From NCBI GenBank assembly GCA_015956445.1, contig WIUZ02000003.1, forward strand, positions 682,001 through 746,000: a stretch of 64,000 nucleotides of DNA. Direction: 5' to 3'. The translations under genes were made by a program, and so were the position numbers. The stretch comes from Thelephora terrestris (lineage: Eukaryota; Basidiomycota; Agaricomycetes; Thelephorales; Thelephoraceae). Of the stretch, positions 1 through 64,000 are shown one piece after another (position 1 is the first letter of the stretch; each line of letters starts with the position of its first letter). A model generated the notes under the pieces. That model was not told the origin of the DNA and made no database searches. It saw nothing but the letters and a program-made list of their open reading frames with translations.

Positions 1-893
1 TCTGTAGTACTAAAGTCTGAAACTTTAGGCAGATAACCCCACCTCAGAGAAGTGACTGACTGAGTGACAGCCAGATATTTAGCAGTACCACAAGGACTTA
101 CGACATATTTTACAACATAGGTTTATTATCTGAAGATTATTGAAGACATATCAGTTAGACGTACTAGACGTCATCTGCAGCAAAGTTTAGGGTATCAGTT
201 ATACCCTCCCAGTTTTACGACATATCTTGTCACCTTTACAACATATCTAGCACAGCCCCAGGTGTAAGTGTACACTTTCCTTTTTAGGTCTAGTCACACG
301 ACACAGCCTCAACACAGCCTTAGGCATAGCCCTAAGCACAGCATCAATACACAGCCTTAGGCACAGCCCTAAGCACAGCCCTAAGCACAGCATCAAAGCA
401 CAGCATCAAAGCACAGCCTTAGGAATTCAGCCTCAAACACACCCTTTGAGCATCCCCCTCTTTTCCCCTCCCCTTTGGTCTACCCCAGTAGATCATCCCC
501 TCCACTCTTGATCTCCCCTTAGATCAGGAACTCCATTCCCATCAAATCACCACCAAACCCCCACACACCAGATAAGCGTCTAATCAAGGAACAGGAACAA
601 CTGAGTGATATAGTACGTCTGATTCCCTTGGAATAATACTGAAGGACACACTCACAGAGTAGATCCCTCAGCGAACTCATCAGGTCCGAGAGCCGGAAAG
701 AGGAACCCCGCTCACCCTGTGGAGTTGTTAGTTGTGTTCATAGACTACTCAACCAGCCTGCTTAGCTTCTATACACTTAGTCTCTAAGCGAACCAACTGG
801 GTCTAGTTATCTTCTGTATAGAACATAACACTACACCACCCACGAGCACGACACCGGTTGACCCGTTGCCGGGCACAGACCTCCAGTTCAACA
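1..893 (-). mobile_element. Ty1/copia-type LTR end, running off the left edge
   Basis: The minus strand starting at 893 reads TGTTGAAC and then shares about 30 bases with the start of the 3' LTR of the copia fossil at 51022. Only this outer part is recognisable; the inner boundary is not visible and may lie left of the window. It is a fossil related to, but diverged from, the copia family at 47-51 kb. It sits in the 3' part of the F-box gene, so that open reading runs from host gene into LTR. Confidence 0.5.
296..424. repeat. Short degenerate tandem repeat
   Basis: A run of imperfect 11-18 base units built on CACAGCCT, CCTAAGCA and CACAGCATCAA, repeated about eight times. It has no coding potential and probably belongs to the LTR-bearing element at the left edge. 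The rest of 1-780 holds no gene I can recognise. Confidence 0.6.
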
Positions 894-1593
894 GAAGCTC
901 AAGGTACTCGAGTGTTCCAGAACAAGCCTCAACCAATCTCCCCATGCAGGCAAAATTGGATGAGATCAACCTGCTCTCTCGGAAGTGAAGACCGCTCGGT
1001 ATATCCAATAATTGATGGACCATACTTGTCATCCCGAATGACACTTGAAGGCCAAGGGTTTCGGTTAACGGGGGCGGATTTGAATAAGTTATGGTCAGTG
1101 GTCCACCCGGGTCGAAATCACAACTGGTCAAGCTGAGGTCTCTGAGAACTAGAAGGGGGTAGATGAGATTGACAAGTTGCAAGAGTAGAGTGCAGGAGCG
1201 GCCCATGTGGAGGGCCTTGATAGTGTTGTGGAATGTGGAGAGAAAAATCTCTAAGACAGCATCATTGACGTTGCGTGCTTCAAATCGCATGACGCTAGAA
1301 AAAGTTTGAATCCAACCGCCCTTGGTCACGTCTGCCACGGTTGTGCCCCTCATACAGTAGATCAATAGAGTGTGTGTGTGGTGAGCGGGAGAGTTGGATG
1401 GATCCGGGAATGTGTTTTTCCATGCCTCGAGGTCATGAGGGATAACAAACTTGACGACGGCAAATATGTGTTTTTGTGTGCACAACACCCATGATTTAGA
1501 AACGAGACAACACTGCTCGAGTGTCTCTGGATCGTCATGCAAGAAGTTGACGATGCGGTCGCATATCTCTTGTGGGATACAGAGGTTAGACAT
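894..1593 (-). pseudogene. F-box protein gene, 3' part replaced by LTR
   Basis: The ATG at 1593 opens a frame beginning MSNLCIPQEICDRIVNFL, an F-box (residues about 5-45) followed by the CCLVSKSW segment and leucine-rich stretches usual in Agaricomycete F-box proteins, the substrate receptors of SCF ubiquitin ligases. A start 13 codons upstream is also open, but the paralogue at 6360 supports this one. The family normally runs to about 400-500 residues; here host sequence ends after about 230 codons, where an LTR start lies, and the frame continues about 37 codons into the LTR. The 1.34-kb palindrome lies only about 60 bp upstream of the start codon. It is closely related to the F-box pseudogene at 5.2-6.4 kb. 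A short functional protein cannot be excluded. Confidence 0.7.
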
Positions 1594-1651
1594 CGTGGTT
1601 CGAGGAAGGGTGTATTGTGGTCCGGGACCCACATCCTCCCACCGGGGACAA

Positions 1652-2991
1652 GGGTTGGTTTACTGAGTCAGTAAAGTGTGAGTAAATCACAAGTAAATGG
1701 AAAAATAACCCAGCCAAATACCTGCCTGGCAAGCACAAAGCAAATTTACAATTTACTGAGCCAATTTACCTGCAATTTACTGGGTTCAGTATGTGCTCAG
1801 TATGTTTGCAGTTTACTGGGTCATGTGACCATGGTTTCCCCATTAGGTAAACCTTGGAAAAATCTACAATTTACTGGATGAATTTACCAGCGATTTACTG
1901 AGCCACTTGCCCAATCAGTATGTTTTTAATTTGCTGAGTGGTTTGATCGCGATTTACTGGACTCAGTAAACTGGAAAAAAACCAAACTGGTTTACTGACG
2001 ACATCCCTGATTGGGCAATTTGAAAAATAGCCGAAAATTTACCTGGACGTGTCATTGTCAGTAAACTGCAAGTTTTCTTTCAGTAAATTGGAAATACACG
2101 TCAGGTAAACTGGAAAAACACATGATGATTTGATCGTGGTTTACTGGACTCAGTAAATCAGAAAAAAACCTAACCGGTTTACTGACGATGTACCTGATTG
2201 GCTAATTTGAAAAAACTCGAAATTTTACCAGGACGTGTCTTTATCAGTAAACTGCAAGTTTTCTTTCAGTAAATCACAAGTACACGTAAAGTAAACCAGA
2301 AAACATGTAAACTTTGAATTTACTTATGGTTTACACGTGTTTTCTGGTTTACTTTACGTGTACTTGTGATTTACTGAAAGAAAACTTGCAGTTTACTGAT
2401 AAAGACACGTCCTGGTAAAATTTCGAGTTTTTTCAAATTAGCCAATCAGGTACATCGTCAGTAAACCGGTTAGGTTTTTTTCTGATTTACTGAGTCCAGT
2501 AAACCACGATCAAATCATCATGTGTTTTTCCAGTTTACCTGACGTGTATTTCCAATTTACTGAAAGAAAACTTGCAGTTTACTGACAATGACACGTCCAG
2601 GTAAATTTTCGGCTATTTTTCAAATTGCCCAATCAGGGATGTCGTCAGTAAACCAGTTTGGTTTTTTTCCAGTTTACTGAGTCCAGTAAATCGCGATCAA
2701 ACCACTCAGCAAATTAAAAACATACTGATTGGGCAAGTGGCTCAGTAAATCGCTGGTAAATTCATCCAGTAAATTGTAGATTTTTCCAAGGTTTACCTAA
2801 TGGGGAAACCATGGTCACATGACCCAGTAAACTGCAAACATACTGAGCACATACTGAACCCAGTAAATTGCAGGTAAATTGGCTCAGTAAATTGTAAATT
2901 TGCTTTGTGCTTGCCAGGCAGGTATTTGGCTGGGTTATTTTTCCATTTACTTGTGATTTACTCACACTTTACTGACTCAGTAAACCAACCC
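1652..2991. mobile_element. 1.34-kb near-perfect palindromic (foldback-type) element
   Basis: Two arms of about 655 bp (1652-2313 and 2330-2991) are reverse complements with almost no mismatches, around a spacer of roughly 16 bp. Both outer ends read GGGTTGGTTTACTGAGTCAG. The arms are full of iterated TTTACTG/CAGTAAA motifs. The same 67-residue open frame appears in mirror image at 1678-1881 (+) and 2762-2965 (-), simply because of the symmetry. The element sits between the F-box start and its divergent neighbour. I see no transposase and no clear target duplication, so it is best described as a foldback or long-TIR non-autonomous DNA element. Confidence 0.8.
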
Positions 2992-3486
2992 CTGCCCCCA
3001 GTGTCCTCACCGCCCATCTGCCATCTCGGGCGCTCAGCGCCAATCAAGTGACCGGGCATTAGCTCGTAGGCTGGAATCCAGCCTCAAATTCAAAGGTGGA
3101 GGAAACATGGTTTCCAAGGGGCCCGACGGTAAGTTAGCTTGGTGAAAAGTCATCACAGAAACAGAGATCTCTTGAGAGAGCTTTCGAGTGATCGAAAGTC
3201 CCAAAATGCTCAAAGTTTCATGCCGCTTTTGAAGCAATTTGAAGGAGGGGGTCTGATTTGAAAGTGCTTCAAAGACAGCTAAAGCGACCACAATTCGCTG
3301 CCCACTTTCGACCCTTTGGTCGCTTCGAGTCATTTTCATTCCAGAAGAATAATCAGATATATTGTCCACATGCTATACCAGTACTACAAATGGTAGCTAG
3401 ATCTACTACAGAACAGACGCGACAAGTGACCAACCACGTCCACCCAAACCTACCTCCATCCCTTCCACCCTCCAAACCTGGGAGGC

Positions 3487-4041
3487 TCATAGGTACCGTG
3501 CCTCCTTGTGTACCATGGGGAACATGAACAAGACCAAGAGTGAGACCAAGAATGCGTACGCAACCGAGAACGAACACACACGCGACCGAGAACGTGAGCG
3601 TGTACACGTTCGTGACTCGGGACGTGAGCGCGAACACCTACACGACCGCGAACGTGAGCGCGAACACCTACGCGACCGCGAACGTGAGCATGAACGCGCA
3701 TCCTGGCTTGCTCTACCATCACCACCGCGCCCATTGCATATGCGAGGAAGGGGTGAACAAGACACACGTTGAGGATGGATTGGGAGGTCAGAGAGCTCGA
3801 CCTTGAGCGCTGCACCGTCAAGTTGACCGCTGTTCGTGTGGGAGAAGGCTTTTTGAGCAGCTAGAATAATTGCGTGAGTCCCAAAACAATGTTTGCATGG
3901 AAAAGGTGGAAGCTCGGATGCACATTTTCCAAACAACAGTAAATTGAGCCTGACAAACTCACCATAAAATCCAAATATCATTTGAAGGTGTTCCTGAGCG
4001 ACGCTCCTCGTCAAGTTGGTAACAACCACGACTTTTGAGCC
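3487..4041 (-). pseudogene. RNPS1-like RRM/RS-domain splicing factor remnant
   Basis: The minus frame starts with KVVVVTNLTRSVAQEHLQ and FGFYG, the start of the RRM of RNPS1-type proteins (SR-related, exon-junction complex). After FGFY a GTGAGT donor (about 3967) and a TTCTAG acceptor (about 3862) lead to GQLDGAALKVELSDLP, the end of the same RRM, and then to an Arg-Ser-rich tail. The RS tail is encoded by about four imperfect 30-bp repeats (about 3580-3700). The middle of the RRM (RNP1 side, about 35 residues) is missing and the N-terminal Ser-rich domain is absent, so it is a partial copy. It lies in sequence inserted into the left copy of the duplicated F-box/membrane-gene promoter. The identity rests on motif recall. 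Confidence 0.65.
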
Positions 4042-4573
4042 CGGCTTGTTGAGCTTGTTCGAATGTTGCCTTTTCCATGGTTGGATGACGCACCCATTTT
4101 GACGTCTTTATCGCAGAGAGTGTGGGGAGGTCGAGCGGTCGCGGACGGACATGGCAGGTGATGGTCAAGGCCAAGGAATGACCTCGATCATTCTGCACAC
4201 TGGGCTAATGCTTCTACGCCGCTTTCTCCAGATGACAGCGGGCTTGTCCAAGGTAACGGCAGCCCGGACTGGGTAGAAAGCCTTGTTGCGTCTCCAATGT
4301 GACGTGGAAGAAAGGGAACGAGGAAGACTCACTTTGTATGACTACTATACTCAGAATTTCCCCATGCACGGACGTCGGCTTCAATGGTCGAATGGGAAAT
4401 CCGTGCAGAGTCCAAGTCCTGAGCGCGCGCCATGCGTGGTTTGCTTTTTTACTTTGTCGACTTTGGCGCCTTCATCCACTTTCGCGGTTTTCCAGGGACT
4501 TTTTGGTGGCTTTTTTCACTTTGATCGACTTTCGCACTTTGCAAAAAAACTGTTTTTGTGATGGAATTCATAG

Positions 4574-4830
4574 GAGTCTCTGGGAGTCCGTCGAGCGCTG
4601 GTTCAAAATATTTGCAGTGATCGAGTCAAGACTGTCCGGGTGTTGACTAAGACCACGTGTCCAGTCACTGCTCTCGGACGTTGCTTTTGCACTCTCACGA
4701 CAGGACTCACGTCCACAGCCACACTGTCCATCCCGGACTTCGCCGCCGCCAACTTCATCTTGGGCGTTGTCAACGAGCGCAGCGTCTCCAGCGGAGGATA
4801 CTTCGACCACTCAGGTGAGCCCGAGTTGTG
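4574..4830 (+). pseudogene. Duplicate of the 5' end of the 6644 membrane-protein gene
   Basis: The stretch from GTCTCTGGGAGTCCGTCGAG onwards resembles 6490-6720: the same promoter phrase GGTTCAAAATAT/GTAACG, the same TTGCTTTTGCACTCTC run, then GTCCATCCCGGACTTCGCCG against the start of the gene at 6644. The coding part does not stay open beyond this. It is the left-hand half of a duplicated divergent pair whose F-box partner is at 894-1593. The remaining bases of 4042-5234 contain no gene I can support. Confidence 0.5.
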
Positions 4831-5234
4831 AAGCTACGGCTACGGGCTGCAGGATCACGTTCAAAATCTTCAAATTATCGAGTTGGTTTCGTACATCGTA
4901 ACAGAGGCAGAGAAAGTGATTGTTAAGGACGAACAATAGGCTCACGGCCCGCGACGAATCACAAAATGAACACGTTTCATTTCATTTGTCTTTAGTGCTT
5001 ACTTTGTATCCATTGTATCCTAGGACACAATTCGGTTTTCGTTCTCCATCTTTGGCGATGAAGAAGTTGAGGGACGATGTCGCTTAACGTCTGACACCGT
5101 CATCTCCAACTTTGTTCACGCGCATACATCGTCGGTCATCCTTGTAAACACCCTCAGAGTTTGGGCGCCGACGATGTTGTCAAGGTACACGGGTAGGAGG
5201 AAGTTCAAAGATGCTTGACCAGATCGATAATTCC

Positions 5235-6360
5235 TCACCTCATCGACTCTGGAAACAGGTATTCAGGCCAATCAGCAACTCCTTTCCCTTTGCCTGCCGG
5301 ACCAGGTTGATTGTATACAATCTTTGTACGGATTGAATGTGATTCCCAGAATTGGACCAGAAGCGAGTCCAAATCCGAGCACAGCGTGCGGACCAGCTCT
5401 TCCGGCCGACCAATGTAGACAAAAACGCGAGGGACGTGGATCGAGATACGCTGAAAGCCTCGGTTTTTGGCTGCGGTTTTGAGCACCATAGCAACCCATC
5501 TGATTTCCGGGAAGTCGGACCAAAAGTCTACCTCTTTGAGTTTTGTCGCCTTGGATAGGTCAAGCAGGCCGGGCGTAGAGACAACTGGAGGTCACAGTTC
5601 AAGTCAATTGCCGGCCACTGGATGTAAAGAAAGAATCGCACCAAAACGCTGGCGGTGAAGCCCGAGGCACTCGAGTGTTCCAGAACAAGCCTCCACCAAT
5701 TTCCCCACACAGGCGAAATCGGATGAGGTCAACCTGACCTTACGGAAGTGGAGACCGCTCGGTATATCCAACTAACAATAGACGGACGATACTTGCGATC
5801 CCGTGTGACACACAAAGGACAAGGGTTCCAGTTAACGGAGTCGAAGAGGAAATAATGGCAAGTGGTTCACCCCGCTCAAGATCGGTACCGATTAAACTGA
5901 GGTCTTTGAGAAGTGGGAGGGGGTAGATGAGATTGTCAAGTTGCGAGGGTAGAGCGCGGGAGTGGTACACGTAGAGGGCCTTTAAAGTGTTGCGGAATTT
6001 GGAGAGAAATATCCCCAGGAGGATGCCATCGAGATTGCGCGCTTCAAATCGCACGACGCGGGAAAAAGTTCAAGTTGAAACCCAACCACCCTCGGTTAGG
6101 TCTGCCAGGGTGACGGCCTTGAGAGAGTTGACTGATAGGGTGTGCGTGTGGTGAGCGGGAGAATTGGATGGATCCAGGAACGTCTTCTTCCACCTCATTA
6201 TATCTTGAGGATACAGTCTGACGACGGCGAAGAGGTGTTTTCGTGTGCGCGGGACCCATGATCTAGAACAGAGACAACACTGCTTCAGCGTATTTGGATC
6301 GCCATGCAGGAAGTCGACGATGTGGTCACATATCTCTGGTGGGATACAGCGGTTGGACAT
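5235..6360 (-). pseudogene. F-box protein pseudogene, paralogue of the 1593 gene
   Basis: ATG at 6360 begins MSNRCIPPEICDHIVDFLHG, an F-box nearly identical to the copy at 1593. Compared with that copy, a 6-bp insertion near 6065 introduces an in-frame TGA and a 4-bp insertion near 5780 shifts the frame. The family C-terminus is still readable down to 5235 (LDLSKATKLKEVDF, then a segment ending GVADWPEYLFPES), so this copy retains the region that the left copy has lost. The start is divergent to the membrane-protein gene at 6644, with about 280 bp between them, suggesting a shared promoter region containing the short palindrome GGCGCTCAGCGCC, which is present upstream of both F-box copies. 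Confidence 0.75.
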
Positions 6361-6643
6361 CGTGGTTAGAATCAGGGATCGGTTCAGAACCCGGGTCCTC
6401 CTCACCGCCTGCTGGCGCTCAGCGCCGATCAGGTGACCAGGTGTTCAATAGCGTGGTGAAGAGATTGATCGGACTCGGAGTCTCCGTCGTCACTTCCATC
6501 GAGGGCTAGTTCAAAATGTAACGACACTGCGCACGCAGGGGTACTTATCAAGAGCTCCCCAGAGGATGACCTCTCTTCTGCTGTATCTACACCACGTATT
6601 TTGTTGCCGCACCCAGAAGTCGCTTTTGCACTCTCGCAGCCTC

Positions 6644-8520
6644 ATGTCCGGCACACCGCTCATCCCGCTCTTCGCCGCCGTCACCCTTCTCTTCGGAGGC
6701 GCCAACCAGCTCAGCGCCCAGCTGATTATCGCTGGGGTCCTTGCAATCACTGCCCACGCAGCTTTTTCCCCCGCCAACCTATCCAGCCCCTACCCCAACT
6801 TTGAGATCTACCACCCCGAGCAGCCCCCTTTCCGGGACTACGTGCTAGTCTTCGGACTTGCTAGCTTGTTGCTGGTCACCCTAATATCGAGGGTCCGCCA
6901 ATTGGTGAGTGTCGTCGCCCCTTCGCATCCAGACCGTTCGCTGACTTTGTTCCTAGCCATGGTCTCTGGTGATTGCTATCCGGAGGAAATCGGCAGGACC
7001 TCAAACTACCACCCCTCTCAATTCATCCTCTACACTGCTGGTACTTCCCCCCTATTGACGTGGAGGAGACCTCGCTGACCTTTTTCTAGGATGCATCAAC
7101 ACACCACCTCATCCAACATACACCACAGTCACGTCCTTCCCTATACTCCACCTCGTCCACCTCCACCGACCAGTGGACAGCCACCGCTTCCACTCTTGCT
7201 GGCGCGTCCCCCACCTTAATCCACCCACCGACCGGGGACCACTCCATGACTAGCTCCTCCGAGATTGCCGCGCTTAAGGCTAGAATGTCTCAACTCGAAA
7301 CTGCACTCGAGGGGATGAAGCGTCGGTCGGATGCTTCGACTGCGAGTCAAAAAGGTATTCAAATCAGCTCATCAGCTCACGACTTTTGCTGATCTTTTTT
7401 TGCGCGGATCCAGACACCGCTTCTGGTACAACAACCGTTGTCGCAGAACTCTCCCCTTCCCACACCCCCCCTCCCTTTCTCGATCTCGACGCCACCGTCC
7501 CACCTCGCACCCCGTCCCCGTCCCCGTCCCCTGTCGATCCGACCTCTGTCTCTAAACCAGGTATGTCCCTTGGCAAAATATTGCGGTATTCCCTCGCTGA
7601 TCACCGACCACCCCAGTCGATGTTCATGAACATCTCAGATCTTTTTTAGTATTCCTCGCCGAGGAAACCCGGCAAACCGATCAATTGATCCTCAAGATGC
7701 GGAACATCCTCCACGCGAACGGCGAAATTGAAGATATCTCGGTTCCGCCAACTTCAAGCTCGACACAAAGTCTCCTCGAACATCTCCCCCCCTCTTCCTC
7801 AGCTGATCCCATCACTCCCTCCCCCTCCATCACTCCCTCTAGCAGTCTCGAAATCTTGCGGACTCCCGCCATCCGCACGGCCAGGGATGCTCTCCCTCTC
7901 CCGTCAGTTGTCGATCGATTCACTGGAACGCCTGAATTCAACTGTGACACATCTCTCTTGTCTGAGACATTCTTTTTGCTGACTCATTCCTCAGCGACGC
8001 TTGACCTATCAGGTTTCTCGAAAGTTTCGTGCTCGACTCCTGTGCGATCCGCGAACGAGGTTGAACATTCCACTTCGCTGTCCCCATCGTCCTTCTTGAA
8101 CGCTCTCAGATGTATACTTTCTATCCAATTACTATGAGAGCGATGTTCTCATAATCTCTCGCAGCTGATCTTGTCCCTCAAGCTCTCTTCATCAAGCCAG
8201 CCCCGAAGCGCTCTGAAAGAGCCGATGCAGGAATCCGACCATTCAGCCGGGCAACCTCAATCCTCACAAGACTCTCACCTCGGAGCACAACTCCAAGGTC
8301 CACGTACAGCCCTCTTTCCCCACTGCGCGAACGCTCTTCGAAGTCCCTCTCTCTGCCCCTGATTCGCCTTGGAGATGAGCCGTCTCTTGGCTCTCGGGGG
8401 GACAAAGGTAAGGGTAGGGCGTCCAGAACCCTGGAAAGCATGTCGGTTTGGCTTCAAGAACGTGAACGAAGGAAAAACAAACCTCCTCGGCAACTCTGCC
8501 CCTTGCACCGAAGTTCTTAA
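6644..8520 (+). CDS. Membrane-anchored coiled-coil, Pro/Ser-rich protein of unknown function
   Basis: I read six exons: 6644-6904, 6957-7040, 7090-7354, 7414-7560, 7650-8111 and 8165-8520, each bounded by GT...AG with matching phase (for example TCAAAAAG/GTATTC, TTTTTTAG/TATTCC). The product is about 520 residues. It has two hydrophobic segments near the N-terminus (PLIPLFAAVTLLFGGANQL with the following LIIAGVLAITAHAAF, and YVLVFGLASLLLVTLI), then a short coiled coil (IAALKARMSQLETALEGMK), a Pro/Ser-rich linker, a second helical piece (QTDQLILKMRNIL) and a basic tail. It may sit in an internal membrane with a long cytosolic tail. I do not recognise the family. A broken 5' duplicate lies at 4574-4830. 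Confidence 0.6.
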
Positions 8521-10556
8521 GGCTGAACATGTTATGGATCTCTCTTTTGGCTCTCTTGCTTGACTCTCTCTGCTGTATTCTCTCTCTCTCGATGTTTCAC
8601 TGGATCTCGGTCTCTTATGCTGGTCTCTCTCTCCTCAATCTCCCTCTGGGTCTGCACGTCATCCTTGGTTCCGTCTCTCCTGGGCTTATCATCTAAACGA
8701 ACTGTATCCTCACTGGTCTCTGCGCGCTTCTGGTCACAACGCATCGCTTGTAATTACGCCTCTAGCTTAGACACTCCTGTACATTAGTTATAATGCGCTA
8801 TAATGGTTTTCCATGCTTGTGCCGTGAGAATCTGTTTATGATACGGGCCAACGTCTGGAACTAGAGTCACCCAATCGGCGATCGCCGCATCACTGGTGGC
8901 ATGAAGCCAGTTCAGGTGTTTATGTCGCCGACTACCGTGACCTCCCTCAGAGTTTTCCCGTTCATGGTCGGTGTCATAGGGGCTTCGCTATGGGATCCCC
9001 TTTGACACTTCAGTCCGCCGGGTAAAAAGGACAAATATACACCACGGCAGGACGGGCCCTTCGAACCGGTTCCCTCGTTCGGTCCTAAGCAGTCCGCTCT
9101 ACTCCAGGCCGTGTTAGGAGCGCTGCCCGAAGAGCCGCACGATCTATTCAAACCGAATCCGTTTCCAAGCTCGCGTGTGGGGGCTCCGGCGTGAGCTATC
9201 TACAAATCGACCCTCGAAGGTTCGGCGTCCCGCGATAACCTCTCATTCTTTCTCGTTGCATTTGACGGAGTGTCGACGGCCACGTGCCAGCCTACTACTA
9301 TGCAACTCGCTCACCATCCTTCGAACGCGGAAACTCCAGCATGTTCAAGCGAACACCGATTCTACATCCCGATGATACCATTATTCTCTTAACCGGGTTC
9401 ATTTGGCGGAGAAGTGACGCGGTACGAGAATTTGGACGCAGTCGCCAGCTGATGAAGGATTTCCTCTTGAACGAACTGTTTTTGCCACGGACCCTGGCGA
9501 GGCCCAAGAATCCGTGGCGCTTATTTTCGGTCGATTGAGCGTTTTGCGGTCGCCATCATGCCCCATCCGCCGTGCCCTCCCACTCGTTGAGTCGATCTCA
9601 CGGGATTTCGGTGAACGGATTACACACGTACCCGCCTCTCGCCGACACCTCCATCCCCCTTATGACTCTTTTGGGTGCCTTCTGACGCAAGTGATGAACA
9701 TGCCATTAACCCGGGGCGACTCGGAAGGTTTCATGGACGTCGCTCATGTAATGAGCGGGAAACGATTGTCCCAGTTAAGGCCGTGCCTACTCATGACGAA
9801 TTGCGGGAACGGGCGAGGCATCTGGAAAGTGGAGATCGAGGTTAGAGGTATCGATATGGTGAGAAGTGAAGGAAGCGTTCGAAGTCATGAAGCGAGTGGA
9901 CGCCCCATTGGTATGTCCCTAACCCTCAAACGTGTTGGCGATCACGTTCTTGCGTAGGGGAGACCGCTGAGGTATCTAGGGTGGCTGCTATCGGCCGTCT
10001 CAGGAGACAATTGGGAACAGCCAGAAACGCCAATGGGATGGTGGGAGTGTTTACGAGGTCGAACACCACCTTTGTTCCCCCTAAGGTAGGAGGCCAAAGT
10101 CAGTCACGAGAGGGGTGGGGATCAACGGTTCAGTGTTTGATCGCTGGGCTGTGTATCGGAGGGACTACCTCGTGGTGAACTGCGAGTATGGCGGAGGATG
10201 TGAAGGAATACCCTGGTGCTGTTGGCAAATTGACGGGTGATGACACAGGAACATCGGGTGGCCAGCCACGGAGCATAGGAGTGAACATCAGAGGATGATT
10301 TCAAGAGGTAACCCTTTCAGAAGTCAATTTTGTTACGAGAGTGAGCCGGGTCAAGCAAACATGAGAGCGGCTGAGCCTCGGAGGCCAAGTTGTGGGTCCC
10401 TCCGCCAAAACAATATGTCAATACATCGTGGTGCTGGTCACGGCATGGCACTTGAAGTCGTCTCATCGTGGACGGCGACCCTATATCTCAGACGTTGCAA
10501 CCGAGACAGCGAACGGATCCGTTTCCCGCCATCGGGTTTTACCAAACGTCGAAGCC
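8521..10556. other. Intergenic, no supportable gene
   Basis: It begins with a CT-rich stretch (8560-8700) that is probably the 3' region of the upstream gene. Open stretches around 9020-9200 and 9340-9540 have codon-like composition but end in stops and resemble nothing I can name; they may be a decayed gene. Normal CpG content. Confidence 0.5.
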
Positions 10557-13500
10557 ATGTCAACCTTCCTCCGGAAACGACCTCCGTCAATCAGCGGGAC
10601 GCAAACCGCGCCAAGTTCCTGTGAGATAACTTATCGTCGTTCAGTCTTTGCAAACCAGCTGATTACCTGCAGCCAAGAAACAACGGTTCATCGATGCTGT
10701 CAAGACCTTGCTTGATATTGCCAAGGAATCTTCTGACGTGTTTCCACCCCTCAAGGGGTGTTTGGGAGGAATCAGCGCGTTGATCAAGCACTACGAAGTC
10801 TGTCGGTTCAAGATCTCCTCTGACCTCGCTAACGATTACCATTAGGAATACAGCGATGTAAAAGATAAACTGAACGATCTCGCCCCATGGGTAAAAAAGT
10901 TGTCCGTGACCTTGGCACAAGCGAACTCTAAAGATGATCACGATGAAGTCGAGAGGCGATCAGAGCTGGCAAAGTTCGTATCGTCTCTCACATTCCTCGT
11001 TAACGAAACCGACTCTCCACCACAGGGAGTTGGAGGAAATCGGATTACAATCGATGGCGTTGTTGGCAAAAGGGAAGACCGCTCGGGTCCTCGATAAGAC
11101 GCGAGATTCTGGAGAAGTGATCAAACTCGTAGAGAGGCTTAGGCAAGCTACACTCGTCTATCAAGTGGGTATCCAGATGCTGTCAGGGTTTGAGATCACT
11201 GACAAGGAGATCAGGTGTCACAACAGAAGTCGATACACGACAAACTCTCCCAAATCACCGTGAGTTTCTGCCTCCTGTCTCCGATCTCGAGGATAAGCTG
11301 ATCGCTGAGCGATTCTAGTCATCATTCAATGCTCTGACCCTGAGTCAGGTAAGAGAGCATACGTACGACTAGAGGCGACGAATAACGCTTTCACAGAAGT
11401 CGTCGGTCGAGAAAAAGATCGAAGCCGTCCGCGCGAGATTGGATCGGTTGAAGGTTGACTGGAACGTCACGAGTAATGCGGAGGAGCTAAAACGGAGGAT
11501 GGGCTTATACGAGTGCGCGTTCCCTGTTCGTTGTGAACCACCGTCCGCGCTAAACTGGATTTAGAGCCCTCGAGGGGATCGGTGCCAAGTTGCAACTCAT
11601 ATCGGAACAGCCTGGCGCCACCGAGGACGCGGTGAAGGAACAAAGCATGATTTTTGCAGGCGATCTTGCGGATGACCTTCGAGATGTCATCGTCGAATAC
11701 CAGGTCAATATTTGCGTTGGGGTACGCGCCACGAATTTCTAGCTCATGTCACCTCCAGTTTTCGCAGCAGAATGCGATCTATAAGCAGAATCGCAAATTG
11801 ATTGTGAGTCGTACGGTCCGTACCGAGAGATGAAGTGATCGCTAATCGTTTTTTACAGGATGCAGGTGGGAAATGGCTCCGCCCGCGATTTACACAGACT
11901 CATGGTCCAACAGCTGAACTGTCGGTGCTGAACAGTTGCCATCGCGCCAAAGGAGCCGAATTCAGACACGACGATCGTCAGGGCTGTCTCAAAGGGACCA
12001 GGGAAGATGTCCTTGACGAGATAGAGTCGTGGTCAAGGGATTTCGACATGTCTCCCGTCTATTGGTTGAATGGTCTTGCCGGGACAGGCAAGTCCACGAT
12101 TGCGCAGACCATCGCCGAGCGCATCTTCGCCGATGGGAGACTGGGTGCATCCTTCTTTTGCTCACGCGATTTCAAAGACCGCAGAGATCTCCGTTACATC
12201 CTCCCCACTCTTGCCTTCCAACTCGCCCACAATTACCCCGACTTCCGATCGATCATCGTACCTCTCCTCCAATCGAATCCCGACATCGCACACGAAAAAA
12301 TGTACAACCAGATGGAGACATTGATCGCGGAACCGCTCAGCTCGTTAGGGATCTCGACGGTCATTGTCATCGACGCCCTGGACGAGTGTGCGGATGAAGA
12401 CCCTCAGTCAGCTATCCTCTCCGTCATGGGTCGATTGGTCGGAGAAATCCCAAAGGTCAAATTCCTCATCACAGGGCGGCCGGAACCACGCATTCAATCT
12501 GGTTTCCGCCTTGAACTCCTCAGGCCGTTGACCGATGTCTTTGTCCTTCATGAGGTAGAACCCTCTATCGTCAACACCGATATACGTCTTTTCTTTAAAC
12601 ATGGGTTATGTGAACTCGCAAAGAGGACAGGTGTTGACCAAGACATTTGGCCAACAGATCAGCATCTCGACCTGCTGTGCGAGAGGGCAGGAGGTCTCTT
12701 TGTCTATGCTGTGGCAACTCTCAAGTTTTTGGACCACCGGTTTACTCCACCAAACAAGCAACTTGACATCATCATCCAGGCTCCAGGGAGCACAGCCTAT
12801 GAAGGGAATGCCAGGGTCAAGCCAAGCACAACCCTTGATTCACTCTACCTGGCAAGTTTCCAGAGTGCATTCATTGGGTTGGACACCAAGGACAATGAAA
12901 CAGTACGCCTTGTAGTTGGCACAGTTGTACTGGCTATCAACCCTCTTCCACCTTCTGCAATTGCCACTCTCATCAATCTGGGGAAACAAGAAGTCATGAA
13001 TATACTCAGGCTGATACATTCCCTCCTCAAACTTCCTGAGGACCCTGCCTCTGAGGTGCTACCATTCCATAAATCCTTTCCTGACTTTATCACCAACCCA
13101 CACCGCTGTCCTGACACAAGGTTTTACATCTCCCCTCCAGCCAGTCACCTTAAACTTGCTTTGCGCTGCCTGATGTTAATGAACAACAATCTGGAGTGGA
13201 ATCTACTATCACTTCCAAACTATGCACTGAATTCAGAGGTCATGGACCTAGAGGAAAGGGTTGGAAACCACATCAGCTGCGCATTACAGTATGCCTGTAG
13301 ATCCTGGCATCACCACCTTTCTGAAGCCACAGAAGATGTTACAGCTATCATCCCAGTGTTGCAAAGCTTTCTCCAGGATGGGTTCCTTGCATGGCTAGAG
13401 GTGTTGAGTGTTATTGATGCCACAAGAGATGCCATTACAGCATTAGAGAAATTAATGCCCTGGCTGTGGAAGGTCAGTTGTTCATTTGCTTCCTTGTACC

Positions 13501-15404
13501 TCATGATCCTTATTTACAACCAAAATCAGGTGGCCAAAGATAACCATCTACTCAAAACTGCAAGGGACTATTCCCAATTTATCACCAACTTCTTTGAGGT
13601 GATCAATGCCTCTGCCACCCACATTTACCACTCTGCCCTGGAGCTATCTCCCCTGTCATCAATCATCCGAAAGAATTACTACTATAAACAACAACATAAC
13701 TCACCAAGAGTTGTTGTTGGAGTTGAAGATGCATGGGAGCCTACATCAGCCACCTCTACCAAAAACTCCTATTATATATCCTTCACATGGTCACCAAGTG
13801 GTTATCTTCTTGCTGTGGTAGCCAAAGAAGGAGTAGAGATCTGGGATGCACTTACCCTCAAACTCCTCTCCACCCTTCACTCCAGCAAAGCCACAGCTGA
13901 ATTTAGGTGTGGACTTGCCTATTCACCAGATGGACATTCCTTAGCAACCTGTTTTGATGCATCAATAGTGGTATGGGACACCCAGACAGGTGGGGAGGTT
14001 ACCAAGATTCACTGTGAGGTTGCTGGCAATGGGTTGGAGTTGGTATGGTCACTTGATGGGAAGTCAATCTGTGCTGTTTCACCAAATGTGTCAGGAAACA
14101 TTACAGTCCATACATATGATACTGTTTCAGGCAAAACATTAGCCCAAGACATACTCCAGACAAGTCATAGCCCACTTATTTGGGCATGTGGTAAACTCTT
14201 CCGGATTGCAACAACAGCACAGGATCACAGAGATCAGATCATCAACATTTTTGAGGTTGGGTCTACCCTTGCAAAGGTTGAATCCTTTCCTCTTCCACCC
14301 ACTGCTTCCCTTCTTGTGATCTCCCCAGTTACTTACCGAGTTGCATTGAAAATTCCTGGAGACCACAACCACCAGCCTGAGCTTCTGATACTCAGCCTTC
14401 ATAATTCAGAGGTCTTATTGAGAGCAACAGGCTCTTACTGGCATTCCAACTTCTCTCCTGGTGCAGACTTGTTTGCAGCCTTTGGTAGGGACTACCTCTC
14501 AATCTGGAGATATACTTCTGGTCATTATATCCATTGGAGGGAATTCCGACAGACTCCAGGCCCACTTCAATTCTCACCATCCTCATCATCAATACTCGTT
14601 TGTTCAGGAGTACTCCTCCATGTGTTGAATTTGGATCACTTCACTACTGTTTGCACTGCAAACTCTCCTGTCACTCCACAAAGCCAGCCCTTGGATGCCT
14701 TCTCCCCAAATGGAACCTTCATTGCAACAGCACATTGTAGAAGCAACACCATCAAAATCACCAACCTGAGCTGCCAAATTCCAACTCTTTCCCAGTCCAT
14801 TGACACAGAGTTGGAGATATCAGCAATGGTACTCACAGGAAATGTGCTCCTAGCAAAGAGTTCAGACAAAATTGTAGCATGGCTCCTTACAGAAGAGGGT
14901 GCAGTAGATGGAATCATTGGAAACACAATGGCAGACAGGAACGACAGCCTTTGGGAGGTATCATTACCATTACAGGCCCCTACTACTGTTCGTGGAGCTA
15001 GAAGAGATGAGAAGCTCTTGGAGTTCTTTGTCAGAGATGAGATTGCAGCCATCAGCATGTATGGATATACCATTCATGTTTATCACATTGGTACTGGGGA
15101 TGTCTTGAAACCAGTTGAAGCATCTAAACTCCAAGAATATGATTGGTATCTTTTTGATAACAACAAACAAAATGGATGCAACAAATACTACCATGACTTA
15201 TACCAGCATCAGAGTGCACCTGATAATGAGTGGCCAGTTTCACAGGCTACCTTGCAGCAAGGGTGGGTGAAGGACCCAGAAGGGAGGTGTAGGCTATGGT
15301 TGCATCCCAGTTGGAGGTCAGGTGCAAATAATGTAGACTGGATCAAGAATGCTACAACTCTGAGGCTTAGGAACTCCTCTGGGCTCTTCATTGTAAAGCT
15401 ATAG
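10557..15404 (+). CDS. NACHT-WD40 NLR (STAND) protein with MLKL-like helical N-terminus
   Basis: ATG at 10557 gives MSTFLRKRPPSISG; exon 1 ends at 10620 and splices at 10673 to KKQRFIDAVKTLLDIAKE and SSDVFPPLKG, the start of the amphipathic four-helix module seen in Agaricomycete NLRs and kinases and related to the MLKL/HeLo-like N-terminal bundle (family knowledge). Further short exons run to about 11857. The last exon (about 11858-15404, over 1180 codons) carries a NACHT NTPase: Walker A GLAGTGKST, Walker B VIVIDALDEC, sensor LITGRPEP. Then come a helical linker and a WD40-type propeller (motifs IWDALTLKLLSTLHS, SPDGHSLATCFDASIVVWD). Such proteins sense non-self and trigger programmed cell death or heterokaryon incompatibility. 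Oddity: after about 12600 the coding sequence becomes CpG-depleted with a different codon bias while the frame stays open. An AATAAA lies at about 15523. Confidence 0.85.
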
Positions 15405-16780
15405 TGGGGAGTGTCTTGCTAAACAGTGTTTGTTTCATAGCATGGGCTCATATAATTTCTATATCTTTTATTTTCACTGTAGTTGTACTAGTGTTGCATC
15501 ATACCTGTTCGTAATCTTTCCTTCAATAAAATGGAGACCTTCAACCTGTGAATTTCTAAGAAAGGAAGTCTGTGAATTTTGTAGTCTATGGAATTGCATG
15601 ACAACAAGTACATTCCTTGCTGGGCTTCACATTTTTTTCAGGCCAGTTTATAGTGCTAAGCTAGGTTTACTAACTATGTTACACTTTGAGATCATATCTT
15701 TACTGATTTTATATTTACATAATATGCGAACTTGGCTGGACTTGACAGCAGGAGGGAAGGAAGGGGACACCAGGCTAAGCAAGGTGGGTTGTCACAATGG
15801 TGGTTCTGGTACCGGGTGGGGATTACTAGTATGAAAAGGGATGAGTGGGAAACAAATAAGCTTAGTGTATGGTAGAGTTGGTGGGAAAATTTCCCCTGAA
15901 TGAATTTGCCTCAGAAGATTGCTAGGCCTTCTCTTGAGGTTGATTTTTTGGAGTGGTCCAGGCCTTGATAGTGTCGTGAGTCCACTTCTGGGAACAAAAA
16001 ATCAGCCAGGTAGTTGAGGGACTTTGTGCCATCAAAACCCATCAAAGCAGCCTGAGGGCAGTAAGCAGTTCAGCAGGAAATGAGAGAATGTCAGGTGATC
16101 AGAAAATATCAGGTGATGGGGGCATGATCAAGGCTATGTGTGGGATCCCATCATGGTCACGACTTTTGTCATATTTTTCTCCAATTTTTCAAATTCACGC
16201 TCATTGTTTTCCTTATCCTATTTTACCTCCTTCCCATCTCATTTATTTATCCTTTTCATCTTATCAGGACCACCAAGAAAAGCAAATGTGCAATCAATTC
16301 CAAAACACATCATAGCCAGCACAAGACAGACTGGTCTTGTATAGAGACTGTCAGGGTTATCAGCCTAAGCTTTGCCTGATGTCAGAGGATCAGTGTTGGG
16401 GATGGAAAAGGGGATCAGGGTGTAGGGGTAGAGGGAGATGGATGTAGGGATGGAGGAGTTCATTCTCTTGGTTAATACCTGCAACCAATGAGAAGATGTT
16501 AGGAGTGTATTGAGGGTTCACACTTCAGGCAATTGATTTGCCCATCAAATGGATAGAATGGTGAGAATAGAGCATGATTTATACTCTCTGGTGTATTGAA
16601 CTAACAATAGTGATTACAAAGAGGATTGAGGATGGGAAAAGAGAAAGGTCTGAGAAACCTGTCAGGGCCACTCTTTGCCCTCCAGGTACCAGTGCTGTTG
16701 GTGAATAACAACTCCAATCAACAGGAATGAGTGGGGCAATGGGGGAATGACTTACCAATATCCACTCAAATACTACATGG
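15405..16780. other. CpG-depleted intergenic segment
   Basis: No gene is visible. The stretch continues the CpG depletion of the second half of the NLR gene; several 60-base lines have no CG at all. At 16660-16674 it contains TGTCAGGGCCACTCT, identical to the left terminus of the mobile element at 22057. Normal CpG density returns by about 16.9 kb. Confidence 0.6.
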
Positions 16781-16924
16781 TCCAAAACACGATGGACGAG
16801 TGTTCTCCAGTAGGTTTTCCAAATTCACAGCAGGAGTGCTGAGTCTCTATCAGGTAAATCCCTACTGTCTTTTGAGGGCAGATACAAGAGCTCAAGGATG
16901 GTGCCTCAAACTGATGACTTGATT

Positions 16925-19833
16925 AAGAGAGCGGCGAGGAACTCCTCTTTGTAAGTGCGTTTGCTGGTTCTTGATCCAAGACTGAGTGAGAGAGGGGAGT
17001 GACCATGTTCAAAGAGGTACTCGATAAGCTCTTCAGTGGCCTACAGCGGATACACCAATGCTGCAAGGAGAAGAGGACTCCCCAAGATATCAAAGATGGG
17101 GAATCCTCAGCTACTCTACCTAAACCTATATAGACGAGTGGCCGGGACAGTGAGCTCAGTGGACGAAGTGAATCAACTATAATTATATGTACCTGATAAC
17201 GAGCTAATGCAATGGTCAGTTGCTGGTACAGTACATAAGTGAATTGTATAACGAACCTCAGTCGACAAGTGAATCAACCGAGGAAAGCAAGAGGAAAGAA
17301 ATTCTAACGACTGTGATAACTGATCTATGGTAAATGCCGGTGAAGCATGTGCAATATTACGCTACTCTAACACTCCCCCTCAACAAGAATAGTGACTTAA
17401 GACAGTCCCAGTGAAGAAGTTAAATGGGTGTGTGAACCAAAATCAAGAGACTTAGTTAAGATGTCCGAGAAGTTAAATTCAGAAGGAATGTGAGAAACAG
17501 AAATAATGTCCTTGCGAATAGCATCGCAAATCCAGTGATAACGAATCTTGATGTGCTTTGAGCGTTCATCAACCGAGTCCTCGAGATTGATCAAAGCAAT
17601 CAAACTGAGATTGTCAATGAGAAGCTCGATTGATTTGTTGGTAATCAGCTGGAGTTCCTTGAGCAACATGCAAAGCCAGGCAACAGATTTTGCGGCATGC
17701 ACAGCTAAAATATATTCAGCTTTGGTGGTCGAGAGTGAAATCTTTGTTTGCTTTTTCCAACTCCAAGCAAAGCAACCACCGTTGGACATAAACACGAAGC
17801 CCAAGATTGATTTTCGTGTGTAGGGATCATTCGCAAAATCAGTGTCACAGTAGGCAACAACTTTCGAGTCCTGGTTTGGCCCAAAGGTGAGCTTGTAGTT
17901 TTCTGTGCCACGCAGATAGCGGAGGATTTGTTTGACAGTGGTGCAGTGAGCGGGTTGCAAATTGGACATGAACTGTGTGACTTGCTGAACTGCATGAGCG
18001 ATATCAGGGCAAGTCATCACAGTGGCGTGCATCAGTGAGCCAACAATGGACTGGTAGGGGAAGTCGTGATATTCTTGTTGAACTTTATCCAACATAGTCA
18101 TTGTGGGCACGTTCTTTGAGAGCCGGGTTGAGGTGTCCAATGGTGTCTGAACTGGGTTGAGATTCTCATAGTTGTACTTTCAAACAAGGTTGAGAATGTA
18201 CCGTTCTTGTGAAAAAGCAATAGTACATTGTCACGTGATCCCAAGTAGGTGGGGAACTTCACCGAGGTCAGAGATTGGGAAGTATCGCGAGAGCTCCCAC
18301 TTAAGCTGTGCGACCTTGTTGGGAGAATTGCAGATGAGGCCGAGATCATCAACGTGAGTGAAGATGATGGAGAGGTTGCCATTGCGAGATCGGATAAAGA
18401 CACACAGGTCGGCGGCACTGGGTTTGAAGTCAAGTTCAAGGAGAGCATCTCGAAGCTTCTGATACCAAACGCAGCCTGATTGAAAAAGTCCACAGAGTGT
18501 CTGGTGGAGTTCCCAGACCCAGTCTTCTTTGCCCTTAGCCACAAAGCCTTTTGGTCAACACATGTAGATCGTCTCATCAAGTTTGCCATTCAGGAAAGCA
18601 GACTTGATGTCAACTTGATGGATTTTAAAGTTGTTGGCAGCGGCGAATGTGAGGAGAAGATGGATGGAATTGGTCTTGGCAACAGGGGCAAACTTTTCAG
18701 TGAAATCAATGCCAGGCTTCTGAGCGAAACCTTGGGCAACAAGTCTGGCCTTGTAGCGAGAGATCTCACCAGAGGAATTTTGCTTGATATGGTAAACCCA
18801 TTTGGAGCCAATTGGTTTCCAATTACAAGGAGGAGGGACAAGGTCAAAGGTACTAACAGACAAAATTGAGTCCATTTTGGCTTGCATAATGTCTTGCCAC
18901 TCGTCACGGTCAATGGAGTTAATGGCTCCCTCGTAGGAATCAGGGTCTTCACCAGAGCAAGGAAGGAGGAGGTGAGGGTGAGCTCGCTTAGTTCGGGTTC
19001 GAGCTCGCTGCGAACTTGCACTTTATCTGAGTCATTGTCTGAGTCGTTGTTGGATGATTGCGCTTGGCCGGAGTTGCCTTGGGTTGGAGATGGTGGAGGA
19101 TTTTTATGTTCCTTGATACATCTTGAAGACCTTGACTTCTCGTAGACTATGGCAGGTCCACGTCCACGTCATTTTGGTTGGACCGCAACAGGCAGCAGAT
19201 CCACAGGTGAAGTTGGTGGAGGTGGAGATACAGATGGCGCAGGAAGAGGATTGGATGGTGACAATGCAGGTTGCAGAGGAGAGGGAGGTGAAGAGGAGGT
19301 AGAAGGTGAGGACGGTTCAATGACATGAGATGTTGGTGTTGGTGCAGGGGGTTTAGGAGTAATGTCATCATCATCAGGATTGAAGTTAGAGTCAGGGATA
19401 AGGAGATCTTTGAAAGTGGAAGTTTTGGTCACTACTAACTCCCCCTCAATCTTGTGATGTTTGACTGAACTCCGTACACAGTTGTCAATGATGATGTTTT
19501 GTGATGTTCCCACTTTCCAAAGCCATGGGATGCAGTACTTCCATGCTTTTGGTGTAGGTGGATAGCCTATAAAGATAGTGGGGAATGTGTGGGCATCAAA
19601 TTTTTGTCGGGTAGGAGAGCTGTTGTGTACATAACACTGAGAACCAAAAACACAGAGGTTGCTGATGTCGGGTTTTCACCCCAGAATACTTCATAAGGGG
19701 TCTTGCCTTTTATAGCAGCAGTAGGCGAACGGTTCTTGGTGTAGATGGCATAATCGACAGCTTCGGTCCAGAGCGACAAGGGAAGTTGAGATTTAATAAG
19801 GATAGTGTGGACGCAATCCATGATGGTGAGGTT
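16925..19833 (-). mobile_element. Ty1/copia retrotransposon fossil
   Basis: Read on minus, the parts are, in order, the end of the integrase region, a reverse transcriptase with copia motifs and an RNase H with the copia ending (SKHIKIRYHWI, LTKSLD). A purine-rich tract then leads into an LTR starting TGTTAGAG at 17372. The outer LTR end is not certain; 16925 is a guess. The element is broken, with several breaks, and only its 3' half is present because the gypsy fossil begins at 19834. It looks moderately old. Confidence 0.8.
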
Positions 19834-22056
19834 GATGTAAGCGAAGCGTCACGCGCCTCCCTAAGCGGTGACACCGGTCCGTAGTAGTTTAGCCACAAAG
19901 TTTATATTTCGTTCGAAACAACAGGTCGTATACTAAATACCCAAAAGGTCTCATATTACATAACCTAGCAGACAGTATATAAAGTGTCTAGGTAGATTGG
20001 AAACGAGGACACTTTCGACCAGTTCGCACCTGTGTGTTTACCTCTAAGTCTCAACTCGACTCGCATGATTCGGAACTTCCCGACATCACTCCCAAGTCCC
20101 GATTCGAGCTCGAGGGTTCACATTTTTTTGAACTTAGAAGGATTCCTTGTCTACCAAGACAAACTCTCAACCCGACAAACTTTCTCTCTCTCTCTCTTTT
20201 CTCTCTCTTTTATCTCTACGCTTCGAAAATTCAAGAAACTCCGCTCGGATTGATCACCTGAGCGTACCCAAAAAAAAACATATCAAATTTCCCACGGTAT
20301 TTTAATCTTCTATTATGACTAAATCTGATGGACGTCAATCTGTACAGGGCAATCGACTAAAACCCAGCTTCGAGTATCGGCCTATCCCCAACGAAGAAGG
20401 TAAGCCTGGACAGTCTGAGAAGGACTTAGGCGCCAGGTGGGGATTAGGTGAACGAGCTGGGCCGCACACAGCGCGAAAGAGGCTCCCCACTCCGGAACCA
20501 CCAGGAAGCCTTGGAGCCGGGACGACCCCCGAGGGGGTGGGATCCCGAAGAGCGAGCCTGGATCAACCCGTTTCGAGCAGTGATCGGCTGCTTAAACCTA
20601 GCCTGGATCAAGCCCTCGGGGCCAGTGATCGGCGGGAAGGCCTGGATCAATCATCGCGAGATGACAGTGATCGGCCCAGTGGAAGCCTGGATCAATCCCG
20701 GGGAGGGGACAGTGATCGGCTCGAGAGTCAGCGAGACTCTGGCGAACGTCGCGACAGAGTCGCAGACGACGAGGTCAACCCAGGCAGTGGTGAGAAGAAT
20801 CCAGGCAATAACTCGGAAGAGTTAGAGTACGCCGATTCTCAAGAAGGCCAATTTGATGACGGTAACCGAGGTTCTGATGACGACAGTAGTAGTCCCGATG
20901 AGGACAATACCATCGGACCTAGTAAAGCTAAATACCCCTGGAAGAAGGTATTTCGTAAATCGTCTAAAAACGACGTGGGGTCAGATGGCTCGCGCGACGT
21001 CGAAAATCTACTGGACCGTCCCGACTCGAGGGATGGCAGTAAGTACTTCCCGAAAGATTTTCACAAAAGTGATGAGGAAGAACAGGATGAGCCTGAACCT
21101 GAGCACGAGGAGTCCAATTTCGATGCTCGGTTGAAAAGTGAACTAGCTAAGATACTAAAGAAGCGCGATAAGGATAAACTAAAGAAGAAGCGGCGCAAGG
21201 GCAAGGAGCCGGTCCGCCCCAAGGGCTATGACAACTTCATGTCGTCAATCAGTCAGGCGGGCGGAAGTGGCACCCGGAACCCAGCAGCCGAAGCGCTAAG
21301 CAGCATTTCCGTGAGGCATGACAAGAGGAACGTCCCTTCGGGAGTTCATTTTAATAGAAAATCTATCTACCCTAGCGACCGGTCTGAGAATAAAGAACCT
21401 GAAGAAAATCCTAAACCCTCGAAATCCGTTCGAAGGTCAAGGAAACGGTCCCAATCGACCTCATCGATGTCCTCACAGGATTCGTCTTCGTCCTCGTCCT
21501 CTCCCGAATCCTCTCCCAAAGGATCTTCGTCTTCCAGTTCATCCTCCTCCTCGGCGTCAGAGTTGTCGTTGGAGTTGTCGTTGGAGTCGAGTTCCTCGAC
21601 GTCTTCCCAAGATGGAGATGAGGCGGCCAAGAAGAAGAAGAAGAAGAAGAAGAAATCAACAAATAAGAAAAGGCGCCCGCTCTCGAAAAGGGAGCGGGAG
21701 GAGAAGATGTTGAAGCGAGTGAAAATTGACGCACCTAGTCAGTATAACGGCAAGGCCGACCTCGACGTATTTGATAGATGGGCCTTCAAAGTCAAAACCT
21801 GGAAAAGGTTGAACAGGCTGTCAGATGAGATCGCCATCACTATGTTAAATAAATATGTTACCGACAAGGCGGGGGTGTTCTACATGAAATATGTTGCCGA
21901 GAAGGCTAAGATGTGGACAATGACGGCCATCTTCGAAGGACTATTTGATTATTGTTTCCCAAAGGATTTCAAATCAAACTTACGAAGGAAATTAATGACC
22001 GCGACTCAGGGAAAATCCCGGATCACTGAATTTATCCGCGATATCGAACTGATGGC
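19834..22056 (+). mobile_element. Ty3/gypsy fossil, 5' LTR and first part of gag
   Basis: An LTR-like stretch starts TGTAAGCG at 19834, directly next to copia integrase sequence, and runs to roughly 20250. The gag frame opens at 20315; it begins with a long, charged, Ser-rich region (including runs of Ser and Lys between about 21450 and 21660), followed by the gag helical core. The gag region is interrupted at 22057 by a 5609-bp element flanked by the 5-bp duplication ATGGC. The remainder of the fossil continues at 27666. It was inserted into the copia element on its left. Apart from the insertion this part looks open. Confidence 0.8.
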
Positions 22057-23426
22057 TGTCAGGGCCACTCTACCCCAACAACTACCAGTTCACTGAGCCG
22101 ACTCCGCAGAGTACTCACTAGTCCAACTAGCTTGCGAGAGAACGATCACGTCTCTATTCTTCCAGTAGGTTGTCCGAGGTCACTACAAGTCAGGTCGAAA
22201 TCCTAAAGAGAAACCCAACCTAAACCGTACTTCGTTTGGTTTAACACGCAAGGGTTTATCCCTACAACAGGATTGATGACTCCACCAGTTGATTGACTGG
22301 ACGCTTGAGGTGTTCTAATATGAACGCTGGGGTTCTATAGTTACGAGGCACAGTTGAGGCGCAGAGCGGGAGGGAGAGCAGATGGGGATGTCTTGGATCA
22401 AACAAGAAACTCTGACTTGTCCTTAACTGCAACTGGGCTGAGAAGGGCAGAGGATTTCCTGAGGTAACAAAACTAAGGTACTACGATACAGCCACAGTTG
22501 CTACTTATACCAAAGGAGTGGCCATGACGTCAATACCCTAATATACCCTTATCAAGTCCGAACAAAGGGAGATAAGGAGCGTGTGAACACTAAGTAAGGG
22601 AAGGGAACAAATATGATGCGTGGGAGAATAAAGGACAAAGGGCCTTACTAGCGTGTGAAGGATTGCATAAAAGATAATGAATGTCCGCATGAAACATAGG
22701 GGTAAAAAAACACTAGTCCTAAAAGAAAAAGGGGCATGGGGTCATGAAAGTTCATACCTGGGAATCACACCCAAGGGTCAGGTGAGAATCTTCTTGGATG
22801 CTTCCTTTGGAGAGGCCAAAGATAGAGACCATACAGCATCCCTTGTTGTCTGTAGGCGGTAACAGCATCACGGACTAGTGGCAACCTCAACGTACGTCCG
22901 AACATGAGGAGGTCAGGCCTAGACTCATGGGACATGAGGGATTACAGATTCGCCGGTGTTTCACACTAACGGCTACTCCACATTCGCTGAGCTAAACAAA
23001 AGGAGTCTAAGGCACTCCTTCCGAATAACGGCGATTCCTTCCTCCGGTTAGGAGACTGTGATGTGACTGTCCACGTGTGTGATCAGGGTCCAGGGTTGAT
23101 CGTAATCGTAAAGTCATGAGGGGTCGTAAAAGGGGTTCATGATGTCATAAAGGGGTCATCAGGGTCTTGAGACCTATTTTTAGTGCGCGCGCGTTCTAGG
23201 CGTTCCGGAACGAAGTTCTTCCAAGGCCGTCCCGCGGGCCAAGGTGTCAGCTTGATGTAGTAAGCCAACAATGATGGTATAGTGGCGGAAGTTGATGTGA
23301 CCCGGACCAATGAGGTTCGTCGAGGTAGGTCACGTGAAGGATCACCGATCTAGGCTATAAGAAGGACGTCTTCTTGGAGCCATCCTTGATCAGCAACACC
23401 AACAACTTCCCCATCATCTTACCAAC

Positions 23427-24440
23427 ATGTCCTTCCCAAACAACCATACCTACAAAGTCGCCAACGGCATATCCACCATCTCCCGTATCGACCGCCGTGC
23501 CGCCAACCGCAAGACCTACGCCAATGAAGCGGGGGTTCCCTATACCACGGATGACCAGGTATGGGGGAGATCTAGGGCTTCTTATGCTTGCGCTAACGTC
23601 TTCCTCTAGGTAGAGGTTACGTTCTTTTGGCGTTGATGTCAAGCTAATGGCTTCTAGATCTTGGAGGTCGTCAAGAAGGTGGACACCGAACGTCTCAGGG
23701 AGACGATCCCACATTTGATGGGGTTGACCTGGGACGATGAGCTCTGGGTCCGGTCCATGATCGCCGAGAAGGTGATCTTCCAGATGCGGGGTAGGTTCGG
23801 GGAGCTGGAGCATCCGATCAAGAAGGAGCTCTGGTACACCCTGCAGAGGGGGATCTACGATCAGGATCTGTCACGAACGCGTGACATAGTAGCCAAGATC
23901 TCACAAATAATTCAAGACATTTGTCGCATTCGCAGTAATAATAATACAAAGGTAAATAAAGGGAACTACAAACTTAGACAAGTACAAACGGGTCAACATC
24001 GCATGGACAGTCCTGAGGAAGAGGACAACGATGAGCGAAGTGGTGAGGGTTGTGAACGCTCTCAGGACAATAAGACCACGCCCGCGTCACCGGATCCTGC
24101 CAACATTCTCTACACCCCAACACATCATGATATAGACTATCATGCATCTCCCGCTTCACGTCCGACAAGGCTGCACTCACTAAGGCGAATCCATAGCGGT
24201 CCTGGAGACCCGCCACTTCCACTTTCAACTTCATCCGAACCTGACGTGACTTGTCGGAGGGACGACAACGTTGACCAGAACGAGTCATCGGATTCTTGCG
24301 GTTCTTCCTCTTCTGGGATCGCTCCACCATCTGACAAACTGGGGCAGGACTCCAGGGAGGGGATGGAGGGAGAGGAACACCCTGATCCCGGCGGTGGCGA
24401 AGGGATGACTGGGGACTTGCAAGGGGGGTCGGTGCAATAA
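23427..24440 (+). CDS. Cargo gene 1 of the TGTCAGG element, unknown function
   Basis: A TATA-like CTATAAGAAG at about 23355 precedes the ATG at 23427. Exon 1 (23427-23558) encodes MSFPNNHTYKVANGISTI and ends GVPYTTDDQ; the intron has a GTATGG donor and TTCTAG acceptor; exon 2 begins at 23658 with ILEVVKKVDTERLRETIPHL, is helical and charged (LTWDDELWVRSMIAEKVIF), then acidic and Ser/Pro-rich to the stop at 24440. An earlier acceptor (CCTCTAG at about 23609) is possible. The 3' 300 bases overlap the opposite-strand gene ending at 24140, so one of the two tails may be spurious. No similarity recognised. Confidence 0.5.
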
Positions 24441-24946
24441 GCTCCTCGGCATTGATGACCGGAGTACCGGAAGAGAGATGCCTGGAAAGGTCCCCAATGT
24501 TCCAAAGCGAAGTGAGAGAAATCCTCGTTCAAGCTGTTAACAACCACGTACATGGTATCCATCCTCTTCTCCAGCCTAAAGATTCTATCTTCCCTTTCCC
24601 GCTCCATAGCATCCAACAAGCGAGGAACTCCAGGGCGATCCATACGAGTCCAGATAGGATCGTTGTACTCCGCTTCCGTCAGGTTGCTAAGCAAACGTCT
24701 TGCTCCAGCATGGGGAGCATTGAAACGATCGAGGCGGGGGTCTTCATAGCCGGCCTCTTCCCAGAACTGAGGCGGAGCATTATGAGTCGTAAGGAAGTCA
24801 ATGGCCACCTCGTTGTCCTGAGCAATGGCGGCGGGGGTATCGTACAAGTGTTGCTCCACGTTGTAGGGAGCGTCCGTCTCGAAAGACGGAGTAAAGGGGG
24901 TGGCGGCAGTATTGAGCATGACGGTAGTGGCGTCGAAGACAGACAT
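24140..24946 (-). CDS. Cargo gene 2 of the TGTCAGG element, unknown function
   Basis: A single open frame of 268 codons from the ATG at 24946 (MSVFDATTVMLNTAATPFTP). The N-terminal two thirds are rich in acidic and aromatic residues (PPQFWEEAGYEDPRLDRF), with a coiled-coil-like stretch DAMEREREDRIFRLEKRMD. The C-terminus is Ser/Pro/Cys-rich and acidic. An upstream in-frame start at 25048 exists but lies in what looks like leader sequence. It is convergent and overlapping with cargo gene 1. I do not recognise it. Confidence 0.5.
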   Translation of the reverse strand: MSVFDATTVMLNTAATPFTPSFETDAPYNVEQHLYDTPAAIAQDNEVAIDFLTTHNAPPQFWEEAGYEDPRLDRFNAPHAGARRLLSNLTEAEYNDPIWTRMDRPGVPRLLDAMEREREDRIFRLEKRMDTMYVVVNSLNEDFSHFALEHWGPFQASLFRYSGHQCRGAYCTDPPCKSPVIPSPPPGSGCSSPSIPSLESCPSLSDGGAIPEEEEPQESDDSFWSTLSSLRQVTSGSDEVESGSGGSPGPLWIRLSECSLVGREAGDA

Positions 24947-25534
24947 GGTGAAGAGTAACAATTTGAAGAGGTGGTATTGGTGTTTGGTGGGAGTGGAAAA
25001 GAGACGATGAGAGAAAACGATCATTAATCCCCATGACTTAAATAACATCTCGACTCTAAAGAAAACCGAAAGGGGAGAACAATAACCTATTATCCAACAA
25101 TATCCCCTTTAGGCTAAACGAACCCTCAGCCCCAATCACGATCCCATCAAATTCCGAGAAATCCCCATCGATCATGAGAAATCCCCCATGCTTCTATTAC
25201 TACCACAAAACACGAGAAATCCCCTGATCCATCTGTTCTTCTATTAACCCCGTATTAGTAATTACCACTCGTCGCCCCAAACCCCTTTGATCTGACTCAT
25301 TCGACCTGCCCTAAAACTACGCACAGACCATGTTGATGCTTGTTTGGTTCGTTGTAGAATTATGACTCCTGTAGAGGACTGGGTATATAAGGAAGAGCGT
25401 TCGCTCTTTTCTTTTCCCCATTCTCAATCTCTTCTGTACTCCTCTACCCATAACCTGAATAAAAGTAAGCTGAGGAATTCTCCTCACGCCTTACCTCTTC
25501 TGACTCATCTCAGCAGGAATCCTCCTGCCAGTGT

Positions 25535-26158
25535 ATGTTCAGTGCCCCTAATCCTTTCCCCTCTACCAGTCCAGTCCAGCGACCAGTCGTCCCTGACGCT
25601 AGAAGATCTATCTGGGAGTATAAACTCATCAGAAGTCTTCAAGTAAACCGAACCGCCGGTTTACTTACTCATTTCCCTTACTACCGACCCTTTGCAGCTC
25701 TCGACGCCGGAGTCACTACTCCTCCCTTTCTACTAGGAGCAGATCATCAATTCCTTTGGAATTCAGATCTTACTGAGAGTGTCCTTGCGACTGTCTACTT
25801 CAGTATCAGCCCGGCCTTTTACTTCCCTTCTCCACGTGTTCACCTCACCACTAATATCCATACCCATTCCCCCGCTATCATCGTCCTTTGGTGGGAGGTC
25901 CCAACTGAATTACCTTATTCGGTTATAGAATATCTCGTCAACTTCGAACGCCTTAGCGACCAAGACTTCGAACCTTTCGTGCAGCAACTCAACCAGTTCT
26001 GCCAAGACTACCACTCACCCGTGCACCCTTACCAGACAGAGTCACCTCTCTCTCTCGATATCCCTCCACCCCTCGTCTCCACACCTGGAACCCCCTTCAA
26101 AACCAGACCCGACACCCCTCACCCCTCCGCTAATCCTCTAGCGCCCCACAAACAGTAA
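25535..26158 (+). CDS. Cargo gene 3 of the TGTCAGG element, unknown function
   Basis: A GGTATATAAGG box at about 25381 and a pyrimidine-rich leader precede the ATG at 25535. The 207-codon product has a Pro-rich start, a central region with aromatic and beta-like character (FPYYRPFAALDAGVTTP, IIVLWWEVPTELPYSVIEYL) and a Pro/Thr-rich tail. A GTAAGC donor overlaps the stop codon, so it may splice onto the exon at 26180; the phases I can see do not match, so I leave them separate. Function unknown. Confidence 0.45.
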   Translation: MFSAPNPFPSTSPVQRPVVPDARRSIWEYKLIRSLQVNRTAGLLTHFPYYRPFAALDAGVTTPPFLLGADHQFLWNSDLTESVLATVYFSISPAFYFPSPRVHLTTNIHTHSPAIIVLWWEVPTELPYSVIEYLVNFERLSDQDFEPFVQQLNQFCQDYHSPVHPYQTESPLSLDIPPPLVSTPGTPFKTRPDTPHPSANPLAPHKQ

Positions 26159-26179
26159 GCAGGCCTACAACCCTGACAG

Positions 26180-27343
26180 GATCTGTTGGAGCATGGGGCA
26201 ACCGTTCCTCGGGCTGTCCGCTACGCCACTGCCGCCACCTCGTTGTTGTGGTCGCTCGTTCGGGAGGGGGAGAGCCGGGTAGGTTCTCCGTTTGAATATT
26301 CGAGTATGACTCTCGACTAATCAAACTGCCTAGGTTGAACGTTTGGAGCGCGAGGTGAAGGAGGCAAAGGCAGACGTCCTTCGTCTGTCGGCAGAGGGTC
26401 TTCTGATGAAGGAGACTCTGGCCGCTTTCCAGCAGGGGATGAACGAGGCATTGGAGGCGATGGTTGCCAACCATCAAGAGTTGATCGCCAGCCTGAAGGT
26501 TCGGGACAACAATATCAAGGGGGCATTGGCTAGGAGGGATGAAAAGGTTCTTTCAGCCTTTGCAGGTTTATGCAATGACTGAGAGACTTCTTCTAGGCTG
26601 AACAACTCGAAGACATGGTGGCTGTGTTGACAGTGCAAGTCGCGTCCTTGCAGGACCAGACCTGCAACTGCAAGGAAGGTCCTGTGTTGGTTGGTCAAGG
26701 GACTGCCGACGTTCCGTTCGAGCTAGAGTATGCCGACGAGGTGGTACTCCCATCGCCTAACCCGTCGTCCTACGCAACGCCTTCGATTGAGAATGTGGTT
26801 CCCGTCCCGACTCCGGCTCCGGCTTCTACTTTGGCCGAGTCCGACAAGGAGAACTGTCGGCGTTGCCCGTTGCAGCCGATCAGTCAACTGGTGAAGATTG
26901 AGGATGAGGTCATGGAGGTTGACTGGGCCGAAGATGTTCCGAGGGCCATTGAGGTACGTCCGGTGACAACAAGGCAGCGTTGCAAATGCTCGCGATGCCA
27001 TGTTGCTCATCGCATGGCTCCATCGGCTAATCCATACCCGCGTCCAGTTGAGTCGGATGGTGACCAGTCTGGTCGAGATGAGGGACGATCCTTCCGATAC
27101 CGGATCAACCGTCCCTACCGACAGGTCGAGTCGGAGGTCCGGCGAAGACACTTCACCAGACTCGCAGTACAGGATCCCACCCAGGGGTGTGATGAGGGAG
27201 ACGGAGGGTCACTCGTTGACTACGTCGACAGCGCTGCCGAGCAGTCACCCGGTGATGGAGATGTGGGACCACATGTTCAGCAGTTCGGTGACATCTGGGA
27301 GGCTGATCGGTCCGCTCGAAGGTATCTCTTCCTATTGGCTTGA
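26180..27343 (+). CDS. Cargo gene 4 of the TGTCAGG element, coiled-coil protein
   Basis: Three exons join in phase: 26180-26278 (DLLEHGATVPRAVRYATAAT), 26334-26546 (VERLEREVKEAKADVLRLSA) and 26597-27343. The second exon and the start of the third form a strong coiled coil; the rest is Pro/Glu-rich with a small Cys cluster (CKCSRCH) and a basic stretch. The first exon lacks an ATG, so a further 5' exon, perhaps cargo gene 3, is needed. It may be a structural or DNA-binding accessory protein, but nothing identifies it. Confidence 0.45.
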
Positions 27344-27665
27344 ACTAGAGGTTCAGCTGAGCGCGGAAGATGGTGACGCCATGTTCGGGGAGGTCCTTGC
27401 GAGGAGGGGCCAGCACTACGATCTCCGGGATGGACAGTTGATGACCTTTAGGCCTGCTGTAGATAGAGTTGACTTTTGAGGATGTTTATAAGCATTGTAT
27501 ATAGCCTTGTTGTTCCGGTTGCCATGAATGTTATTGCGCGTTGTGTGTTTTTGAATGATGGGTGTGAAGGATAAGGAGTGTGAAGCATTCAAAACATAAG
27601 AATGGTAAGAAGAGTTCAAAGAAAGAGCGTGTTATAAAAAGTTTAAAAATACCATGTTCCTGACA

Positions 27666-29157
27666 ATGGCAGGCCGTTTTCCCGACGTAAATAGTCAGGG
27701 AATAATAGACATATTCTGGGGAGGGATGCATCAGGCAATAAGAGTCGAAGTACTGAAAATGGGAGCTCACCCGGAACGGTCCGATTTGAATACCATCGCG
27801 GATTGTGCAGCGAGGGCAGAAGACGGCCTATTGGAAGCCGAATTACAAAAGCAGAAGGATATACCAAAGGAGGGACGTACTTGGGGAAGGTTCCCGAACC
27901 GAGTGAGCGGCCCACAGCCCCATCGCCCGGCAAGGGACGACGGCGGGATGGATCGCAACAAAGGGCAGGAGCAGGTCAGAGCCAACGCGATTACCCCTCA
28001 ACCGAGGATGGACCCGAACCGAACGGATGGAGGGCGTCACCCGGATGGAGGGCGTAACCGTCGTGCGCGAAAGGGAAGGCGAGTTAGTCGCGAAAAGCGA
28101 GATCAGCTCCGAGCCGAAGGAAAGTGCTTCCAGTGTGAGCAGGTGGGACATTCTCAGCGAGATTGCCCGGAATTAAATATGATGAGACCGCCTGCCATAA
28201 GAGCCAATAACGTCAACATCGCGAGGCTAGAACGGTTGGCGAAGACCAGAGGAAAGGCTGACTTACAAATGGGTCATATCTCGATGGTAGGGAACGACGA
28301 GGTCGTCGATGATTTGACTCCCGCGATGCACAAGGTGTACAAATGGTGCGCAGCAACCTGGGGGGAAGATAACAGATGGTTAGATCCAGCGACACGGTAC
28401 CAGAGCAAGTACGGAATTTACCAGTACGGGACACGCGCTGGGGACGTGATGGAGATAATTCTATACGACGAACCTGGGGTCAGACCGTTTGAGGTGGATG
28501 TTAGTCGTTTTATCAACCCGGAATTATGCCTGGCCGACATGTTGGGTGCGAAAGCGAACACAACCCCGGCATGTGTTCGGGAGGGCGGGTTCCGGGATAA
28601 CGGAAAATACGATACCTGGAAGTGGCCGGCCTTGGAATGGTTAAGGCAGTTGTTAACGGACCAACTTAAACTTGAAGAGAGCGGCGATACGGTGTCAGTA
28701 AAACCCTCGTATGAGGGGTATGGCCTACATCTCAAAGGCACCGATGTATATTACGAGATCACTCACACAGAGATGCTCGGGAGCGGCCTTCATATCGGGC
28801 GTGTGTTGAACGCCATGCGCACGGTCAAGGGGACCACCCCATGGGAGCGTTCCCCAATGTTCTGGGACAAACGCATCACCAAATGGCAGAGTCTGATGGC
28901 CCTCGCGACGAGGCTGACAGCGGGATCAGTCAGACACCATAAGCAAGTGACGGAGGGCGCGAACTCACTGGAGAAGACGTCGATGCAAGTAAAGGACCAG
29001 ACACGAAAGGTCCCAGAACCCATAGTCGTTCTAGCCTACATAAATGGTCACGAGGTCCGGGCCCTAGTCGACACAGGGTCAATGGCCGACTTCGTGTCAA
29101 CGACTGTCATAGAACAATTGAAGTTAAAGAAGGAGGTATATACCAAACCTCTCTCTG
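27666..29157 (+). mobile_element. Ty3/gypsy fossil, rest of gag and protease
   Basis: This is the continuation of the gypsy fossil of 19834-22056 beyond the inserted 5.6-kb element. It contains the gag C-terminal core, a basic linker, one CCHC zinc knuckle (CFQCEQVGHSQRDC) and an aspartic protease motif (VDTGSMADF). The fossil ends abruptly at about 29157, where the terminal repeat of the Penelope-like element begins. Reverse transcriptase, integrase and the 3' LTR are not in the window. Confidence 0.85.
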
Positions 29158-30233
29158 CAGTAGTACTTATTAAAATGATTAAGACTTTGTGATGTTTTGT
29201 CTTAAAAGTGAATGATTTTTCTCATGAGTTCCTCAATGCCCCCAAGGGGGCAAATTTTACTCATAGAGTATTAATCAAAATTATGGGGGGGACTAGGACC
29301 CAGCTGACCGGGCACTGGTGTTCCCAATTAGGCAGGTGCCGATGGTGTGGATGACCTGGGAGAGTGGATCGCTTATATAATGAAAAATAGACTGTGGGAA
29401 TTTCCGATCAAAATTTTCCCAAAAGGGAAATTTTGATGGCTGATATAAGCAGGTCATGTGACTGGAAAAAGTGGGTGTTGATTATGTAATCAGGTCATGT
29501 GACCAACCAAAAAAGGAAAGTTTTGATGGCTTACATAAGCGTCTCAAAAATGTGTTTGAAGGGGTCTTTCCTAAAAAGGAAATTCCTTTTTAGGAAATAT
29601 TTGATGGATTACCAAAAAAGGAAATTTTGATGGCTTACATAAGCGACTCAAAAATGATTTTGACAAAAAATCCCAAAAAGGAAATTTTGATGGCTTACAT
29701 AAGCAACTCAGAAATGATTTTGGCAAAAATTACCAAAAAAAGAAATTTCCTAAAAAGGAAATTATGCCCTAGAAAATTTGGAAAAATGCCAGAAAAATCC
29801 GAGTGAGGGGGGGCCGAGCGAAGCGAGGCCTAGGGAGATGGGCGGGGGCAAAGGGTAGGTGGGGAAACCACCTTTCCGCCCTTTCGTCTCTTTATAGCCC
29901 AAGAGACTCATCAGTGCCGTTGCCAAGTAAGGAAGAAGTTACCATTTGCGGAGAACAAAGCGGGGTTATGGCTTGCTATTGTTCTCCCCGATCGTGGGAA
30001 ACACGCCGAAGGCGTGTTTCTTCTGAATACAGATAAGGGGCCTGGGCCTTTGAGGTGAATGAATGTATTGTGATGCCCCTATCTTAGGGTTCTTTGATCC
30101 GTGATCTTCGGCCCCCTATCTGTCATCTATAGAAGATCAGTGGAGTTAGAAGCATCAATTCATTACCTAAGCGTCTCTTTTGACAGTTTCCATCAGAGAA
30201 GACTGATGATCAAAAAGAAGAGAAGACGTGATG
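29158..30233 (-). repeat. Penelope-type terminal repeat (pLTR), 3' copy
   Basis: A 1.08-kb repeat in the sense of the RT gene, lying 3' of it. It recurs as a partial direct copy at 45523-45960 and as an inverted copy at 45961-46995, with only a few differences (a TA indel, a TG/CA pair). Inside are three or four 65-70-bp repeats carrying TTTTGATGGCTTACATAAGC (about 29510-29720), a hammerhead ribozyme (29840-29926), and strong hairpins GAAACACGCC/GGCGTGTTTC (29999-30021) and GGAGAACAA/TTGTTCTCC (about 29949-29986). Penelope-like elements are known for such direct or inverted terminal repeats. Confidence 0.8.
29840..29926 (-). ncRNA. Type I hammerhead ribozyme, copy 1
   Basis: The minus strand carries CTGATGA (29914-29908), a 7-bp stem II GTCTCTT/AAGAGAC, then GAAA, stem III AGGG/CCCT enclosing an inner GGTGG/CCACC hairpin, then the cleavage triplet CTT. 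Stem I is GGCA/TGCC, a 3x3 internal loop and GGC/GCC. All core nucleotides (C3 to A9, G12 to A14, A15.1-U16.1) are present. The cleavage triplet CUU is permitted, though less common than GUC. The sense agrees with the RT gene. Confidence 0.75.
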
Positions 30234-30308
30234 CGTGATCGGATCAAAGAAGTTTGATCCGGCGCTTAACTTAATTACGTCTTCGGTGCTTGTTCTATTT
30301 TTAGAAAT

Positions 30309-30417
30309 TCCTATTTTTTCGAGGGAGGGTAACCGACGTTGGGTTTAGGAGGATCGGGGTCGTAAGACCCCATCCGACTTAAACCCAACTCGGTTACCCG
30401 AGTGAGAAAAAATAGGA
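30309..30417 (-). other. Long RNA hairpin in the 3' untranslated part of the Penelope-like element
   Basis: The arms TCCTATTTTTTC/GAAAAAATAGGA, GGGTAACCG/CGGTTACCC, TTGGGTTTA/TAAACCCAA and GGGGTC/GACCCC nest around the loop GTAA, giving about 40 base pairs in 109 nt. It lies between the RT stop (30829) and the terminal repeat, and is not part of the repeated unit. It may be the structure recognised by the RT; that is inference. Confidence 0.7.
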
Positions 30418-30828
30418 GTTAGGGTCTGCACGATTGCCAAATAGTATAGGCTTGCCTTATGCAAATATAGATTTTTTATACATGTTTTAAGTCATGTTAA
30501 CAGTTCAAGTTTTGTTGATTTCAGTAACCGTAGTAGGCGCTGCATGCCCATCCTGGCAAAATGCCTATCGTACCCGGGCCCGTCCCCAGTCCATAACCTC
30601 CCCCGTAGTTTGTGGCTCCCCCGAAGGGGGCCGGGAAGTCTCCCCCCGCATAAGGGGCACTACAGATCTTCTTCTGTGTGTAATAAAGGACTGAGAGTTG
30701 TCCCCAGTCAATAGATCTACAAGTATGAGCGTTCTTGAGGGTGGGCCCCCACGTCGGGATGGGAGGACGTGGACAGATGCCATCTTGGCACAAGATCCCT
30801 GCTCTATAATGCATGTTTTGTGATGCTA

Positions 30829-33800
30829 CTACTCTGTACGTTCATCGTACAACACCTGTTCGAAAAGGGGATCAGAGGGGCGTAAAAGGCCCCACTCGTC
30901 CATTGCTTTGTCGAAGATGAGTTTGTTCCAGGATCTAGTCAAATCCCACAATTGAGTATTCTTCTTGCGGGAGACTATGAAACGTCCCTTTTCGATCCAA
31001 GGCTCCGCCTTAACGGCGATTTTCTTTTGGGCAGCAGTTCCCTCCGGACCTCGGAAAGTAGTCGTCCTGGCATTGGACGTTAACTTTCTTCGTTTCGATG
31101 GGCCAGGGAGGTTACCCTCCCCACTGCGCTTTCCAAGTATAGAGTTGCCCTGATGAGTCCACTCTGCCTTAATCGTCTTCTCGAGCTCCTTAACGTTAAC
31201 GTATTTCCAGGCGTCATTGAAGTGGGTTTTCAACGTAAAGAGGATGGTTTCGTCTTCCTCGGGGTCCTTACGAACCGAGAGTCTATCTTCCCATCGCTTA
31301 TTTTGTTGTCCCTTCAACCATGACATAACCAGTGCTGGTGGATATCCTCGTCCAATGTAGAGGTTTACTGCTTCTCTGCATTGGTTAAGGTAGGTGTCCT
31401 GCACACTACACAACGTGGCCAGCCGGCTAATTTCGGACGAAAAGGTACCTTTCTTTACGTCTAAAGGGTGACCTGAGTCCCATGGAATACGTTCTCTGTG
31501 GGAGGATGCTTTAACGAAGGGTTCATGATAGATCTCTTCGCCCCTAATTTCCAGGTGTAAATCTAGGAAATTTGCTGTTAATGCGGGGGGCTCCCAAAGA
31601 AGGTTTACCGAGCCTAGTTTAAAAGGCTGCACCACTCTTAACGCCTCGGCAGGCGTGTCTGCTAAGATGATGGTGAATATATCGTCGAGGTATCTGCCAT
31701 AAAACAAGACTCTTTCGTCAAGTTTAGTGACTGAGGACCTCATGAATTTCATTTCGGCTTCTATACCATAAATGTTGGCAACGTCGGGTGAACCCGCTGC
31801 CCCCATTGGTAAGCCCCGTTTCTGGACGTATATATAGGGTAAATATGTCATAGCCGGAGGAAACAGTGCCACTTCCGCCATATCCTTATAGCATTGTTGG
31901 ACTCTCACTGCGTCAGCGCCGTTTAGGAATTCTCCTTTCGCATGAAGGTCTGGACGTATTACTCGAAAGTAGAATGAGTTAAGGGAGCGCCTTGCTTCAT
32001 CCAGCGGGATAGATGGGTAGAAGGCCACCACATCCGCGCTTACGATCCAGGCTTTCTGGCCTGCCGGTATTTTTACGTCCTTTAATTTACGAACAAAGTC
32101 TTTGCTCCCCTGTATGACCCAGGGGCATTGTTCAATATATGGACGGTACAATTTACTGAGTAACTTAGACGCAGGATTCTGGGGCAAACTGTGCCCTGGA
32201 CAGATCGGCCTTCCCTTCCACGGGTTTTTGTGGATTTTAGGGATGGAGTACGCTTCTGGAACGTACGGGATCCATTCACTCCACGTCTCTCCTGAGTTTT
32301 TAGGGAGGTTGTGGAGCAAGAATTTCGACAACTGCTTATAGTCTGCAAAATGCGTATTGACTAAGTGTCTAATTTTGTTACTGAGTTGGTTTAGGTGACC
32401 TACAGCTTCTTCGGAAGTTACTGGGGTGTAATTTTCGAGATCCCGAAGATTCTGCATTGTTTGATCAACGATCCAATCGTTTTGGAAGACAGCTACGCCA
32501 AGGTTTTTATCCGTATTCGTTACAATGAGGTTATTTGTAACTAGGAAGGCTTTGCAGCGGGCCACGTCAGGAGAGAAACGACCTTTCTCCATTCGTTTTT
32601 GTTCAGGTATGGATGCAATTGCTTTGGCAATGTACTCCTGTCCTGCAACAAGGCCAGCTTCTATTTGTCTCGAGGCCGGTGGAGGGACTTTTTCTTCTTC
32701 GTCCTCATCCTTTCCGACTTCGTAATCTGGATCGTATGGTTCACCGGTACCTCCTTCGATGTGGAATTCCCACCTCCATCGAATACGTCTTACGAGGTCC
32801 GTATATGCGTTTTGTATTAAACTCCCATCGATTTGCTTATGAAACATATACTTCAAAGACGCAGACAAATCATGTTGTATTCCCAGGGGGACGTGAACAC
32901 CAGGCTGAACATGTACCGTACTACGAGACCTGGCAATCGTCAACTCTCTAATTGACGAGCGGGTAAGTAAGGCTTGTACCTGTAATGGGGGGGGAAGGAG
33001 AAGGATTTCGTCAGGATAAGTTTTAGGTTTCCCGGCGGTCCATGGCTTACTTAAAACTATGCTCATGTTGCCTTTTTCTTCCCTTTTGCCTTCTCGCTTG
33101 GCCCATTCTTCTTGGGCACGGTGGCGCCGCCAGCTACTTGAGGTTGCAGAACCTGTTGCTTGGCGGAGGGCTTGGTCTTGTTCTTCTTCCTCTTGGGTTG
33201 GTTCTGCTGCTGCTGAAGCCATTAGTCGGTATGGAGATGAAGACTCCATGACGATAATGGATACCTTAGAAGAGGAGGAAGGGGCCTGTGGTTTCCCCAT
33301 TTGAGCGAGCGCCGCCTTTACCTGGCGGGCTACCTCATCCTGGATGGTTTTGTCCACAGTGGCCTCGGAGATGGGGGTGTCCTTCATGACAACGTCGATG
33401 CTAGCCTTGTCCTTTGCCTTCCCTTTGAAGGAGGCGACGGCCTTCTCAAGAGCCTCCCTTTTAAGGTCGAAGACCTTGGTAAAGATGGTGGGGAGGTCTT
33501 GGCTGAGCGAGTGGAGTTGGTTGCGGTAGGGCTTGTACTCGGCGTCCAAGACGACTTCCGGAGTGGAGTCGTCGCCTGGAGGCTTCTTCCAGCGAAAAGT
33601 GCCCTCCTCGTTACGCTTGGCATAGCGTTCACCGAGGATTTCCTGGGCCCTACTCACAAGTGCGGGTATCTCGAGGAAGGCAGCTGTGCGATCTCTCTGG
33701 GCCTTGACAAGATCAACTTGACAAGACAGCAGCTTAGATTTCGCTTCGCTGACGATCTTGTTAGATACGCCAACCCAGTGAAGGTTGAGAAGGTCTTCCG

Positions 33801-33912
33801 ACCCCTTGGCTACTTGAAGGTGGGGCACCTTGATTCCGTTATAATTCGAGGGAAATACATCCCCCGCGAAATCAAGGGCTAGCTTGGCAGCTGCCTTCTC
33901 GTAGGACCGGTG
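30829..33912 (-). CDS. Penelope-like reverse transcriptase, EN-deficient (Coprina/Athena type), main part
   Basis: This frame is open from the LINE insertion point at 33912 down to the stop at 30829, about 1025 codons. Markers of the Penelope RT group are the NTDKNLG motif (DKG-like), SIPKIHK, VSADVVAFYPSIP (first catalytic Asp), GLPMGAAGSPDVANIYG, YGRYLDD (catalytic Asp pair) and NFLDLHLEI in the thumb region. The C-terminal 200 residues are basic with KRRK, and hold no GIY-YIG endonuclease or Cys motif, as in the telomere-associated Athena and Coprina families. The N-terminal 300 residues are a Lys/Glu-rich helical extension. Its 5' end is at 40132-40512, separated by a LINE; the reading phase on both sides of the LINE target duplication agrees. 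Confidence 0.85.
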   Translation of the reverse strand, partial: HRSYEKAAAKLALDFAGDVFPSNYNGIKVPHLQVAKGSEDLLNLHWVGVSNKIVSEAKSKLLSCQVDLVKAQRDRTAAFLEIPALVSRAQEILGERYAKRNEEGTFRWKKPPGDDSTPEVVLDAEYKPYRNQLHSLSQDLPTIFTKVFDLKREALEKAVASFKGKAKDKASIDVVMKDTPISEATVDKTIQDEVARQVKAALAQMGKPQAPSSSSKVSIIVMESSSPYRLMASAAAEPTQEEEEQDQALRQATGSATSSSWRRHRAQEEWAKREGKREEKGNMSIVLSKPWTAGKPKTYPDEILLLPPPLQVQALLTRSSIRELTIARSRSTVHVQPGVHVPLGIQHDLSASLKYMFHKQIDGSLIQNAYTDLVRRIRWRWEFHIEGGTGEPYDPDYEVGKDEDEEEKVPPPASRQIEAGLVAGQEYIAKAIASIPEQKRMEKGRFSPDVARCKAFLVTNNLIVTNTDKNLGVAVFQNDWIVDQTMQNLRDLENYTPVTSEEAVGHLNQLSNKIRHLVNTHFADYKQLSKFLLHNLPKNSGETWSEWIPYVPEAYSIPKIHKNPWKGRPICPGHSLPQNPASKLLSKLYRPYIEQCPWVIQGSKDFVRKLKDVKIPAGQKAWIVSADVVAFYPSIPLDEARRSLNSFYFRVIRPDLHAKGEFLNGADAVRVQQCYKDMAEVALFPPAMTYLPYIYVQKRGLPMGAAGSPDVANIYGIEAEMKFMRSSVTKLDERVLFYGRYLDDIFTIILADTPAEALRVVQPFKLGSVNLLWEPPALTANFLDLHLEIRGEEIYHEPFVKASSHRERIPWDSGHPLDVKKGTFSSEISRLATLCSVQDTYLNQCREAVNLYIGRGYPPALVMSWLKGQQNKRWEDRLSVRKDPEEDETILFTLKTHFNDAWKYVNVKELEKTIKAEWTHQGNSILGKRSGEGNLPGPSKRRKLTSNARTTTFRGPEGTAAQKKIAVKAEPWIEKGRFIVSRKKNTQLWDLTRSWNKLIFDKAMDEWGLLRPSDPLFEQVLYDERTE

Positions 33913-34323
33913 TTTTTTTTTTTTTTTTTTTTTTTTTCGGTGCTAGTTTATTGTGCTAAGGTAATACTACCTATGTTACACATTACGAACTGCGAATTCT
34001 GGGTGAGGTGGTATGGTTGCCGGGCGAAAAGTTAAAATCTGTGTTGTGAGCTAGCCCTCAGCACTTCCCTCCTTTCGCCCGCATTCCTGTCCTTCCAGCC
34101 CTTCCTTCCTTCTTGTACTTTGGTCGGATATCTTTCGTATCGTTTCGAACTTGACAGCGTTTTAGTGAGGGGAAATTCCCGAGTGATGAGAGGTGAGCTA
34201 AGATGTTAGCGTAGGACGGTGTTGTTGGTCTGGCGTTTGGCGCCTTTCCATCCCGAGTACCTATTTCTTCCGATATCCCCAACGGAACTTGAAGGGTCGA
34301 TGGGTGTATCCTCGGTGAATGGG

Positions 34324-37300
34324 TTAGATCATTTCAGGCTCGATGCGCGTGCGAGTCTTCTCCTTGACTGGTTTCTCCTTTATGACGAGATTGTCCTTCG
34401 GGCGAACTTCCCCGAAAGTTGCCCTGAGACGGCCGGTGTCGCTGACGTAGTGTAGTAGAAGTGGGATCCCTTTTCTGCTGCTCATAAGGTGTGTGGATGT
34501 GAACTCGTTTCTGCCGACGCTAGCCATGAGGCGCCCCCGTGCTCTGGCGTAGTGCGGGCAGAAGAATAGGAAGTGGGTGATTGTCTCGTTCGATCCTTGT
34601 CCGCAGTGTGGGCAGTGAGTGGTTTCTGCTCGTTTTATCCTGAATAGGATGTGGTTGAGAGGGATGTGTCCCGTTCTGAGTTGCGTCAGCAAGCTGGCTT
34701 GGTTGCGTTGTAGTTGGTCAATGATGTGGAGAAAGTCGTCGGATGGGAGGGATTTGTCGATAGTCGCGGTGCGGTCGTGCCTTGGTGAATCTGCCCATTC
34801 CCTTAGCCATCTAGCCTTCAGGTCCTTCTTGAGTTGTTGTCGTGTCGCTGAGATGCTGATCGGGAGAGGTTTCTTCCGTAGGTACGTCGGTAGGTCTTGT
34901 GCGCTGCTTGATTCGCCCTGTGCCGCCAGTTTCGCCAGTTCGTCCGCCAGCTCGTTCCCTTCTATATCCTCGTGTCCCGGTGTCCATACGAATTCGATGT
35001 AGCACCACCTCTTCAGCTTCCATTCCTCCCACCCTTTGCTTCCGTCCGCTAGCTTCGTTCTTCCTTTCCCTTTCCTGTACCCTTTGAGCGTGATTCCTCT
35101 CCTCCTCGCCTGTATCGCCTGAAAGTCCTGAACTGCGTCATGAATTCTGTCCATGATGTGATGCCCCGGCCTTGATTTCTGGTTCTGTAACCCTAGTAGG
35201 ACCGCCTGATTGTCCATTCCTATCGTAACCTTGTTGATGCGTTGCTTCCGTTCTGCTAGCATGTGGAGAGCTAGCGTCACCGCTACCACCTCCGCCTCGT
35301 ATACCGTGTGTTCCTCGTGAGTCCCTAGGTGGTATTTGAGGGTTTTGATGTTAGTTCCATTGATTATCAAAACCGCCGCTGCTCCGATCTTGTTTTCAAA
35401 ACCCGAGCCGTCTGTGTAGATTGCTGTCCCTCCGATATCGTGTGCCGCTGCGATCGCTTTTTGTCGGTCTTCTTCTATGACGACATTTGCGAGTAGAGAG
35501 TAGTTACGTCGCCTTCTGGTGGTTAGGATGGTTTCATAATTCTGCGGTTTGACTGCGGTGGTGAGGAAAAGGAGGTGGAGTGGGCTACGGTGTCGTTTGG
35601 GACTTCTTTTGACGGCTCGTTGGACGGGTTTATGAAGCGGGTGGCAGACGGGTAGGGTAACTAAACGGGTTGCAACTCGAATCAGCGATTTGAGGAAAAG
35701 GAGATGGGGAAAGGGGAGGTGCGCGTGGACACTAAGGACGTCACCGGCTGTGGTTCTCATCGCTCCTAGGATTGTGATTGCTGCTCTTCGCTGTTCTGTG
35801 ACGAGTTTTTGAGTGAACTTGATTGATCCCGTCCGTCGTGTCGCGTTCGGTGTTGGGAGGTGGGGGGTAGTGTACCAAACCTCTGCTGCGTAGGACATTT
35901 TGGGGATTGCGATTGCCGTGTAGAGTTGTCGCATTCCCTTGGCTGAGATTCCTGTTGTTGTGCGTGCTAGTCTACGTACCAAGTTTATCCATGCGGATGC
36001 TGAACGACCGGCGCGTTCGGTTTGGGCGTTCCACTTGAGCTTCGGGTCGAAGAGGACTCCTAAAAAGCGGTAGGTTAGTGACGGGTTGATCGTGGTTGTG
36101 GTGCTGGTGTGTGGGTCAGTTAGCGTTAGGGCGGTGGGCTGGTGTGGTCTGGTGGTGAAGTCCATGAGCGCAAGCTTGGAGAGCTCGAATTTCGAGTTGT
36201 GCGTTTTGGACCATTCGAACGCGCCTCCCGTGCGGGTCATCATGTCGTTGAGTTTGCCGTGTGTCTCCGTGAGGTTGTCTCCTATGGCGAGTAGTGCCAC
36301 ATCATCGACGTAGCCAAATTGTTGCTCGTTTGTCGCTGTGGGTGGGCTGATTTCGAGAAGTCCCGCGTTGTAGAAGGCGTAGAAGATCATCGAGAGTGGG
36401 CATCCCTGATTGTTGCCGTTGTCTATTGCTATGAAATCGGAGAAGAAGTCGTCAAACGAGAGTTTGGTTTTTCGACCGGTCAGCATTCTCTCCGTTAGTA
36501 GAACGTATCGCTCTGGGACTGCTCGTTTTCTCATGTTGTGTATGAGGACTTCTTTGACGACGTTTGGGAACGCACCCTGTACGTCCAGGAAGAGGACCGA
36601 GGCTACCTTTTTGTATCTCCATGCTTCCTTGATTCTGTGGGTTAGTAGAAGCATCGAATCGGATGTGGTTCGGGCTGGTCTGCCGCCGAATTGGTTCGCG
36701 GGGAATGCCTGTCTCGATTCGCAAAAGTGGCTTAGATCGTCAGCAACAATGGATGAGAAGAGTTTTCCGAGGGTATTGAGTAGCGCGATGGGTCGGTACG
36801 CTTTCGGTTCTTCGTAGGATGGTTTACCGGGTTTCCTCAGTACAACTGTAATCGATTCCTTCCATTCATCCGGGTAGACGTTGAGTTCGAAGATGGCTCT
36901 AAAGACATAATAGACGTGTTTGATCAGCGTGTCAATGGTCTTTTTGAGAACGACGTTAGGGATTCCGTCTGGCCCTGGTGCTTTGTAAGCTTCCAGTTTC
37001 TTGGCGGCTTTGCGGATCTGGTCTGGGGTGAAGTATTGAAAGATGTCAGCGGGTCTCGGGTAGATCGTGTGGGGAATGATCGGTCTCGCGGGAGGGGGAG
37101 GGAAGAATGAGTTAGCTAGTGCGGTGCTCTTTTCCTGGTTGGAGTTCGTGTGTCTGATTTCACCTGTGGGGTCTGTGAACTTGAGCGTTGGCATACGCGT
37201 TCGTCCACCATCTGTCGGAGGGTCAGTCGCGTATTTGTTCGCTGTCCATACGTCTCTTTCCGACGCATTCGTTAGCCAATTCTCCCAGTGCTCTTTCTTT

Positions 37301-38415
37301 GACTTCTTGATGAGTTCTGCGTACTCCTTGTTTGCGGTCTTGAGTTGTTGGTGCGCTGGGTGGTTGGGGGTGGCTCTCCATCTGTATGCAACGTTAGCTA
37401 GCCTGTTTCTCGCTTTCCTAAGGACTGTGAGGTCGCTTGTCCACCATCTCTTGGTGTGTGGGAGAGGTTTGGAGATCGGGATTTGGTCTTCAACCGTTGC
37501 TTTGAGCGCGTTGTTTATGATGTCGAGTGACGCTCGGAATTCCCCTTCAGTGGTGATGCGTTGTGGTTGTGGATGTTCGGAGAGGCGTGTGGTGAGGTGT
37601 TGGTTGAATGTTCTCCAGTCTACTTCCCGGAAGTTGCGCGATTGTTTCGGTTGGTTTCGCGGTAAAGGGATGTCGATTGTCGAGAGTATCGGAAGGTGGT
37701 CAGTGTTCGGTCCTCTCAGGCCGGGGTCAGTTGTGCATGAGGTAAAGAGTTCTAGTGAGTGATTGGTACACCAGACGTTGTCAGGTCTCGTCCAGTTACC
37801 CGTTGAGAGGGCTTGGAGGGTTGGTATCGTTGGAGGTAATGCCATTCGTAGGTCAAAATCTGTGATCAGGTCTAGGAGTGGGAGGATTTGTGTTTCACTC
37901 GAGGTGAGATGGGCGTTACGCGCATCCTCCCACATTGCGTGGTGGTGGTTAAAGTCCCCGAGGAGGATGACGTGTGTGTCGTCTGGTACATGGTCGTCTG
38001 GGAATTCGGATTTTAGGAAGGTGCTTACCGCCGTGATTGCATCGCTGTTGTTACATGCGTTGTATACGTTGATCAGAAGTATACTCTGCCTTTCGCGTGT
38101 GATGCGAACGCCCGTGACGTCTTGCGTGGGGAAGTGGATCTGGTCATATGAGTTAGTGGGAATATTCGTGTTGATCAGTATTAGTGATCGCAGAGTTTGT
38201 GCATTATCTCTGAAGTGCGTGTTCGGGTATAATACTCTCCAGTATGGTGTGCTTCTGGTGGTTTTTGTGGATCCTATCCATGGTTCTTGGAGGAGTATGA
38301 TGTCCCAGTCGTTCGGGCGTGCTGCGTTGAGGAGGTGGAGTTGGGAGGTGAGTGATTTGTTGACGTTCTGCTGCCACATTCGTATGCGAGGTTGCTGTGT
38401 GGTGGTATCAATCAT
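34324..38415 (-). CDS. LINE ORF2: endonuclease, reverse transcriptase, RNase H
   Basis: 1363 residues. An exonuclease-endonuclease-phosphatase domain (residues about 10-230: WQQNVNKS, LLQEPW, VILLGDFNHHH, NTDHLPI) nicks the target. The RT (about 450-750) has YRPIALLNTLGKLF, VLFLDVQGAFPNV, GNNQGCPLS and FGYVDD. The RNase H (about 1020-1160) has AIYTDGSGF, YEAEVVAVTLAL, MDNQAVL and TPGHEDIEGNELADEL. Near the C-terminus CPHCGQ and the following His/Cys residues form a zinc-knuckle-like motif. The ATG overlaps the ORF1 stop as ATGA, which suggests termination-reinitiation. No break seen. Confidence 0.9.
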   Translation of the reverse strand: MIDTTTQQPRIRMWQQNVNKSLTSQLHLLNAARPNDWDIILLQEPWIGSTKTTRSTPYWRVLYPNTHFRDNAQTLRSLILINTNIPTNSYDQIHFPTQDVTGVRITRERQSILLINVYNACNNSDAITAVSTFLKSEFPDDHVPDDTHVILLGDFNHHHAMWEDARNAHLTSSETQILPLLDLITDFDLRMALPPTIPTLQALSTGNWTRPDNVWCTNHSLELFTSCTTDPGLRGPNTDHLPILSTIDIPLPRNQPKQSRNFREVDWRTFNQHLTTRLSEHPQPQRITTEGEFRASLDIINNALKATVEDQIPISKPLPHTKRWWTSDLTVLRKARNRLANVAYRWRATPNHPAHQQLKTANKEYAELIKKSKKEHWENWLTNASERDVWTANKYATDPPTDGGRTRMPTLKFTDPTGEIRHTNSNQEKSTALANSFFPPPPARPIIPHTIYPRPADIFQYFTPDQIRKAAKKLEAYKAPGPDGIPNVVLKKTIDTLIKHVYYVFRAIFELNVYPDEWKESITVVLRKPGKPSYEEPKAYRPIALLNTLGKLFSSIVADDLSHFCESRQAFPANQFGGRPARTTSDSMLLLTHRIKEAWRYKKVASVLFLDVQGAFPNVVKEVLIHNMRKRAVPERYVLLTERMLTGRKTKLSFDDFFSDFIAIDNGNNQGCPLSMIFYAFYNAGLLEISPPTATNEQQFGYVDDVALLAIGDNLTETHGKLNDMMTRTGGAFEWSKTHNSKFELSKLALMDFTTRPHQPTALTLTDPHTSTTTTINPSLTYRFLGVLFDPKLKWNAQTERAGRSASAWINLVRRLARTTTGISAKGMRQLYTAIAIPKMSYAAEVWYTTPHLPTPNATRRTGSIKFTQKLVTEQRRAAITILGAMRTTAGDVLSVHAHLPFPHLLFLKSLIRVATRLVTLPVCHPLHKPVQRAVKRSPKRHRSPLHLLFLTTAVKPQNYETILTTRRRRNYSLLANVVIEEDRQKAIAAAHDIGGTAIYTDGSGFENKIGAAAVLIINGTNIKTLKYHLGTHEEHTVYEAEVVAVTLALHMLAERKQRINKVTIGMDNQAVLLGLQNQKSRPGHHIMDRIHDAVQDFQAIQARRRGITLKGYRKGKGRTKLADGSKGWEEWKLKRWCYIEFVWTPGHEDIEGNELADELAKLAAQGESSSAQDLPTYLRKKPLPISISATRQQLKKDLKARWLREWADSPRHDRTATIDKSLPSDDFLHIIDQLQRNQASLLTQLRTGHIPLNHILFRIKRAETTHCPHCGQGSNETITHFLFFCPHYARARGRLMASVGRNEFTSTHLMSSRKGIPLLLHYVSDTGRLRATFGEVRPKDNLVIKEKPVKEKTRTRIEPEMI

Positions 38416-39986
38416 TGGGGGGGTTCGGGGTGGAGTAGGGGTCCCGGCGCGTATGTGTTCGTGAGGTGGGTCTGACGGAGACCCGGTGGGCGGTAGGCCG
38501 CTTCGCGTTGTTGTGGTGCTGGGGGGTTAGTGCGGGTGTGCAGCTGTGCAGTGGCCCAAGTCCAGGGTTCATCTGTGGGGTAGAAGACGAGACTGTTTTC
38601 GGGTCGTCTCGAGTCAGTCTGTCTACATCTGTCGATGAATGCGGGGCAGTCTCTACTGTAGCTGGGATGATTTCCCGAACAGTTGACACACTTGAACTGC
38701 GCTGGGCTGGCCGTGCATGTGTTCGTCTCGTGTGTATCAGTGCATCGCCCGCATCTAGGGGACTCGAAGGCACAGTCCCGACGCTCGTGACCGAAGCGTG
38801 AGCAGAAGAGGCAACGAATTGGCTCTTTCTTGGGTTTCCTTGGAACAGTTGATTTATTGAAGACTGACGCACCTTCGCTTAGGATCTTGTTCGCTGATTC
38901 GGCGTCCCTGTGATACACCCTCATTGTCGCCACTCGTTGAATCGATGTTCTCGCTTTGATGGGTTTGATCCATTCTGCTTTTAGAACTGAGTTAGCTTCA
39001 ATACCGTTGTAGAGCTCATACTGCCTTAGGTGTTCTTGGTCTTCAGGATCGAATTGAATTGGTACGAACTGGACGATCACTTGGTATGTTCGGTCTTTGA
39101 TGTTGGCGCCTGACCCGAGTCCTACCAAGAAGCTTTCTCGAACTCTGGGGGTTCTCAACCAATCGGCTGAGTCCGTCGAGTCGAGTTCGAGAAGCAGGCC
39201 ACCGTTCTTCAGAAGCGTGATCGTTCTGAGGACGGGGCGTTCGGGTTTGGGGTCGGTCGCTGCGACCCACGTTGCGTTCAGGGCATCCTTGGCTTTCCTA
39301 GTTAGTGTCTCTTCGTTCAGTACTTCGAGGGAGGGGTTTTCGTCGTTATCGAAATCGATCAGTACTTGCCGCTTTTTGATCTCCTCTCGATTTTTGACCT
39401 GTAGCTGTGAGTAAGCCGCATTGGGTGTTGCGGGGGGGAACGGGGGGGGTGGTTGTGTTGGCGGGGTGGCGGCGGCTTGGCTGTAGGTTCTGATGGGGGT
39501 TGTCGCTTTCTGGGCTGAATCCTCGAGTCTCTCCTGTGTCTGTTGTAGCTTCTCGTTGAGTTCCAGGTATGATTTGTTGGAGTCGGTTATGGCCTGGAGG
39601 TGCGTGTTGAATTTCTCTTGGATATTGTTGGTGATGGGGAGTAGCGCGTCGAGGAGGTGTTTGGTGATTGTGTCGGCTACGTTGAGTCTGATATTGTCCT
39701 CCAGTTTCTCTGTGATTAGGTAAGCGACCGCAAGGATCGGATTGGCTGCTTCCTTATTGAGTTTGGCGGAGGGATCGAGGACGATTCCGAATAGAGTTCT
39801 TGCGAGCGTTTCGAGTGTAATTTGGTCCGCGGGTGTAAGCCAGCATTTGGTGTATAGGTAGGTCCTGGCTTCTTCTGCGTTTTTGACAGCAGATGGTATC
39901 GCTCTCATGCTCTCGTGTACTTGTTCGATCGGCTGGGTGGGCTTGAAGGAGCCTGAGGGCATTCTTTTGCCCGGCGGGTTTGGCAT
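38412..39986 (-). CDS. LINE ORF1: RNA-binding protein with three zinc knuckles
   Basis: 524 residues, starting MPNPPGKRMPSGSF. An N-terminal helical region with a coiled coil (SNKSYLELNEKLQQTQERL) is followed by a Pro-rich linker, an RRM-like region around ITLLKNGGLLLELDS, and three CCHC knuckles (CLFCSRFGHERRDC, CGRCTDTHETNTC, CVNCSGNHPSYSRDC). It would coat the LINE RNA in the ribonucleoprotein particle. The stop codon overlaps the ORF2 start. Confidence 0.9.
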   Translation of the reverse strand: MPNPPGKRMPSGSFKPTQPIEQVHESMRAIPSAVKNAEEARTYLYTKCWLTPADQITLETLARTLFGIVLDPSAKLNKEAANPILAVAYLITEKLEDNIRLNVADTITKHLLDALLPITNNIQEKFNTHLQAITDSNKSYLELNEKLQQTQERLEDSAQKATTPIRTYSQAAATPPTQPPPPFPPATPNAAYSQLQVKNREEIKKRQVLIDFDNDENPSLEVLNEETLTRKAKDALNATWVAATDPKPERPVLRTITLLKNGGLLLELDSTDSADWLRTPRVRESFLVGLGSGANIKDRTYQVIVQFVPIQFDPEDQEHLRQYELYNGIEANSVLKAEWIKPIKARTSIQRVATMRVYHRDAESANKILSEGASVFNKSTVPRKPKKEPIRCLFCSRFGHERRDCAFESPRCGRCTDTHETNTCTASPAQFKCVNCSGNHPSYSRDCPAFIDRCRQTDSRRPENSLVFYPTDEPWTWATAQLHTRTNPPAPQQREAAYRPPGLRQTHLTNTYAPGPLLHPEPPQ

Positions 39987-40131
39987 GCAAGATGGGTCGT
40001 TTGTTTATTTTATATTCGGTAATGGGTTTTGGGTGTGAATGCGATGTAGAAAAGAGTAAATACTTCGGTTTTGCTGGCCGACCCACTCGAAGTCCGAAAG
40101 GATAAGTGGTGGTTGCCCGAAAAGGAAGTCG

Positions 40132-40512
40132 GGACCGGTGTTTATCGGAGGTGACGTTAATCTCCCCGATAAAACCTTCAAGGGTTCCCCTGTAAAACGG
40201 GGGAACTTCAGATAGCACCTGAACTAGGCCGGGAGCATCCCGGATTCTAGTTTGACGCTCCGCAGAGACGTCTAGGTGGTATGGATCAAAGGCCCGACGT
40301 TGACGTTCTTCAGGCGTCTCCTCGTCGGGACCAGTGGGGAGGAGGAACTCTGGGATGGGCGACCTATGGCGAAGGTCCAGAGTCATCCGGTGAAATGCCG
40401 GGGGTAGAGAGGAGGAGGAGAACGAGTCCTCGGAGCGGGTAGGGGCTCCCACAGAAGAGGCACGACCTTTGAAGGTCGTATTTTTCGAACTAGAGGCGGC
40501 AGAAGACATAGG
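40132..40512 (-). CDS. Penelope-like RT, N-terminal part beyond the LINE
   Basis: The ATG at 40512 opens MSSAASSSKNTTFKGRASS, a low-complexity start, then HHR-rich and acidic stretches (TPEERQRRAFDPYHLDV) up to the LINE target duplication at 40132-40143. The frame upstream of the ATG is open into the 35-bp satellite (to 40587), so a start inside the satellite is possible. The region is the N-terminal extension of the RT gene at 30829-33912, split by the LINE. Confidence 0.65.
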
Positions 40513-40599
40513 TGTTGGTGGTGGTGGAGCCCCTTCAGCTATCTTTTCTCCATGGGTCATGGACCATACATCGTGACAATTCTCCATGGGTCATGGGCC

Positions 40600-42460
40600 A
40601 TGCAACGTTGTACAACGCGTTGTACAACCCATGACCCATGGAGAAAAGATACCATTGTACAACCCATGACCCATGGGTAATGGAATAGTATCCGTTGCCC
40701 ATGCCCCATGGGTTGTACAATGGTATCTGTTGCCCATGCCCCATGGGTTGTACAACACTATCCCTTCCCCATGCCTCATGGGTTGTACAATGCTATCCTT
40801 TCCCCATGGGGCATGGGTTGTACAACACTATCCAATTCCCATGGGGCATGGGTTGTACAACGCTATCTGTTCCCCATGGGTCATGGGTTGTACAACGCTA
40901 TCCAATTCCCATGCCCCATGGGTTGTACAACACTATCCGTTCCCCATGGGTCATGGGTTGTACAACACTATCTATTCTCCATGGGGCATGGGTTGTACAA
41001 CACTATCCAATTCCCATGCCCCATGGGTTGTACAACACTATCCATTCTCCATGCCCCATGGGTTGTACAACACTATCCAATTCCCATGCCCCATGGGTTG
41101 TACAACGCTATCCAATTCCCATGCCCCATGGGTTGTACAACGCTATCCGTTCCCCATGGGTCATGGGTTGTACAACACTATCCGATTCCCATGCCCCATG
41201 GGTTGTACAACGCTATCCATTTCGCATGGGTCATGGGTTGTACAACACTATCCAATTCCCATGCCCCATGGGTTGTACAACACTATCCAATTCCCATGCC
41301 CCATGGGTTGTACAACGCTATCCAATTCCCATGCCCCATGGGTTGTACAACGCTATCCGTTTCCCATGCCCCATGGGTTGTACAACGCTATCCAATTCCC
41401 ATGCCCCATGGGTTGTACAACACTATCTGTTCCCCATGCCCCATGGGTTGTACAACGCTATCCATTTCGCATGGGTCATGGGTTGTACAACACTATCCAA
41501 TGCCCATGCCCCATGGGTTGTACAACACTATCCGATTCCCATGCCCCATGGGTTGTACAACGCTATCCGATTCCCATGCCCCATGGGTTGTACAACGCTA
41601 TCCAATTCCCATGCCCCATGGGTTGTACAACGCTATCCAATTCCCATGCCCCATGGGTTGTACAACGCTATCCAATTCCCATGCCCCATGGGTTGTACAA
41701 CGCTATCCATTTCGCATGGGTCATGGGTTGTACAACACTATCCAATTCCCATGCCCCATGGGTTGTACAACACTATCCAATTCCCATGCCCCATGGGTTG
41801 TACAACGCTATCCAATTCCCATGCCCCATGGGTTGTACAACGCTATCCATTCTCCATGGGGCATGGGTTGTACAACACTATCTGTTTCCCATGGGTCATG
41901 GGTTGTACAACGCTATCCATTTCCCATGCCCCATGGGTTGTACAACACTATCCATTCTCCATGGGACATGGGTTGTACAACGCTATCCATTCTCCATGGG
42001 GCATGGGTTGTACAACGCTATCCATTCTCCATGGGGCATGGGTTGTACAACACTATCCCTTCCCCATGGCTCATGGGTTGTACAAAGCTATCTTTTCCCC
42101 ATGGGGCATGGGTTGTACAACACTATCCGTTTCCCATGGGTCATGGGTTGTACAACACTATCCAATTCCCATGCCCCATGGGTTGTACAACGCTATCCAT
42201 TTCCCATGCCCCATGGGTTGTACAACACTACCCATTCTCCATGCCCCATGGGTTGTACAACACTATCTGTTCCCCATGGGTCATGGGTTGTACAACGCTA
42301 TCCAATTCCCATGCCCCATGGGTTGTACAACACTATCCATTCTCCATGGGGCATGGGTTGTACAACACTATCTATTTCCCATGCCCCATGGGTTGTACAA
42401 CAGCATCTTGTGCCCATGGGGCATCAGTTGCAGAATGGTGTCCTTTCTCCATGTCCCATG
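40600..42460 (+). repeat. 35-bp satellite, left array (about 50 units), open in all three plus frames
   Basis: The unit is GGGTTGTACAACACTATCC followed by AATTCCCATGCCCCAT, with variants (ATTCTCC, GTTCCCC, TTTCGC; GGGTC or GGGGC in place of CCCC). It contains the perfect palindrome GTTGTACAAC and several CCATGG-like ones. No TAA, TAG or TGA occurs on the plus strand, so three overlapping frames of 596-635 codons stay open. As 35 is not a multiple of three, each frame reads the same 35-residue peptide repeat (MGCTTLS, APWVVQ, MPHGLYN). I regard it as a satellite rather than a proven gene. Confidence 0.85.
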
Positions 42461-42714
42461 CATTATATCACTATTCCAGGAAAGGAGATACTTTATAAAT
42501 CAACCATTAGCTGTGTGAATTTGAAAAAAATAGACTCTGTTTGTATGCATGATAGACCATATATCAGTTTGTGGCTCTAACCTAATGGAAACTAAACTTA
42601 ACCTGATAATAGCCACAACCTAATCCTCAATCTAACCTGAGCCAATGTAAACTTGATCCATGAACCTAAGCCTAACCTAATCCTAAACCTGGTCTAATCC
42701 CAAATCTAACCCTA

Positions 42715-42845
42715 ACCTGACCTGACCTAACCTAACCTAACCTAACCTAACCTAACCTAACCTAACCTAACCTAACCTACCCTAACCTAACCTATACCTA
42801 AACTAACCTATACCTATACTAACCTATACCTAACCTAACCTGGTA
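42715..42845 (+). repeat. Telomere-like (CCTAA)n array, left arm
   Basis: About eleven tandem CCTAA units (TTAGG on the other strand) at 42724-42778, followed by degenerate CCTATA/CCTAAA variants to 42842, and preceded by scattered CCTAA. The usual fungal telomere unit is TTAGGG, so this is a variant or degenerate interstitial array. Confidence 0.75.
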
Positions 42846-43489
42846 TGGGCAAACCTAACCTACCTATCATGACCTGTTTCAGCCTAATGTCATGTATGCC
42901 AGCCAAGACTAACTTCACCCAGTTGCAAACATATGACTTGGGTCACAGGACCATAAAGCAAACTGCAGTCCCCTCACTCTGTGCCCAACCATCCCATAAG
43001 CCCACAGATGCACATATATATCATCAGCAACCCAGCATCATGCTTATCACCCATGTTCAACCACAAACCACTCTCACCCTTTGTTCTGTGCTATCTCAAA
43101 GCCTAACCATAACTCTAGCTCACCCACCCATATTAATCCTTGTGTGGAATATGTTATAAGTCTATAAACCATATGTTTGTAGGCCACTTGCTTGTGTGCC
43201 CAAGGAGGTGGATGAACTTGAGTTGTGGTTTGTCTGTGAGATGGCACAGAACAAAGGGTGAGAGTGGTTTGTGGTTGAACATGGGTGATAAGCATGATGC
43301 TGGGTTGCTGATGATATATATGTGCATCTGTGGGCTTATGGGATGGTTGGGCACAGAGTGAGGGGACTGCAGTTTGCTTTATGGTCCTGTGACCCAAGTC
43401 ATATGTTTGCAACTGGGTGAAGTTAGTCTTGGCTGGCATACATGACATTAGGCTGAAACAGGTCATGATAGGTAGGTTAGGTTTGCCCA

Positions 43490-43625
43490 TACCAGGTTAG
43501 GTTAGGTATAGGTTAGTATAGGTATAGGTTAGTTTAGGTATAGGTTAGGTTAGGGTAGGTTAGGTTAGGTTAGGTTAGGTTAGGTTAGGTTAGGTTAGGT
43601 TAGGTTAGGTCAGGTCAGGTTAGGG
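43490..43625 (-). repeat. Telomere-like (CCTAA)n array, right arm
   Basis: Mirror copy of the left array, reading TTAGG on plus at 43557-43612. Together with the left array it faces the centre of the palindrome with opposite polarity. Confidence 0.75.
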
Positions 43626-43879
43626 TTAGATTTGGGATTAGACCAGGTTTAGGATTAGGTTAGGCTTAGGTTCATGGATCAAGTTTACATTGGCTCAGGT
43701 TAGATTGAGGATTAGGTTGTGGCTATTATCAGGTTAAGTTTAGTTTCCATTAGGTTAGAGCCACAAACTGATATATGGTCTATCATGCATACAAACAGAG
43801 TCTATTTTTTTCAAATTCACACAGCTAATGGTTGATTTATAAAGTATCTCCTTTCCTGGAATAGTGATATAATGCATGG

Positions 43880-45380
43880 GACATGGAGAAAGGACACCAT
43901 TCTGCAACTGATGCCCCATGGGCACAAGATGCTGTTGTACAACCCATGGGGCATGGGAATTGGATAGCGTTGTACAACCCATGACCCATGGGGAACAGAT
44001 AGTGTTGTACAACCCATGGGGCATGGAGAATGGGTAGTGTTGTACAACCCATGGGGCATGGGAATTGGATAGCGTTGTACAACCCATGGGGCATGGGCAT
44101 TGGATAGTGTTGTACAACCCATGACCCATGGGAAATGGATAGTGTTGTACAACCCATGGGGCATGGGAATTGGATAGCGTTGTACAACCCATGGGGCATG
44201 GGAAACGGATAGCGTTGTACAACCCATGGGGCATGGGAATTGGATAGCGTTGTACAACCCATGGGGCATGGGAATTGGATAGTGTTGTACAACCCATGGG
44301 GCATGGGCATTGGATAGTGTTGTACAACCCATGACCCATGGGAAATGGATAGTGTTGTACGACCCATGGGGCATGGGAAATGGATAGCGTTGTACAACCC
44401 ATGACCCATGGGGAACAGATAGTGTTGTACAACCCATGGGGCATGGGAATTGGATAGCGTTGTACAACCCATGGGGCATGGGAAACGGATAGCGTTGTAC
44501 AACCCATGGGGCATGGGAATTGGATAGCGTTGTACAACCCATGGGGCATGGGAATTGGATAGCGTTGTACAACCCATGGGGCATGGGAATTGGATAGTGT
44601 TGTACAACCCATGGGGCATGGGCATTGGATAGTGTTGTACAACCCATGACCCATGCGAAATGGATAGCGTTGTACAACCCATGGGGCATGGGAATCAGAT
44701 AGTGTTGTACAACCCATGACCCATGGGAAACAGATAGTGTTGTACAACCCATGCCCCATGGGAATTGGATAGCGTTGTACAACCCATGGGGCATGGGAAA
44801 TGGATAGCGTTGTACAACCCATGGGGCATGGGAAATGGATAGTGTTGTACAACCCATGCCCCATGGAGAATAGATAGTGTTGTACAACCCATGACCCATG
44901 GGGAACGGATAGTGTTGTACAACCCATGCCCCATGGGAATTGGATAGCGTTGTACAACTCATGGGGCATGGGAAATGGATAGCGTTGTACAACCCATGGG
45001 GCATGGGAATCGGATAGTGTTGTACAACCCATGCCCCATGGAGAATAGATAGTGTTGTACAACCCATGACCCATGGGGAACGGATAGTGTTGTACAACCC
45101 ATGGGGCATGGGAATTGGATAGCGTTGTACAACCCATGACCCATGGGGAACAGATAGCGTTGTACAACCCATGCCCCATGGGAATTGGATAGTGTTGTAC
45201 AACCCATGCCCCATGGGGAAAGGATAGCATTGTACAACCCATGAGGCATGGGGAAGGGATAGTGTTGTACAACCCATGGGGCATGGGCAACAGATACCAT
45301 TGTACAACCCATGGGGCATGGGCAACGGATACTATTCCATTACCCATGGGTCATGGGTTGTACAATGGTATCTTTTCTCC
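43880..45380 (-). repeat. 35-bp satellite, right array (about 40 units), open in minus frames
   Basis: Inverted counterpart of the left array with the same monomer and variants. The stop-free strand is here the minus strand (long frames over 43755-45347), so in both arms the open strand reads towards the palindrome centre. The order of variant units differs from the left arm in the inner part, while the outer units match one to one. Confidence 0.85.
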
Positions 45381-45522
45381 ATGGGTCATGGGTTGTACAA
45401 CGCGTTGTACAACGTTGCATGGCCCATGACCCATGGAGAATTGTCACGATGTATGGTCCATGACCCATGGAGAAAAGATAGCTGAACCCTGTGGGTGGTG
45501 CTCAGCGGTAAGTATAAAAAAT

Positions 45523-45960
45523 TCCGAGTGAGGGGGGGCCGAGCGAAGCGAGGCCTAGGGAGATGGGCGGGGGCAAAGGGTAGGTGGGGAAACCACCTTT
45601 CCGCCCTTTCGTCTCTTTATAGCCCAAGAGACTCATCAGTGCCGTTGCCAAGTAAGGAAGAAGTTACCATTTGCGGAGAACAAAGCGGGGTTATGGCTTG
45701 CTATTGTTCTCCCCGATCGTGGGAAACACGCCGAAGGCGTGTTTCTTCTGAATACAGATAAGGGGCCTGGGCCTTTGAGGTGAATGAATGTATTGTGATG
45801 CCCCTATCTTAGGGTTCTTTGATCCGTGATCTTCGGCCCCCTATCTGTCATCTATATAGAAGATCAGTGGAGTTAGAAGCATCAATTCATTACCTAAGCG
45901 TCTCTTTTGACAGTTTCCATCAGAGAAGACTGATGATCAAAAAGAAGAGAAGACGTGATG
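45523..45960 (-). repeat. Penelope-type terminal repeat, partial 5' copy
   Basis: Nearly identical to 29799-30233 in the same orientation, apart from a 2-bp TA expansion. It begins shortly outside the satellite palindrome and ends in a hairpin with the inverted copy that follows; the stem is continuous through CATCA/TGATG around a loop of about 33 nt. Confidence 0.8.
45565..45651 (-). ncRNA. Type I hammerhead ribozyme, copy 2
   Basis: Same sequence as copy 1, with the core CTGATGA at 45639-45633 on minus. It lies 5' of the RT gene in RT sense, so self-cleavage here and in the 3' copy would release a unit-length transcript. Confidence 0.75.
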
Positions 45961-46995
45961 GAAACTGTCAAAAGAGACGCTTAGGTAATGAATTGATGCT
46001 TCTAACTCCACTGATCTTCTATATAGATGACAGATAGGGGGCCGAAGATCACGGATCAAAGAACCCTAAGATAGGGGCATCACAATACATTCATTCACCT
46101 CAAAGGCCCAGGCCCCTTATCTGTATTCAGAAGAAACACGCCTTCGGCGTGTTTCCCACGATCGGGGAGAACAATAGCAAGCCATAACCCCGCTTTGTTC
46201 TCCGCAAATGGTAACTTCTTCCTTACTTGGCAACGGCACTGATGAGTCTCTTGGGCTATAAAGAGACGAAAGGGCGGAAAGGTGGTTTCCCCACCTACCC
46301 TTTGCCCCCGCCCATCTCCCTAGGCCTCGCTTCGCTCGGCCCCCCCTCACTCGGATTTTTCTGGCATTTTTCCAAATTTTCTAGGGCATAATTTCCTTTT
46401 TAGGAAATTTCTTTTTTTGGTAATTTTTGCCAAAATCATTTCTGAGTTGCTTATGTAAGCCATCAAAATTTCCTTTTTGGGATTTTTTGTCAAAATCATT
46501 TTTGAGTCGCTTATGTAAGCCATCAAAATTTCCTTTTTTGGTAATCCATCAAATATTTCCTAAAAAGGAATTTCCTTTTTAGGAAAGACCCCTTCAAACA
46601 CATTTTTGAGACGCTTATGTAAGCCATCAAAACTTTCCTTTTTTGGTTGGTCACATGACCTGATTACATAATCAACACCCACTTTTTCCAGTCACATGAC
46701 CTGCTTATATCAGCCATCAAAATTTCCCTTTTGGGAAAATTTTGATCGGAAATTCCCACAGTCTATTTTTCATTATATAAGCGATCCACTCTCCCAGGTC
46801 ATCCACACCATCGGCACCTGCCTAATTGGGAACACCAGTGCCCGGTCAGCTGGGTCCTAGTCCCCCCCATAATTTTGATTAATACTCTATGAGTAAAATT
46901 TGCCCCCTTGGGGGCATTGAGGAACTCATGAGAAAAATCATTCACTTTTAAGACAAAATGTCACAAAGTCTTAATCATTTTAATAAGTACTACTG
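45961..46995 (+). repeat. Penelope-type terminal repeat, inverted copy
   Basis: Reverse complement of the terminal repeat at 29158-30233, almost full length, ending in AGTACTACTG at 46995 as the other copy does at 29158. With the partial copy on its left it forms a palindrome of about 0.9 kb. Inverted or tandem partial copies are a known oddity of Penelope-like insertions. Confidence 0.8.
46227..46313 (+). ncRNA. Type I hammerhead ribozyme, copy 3
   Basis: Core CTGATGA at 46239-46245, stem II GTCTCTT/AAGAGAC (46246-46252, 46261-46267), GAA at 46268-46270, stem III 46271-46301, predicted cleavage after 46302, stem I GGCA (46235-46238) with TGCC (46303-46306) and outer GGC/GCC. Confidence 0.75.
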
Positions 46996-49900
46996 ATCCC
47001 CCCGTCCATCGTCAAGGCACAGGGGCCCCTTCCTTCTACCCCTCCGTACAGGAGGCTAGGGACCTTGCAGCACGCATAAGCGTGAAGCCTTCGATTGAGA
47101 CCCTAAAAAGGCTGGAACGCTCTTATGAGCAGACAATCGATCCTCGCCCCCGCAAAAAGGCGCGTACTCCACCAGGCGAGGATGAAGTAAGCCTGGGATG
47201 GTCGGATGAAGAGATGGATGTTGTCTCCCCTGCATCGGTTGCCGGTCCGTCTGGCCTTGGTAGAAGGTATGAAACAAATTTAGTGTTGAGTAACGAAACT
47301 AACGACTCCACAGCACCTGAAGATAAGTCTAGGTCTTCAGAAGTAGCTTCCAAATATATTTGTTTTACCTTGTCTGCCCCGAGTGAAACTGAAGCTGTGT
47401 GGATGCTCGATTCTGGAGCATCCCGGCACTTTACTTTTGACATAAACGACTTCGTGGAGTACGAGGCTATTGAGTCCATTCCTTTAAGAACAGCGACCAG
47501 CTTCACGACGATTATTGGTAAAGGAACAGTGGTCCTCCACATAAACGAAAAGGCCGTTCGACTAAGTCCTGTCTACCATGTCCCAAACATCTCCCATAGG
47601 CTGCTGTCCCTTGGTCAGTTCCTCAAAAGCGGACTCCTCTCGAGGGGGAGTGCTCGCGAAATCTCACTCTATGAGGAAGAAACAAAATTTCTTACCTTCC
47701 ACCCTCGAACCGAGGATGACAGTATTTACGTCATCAAAACTCTCCTCGGAGCGCAACTTACTGCTACCAAAATTGAGACCATTTATAGTGCTGATTTTGA
47801 AATCATGCACCGCCGACTGGCTCACCCCTCAAAAGAAGTGATCCAAAAGGCTGGGAAACATGTCAAGGATTTTCCTCATGTCGAAATCCCAAAAGAGCAC
47901 CTCTGCACTGGATGTGCGCAAGGAAAGATGACAAATAAAACCTTTCCCCCATCCAACACCAGAGCAAGCACCCCTTTCGAGCTGATCCATTCGGATCTAA
48001 AAACCTTCCCCATTGAATCCTATCGCAAGTACAAGTACTCAATCGTCTTCTATGACGACTATACCTCACACGCCTGGACCATGAATTTGCGCACTAAAGA
48101 CGCTGCACTTATGGCTACCAGACACTTCCTGGCTATGGTTGAAACCAAGTACCAGAAGAGAGTACGTCGATGGATGTCCGATGCCGGGGGGGAGTACACG
48201 TCCCTAACATTTACGACGATGCTCAAGGAAAAAGGGATTGAGATCCTCCAATCTATTCCGCATGCACACCAACAAAACGGTCACGCGGAAAGGATCATTT
48301 GAACATTGATGGATAAGGCAGAATCCATGAGATTACAGGCTTGCCTCCCTCAGTCTTGGTGGGAATTCGCCCTTGACCACGCAACTCACGTTTACAATCG
48401 AACGCCGAACCGTCGCCTAAATTGGCAGACTCCATTCCAACTATTAAATGGAAGTAAGCCTTCAATTGATCACCTTCGGGTCTTCGGCTGCGGAGCCTAC
48501 GTCTTCATCCCAGAAGAAGTATGGATGAACAAGCTCGCGCCCCGATCAGAATTGATGACCTACCTGGGTACTCACCCGGGAGGAAAAGGATGGATCTTTA
48601 TGCGCGGACCTAACAACGTCATTTTCTCCGCTGCTCAGGCCACCTTCGATGAGTTGCACTTTCCAAAGTGCCCAACTGCCAGTGTACGGCGAAACACACG
48701 GCTGCAATCTACTGCGCCACCCCTACCCAGTCATCACTGTCATAAAGACGGTGACTGCCAGTGTCCCCTTCCAGGAGGACAAGAGGAAGATGACGCAGCA
48801 CCCTCAGCGCGTCCCAAACCTACCCCCAAGCCTTCCTCAAAAGGCAAGGAACGTGCTATTGAGCCCGCACCACGGCCGCAGACGCCGGTGCAATCTAGAG
48901 CGCCCAGTTCGGAGCCGCCAAGATCACCTACACCCAGCTCTAGCTCTGATTCCGGCCCTGAGGATGCACCACCCGCCCCGCCAACGATTATGCCTCTGAC
49001 ACCTGTTAAGACTCGGAGGCCTCAGCGTGAGCGGAAGGTACCAGCCAAGCCCGGCAATGTTTACGGTAGTAAGCATCCGGTAGAGATAATTAAATCTACC
49101 CGGCGTATGAAGGATTGGAAGAAGGTTGTCGGAGATTTTTCCGTAGCACCTAGGCGCGGGCGAAGTTCAGGAGCAGTTCCCGGACCTAGCACGCAGCCAC
49201 TTCCTGAGAGAGAATCCTCCGCTGAGGAAGAGACTGAAGCGGCGTCAGAGTCCGAAGATGAGGTTGAAAAATCCGTTGAACCATCCGGATTCACCACCCC
49301 TGAGGAAGACACTGACGCCCTTCTAGCTAGGCTATGCCGGGAAGGGGGAGTAGAACTCCAAAACCTCTTAATTTCGAAAGCCGTCTCACCAACCGCCAAC
49401 GAAAAAACTCCAAAAGAATGGAAATACCGAGACATCGCCACACTACCACAGGCAGAACTCGAGGAATGGAGGACAGCCTGCAACGAAGAGTTGGAAGCTC
49501 TTCGCAGGCGCAAAGTATACGACCTGGTAGAGCGCCCTCGAGGCCGCAAGGTTATCAAAAACCGCTGGGTATTCGACCAGAAACCAGATGGTCGCAAGAA
49601 AGCCCGCTTAGTAGCAAAAGGCTTCTCACAGGTTGAGGGAATGGACTACGATGCCGTGTTCTCCCCCGTTGTCCGATTCGAGACAGTGCGCCTAATATTT
49701 GCAATGGCCGCCCTCGGAGGATGGGTCCTCAAAGGACTTGATGTTCGAAACGCGTACCTATACGGCGAACTCGACGAGGAAATATACATGGAACAACCAG
49801 AGGGATTCGTAGCTCCAGGAAAAGAGACCCATGTTCTCCGCTTAAAGCGTGCCCTCTACGGACTGAAACAAGCCGGGCTCGCATGGTGGCGAGCCCTGAA

Positions 49901-51374
49901 ACGGTCCATGGAAAAGCTCGGATTCAAATCCTTGAGCTTAGATGCTGGGATCTTCATCTACCAGGATAAAGATGGAAGATTCGTGATTGCATTAATCTAC
50001 GTAGACGATGCCATCTTTACCGGACCCCACACAGCGCTTACGGAGCAGCTCAAGGGGGAGTTTATGAAGATATGGGAAACCAGGGATTTAGGGGACCTAA
50101 CCGATTTCCTCCGTATGAGGATCACCCGACATGGCAGCAAAATCTCCATAGATCAATGCGCCTACCTTCAAACGGTCCTTGAGCGATGTGGGATGCAAAA
50201 TGCTAAAGTCGCAACAACCCCTCTCCCGGCCGGGTATGTGCCGACTCCGTCGACAGAGGTAGCATGCCCGGAAAGACGAAGCAGGTTCCAAACCATAATT
50301 GGTTCCTTACTATACCTCATGCTGGGTACCCGACCAGATATCGCCTTTGCGGTTACCAAACTTGCGCAATATGCTGCAAACCCATCAAAAGAGCACGTCG
50401 AGAAAGCGCTGTATATCTGCCGCTATTTAATCGGGACTTCCAAATATCGATTAACCTACGACGGAGATTCACGGGAAGGTATCTCAGCCTGTACCGACTC
50501 AGACTGGGCTTCAGACCCCACTCAGAGACGATCCCAAGGTGGATACTTTGTCCGAATGGCAAAAGGGCTCATCTCATGGACCTCAAGAGCGCAGAAAACC
50601 ATTGCGCTGTCGTCCACTGAGGCTGAATACATGGCGCTCTCCGATTGTAGCCGCCAAGTAGTCTGGATGCATACCCTACTGGGGGAGCTCGGCTATGACC
50701 TTAAAGCCATCCCAATCTGCGGAGATAACCAAGGCTCGATCTTTATCGCCTCAAACCCGGTTACTGAAAAGAGGTCGAAACACATTGACATCCGCTATCA
50801 TTATATTCGCGAGGTCATCAATGATGGACGCGTGGTAGTGTATTTCATTCCCGGAGATGACAATCCCGCAGATCTCCTGACGAAGAACCTTGGAGTCGTC
50901 AAACTCAGAAAATTTAGAGATGCCTTAGGCTTTGAATTCTTCTGAGCACATACCTCCAACTTACTACAGTCCAGTTCCCACCAATGAAGTTATACAGGGA
51001 GCTGTACTTAGTAAGGGGGAGTGTTGAACCGAAGGTCTGTGCCCGGCAACGGGTCAACCGGCTCTACCGCTTCGTGCGAGAGCCGATGCCGGAGAGCGCT
51101 GAATAAGCGACCCGAAGGGACGGTGTCACATCAGTGACCCGATCGATCGGTATGACGCGCGCGTGCCTTAAGCCGCCGCACGGACCATGCATCAGTCACA
51201 CTGTATAGATGTGACGTTAATAGAGTAGATAGTATATATACCCCTCATGTGTCCATAGATAAATCAATCGCTTCTCTCTCTCTCTCTCCCACTTGCACTA
51301 CTATATCCTCCCCTCTCAGGTAAGAACTAGAGTACGCCATGTAGTAGTATAGAATATACTCTACCTGCTCAACA
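46996..51374 (+). mobile_element. Ty1/copia fossil with 3' LTR
   Basis: Parts in order: gag C-terminal region, aspartic protease (LDSGASRHF), gag-preintegrase and integrase core, a Pro/Ser-rich linker, reverse transcriptase (YVDDAIFTG), RNase H ending SKHIDIRYHYI, a purine tract and a 3' LTR from TGTTGAAC (51022) to GCTCAACA (51374). No 5' LTR is present; the element begins where the Penelope-like composite ends. Apart from that it is largely open, with about one break. It is related to the LTR end at 893. Confidence 0.85.
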
Positions 51375-51456
51375 GACGTGTGAGTCGTGATAAGAGAAAC
51401 AGATAAGACAGAAAGGGGTATAGGTAAGGAAAGTGGGCGAAAGTTGGGTGTGAATA

Positions 51457-52930
51457 ATGGTTCAAAAAGAAGTTAAAATTCAGCATGCTGACAATTACAA
51501 GCGAATTCTTGCAGAAGAACGTATAGCACAGTTCAATCCGGAACAGCTCGATGCTTACCAGCAGATCATTTTATCTGTTGAAATGCAAAGTGGCCAGACC
51601 TTTTTCCTCAATGGGCCCAGCGGGACAGGAAAGACGTTCGTCTACAACACAGTCTGCAACACAGTACGGAGTCGTGGATGGATTGTTTTATGTGTCGCAT
51701 CTTCTGAAATTGCATCTCTTCTCCTTCGTGGCAGACGCACAGCACACTCAATGTTCAAGATCCCACCCTTGCTCAATCCGGAGTCCACCTGTCCAATTCA
51801 CAAGGAAGGGAGGCTTGCGTCGCTGATACAGAACCCCAGGCTCATCATTTGGGACAAAATAACCATGCAACACCGGTATGCTGCCGAGGCCGTGGACAGC
51901 ACCTGTAGGGATATACTTGATGTGCCCGATCGGCCATTTGGTGGAGTTACAGTTGTGTTTGGTGGTAATTTTCAGCAAATACTCCCGGTTGTACCCCGAG
52001 GCTCGAGAGCAGACATAGTCTCAGCCACAATCTTGCGGTCAGACCTTTGGAAGGAGATTAAGGTCTTAAAGCTTATCTGAAACATGCACATTGCCGAAAC
52101 TCAAGATGCTCACTCATTTTCCTCTTGGCTGCTCAAAATTGGTCACGGACACGGACTCGCTGAAGACATGACCATACAACTTCCAGACGAAATGATCACT
52201 TCGGACGTTAACACCTTCATTGATGGGATCTATCGTGGAATTCATTCCTCCCCTCCTCCACCTCCCGACTATTTCTTGGATCGCATGATCCTTTCACCAC
52301 GGAACAGCGATGTTGCCGATCTCAATTCACGGATCCTTGATATGATGCCTGGTGACTCAGAGAGCTTTTTGAGCGTTGACAGTGTGGTGGATGAAGCCGG
52401 AGCTGATGATGGGATTTCTGGATCCAACATTCCCCCCGAGTTCTTGCGAATGTTAAATCCCTCCGGTTTGCCCCCCGGTGATCTCCAGTTGAAGCTCGGT
52501 TGTCCTCTTATCCTCTTACGGAACCTGTGTCCCACGCAAGGGCTTTGCAATGGAACATGGATGATCTTGGTGCGGATGTCAAGGCGAGTGCTGGAGGTCA
52601 AACTGATTGGCGGAGAACACAACAGTCAACTCGCGCTGATTCCTCAGATCACCCTCTCACCCACAGAAGGTCAAACTGGCTTTGCTTTCATATTGAAGCG
52701 CTGACAGTTCCCGGTTCGACTTGCATTCGCACTCACAATCAACAAGGCACAAGGACAATCAGTGAAACATATTGGTGTTGACCTTCGTGTTCCAGTATTC
52801 TCGCATGGACAACTATATGTAGCATTGTCCCGGGCAACGAGTAGCCAAAACATTCAAGTTCTCTTACCTGAGGAAGGGAGGGATAGTCATCGAACACAAA
52901 ATATTGTGTATCCGGAAGTTTTGGTGCACA
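51457..52930 (+). pseudogene. Helitron RepHel helicase, C-terminal PIF1-like part, degraded
   Basis: PIF1-family helicase motifs occur in order: Walker A GPSGTGKTF, the B-motif position LIIWDKI (usually DE), [15 protein letters not shown] (motif V) and YVALSRATS (motif VI). The Rep/HUH nuclease half is absent; sequence upstream is the copia LTR. Two in-frame TGA codons (near 52078 and 52702) stand where relatives have an Arg CGA, which fits CpG deamination of a methylated element. No terminal CTRR hairpin could be placed with confidence. Confidence 0.8.
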
Positions 52931-53144
52931 CGGTAAGTCTCGCGATTTGTTGGCCTGGGATTTCGGCTCACTCCTACCCTGGCAGGAGTTTTGAGAAAAC
53001 TCCATGGCTGTCACAGGTTGATCAGCGGGACCCGCTGGAATCTTCTAGACTTCCGGCATTGCCAACGATCTGGGAATATATACTGTCCCATCATTTCCAC
53101 TGGCTCTGCATCTCTCCTCTCCTCTCCCCCTTCCACTCAATCAA

Positions 53145-53996
53145 ATGCTGACAGATGGCCCCATCGATACCTCAGCCTCATCGCGGGCAGAGCTCAACGG
53201 CGTGATGGTCGTTGGCAATGTCACTACTATTGCTGGCAAGCCGAAGACCCTGTACATCACAGGTGCCTTTTATACCACCTTGGACACCGTGATGGGTGTC
53301 TTCAAATACTTCAACGTGTATAATTACACTATTGAGCCAGAAAGCCGGTTCTTCATCCATATGACAGTAAGATTGTTTCGCTTTTTTGTTGCCTGTGACT
53401 AAATGATATCCTAGGTTGCTTTGTTTGATGCAGTGACGGTCTCTAAAGCAGGGGTGGTGATTGATGCGGCAGATGAGTATGACCTTATGGGAGATATCTA
53501 CTATGTTTGTGCACCCCTTCATTTTTCACATGTTAGGCTCCTGAGAGATATTCTAGCTATCTCCCGCTAATGACGCACCTGCAAAACATGCGCCTGTGGT
53601 GAGGGTCTGCGGTCGGCCTAGCAAAATCATCCTGGAAATGGCATCATTCGAGATTGACGTGAACCAGTGGGTCAGTTTCCAAGGCGAGAAAGCCGCATTC
53701 CTTTGGAGTGGGACTATTCCTGATGCGTGGCGACAGAAACCGACACCAAATCCAAACAGTCCCAAGTTTGTCAGTGTGTCCGGTGTGTTGGATAGCATGA
53801 GGATCGTAGGAACTTCAAAACGGTTTCATGTCACTATTGCGTCGGTAACATTCCTTGGATCCGCACCCTATACAGCCCCAGGTGAGGAACCCTGATTACT
53901 TCGCTACATCCATGGCTGACTTCTCCAATAGCATTGACCCCAACTCCCAAGGGGAAACGAAAGGCGGGGATATCTTTCGAAGATAAACCCACCTAG
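53145..53996 (+). CDS. Four-exon gene of unknown function downstream of the Helitron helicase
   Basis: Exons 53145-53366, 53415-53504, 53557-53881 and 53932-53996 join in phase (CATATGACA/GTAAG, TTCTAG/CTATCT, CCCCAG/GTGAGG, CCAATAG/CATTGA). The product is about 233 residues, starting [20 protein letters not shown], with beta-strand-like repeats ([49 protein letters not shown]) and a basic tail TPKGKRKAG that may be a nuclear signal. The strand pattern recalls OB-fold ssDNA-binding proteins sometimes carried by Helitrons, but I cannot confirm it. Close spacing to the helicase suggests Helitron cargo. It looks intact. Confidence 0.6.
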
Positions 53997-55161
53997 ACGA
54001 AGAAATCCCGCGCTGACATGATCTCGCACAACACCTGATCTTGATTATTTCATAGCATTATTTCACAGCACTTTAATTATCACCAACAACGTACCGCTGA
54101 TTAATTTGTAGCATACTACCCATCGCTTCGCAGAACATATTTTATCAACAGCAATTATCTACAGTAGCAGCCGAGTAATAACTTTTACCACCGCAAATAC
54201 AAATCTTTCATGACAGCCTAACACAAGTATTACAGGTTACAGCTAGTAATCAAAATAATCTCAAATACAGTTGAAATTGTAATAATGCATACCGTCCGTT
54301 CCCTAGAAATTTCAATGCAGTTTCGGGTTTATGCACAACTAAGTTTGTGACATATTGTAACGCTGTGTGACAATACGCACAAAGCGTGACAGTGTTGCTT
54401 GTCCTGGCGCAGGCTTGCATCCTTCGGGGGCTGTTTGTTACGCTACTCTAAACTTGCGGCTGCTGTAAATCCCTTTCCACAAGCACCACAAGCTGAGTGG
54501 TGAAAATTACTTCAAAATAAAACATTAGCCCCGTATTTTCCGATGCTGAAAATGCATAAATGGCAGGGGCAGTTCACCCCGGCGGTTATGCGTTATGCGT
54601 TATGCAATTTCAATATAAAATCACACCGGACGAGCACCGTTCCCACCAAAACCTTATGCACTTTCAAAAATATGCATTTTCACCACATGCATTATAACAT
54701 TTTCAACTGTAAGTTGAAAGAATCGAGCGCCTACTTTACTGATGCTTGGGCCGCAGGCCGGTTTCGCACACTTAGCTGTTGAAGTCAAATGATGCTAAGT
54801 TATTCGAGTCATTGAAAAGTCAATGACTCGCACAACACTGTCGCACGGTGAGGAATATGCAAGTGATGTGTAAACAATGTAAAGACGATGTGCGACGTAT
54901 CAAAAAACACTAATCTACAAGCTTATCGTTCGGCAGGGATGTGTTGCGGGGCTAGCGCGGTTGTGAAGGGCAAGAACTCAATAGGTTCAAAGGCGCGTAA
55001 TCCAGAAGTCATACGCCTAGGATGTTCTCCCAGTGTTCATCCTACACCCGCATCGATCGGTTGTCCTTCTACTGGAAACTATCAGTCCATTGTCCATGTA
55101 CTGCGGCACAAAACCTGACCTCCATATGCGACCAGACTGATGTGCGTTCCTCGCCCAGGAA
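53997..55161. other. AT-rich intergenic, no gene seen
   Basis: Low-GC sequence with short direct repeats (TTATGCGTTATGCGTTATGC near 54590) and a GGCC-GCA-GGCC hairpin near 54755. Perhaps the non-coding right part of the Helitron. No open frame of interest. Confidence 0.5.
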
Positions 55162-56675
55162 TTAATATGGGCTACCCTCCGGCAAAACATCCGTTGGATG
55201 CCTCCTGAAATTTCGCTGCCACGCACGTAGACTTTGCAGCCAGCTGCCTAGCCCACGGGAGGTATTTCGCACACCTCCACGGGTCCCGAAAGATGTAGAC
55301 TGGTGATGCGGGGGGCCGTGCGAACTTCGTCGAAACAGGCGAAACACTGAGTGGAGCGTGCTGTTCGATACGATTGACTTATTGGCATCGGTTACGAGAC
55401 CTTGTTGGATGATTGCCCTCTCCAAGCAACGGACCACTTCCACGATCTCCGGGCGTCGTCGCGGTTCTAGATTCGAACACTGCTGAATAAGTGCCCATGT
55501 TTCATCGGTCAAAGTCGGGTTGTTCGGGCGTTCTGGCCTTTCTCCGCACATTACTTTCACCATGACTGATGTGGATTTGCACTTAGGGAACGGAGCGGCC
55601 CCGCTGTAGATCTTTGATCGGTGAATGACGCTGTCGATGAAGACGATGCCGTGGTTCATACATACCTCTATCATGAGCATCGCAAACGAGTAGATGTCGG
55701 TTTCTTTGCTAATGACAGCATCCGCGCCCAAAATCTCGGGTGCTGTCCATCGTAGAGGGCAGAACGGGCGGACAAGTGCGACGGGTTTGAGGTCCGGAGA
55801 GATAGTGGCAAGGCTAAAATCTGTGAGATATGCACGCCCTAAATCGTCCACAAAAATATTTGACTAAGGCATTGGTCAGCGGGTTAGGCTAGTGTTTTTG
55901 CCGAGTCCACTTGCCCCTTGAAGGCTTCCGAGAGCAATGTTCAAGGAGTGAAGGTATTTTAAAGCCTCAGAAATCCCGAGCAGCTGTGGGTGGGTTAGCA
56001 GATCGCATCATGGAGCGGAGGGAGAGAACATACAAGACCAAGTCGATCAGTGAGGGGATGTCTCGTTATGTATTCCATAAGATTCCCACCCGCCACCCAT
56101 TTCAAAACCGGTTGGAAGGGAATGCCAGTAACGCCCAATAAAGGGAGGATATTGGGGTGATCCATGTGCTTCCATAAGATGACTTCCGCGTAGATCTTCG
56201 GGGTCACATTGAGAACCGCAAGTGGAGATGAGGACGGACAGCGTACCGAATCTTCGCTAATCTCAAGGAATTTCCGAGCCCGTTTGATGTAAACCCTGTC
56301 GCCATCGAGAGTCGACTGGTAGGTATCGGTTATGGCTCCAGAGGCGACTGGGTGGGGGTCGGTGGGGATCGAGAGCTCGCCGCAAAGCATGTACTGTACT
56401 GGAAGCATTCTCCAGTGTTTGCAAATCTGTGAAAGTGCGAGTAGAGAAGCGAAAGTGGAAGGTGTGAGGACACCGATGGACTACACAAACTTCAGCAACG
56501 GGACCCGACCGTTGGGGAACGGGATGCACACCTTGTCCAGAGCGTCCACATGCCGCTGGTAGTCCTGGGCAGGAATACTTGACAAACATTCAGGGAGATC
56601 ATTTTCACGGGGGCACGGAAGAGTGGCAACTTGGTAGTTGGGAGAGGGTGGAGGCAAAGCGTAATCGCGGAGCAT
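55162..56675 (-). CDS. TKL-type pseudokinase 1
   Basis: Exons on minus: 56675-56487, 56426-56034, 55983-55915 and 55863-55162. The introns are GT-AG except the third, which has a GC donor (GGGGCAAGTG). The N-terminal leader is followed by a kinase domain: nucleotide loop VASGAITDTYQ, VYIKRARKF (Lys kept), HPNILPLLGVT, TDFSLA in place of DFG, and WTAPEI. The catalytic loop reads NIALGSLQG where relatives have HGDLKG, so the base Asp is Ser and the loop Lys is Gln. Catalysis is therefore unlikely. A Ser/Arg-rich tail of about 70 residues follows. The gene seems intact, so a scaffold or regulatory role is possible. Confidence 0.7.
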
Positions 56676-56799
56676 TTTGCAGGAAAGGGGAATGTAAAAG
56701 CGGGAAATTGGCGAGAAGGACGGGTTTATGTGTTTGGTCTGCTCCTTTTGGTCTGCTCCTACATGACGAGAAGCATGTTCCCCTCGTGGGACTTGAGGT

Positions 56800-56970
56800 C
56801 AACATATGCCATATCTGGTTTTCTGATGGCTGTTGGAACGAACCTGTGCGAATCTAGAGAACCTGTGCGAACTAGAGAATCTGTGCGAATGGAGCCAACC
56901 TGTGCGAAAGGTGTGGCGTGCCATATCTGGTTTTCTGATGGCTGCTGGAGCGAACTCGTGTGAAAAGTGC
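56800..56970. repeat. Duplicated 45-bp segment with 13-17-bp minisatellite between copies
   Basis: GCCATATCTGGTTTTCTGAT occurs at 56811 and 56920, each followed by similar sequence. Between them GAACCTGTGCGAA-type units repeat about five times. The segment lies upstream of the pseudokinase at 57084 and may be part of its promoter. Confidence 0.7.
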
Positions 56971-57083
56971 GGCATACTGGAGAGCCATAATATGCCTTCG
57001 TGCAAAACTTCGTGCCCCCCCTTCACGCCCGCTTTATTCTTCGTGCCGACTTTGCCCTTCGCTCTCCTCGCTCCACCCACACT

Positions 57084-58570
57084 ATGAACATGCTCTCGGA
57101 AGGCCAGCGTAAACTCTACCCTTTTTTGAAAGCCTCGCTTTTTGCACGCAGAGCTACTTGCCCTGACTCAACGCCGGGAGTCTGGGGCTATAGAGCTATG
57201 GCTTCCGCGCCTCCAGAATCGCCCTCAACTTCAGTTGGGTCCCAAGAGGTTGTGAAACCTGACAAAATGACTATGGCAGCCTTGGAATTCGGAGAGTTCG
57301 TGGAAGCCGGGAAGGGAATTTCCGATCGCCCTCGGTTTGTACTCGGGGTATACTCTTCCTCAAACCTCAAGGAGGTGAATGAGGTGGGCATACAATTTGT
57401 ATCTAAGGTCCGGTCACTACAAAACCTACAGTTTCTGAAGAAACGGGTACCGAAATGGGAGAGGCTGAACCATCCGAACATCATGCCGTTCCCTGGATGG
57501 TACCTGTCATCCTCTGAGCTTTCCATAGATTATCCTCCTCAAGGGGAGAATGGAAACATCATGGAATACATGAAATTGCATCCTGGGGCACCCAGAATGA
57601 TTCTGGTACGCAAGACTTCCACCAACACGGAAATTACAGCAAGTCACTAACTTGATTTTATCCCTTCGCGACAGTTGCTCGACGTAGCCAGGGGACTGAA
57701 CTACCTTCATTCGCTCAATATTCCCCATGGGAATATAAAAGGAGTAGGTTGTTCTCTAACCTATCGGGGTGTGTTGTGACCGCCGCACCGCCGCGTTTGC
57801 AACGCTGAGGATCGATCTCCGGTCTTGAGTCATACGATTGTGCTTACGCGCAAGTGACAGGCAAATATCGTCATCAATACGAAGGGTCACGCCCTCCTGA
57901 CAGAGTACGGATTGGCCCCGATCGCATCCAGTCCGAGTTTAACCACGAATGCAACATCCGACGCCTTGCGGAACTGCAGGTGGATGTCTCCAGAAATCAT
58001 CCACCCTTACCAGAAACCGGTCGGTACATCGGTGCTAGAGTCAAAACCTGCGGACGTCTATGCTTTTGGGATGGTGGTGTATGAGGTCTTGACCGGTAAG
58101 GTGCCGTTTGAGTGGCTGAGTGACGAGGCCGTACTGTTTCACGTCCTGAGAGGGGGTAGGCCGGAAATTCCAGCAGATGCTCATGCGGTAGGACTTTCCG
58201 CTAAGGTGTGGAAACTCCTCGAAGCTTGTTGGAATAGTAATCCCAAGAAACGACCTACGATGAAAGAGATCGTGAGCCGGTGCGAGGGGTTTGTTGGAGA
58301 AGACATTGCTACCAAGTGAGTACGAATCATTGGATACAAATCAATTCACTAATCCTTCATCATCGCTCTCATTCTTAACCTTTCCCGAATTACCGTTCCA
58401 GGGAACCACTACCACCTGCGCAAATAGCAGTTGAGGTTATCCTCCCCGGGAAATTCTCTTTACCGCCACCCAGTGAGTTTGTATTCCAAGGAAGATGCCT
58501 ACCCCAACACTGATTTGCAGACTCTGTAGAACCTAAACGCGGGAGGAAATTCTTTTGTGGACTGGCTTGA
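57084..58570 (+). CDS. TKL-type pseudokinase 2
   Basis: Exons 57084-57605, 57675-57743, 57861-58315, 58402-58472 and 58521-58570, all GT-AG with matching phase. The protein starts MNMLSEGQRKLYPFL. The N-lobe is weak: no Gly loop and no VAIK motif (IQFVSKV at its place), though HPNIMPFPGWY is kept. The catalytic loop is IPHGNIKG (Asp to Asn) and DFG reads EYG (LLTEYGLAPI). The C-lobe is well preserved: WMSPEII, ADVYAFGMVVYEVLTGKVPF, NPKKRPTMKEI. Three catalytic elements are lost while the fold is kept. The stop codon falls in the 29-bp tandem repeat that follows. Confidence 0.7.
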
Positions 58571-58634
58571 TCTTGAAATTCTTTTGTGAACTGGCTTGAT
58601 CTTGAAATTCTTATGTGAACTGGCTTGATCTCAT
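58546..58634 (+). repeat. 29-bp tandem repeat, three units
   Basis: The unit AAATTCTTTTGTGAACTGGC-TTGATCTTG repeats three times with single-base changes (TGTGG, TTTTG/TTATG). It overlaps the last codons of the pseudokinase gene. 58635-59322 otherwise holds nothing I can support. Confidence 0.8.
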
Positions 58635-59322
58635 TACCATTCGCTGCTGTACATTATACGTGCAAGCGCGTAAATTCATCATACCGTCTCGCGAGGGGAA
58701 CGCTCGAGACGCTCGTTACTGTTTCCCCCCATCGGGCTTCGGATCCCGCTGACCCAGAGGATCCACGTTACAAATTCTAACCCCGTAAACATGGGAGGGG
58801 AGAGGGTTGATTAGGGCTAATATTAACAACAGGTGTTACTTGATACCAAGACCTCATCTTCAAGGTGCACGGTGAACGATAAGATTTCTTTCTCCCCAAC
58901 AGCGATGCAAGTTCACACTTGAGGATGAGAAGATTACTGACTCCAAGAGCCCGGGAAGGAATACACACAGGTGAGCGCTACTAAAACGGGGCGGGTGAGC
59001 ACTTTCATTCGCGGCCTCTTGCTGTGTGGTAAACGAGTAGATTGTGTATTACGTGATCTATCAACTCGATTTAGTAGGGCTGAGGAGGCAATGGGCGACA
59101 GCCTGCCAGACCGTTGTTCTGAATACCCTCAGATGCACAGGATTGGGCCGCTTCAAAGATGCGGTTTCATTATCCCTCCAACAACACTTGTCTGTTGCAC
59201 AGGCTATACGGTACATCTGGTCCCTGATAATTCATGTCGTTTTCATCAATATCCGCCTCATGTATCGGGCAAGGCTATTATAGCATAAGGCCAACTTGCT
59301 TCCCCAGCCAAGCGAATTCCTG

Positions 59323-62251
59323 ATGGCTTTGTCAAGTTCTCCCACATTACAACAACTCCGCCGCCTCGATACGTCTTCGCTCGACTTTGAGGGCCAACTT
59401 AACAACATTCTCTATGGGGAGGAGTATGTGCAATGTGTCCTGAACCTTAGGGAGGATGATGCAGCCTGGCTTGCCAACTATCTGGACGAGGTAGGCCGTC
59501 GCGTCTCCTTTCCTCGTTCTGCATTCAGGCCAGCGTAGGCTCTCGATGTCCTTGATCCTTCCGAGGCTACCTCCCGGAAGTGTCTACGCGAGCTCAGAAA
59601 TATATGCGGCACCAAAGGAATACTTCCGGAATCCTACACGCTTTCGTCACATCTTCTAGACATTAGAGACGAACCGTTTGCCTCAGGCGGTCACGGTGAA
59701 GTGTACAAGGGGACCCACGATGGTACAGGGGTTTGCATCAAACGTTTGCGAGTATACGCTAAGGATGGTCTGGAAAAGGTTATGAAGGTGCGACATCGAT
59801 GATTCCTTTCCCTTTGTCCACCCTCGCTCACAAGAGTCACAGGCCTTCTGTCACGAGGCCGTAACGTGGAAGCGGGTGACACACCCAAACATCGTGCCCC
59901 TCTTGGGTGTTACTATTTCTCCACGATTCCAACTCATTTCAGATTATATGTCTGGTGGGGATCTTCCCGAATACATTAAGCAGCACTCTGATGCGGACCG
60001 GCTTGGGCTCGTATGTGTCCTCTCATTGGGTTTTGTTCCGCGTTAACTCCCGTTACCAGTTATCCGACGTCGCTAAGGGCCTCCACTACCTTCATTCCTG
60101 CAATGTGATACACGGGGACCTCAAAGGAGTACGCGGCTGTTCCACATATTGCTCATCATTTGCTTGACGCCATACTAGTCAAACATCCTCGTGGATAGCT
60201 CTGACCATGCCCGCATTGCCGATTTCGGCCTAGCTATGGTCACCAAAAATCTGGATTCCGTACCAAGCGCCTCACATCATCACGGTTATACTCCACGATG
60301 GACCGCGCCTGAGGTTCTGAAAGATGGGAAGTATAGCAAGGAGGCTGACATTTTCTCTTTTGCGATGGTCATGTATGAGGTACGTCGCTGACGGAATTGC
60401 TGCGGTGCAGGGCGTTGCCCTACTGACATCTCATACTCGTACAGGTATTTGCAGGCGCGGTCCCATTCAACGACACTACAAGTTTCATGGCGATGTTGTA
60501 CACAACGGAGGGCAAGCGCCCGCCGCGACCAACCCATCCGATCTTCACGGAAAATTTGTGGACATTAATGCAACGTTGCTGGGACCATGATCCCAACTCG
60601 CGCCCAGATGTTTCAGAAGTATTGCAAATTCTTCTCAACCTGTCAGTTTCTGATTCATTCTGAGGACCGGACACCACTCAACCTGGTGGCTTTATTCCCT
60701 GTAGAGACATACCGGCTTGGAAACAGTTGATAACTCACACCCTCGCGGCAGACAGGCGTGTCTCCCTAGTTACGGCAATCTTCTCAGACCATGATCAGGT
60801 CAAGATGGTCAGAAACCTCTCCGGTGATGATGCTCAGACCTTTGTTGATGATATATATGAGGCAAGCTTCCACGCAATCTCAATTTTGTAGGCAATGCTG
60901 ATCGATTTCGGTTCAAACCACCACATCTCGTTGGCTAGGTGTTGGACGAACTCGTGCCACAGATACATGGGAAGTGCCTGCGCTATCTGCACAGGATTTG
61001 TGGCCGCCATGCCTTGCTTCCAAGATCGTTGGAGATCCCGCTTTGTTACGACCCAACGAAGGACCCCGTTTCTCATGGTGGACTTGCGGACGTGTGGAAG
61101 GGGCAATACCAGGGCGAGTGTGTCGCAGCCCAGGTCTTCAGACTTTGGCCGGGGGACGACACCGAAAAGATCAAAAGAGTGAGTTTCTGGTAGTGTGCTA
61201 GAATCTCCTCATGAACAGCTGTCCATATCCCGCAGAGGTTTTGCGGGGAGGTTGTAGCGTGGAAGGCGCTTCATCACCCGAACGTGCTGCCGTTATTGGG
61301 AGTGACGGTTACTAATAACCGGCTCGTGACGGTTTCAGAGTGGATGGCGAAAGGTAACATCAAGGAGTTCATCGAGACGGATACCAAAGTGGATCGGTTA
61401 GAGCTTGTATGTGTTCATTCCAGGACTTTGAGTCAATCATCACTGACGCGATGGCAGTTGAGGGGTGTCACTAGGGGTTTGGTTTACATGCACGACCAGA
61501 GAATAATCCATGGAGATCTCAAAGGGGTACGTCTCTGAGCGTCACGATCATCACCCTGCACCCAGTTGACCCACCTAAGGTGAACATTCTGATCGATGAC
61601 GATGGCCATCCCCGCATAGCCGGCTTCGATCTGGTCACAGTGGCTTCGGAGAGGGCCACCATGACACCCCCGCCACCAGTTGGTGGCGAAATTCCGTGGA
61701 TGAGCCCAGAACTCTTGTTCCCGGAAAAGTTCGATCTGAAGAGGAACAACCCGACCAAAAAATCAGATTGCTATGCGCTCGGAATGGTCGTATATGAAGT
61801 TCTCAGTGGACAAGCGCCATTCGCCGCGTATAGGGAGGTCGAAATCGTGCGAATGGTTCTTGGTGGCGAACGGCCCGAGAGACCTAGAGGAGACGAAGGG
61901 AGGCTGTTCACGGACGAAATATGGAAAGTATTGGGATTTTGTTGGGAACAACGACCGGGCGATCGTCTAAGTGCCAAAGGCATACTTATGGGACTCGATG
62001 GGAATTTGTCTCCGTCGAGGCCACCCTCCGACATTGAAGATGTAGAGACAGACACTGACGATCAACAGGATGAACCAGGTAGGTTTTCCCCGTTTCACTC
62101 CCAGTTCACCTTTTATGGACCCTGTTCTATAATAGGTCCCACAATCGCACGCGGTGATGACGGGCTCGCGGCTCGACCAGGAAGGATCGGTACGAAGGGA
62201 AGACGGGTCAGCGACGTGTTCCGAAGTGTCACGAAGTTCTTTAGGCGTTGA
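59323..62251 (+). CDS. Tandem kinase: TKL kinase fused to a pseudokinase
   Basis: Exons read: 59323-59490, 59539-59787, 59843-60010, 60060-60128, 60179-60379, 60445-60641, 60705-60861, 60939-61178, 61236-61406, 61458-61526, 61580-62251 (a further 57-nt in-phase intron at about 62075-62135 is possible). Domain 1 is complete: FASGGHGEVYKG, VCIKRLRVY, VIHGDLKG, IADFGLA, WTAPEV. The splice 60641/60705 joins its end in frame to a helical linker (SLVTAIFSDHDQVKMVRNL) and domain 2: HGGLADVWKG, VAAQVFRLW (Lys to Gln), IIHGDLKG, IAGFDLV in place of ADFGL, WMSPEL. Domain 2 thus lacks the ATP-binding Lys and the DFG Asp. The intron after 60861 has a GC donor. Two separate genes remain possible, but no good start codon precedes domain 2. 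Confidence 0.65.
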
Positions 62252-63560
62252 CATACGAAGCGGTTCCTGGTAATGTACCAACCCGTCTACAGTGCGGGTT
62301 TTGTCGCCGCACACCACAGATTCCGTTCAACGATGACGTTGAAGGTTGGCGGCGATGTCGGGTTGATGTGAGGCCTGAAGGTCTGGGGTTTATAAGTATT
62401 AGTCATGTCAAGCAGGCCGTGTTTGTGTGTCAAAGGCCAGTGGTACACGACCTTATTTTGCATGGCCAAGAATACTTGAAAGGCCTGAACGTGGTAAGCG
62501 TCTAGCGAGCGCTAGCAGATCACGCCAACGCCTCCCTCGGCGCAAAGCGCCTGTGTTGTTTCACTTCCCTTGCCGTTAGCAAATATGTGGGAGGTTTACA
62601 CAAGTTTCAATACATCGTTCCCCAATTCGCTTGTGTGCATATATCGTCGCTTGTCGTTTTAACCGCTCGAATTGCGTAGAGCGACGTCTGCGGGGGTGGA
62701 GTATATGGGACGCCGTCGAGTTGTTTACACCGGCTGGTCGGGGAGCACCATCCGCGCATCGGATCGTTCCTCCATTGGGTCAGTCCAAGCGTCTGTTCCA
62801 GCCGGTGGATCATCCTTGAGACAGTAATAGGCCGGTGACCCCTCACCCGCTTCCAATCCGTTGAAAATCGACGACCGTGTCGAGCATATTGACATACCCG
62901 AACTCTAATCCGGCTTTAATTACTCGCGTTCGTGAACGAACTCACATTGTTTGAATATCCCGTAAGCACACTAACCTCGAACTTGAAGAGCAAACACGCC
63001 CCTGGTGTTAACGGGAGTGTGGGATGTGGGAGGGATGGAACCGGGGAAAGGAAGGTGGACGCGCCGGGTGCCTAGGACGAGTGGTAGACAGAGAGAGCGG
63101 CCTTACGAGACCGGGTGCTGCGAAATAGAAGAAATGAGAATGCTCCTTTGAAAAATTCTGAGGAGTGATCGTGGTCCGCTTCCACATCGCAAACATTCCG
63201 TTTTATCCGATCGCTCCTCTCTCCAGGGATTATGCCATGAAGCATCTGTTTCCTCCCCGACTCTCGTCACACTTTTTGTTGACCGAACTTAAAAACATTC
63301 TCGAGTCGGGATCGATTAATCAACTTTTGACCTCCAACTACAAACCCCTCCTGCGTGGAGTGGTCCGACCAACGCATCGTTAATCCCCGCGAGCAGAGAC
63401 ACCGGCATTATATTATAGCCTAAACGTATAGCCCCTATCAATGCAACCTCTTCAATTTACTTGATTTTGCACGTTCTCCTTGCACAAGACAGCGTCAGAA
63501 AATTATTTGGGCGTGGCTGAGTACAGCCTAAAGGGCACAAAAACAAGTACGAACCCTAAT
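62252..63560. other. Intergenic, no gene seen
   Basis: No frame with recognisable protein motifs and no consistent exon pattern; ordinary base composition. Confidence 0.5.
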
Positions 63561-64000
63561 CTACACAACAACACACCGAATCTTAACTTTCTTCACCGTA
63601 TTCTTCCAACCCGGATATCTAGCGTGGGCCGAAACCGTCAGGACATCTCCGCCCTTCGCCTTCTCGTACAACCCTTTGTCAAAAATCTCGATGGTATGTT
63701 CCTTAAATTCCCCATGCGCGTGAAGGTTTCTCACCACCTCACCCCGCCACCTCTCCACAGAACCGTCCGAGGGTGGTCCGACCGACAGCTCGAACCACGT
63801 CCACGAATTATTGTACGTCCCATGGTCATCCGGAGAACTTGACCATCCCTGGTCCTTGGAATCGACCGTGATCACGACCTTCTTGACCTTCTTCCCACTT
63901 GGGATCGGTTGAGAGGTGAGGTAGGAGACGCTACCGTCGGAGATCTGCACCGTCTCCTCGCGTCTGTCGACGATCTCCGTTTCCGGCTTACGGGTCTCTA
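63561..64000 (-). CDS. Uncharacterised fungal protein, C-terminal part
   Basis: The minus frame is open from the right edge (ETRKPETEIVDRREE and onwards) to a stop at 63561. Motifs DSKDQGWSSSPDDHGTYNNS then WTWFELSV, followed by HTIEIFDKGLYEKAKGGDVLTV and ARYPGWKNTVKKVKI, match a beta-rich fungal family I know only as uncharacterised (DQGW...SWTWFE...GDVL...A.YPGW). The true start lies outside the window. Confidence 0.6.
   Translation of the reverse strand, partial: ETRKPETEIVDRREETVQISDGSVSYLTSQPIPSGKKVKKVVITVDSKDQGWSSSPDDHGTYNNSWTWFELSVGPPSDGSVERWRGEVVRNLHAHGEFKEHTIEIFDKGLYEKAKGGDVLTVSAHARYPGWKNTVKKVKIRCVVV

Follow-up and report, generated by a model that had tools for sequence, protein, structure and literature searches.

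Composition of the 17.8-kb block

We analysed a 64-kb stretch of DNA (the window) that contains a 17.8-kb block (29158-46995) bounded by two different retroelement genes. The block is probably one young, endonuclease (EN)-deficient Penelope-like retroelement (PLE) of ~6.65 kb that carries two later insertions. The minus strand is the sense strand of the PLE, and in sense order the layout is an inverted pLTR with tail, a direct pLTR, a short leader, a reverse transcriptase (RT) ORF of 1,150 aa, a 3' UTR and a pLTR with tail. The later arrivals are a LINE in the ORF and, probably, a 4,953-bp palindrome between leader and ATG. The features are as follows.

27609-29157, plus: left flank, LTR-retroelement gag-protease, cut inside the protease domain at the element edge (Pfam)
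29158-29792, minus: element 3' tail, 635 bp, which ends the element at 29158 and recurs only in the inverted 5' copy (self-comparison)
29793-30233, minus: 3' pLTR, part common to the direct 5' copy (alignment with 45517-45960)
29847-29918, minus: hammerhead ribozyme motif of the 3' pLTR, predicted cleavage between 29851 and 29850 (descriptor scan, fold)
30309-30417, minus: very stable hairpin, element 3' UTR (folding energy)
30829-33903, minus: Penelope-like ORF, C-terminal part with RT domain (YLDD) (Pfam RVT_1; the frame continues that of 40509-40132)
33904-33912, minus: target-site duplication copy 2, CACCGGTCC, up to 12 bp counting preceding A's (9-mer count)
33913-40131, minus: nested LINE, 6,219 bp (ORFs, Pfam domains, poly(A), target duplication)
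40132-40140, minus: target-site duplication copy 1 (9-mer count)
40132-40509, minus: Penelope-like ORF, N-terminal part, 126 aa, from ATG at 40509 (frame restoration)
40534-45486, no strand: palindrome, probably inserted, 4,953 bp, with ends TTCAGCTATC / GATAGCTGAA (self-comparison)
40663-42418, no strand: 35-bp satellite, left arm, about 50 units (TRF, word count)
42663-42841, no strand: AACCT array inside the left arm, C-rich strand on plus (TRF)
43494-43672, no strand: AGGTT array inside the right arm, G-rich strand on plus (TRF)
43933-45357, no strand: 35-bp satellite, right arm, about 41 units (TRF, word count)
45517-45960, minus: 5' direct pLTR, about 437-444 bp common, RNA-sense start at 45960 (self-comparison)
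45572-45643, minus: hammerhead motif, 5' direct pLTR (descriptor scan)
45956-46995, plus: inverted pLTR and tail, head-to-head with the direct pLTR (self-comparison)
46235-46306, plus: hammerhead motif, inverted copy (descriptor scan)
46996-50945, plus: right flank, Copia-type polyprotein frame abutting the element edge (Pfam Pol_BBD, rve, gag_pre-integrs, RVT_2; ORFs)

The Penelope-like element and its nested LINE

The RT-bearing ORF (33912-30829, minus strand) matched Pfam RVT_1 with 27.9 bits (E 2.3e-6), slightly under the curated cut-off of 29.6 bits. The motifs TDKN, IPKIHK, SADVVAFYPSIP, YLDDIF and S.HP are readable in its sequence, and we take these to be PLE hallmarks. A PDB search with the RT gave no match. 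AlphaFold without an alignment reached a pLDDT of only 34, and we count this, the RVT_1 score under the cut-off and the lack of an Rfam hammerhead against our reading of the block. GIY-YIG families (Pfam, E up to 5) were detected neither in the RT ORF or its N-terminal piece nor in the eight minus-strand ORFs of at least 50 aa overlapping 29158-30828, a scan that covered the minus strand, nine further ORFs there being on the plus strand; a simple GIY..YIG expression had no match in the six frames of 29158-34000. The ORFs and frames scanned thus lack the GIY-YIG domain, as in EN-deficient PLEs of the Coprina/Athena type.

The ORF is interrupted by a LINE with a 9-12-bp target-site duplication. 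The duplicated 9-mer occurs three times in the window (shuffle mean 0.60): one copy at either end of the LINE, oriented alike, and a third at 19872. The LINE has a poly(A) at 33913-33937, an ORF1 of 530 aa (no Pfam family; a CX2CX4HX4C knuckle-like pattern by eye) and an ORF2 of 1,400 aa with APE endonuclease, RT and RNase H domains (Pfam), and so shows the features of APE-type LINEs; we presume that it is Tad1/I-like. Removing the LINE together with one copy of the duplication restores a single 1,150-aa frame with a stop only at its terminus, against 49 and 72 stops in the other two frames. The poly(A), the duplication, the restored frame and the ORF2 domains together identify the LINE as a later insertion. 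It separates the satellite side from the RT, and the N-terminal part of the RT gene (40509-40132) lies beyond it.

The outer inverted repeats (29158-30195 and 45956-46995, ~1,040 bp) share 1,036 identities with two mismatches and two gap positions, and the outer ends of the element match to the final base, except for the two mismatches ~35 bp inside. Segments 29793-30233 and 45517-45960 align with 441 identities, no mismatches and three gap positions, and by self-comparison the 635-bp tail is absent from the direct 5' copy. As in PLEs, the pLTRs are present in direct and inverted copies. A three-way alignment placed the end of the common stretch near column 438 and revealed a 2-bp indel, a TA present in both 5' copies and missing from the 3' copy; gene conversion or self-priming at that end would fit this indel too. 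The direct and inverted pLTRs overlap by 5 bp, TGATG, at 45956-45960. The inverted pLTR falls 38 bp short of the full pLTR length, complementary CATCA/TGATG lie at pLTR positions 1-5 and 39-43, and the junction is a hairpin.

A full hammerhead descriptor (CUGANGA core, stems I, II and III, GAA-A, UH site) had three matches in the 64 kb, one per repeat copy, which repeat a single sequence and so are not independent. Forty first-order-Markov sequences of 64 kb gave no match. By this descriptor the terminal repeats carry a predicted hammerhead ribozyme motif, a PLE character. With all three stems enforced, the 3' pLTR motif folds at -29.6 kcal/mol, within 0.6 of the minimum free energy (-30.2). 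Rfam hammerhead families gave no match at the gathering threshold in 27000-49000, nor in 29750-30300 with matches up to E 1 allowed. In the 3' UTR, 30290-30425 folds at -65.7 kcal/mol (z -10.0 against 200 shuffles).

A preliminary description had presented the block as a Penelope-type RT without GIY-YIG, flanked by terminal ribozymes and by 1-kb repeats in direct and inverted copies, with satellite and TTAGG arrays between the RT start and the 5' repeats. This description largely holds. The RT match just below cut-off, the lack of GIY-YIG by profile or expression, the descriptor-based motif in all three repeat copies (none by Rfam) and the pLTR copies support an EN-less, ribozyme-bearing PLE. 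The arrays lie where they were placed; the LINE there had been overlooked, and the 1-kb length holds for the inverted pair and not for the direct copy, with only about 437-444 bp. This copy is probably inactive: its RT gene is broken by the LINE, and in the leader of any transcript the palindrome would fold into a hairpin of 5 kb.

The palindrome and the telomere question

The palindrome consists of arms at 40534-43128 and 43207-45486 around a 78-bp centre. The arms are identical at 2,222 of 2,279 aligned positions (57 mismatches) and differ in length by 315 bp, equal to nine satellite units. Their ends are identical, both arms ending at the same base, and CCC stands on both sides (40531-40533, 45487-45489); a 3-bp flanking repeat has a chance expectation of roughly 1 in 64 and is weak. 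The satellite palindrome previously described is confirmed, with 35-bp units and AACCT/AGGTT arrays (both by TRF) inside inverted arms; 42641-42850 and 43481-43690 each hold 20 TTAGG, two of them TTAGGG. The word TTGTACAA occurs 49 times in the left-arm satellite, 94 times in the whole palindrome and nowhere else in the window. Exact satellite-word matches numbered zero in viral contigs, and two single ones were found in bacterial contigs. Self-BLAST found no match between the palindrome and the Penelope-like parts at E 1e-8, and no second palindrome copy in the window; the PLE termini and the mobility and independence of the palindrome are read from one copy, at 29158-46995.

The identical ends that stop together, the CCC on both sides, the confinement of TTGTACAA and the missing similarity to the Penelope-like parts suggest that the palindrome is a separate unit. 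Like foldback elements it is non-coding, with tandem repeats inside long inverted arms, and we favour reading it as a non-autonomous foldback-type DNA element with the 35-bp satellite as its arm repeat; the units are possibly transposase-binding sites. The TTAGG arrays would likewise, in our judgement, be arm sequence and not telomere. Satellite and telomere-like DNA had been thought to be accreted by the PLE and are better explained by two separate later insertions, the LINE with its target-site duplication and the foldback-type palindrome.

It is rather improbable that the palindrome is no transposon and instead an inverted duplication of local satellite made in break repair or PLE integration. 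The short flanking repeat, the lack of a second copy in the window and the lack of ORFs of at least 150 aa, save open satellite frames and a stitched 278-aa frame at the left end, would suit such an origin, yet both arms break off at the matching base and carry unit-like repeats up to their ends, as in foldback elements. Still less probable is a Terminon-like giant fungal PLE in which the satellite/TTAGG palindrome is real cargo that the PLE mobilises, the whole unit capping or extending chromosome ends. The palindrome does sit between pLTR and ATG, host DNA can become captured between the pLTRs of PLEs (passages in PMC3846280), rotifers have giant EN-deficient PLEs that bear hammerheads and attach to telomeres (sections of PMC6431247), and telomere-linked PLEs are reported in Agaricus bisporus (excerpts of PMC7473861) and Mycosphaerella graminicola (excerpts of PMC4522978). 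Against this, the window contains no TTAGGG dimer, and the TTAGG arrays within the arms are oriented opposite to fused chromosome ends. The 3' tail beyond the hammerhead (29158-29800) is free of CCCTAA and TTAGGG, where Terminons, in the sections consulted, carry the telomeric complement at once (PMC6431247). The LINE is a later insertion, and the palindrome is precisely symmetrical and CCC-flanked. A fungal Terminon counterpart, an EN-less hammerhead PLE with the 5-kb palindrome as its own cargo, used at broken or natural chromosome ends, would be the least probable reading of all.

The 3' end of this PLE copy joins a presumably Gypsy-like gag-protease gene and not the telomeric repeats to which 3' ends of EN-deficient PLEs are attached. 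The suggested end-protecting or end-extending role finds no footing in these data, with retroelement genes on both flanks, and a telomere cap is not supported: no chromosome-end mark was seen within the window. The locus cautions against taking satellite and telomere-like arrays beside a Penelope RT as proof of a telomere element.

Route of insertion and known systems

The left flank scored 25.4 bits with Pfam gag-asp_proteas (positions 3-41 of 92; cut-off 28.2) and 21 bits with zf-CCHC (cut-off 20.8). The Copia-type frame on the right has one in-frame stop (48300-48302) and, judging from its short N-terminal stretch, appears to miss its 5' part. No target duplication was found at the outer edges of the PLE. 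Recombination between two PLE copies is another possible source of such mismatched flanks.

The missing duplication, the unrelated flanks, the matching outer ends and the inverted copy with a 635-bp tail that the direct copy lacks point to an EN-independent insertion at a double-strand break. Both broken ends would have primed cDNA synthesis on the RNA 3' tail; one cDNA would have run full length and the other ~1,040 nt, with their 3' ends joined through five complementary bases (TGATG/CATCA). The unrelated flanks, the lack of a duplication and the 5-bp head-to-head overlap suggest such priming from both ends. In vitro, the protein of a lizard PLE that contains EN cuts the two target strands and extends both (passages in PMC11167929). 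EN-containing Penelope copies without target duplications and with microhomology joints are also described in parts of PMC3846280, so these two features are no proof of an EN-free route.

An inverted 5' copy made by snap-back self-priming instead of priming from two target ends is somewhat unlikely. The junction hairpin and the TA limited to the 5' copies agree with it, and self-priming is proposed for Adineta Penelope in passages of PMC3846280, but copy-back from the 5' end should give leader and ORF, and the inverted copy continues into the 3' tail. About equally doubtful is that ectopic recombination of two PLE copies from different sites, or an assembly join, brought the flanks together. 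The 1-kb repeats, at >99% identity, are good substrates for either; break insertion explains the mid-domain protease cut and the abutting Copia-type frame without a second PLE copy, a weak point, and arms that differ by 57 mismatches and nine units speak against a simple inverted-duplication artefact at the palindrome. On the break-insertion reading, the locus, a clean stack of nested insertions, would be an almost undamaged record of an EN-less Penelope landing where no telomere is recognisable, with each outer end equal to the presumed 3' end of the RNA. Should more copies share these features, break-patching by two-ended priming would become directly testable for this retroelement class.

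Among known systems, the nested LINE is an ordinary APE-type LINE with RNase H in its ORF2 domains, poly(A), duplication and ORF1 pattern by eye. The element shares with the EN-deficient fungal PLEs of the Coprina group a probable Penelope-type RT without detected GIY-YIG, hammerheads in terminal repeats and fungal-type surroundings (read from gene content), and differs in that the block is not at a telomere in the window and its 3' end lacks telomeric repeats. EN-less PLEs are described with two ORFs in parts of PMC6431247, whereas a single long ORF is found here. Terminons/Athena of bdelloid rotifers, as portrayed in the same sections, likewise combine an EN-less PLE RT, hammerheads and large total size; here the size comes from nested elements, no telomeric repeat lies beyond the hammerhead and no accessory ORF was recognised. 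The palindrome has a shorter flanking repeat (3 bp versus 8-10 bp) and a middle of only 78 bp when set against Tetris of Drosophila virilis, and resembles this foldback element, and Galileo named with it, in its kilobase inverted arms that are largely tandem repeats, non-coding and satellite-like (passages in PMC4079207). Pen2a of Adineta vaga differs in GIY-YIG and target-site duplication, neither detected here, and in a pLTR of about 0.2 kb against about 1 kb for pLTR plus tail, the direct 5' copy here being without tail (parts of PMC3846280). The same parts describe for Pen2a two direct pLTRs and one inverted that is 37 bp shorter with a 15-bp overlap, an arrangement matched here by two direct pLTRs and an inverted 5' one, 38 bp shorter, with a 5-bp head-to-head overlap.

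The Penelope-like element, its reverse transcriptase gene and a nested LINE

The block at 29158–46995 is a real, young Penelope-like element (PLE) deficient in the GIY-YIG endonuclease (EN), well preserved and mostly ordinary in kind; nested within it are a LINE and a foldback-like palindrome.

Features of the PLE (window positions; PLE terminal repeats are abbreviated pLTR)
29158–46995, minus strand (sense): PLE
29158–30233: 3′ pLTR followed by a 635-bp 3′ tail (29158–29792)
30829–33942, minus strand: open frame of the reverse transcriptase (RT) gene
33913–40131: LINE, nested in the RT gene
40534–45486: palindrome, between the 5′ pLTRs and the RT start codon
45517–45960: 5′ pLTR, same orientation as the 3′ copy (direct)
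45956–46995: 5′ pLTR plus tail, inverted

The RT ORF lies between the terminal repeats and starts within a run of 25 A's, which is the poly(A) 3′ end of the LINE located immediately upstream in the sense direction. Removal of the LINE (6,219 bp) and one copy of its target duplication yielded a single 1,150-aa frame from the ATG at 40509 to the stop at 30829–30831; the other two frames contained 49 and 72 stops. The 9-mer CACCGGTCC occurs in the same orientation exactly at both LINE ends (40132–40140 and 33904–33912), and the duplication may amount to 12 bp if adjacent A's are counted. A search of both strands of the window found a third occurrence on the opposite strand (19872–19880; mean of 0.60 expected from shuffles), which leaves the reading of an in-frame LINE duplication unaffected. 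Because the duplication stands at the LINE ends and removing the LINE restores the frame, the LINE inserted later, into a PLE gene that is open apart from it. It encodes an ORF1 of 530 aa, with a zinc-knuckle pattern by eye and no Pfam family, and an ORF2 of 1,400 aa in which Pfam recognises APE endonuclease, RT, and RNase H domains. A 278-aa ORF (39754–40590) was rejected as a gene, as it is a stitch of the palindrome end, the Penelope N-terminus, and the LINE 5′ end.

The RT ORF scored 27.9 bits against Pfam RVT_1, just below the cut-off of 29.6, and NCBIfam RT matches were weak and far below cut-offs. TDKN, IPKIHK, SADVVAFYPSIP, GLPMGAAGSP, YLDDIF, and S.HP are readable in the sequence, and we take these to be motifs typical of Penelope RTs. 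With Pfam (E up to 5), no GIY-YIG family was detected in the RT ORF, in the N-terminal piece of the gene, or in eight minus-strand ORFs (at least 50 aa) overlapping the 3′ region, and a GIY..YIG expression had no match in 29158–34000. No relatives were found in viral contigs (queries RT ORF and RT core) or prokaryote genomes (query RT core); six pattern-matching stretches with the RT ORF in the former and six with the RT core in the latter encoded none. Sequence searches of the PDB returned no match at E up to 1 or up to 10, and AlphaFold modelled the 491-aa RT core alone with a pLDDT of 34. The PLE 3′ UTR, bounded by the stop codon and the 3′ pLTR, holds a 109-nt hairpin (30309–30417, minus strand) in a stretch with a folding energy of −65.7 kcal/mol (z −10.0), possibly an RT-recognition or 3′-end structure. 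With the palindrome removed (joining 45487–45516 and 40510–40533), the leader before the ATG reads ..CTTACCGCTGAGCACCACCCACAGGG.., which resembles an intron 3′ end, and by this sequence likeness the 5′ leader may be spliced.

ORF and Pfam analysis of the window showed nested transposable elements and genes of fungal type (NACHT-WD40 protein, Gypsy-like, Copia-type, PIF1-type helicase, and kinase fragment), a gene content that we read as basidiomycete; ARAGORN found no tRNA. Two gag-like ORFs (20306–22096, without a significant Pfam family, and 27609–29157) could by eye be halves of a single Gypsy-type gag, and the 5.5 kb between them is a possible further nested insertion. The PIF1-type helicase frame (51454–52704; Pfam PIF1, Pif1_2B_dom) has one in-frame stop and is possibly a decayed Helitron. 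Self-comparison also revealed 78% identity over 721 aligned bp between 894–1600, within a presumably F-box-like ORF, and 5657–6367, and a small palindromic repeat cluster (1935–2708) of a ~187-bp sequence in four ~84% identical copies, first a pair in one orientation and then a pair in the other.

Terminal repeats and hammerhead ribozymes

Self-comparison of the window recovered one terminal repeat in three copies. The preliminary description had reported 1-kb repeats in direct and inverted copies, which holds for the outer inverted pair (1,036 identities, two mismatches, and two gap positions over 1,038/1,040 bp) and overstates the direct copy, whose common stretch is only ~437–444 bp. In a three-way alignment, both 5′ copies have a TA insertion in common, the two mismatches lie ~35 bp from the outer end of the repeat, and the direct copy diverges near column 438. 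A/T-rich tandem repeats with a 60-bp period (29610–29748 and 46405–46545) occupy part of the tail.

A hammerhead descriptor that requires the core, all three stems, and the dinucleotide at the cleavage site matched exactly three times in the window, once per repeat copy and always the same sequence, and had no match in 40 simulated 64-kb sequences (both strands). A hammerhead pattern had no match in viral contigs. Enforcing all three helices gives a fold of −29.6 kcal/mol, versus −30.2 kcal/mol unconstrained. Rfam gave no hammerhead at the gathering threshold in 27000–49000 or at E up to 1 in 29750–30300. Hammerheads are said to be present in all available PLEs, usually in minimal form without helix III (PMC6155905). 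The cleavage position predicted for the 3′ copy (29851/29850, in the motif at 29847–29918, minus strand) is ~690 bp short of the element end, so the integrated 3′ end was not produced by cleavage; this agrees with reported insertion in vitro that did not require the ribozyme to cut (PMC11167929).

The palindrome and its telomere-like arrays

The palindrome is almost perfect, with arms identical at 2,222 of 2,279 aligned positions (723/731 in the unique inner part) and differing in length by 315 bp, i.e. nine 35-bp units. Both arms terminate at the same base, with TTCAGCTATC on each side, and are flanked by CCC, a repeat expected by chance in about 1 in 64 cases and thus weak evidence. Unit-like repeats extend to the very ends, the nearer of which is 24 bp from the PLE ATG, and all 94 window occurrences of TTGTACAA, a piece of the unit, fall within the palindrome. 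A satellite word had no match in viral contigs and two single matches in bacterial contigs, taken as chance. By analogy, the palindrome matches foldback elements: Tetris likewise has kilobase inverted arms with tandem repeats (PMC4079207), but the 8–10-bp target duplications reported for it are missing here, where the flanking CCC repeat is 3 bp. With low probability, the palindrome is genuine cargo of the PLE. For dating, the arms differ more in the unique part (8/731) than do the outer repeats (4/1,038, gap positions counted), but not significantly so (Fisher p 0.084).

Within the 35-bp unit (40663–42418 and 43933–45357), CATGGGTTGTACAA is nearly invariant, while CCC, GGG, and GGT make up nearly all middle triplets of CCCATG-NNN-CATGGG (46/49 loops in the left array, 37/38 in the right). 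In the left array, 48 of 50 arm-to-arm mismatches fall on ten unit positions (1, 2, 7–9, 25, 31–33, and 35). Flip-flop of the 3-base loop was dropped as an explanation, as the complement of GGT is absent, and satellite ORFs of 285–636 aa were rejected as genes, being an open 35-bp unit repeated.

AACCT/AGGTT arrays lie within the arms, and the 210-bp stretch around each contains 20 TTAGG, two of them TTAGGG. No TTAGGG dimer exists on either strand of the 64 kb; chromosome ends of the basidiomycete Phlebopus are (TTAGGG)n (PMC12411881). The plus strand reads satellite, CCTAA, centre, TTAGG, satellite, an order opposite to fusion because fused ends would read TTAGG and then CCTAA. Fused telomeres at the centre were thus rejected, as the G-rich strands point outward and the repeat is TTAGG, not TTAGGG. 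Terminons carry the telomere complement beyond the hammerhead (PMC6431247), whereas the tail of our PLE contains neither CCCTAA nor TTAGGG there. The end-protecting composite proposed earlier found no support in the window. Telomere-linked PLEs are known in fungi (PMC7473861, PMC4522978), so by analogy other genomic copies of this PLE family may well be located at chromosome ends.

Insertion mechanism

Left of 29158, a gag-protease gene is cut within the protease domain (profile positions 3–41 of 92), and right of 46995 a Copia-type frame starts. No target duplication surrounds the PLE, as also reported for EN-containing Adineta copies (PMC3846280). Recombination between PLE copies could account for the mismatched flanks. 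Both outer ends have the identical sequence in opposite orientation, presumably the RNA 3′ end. This RNA 3′ end would have been primed from both sides of a break, and the two cDNA ends would then have been joined; an EN-containing PLE protein is reported to extend both target strands (PMC11167929). Alternatively, the inverted copy could have been made by self-priming, the explanation favoured by the Adineta authors (PMC3846280). We prefer two-sided priming because the inverted copy runs on into the 635-bp tail, which is absent from the direct copy.

The value of the locus lies in its insertion record, besides the slight prospect of cargo. The direct and inverted copies meet head to head with a TGATG overlap (45956–45960), the inverted one lacking 38 bp of the full pLTR. 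This arrangement is close to that of Adineta Pen2a, which has an inverted pLTR 37 bp short and an overlap of 15 bp instead of 5 bp (PMC3846280).
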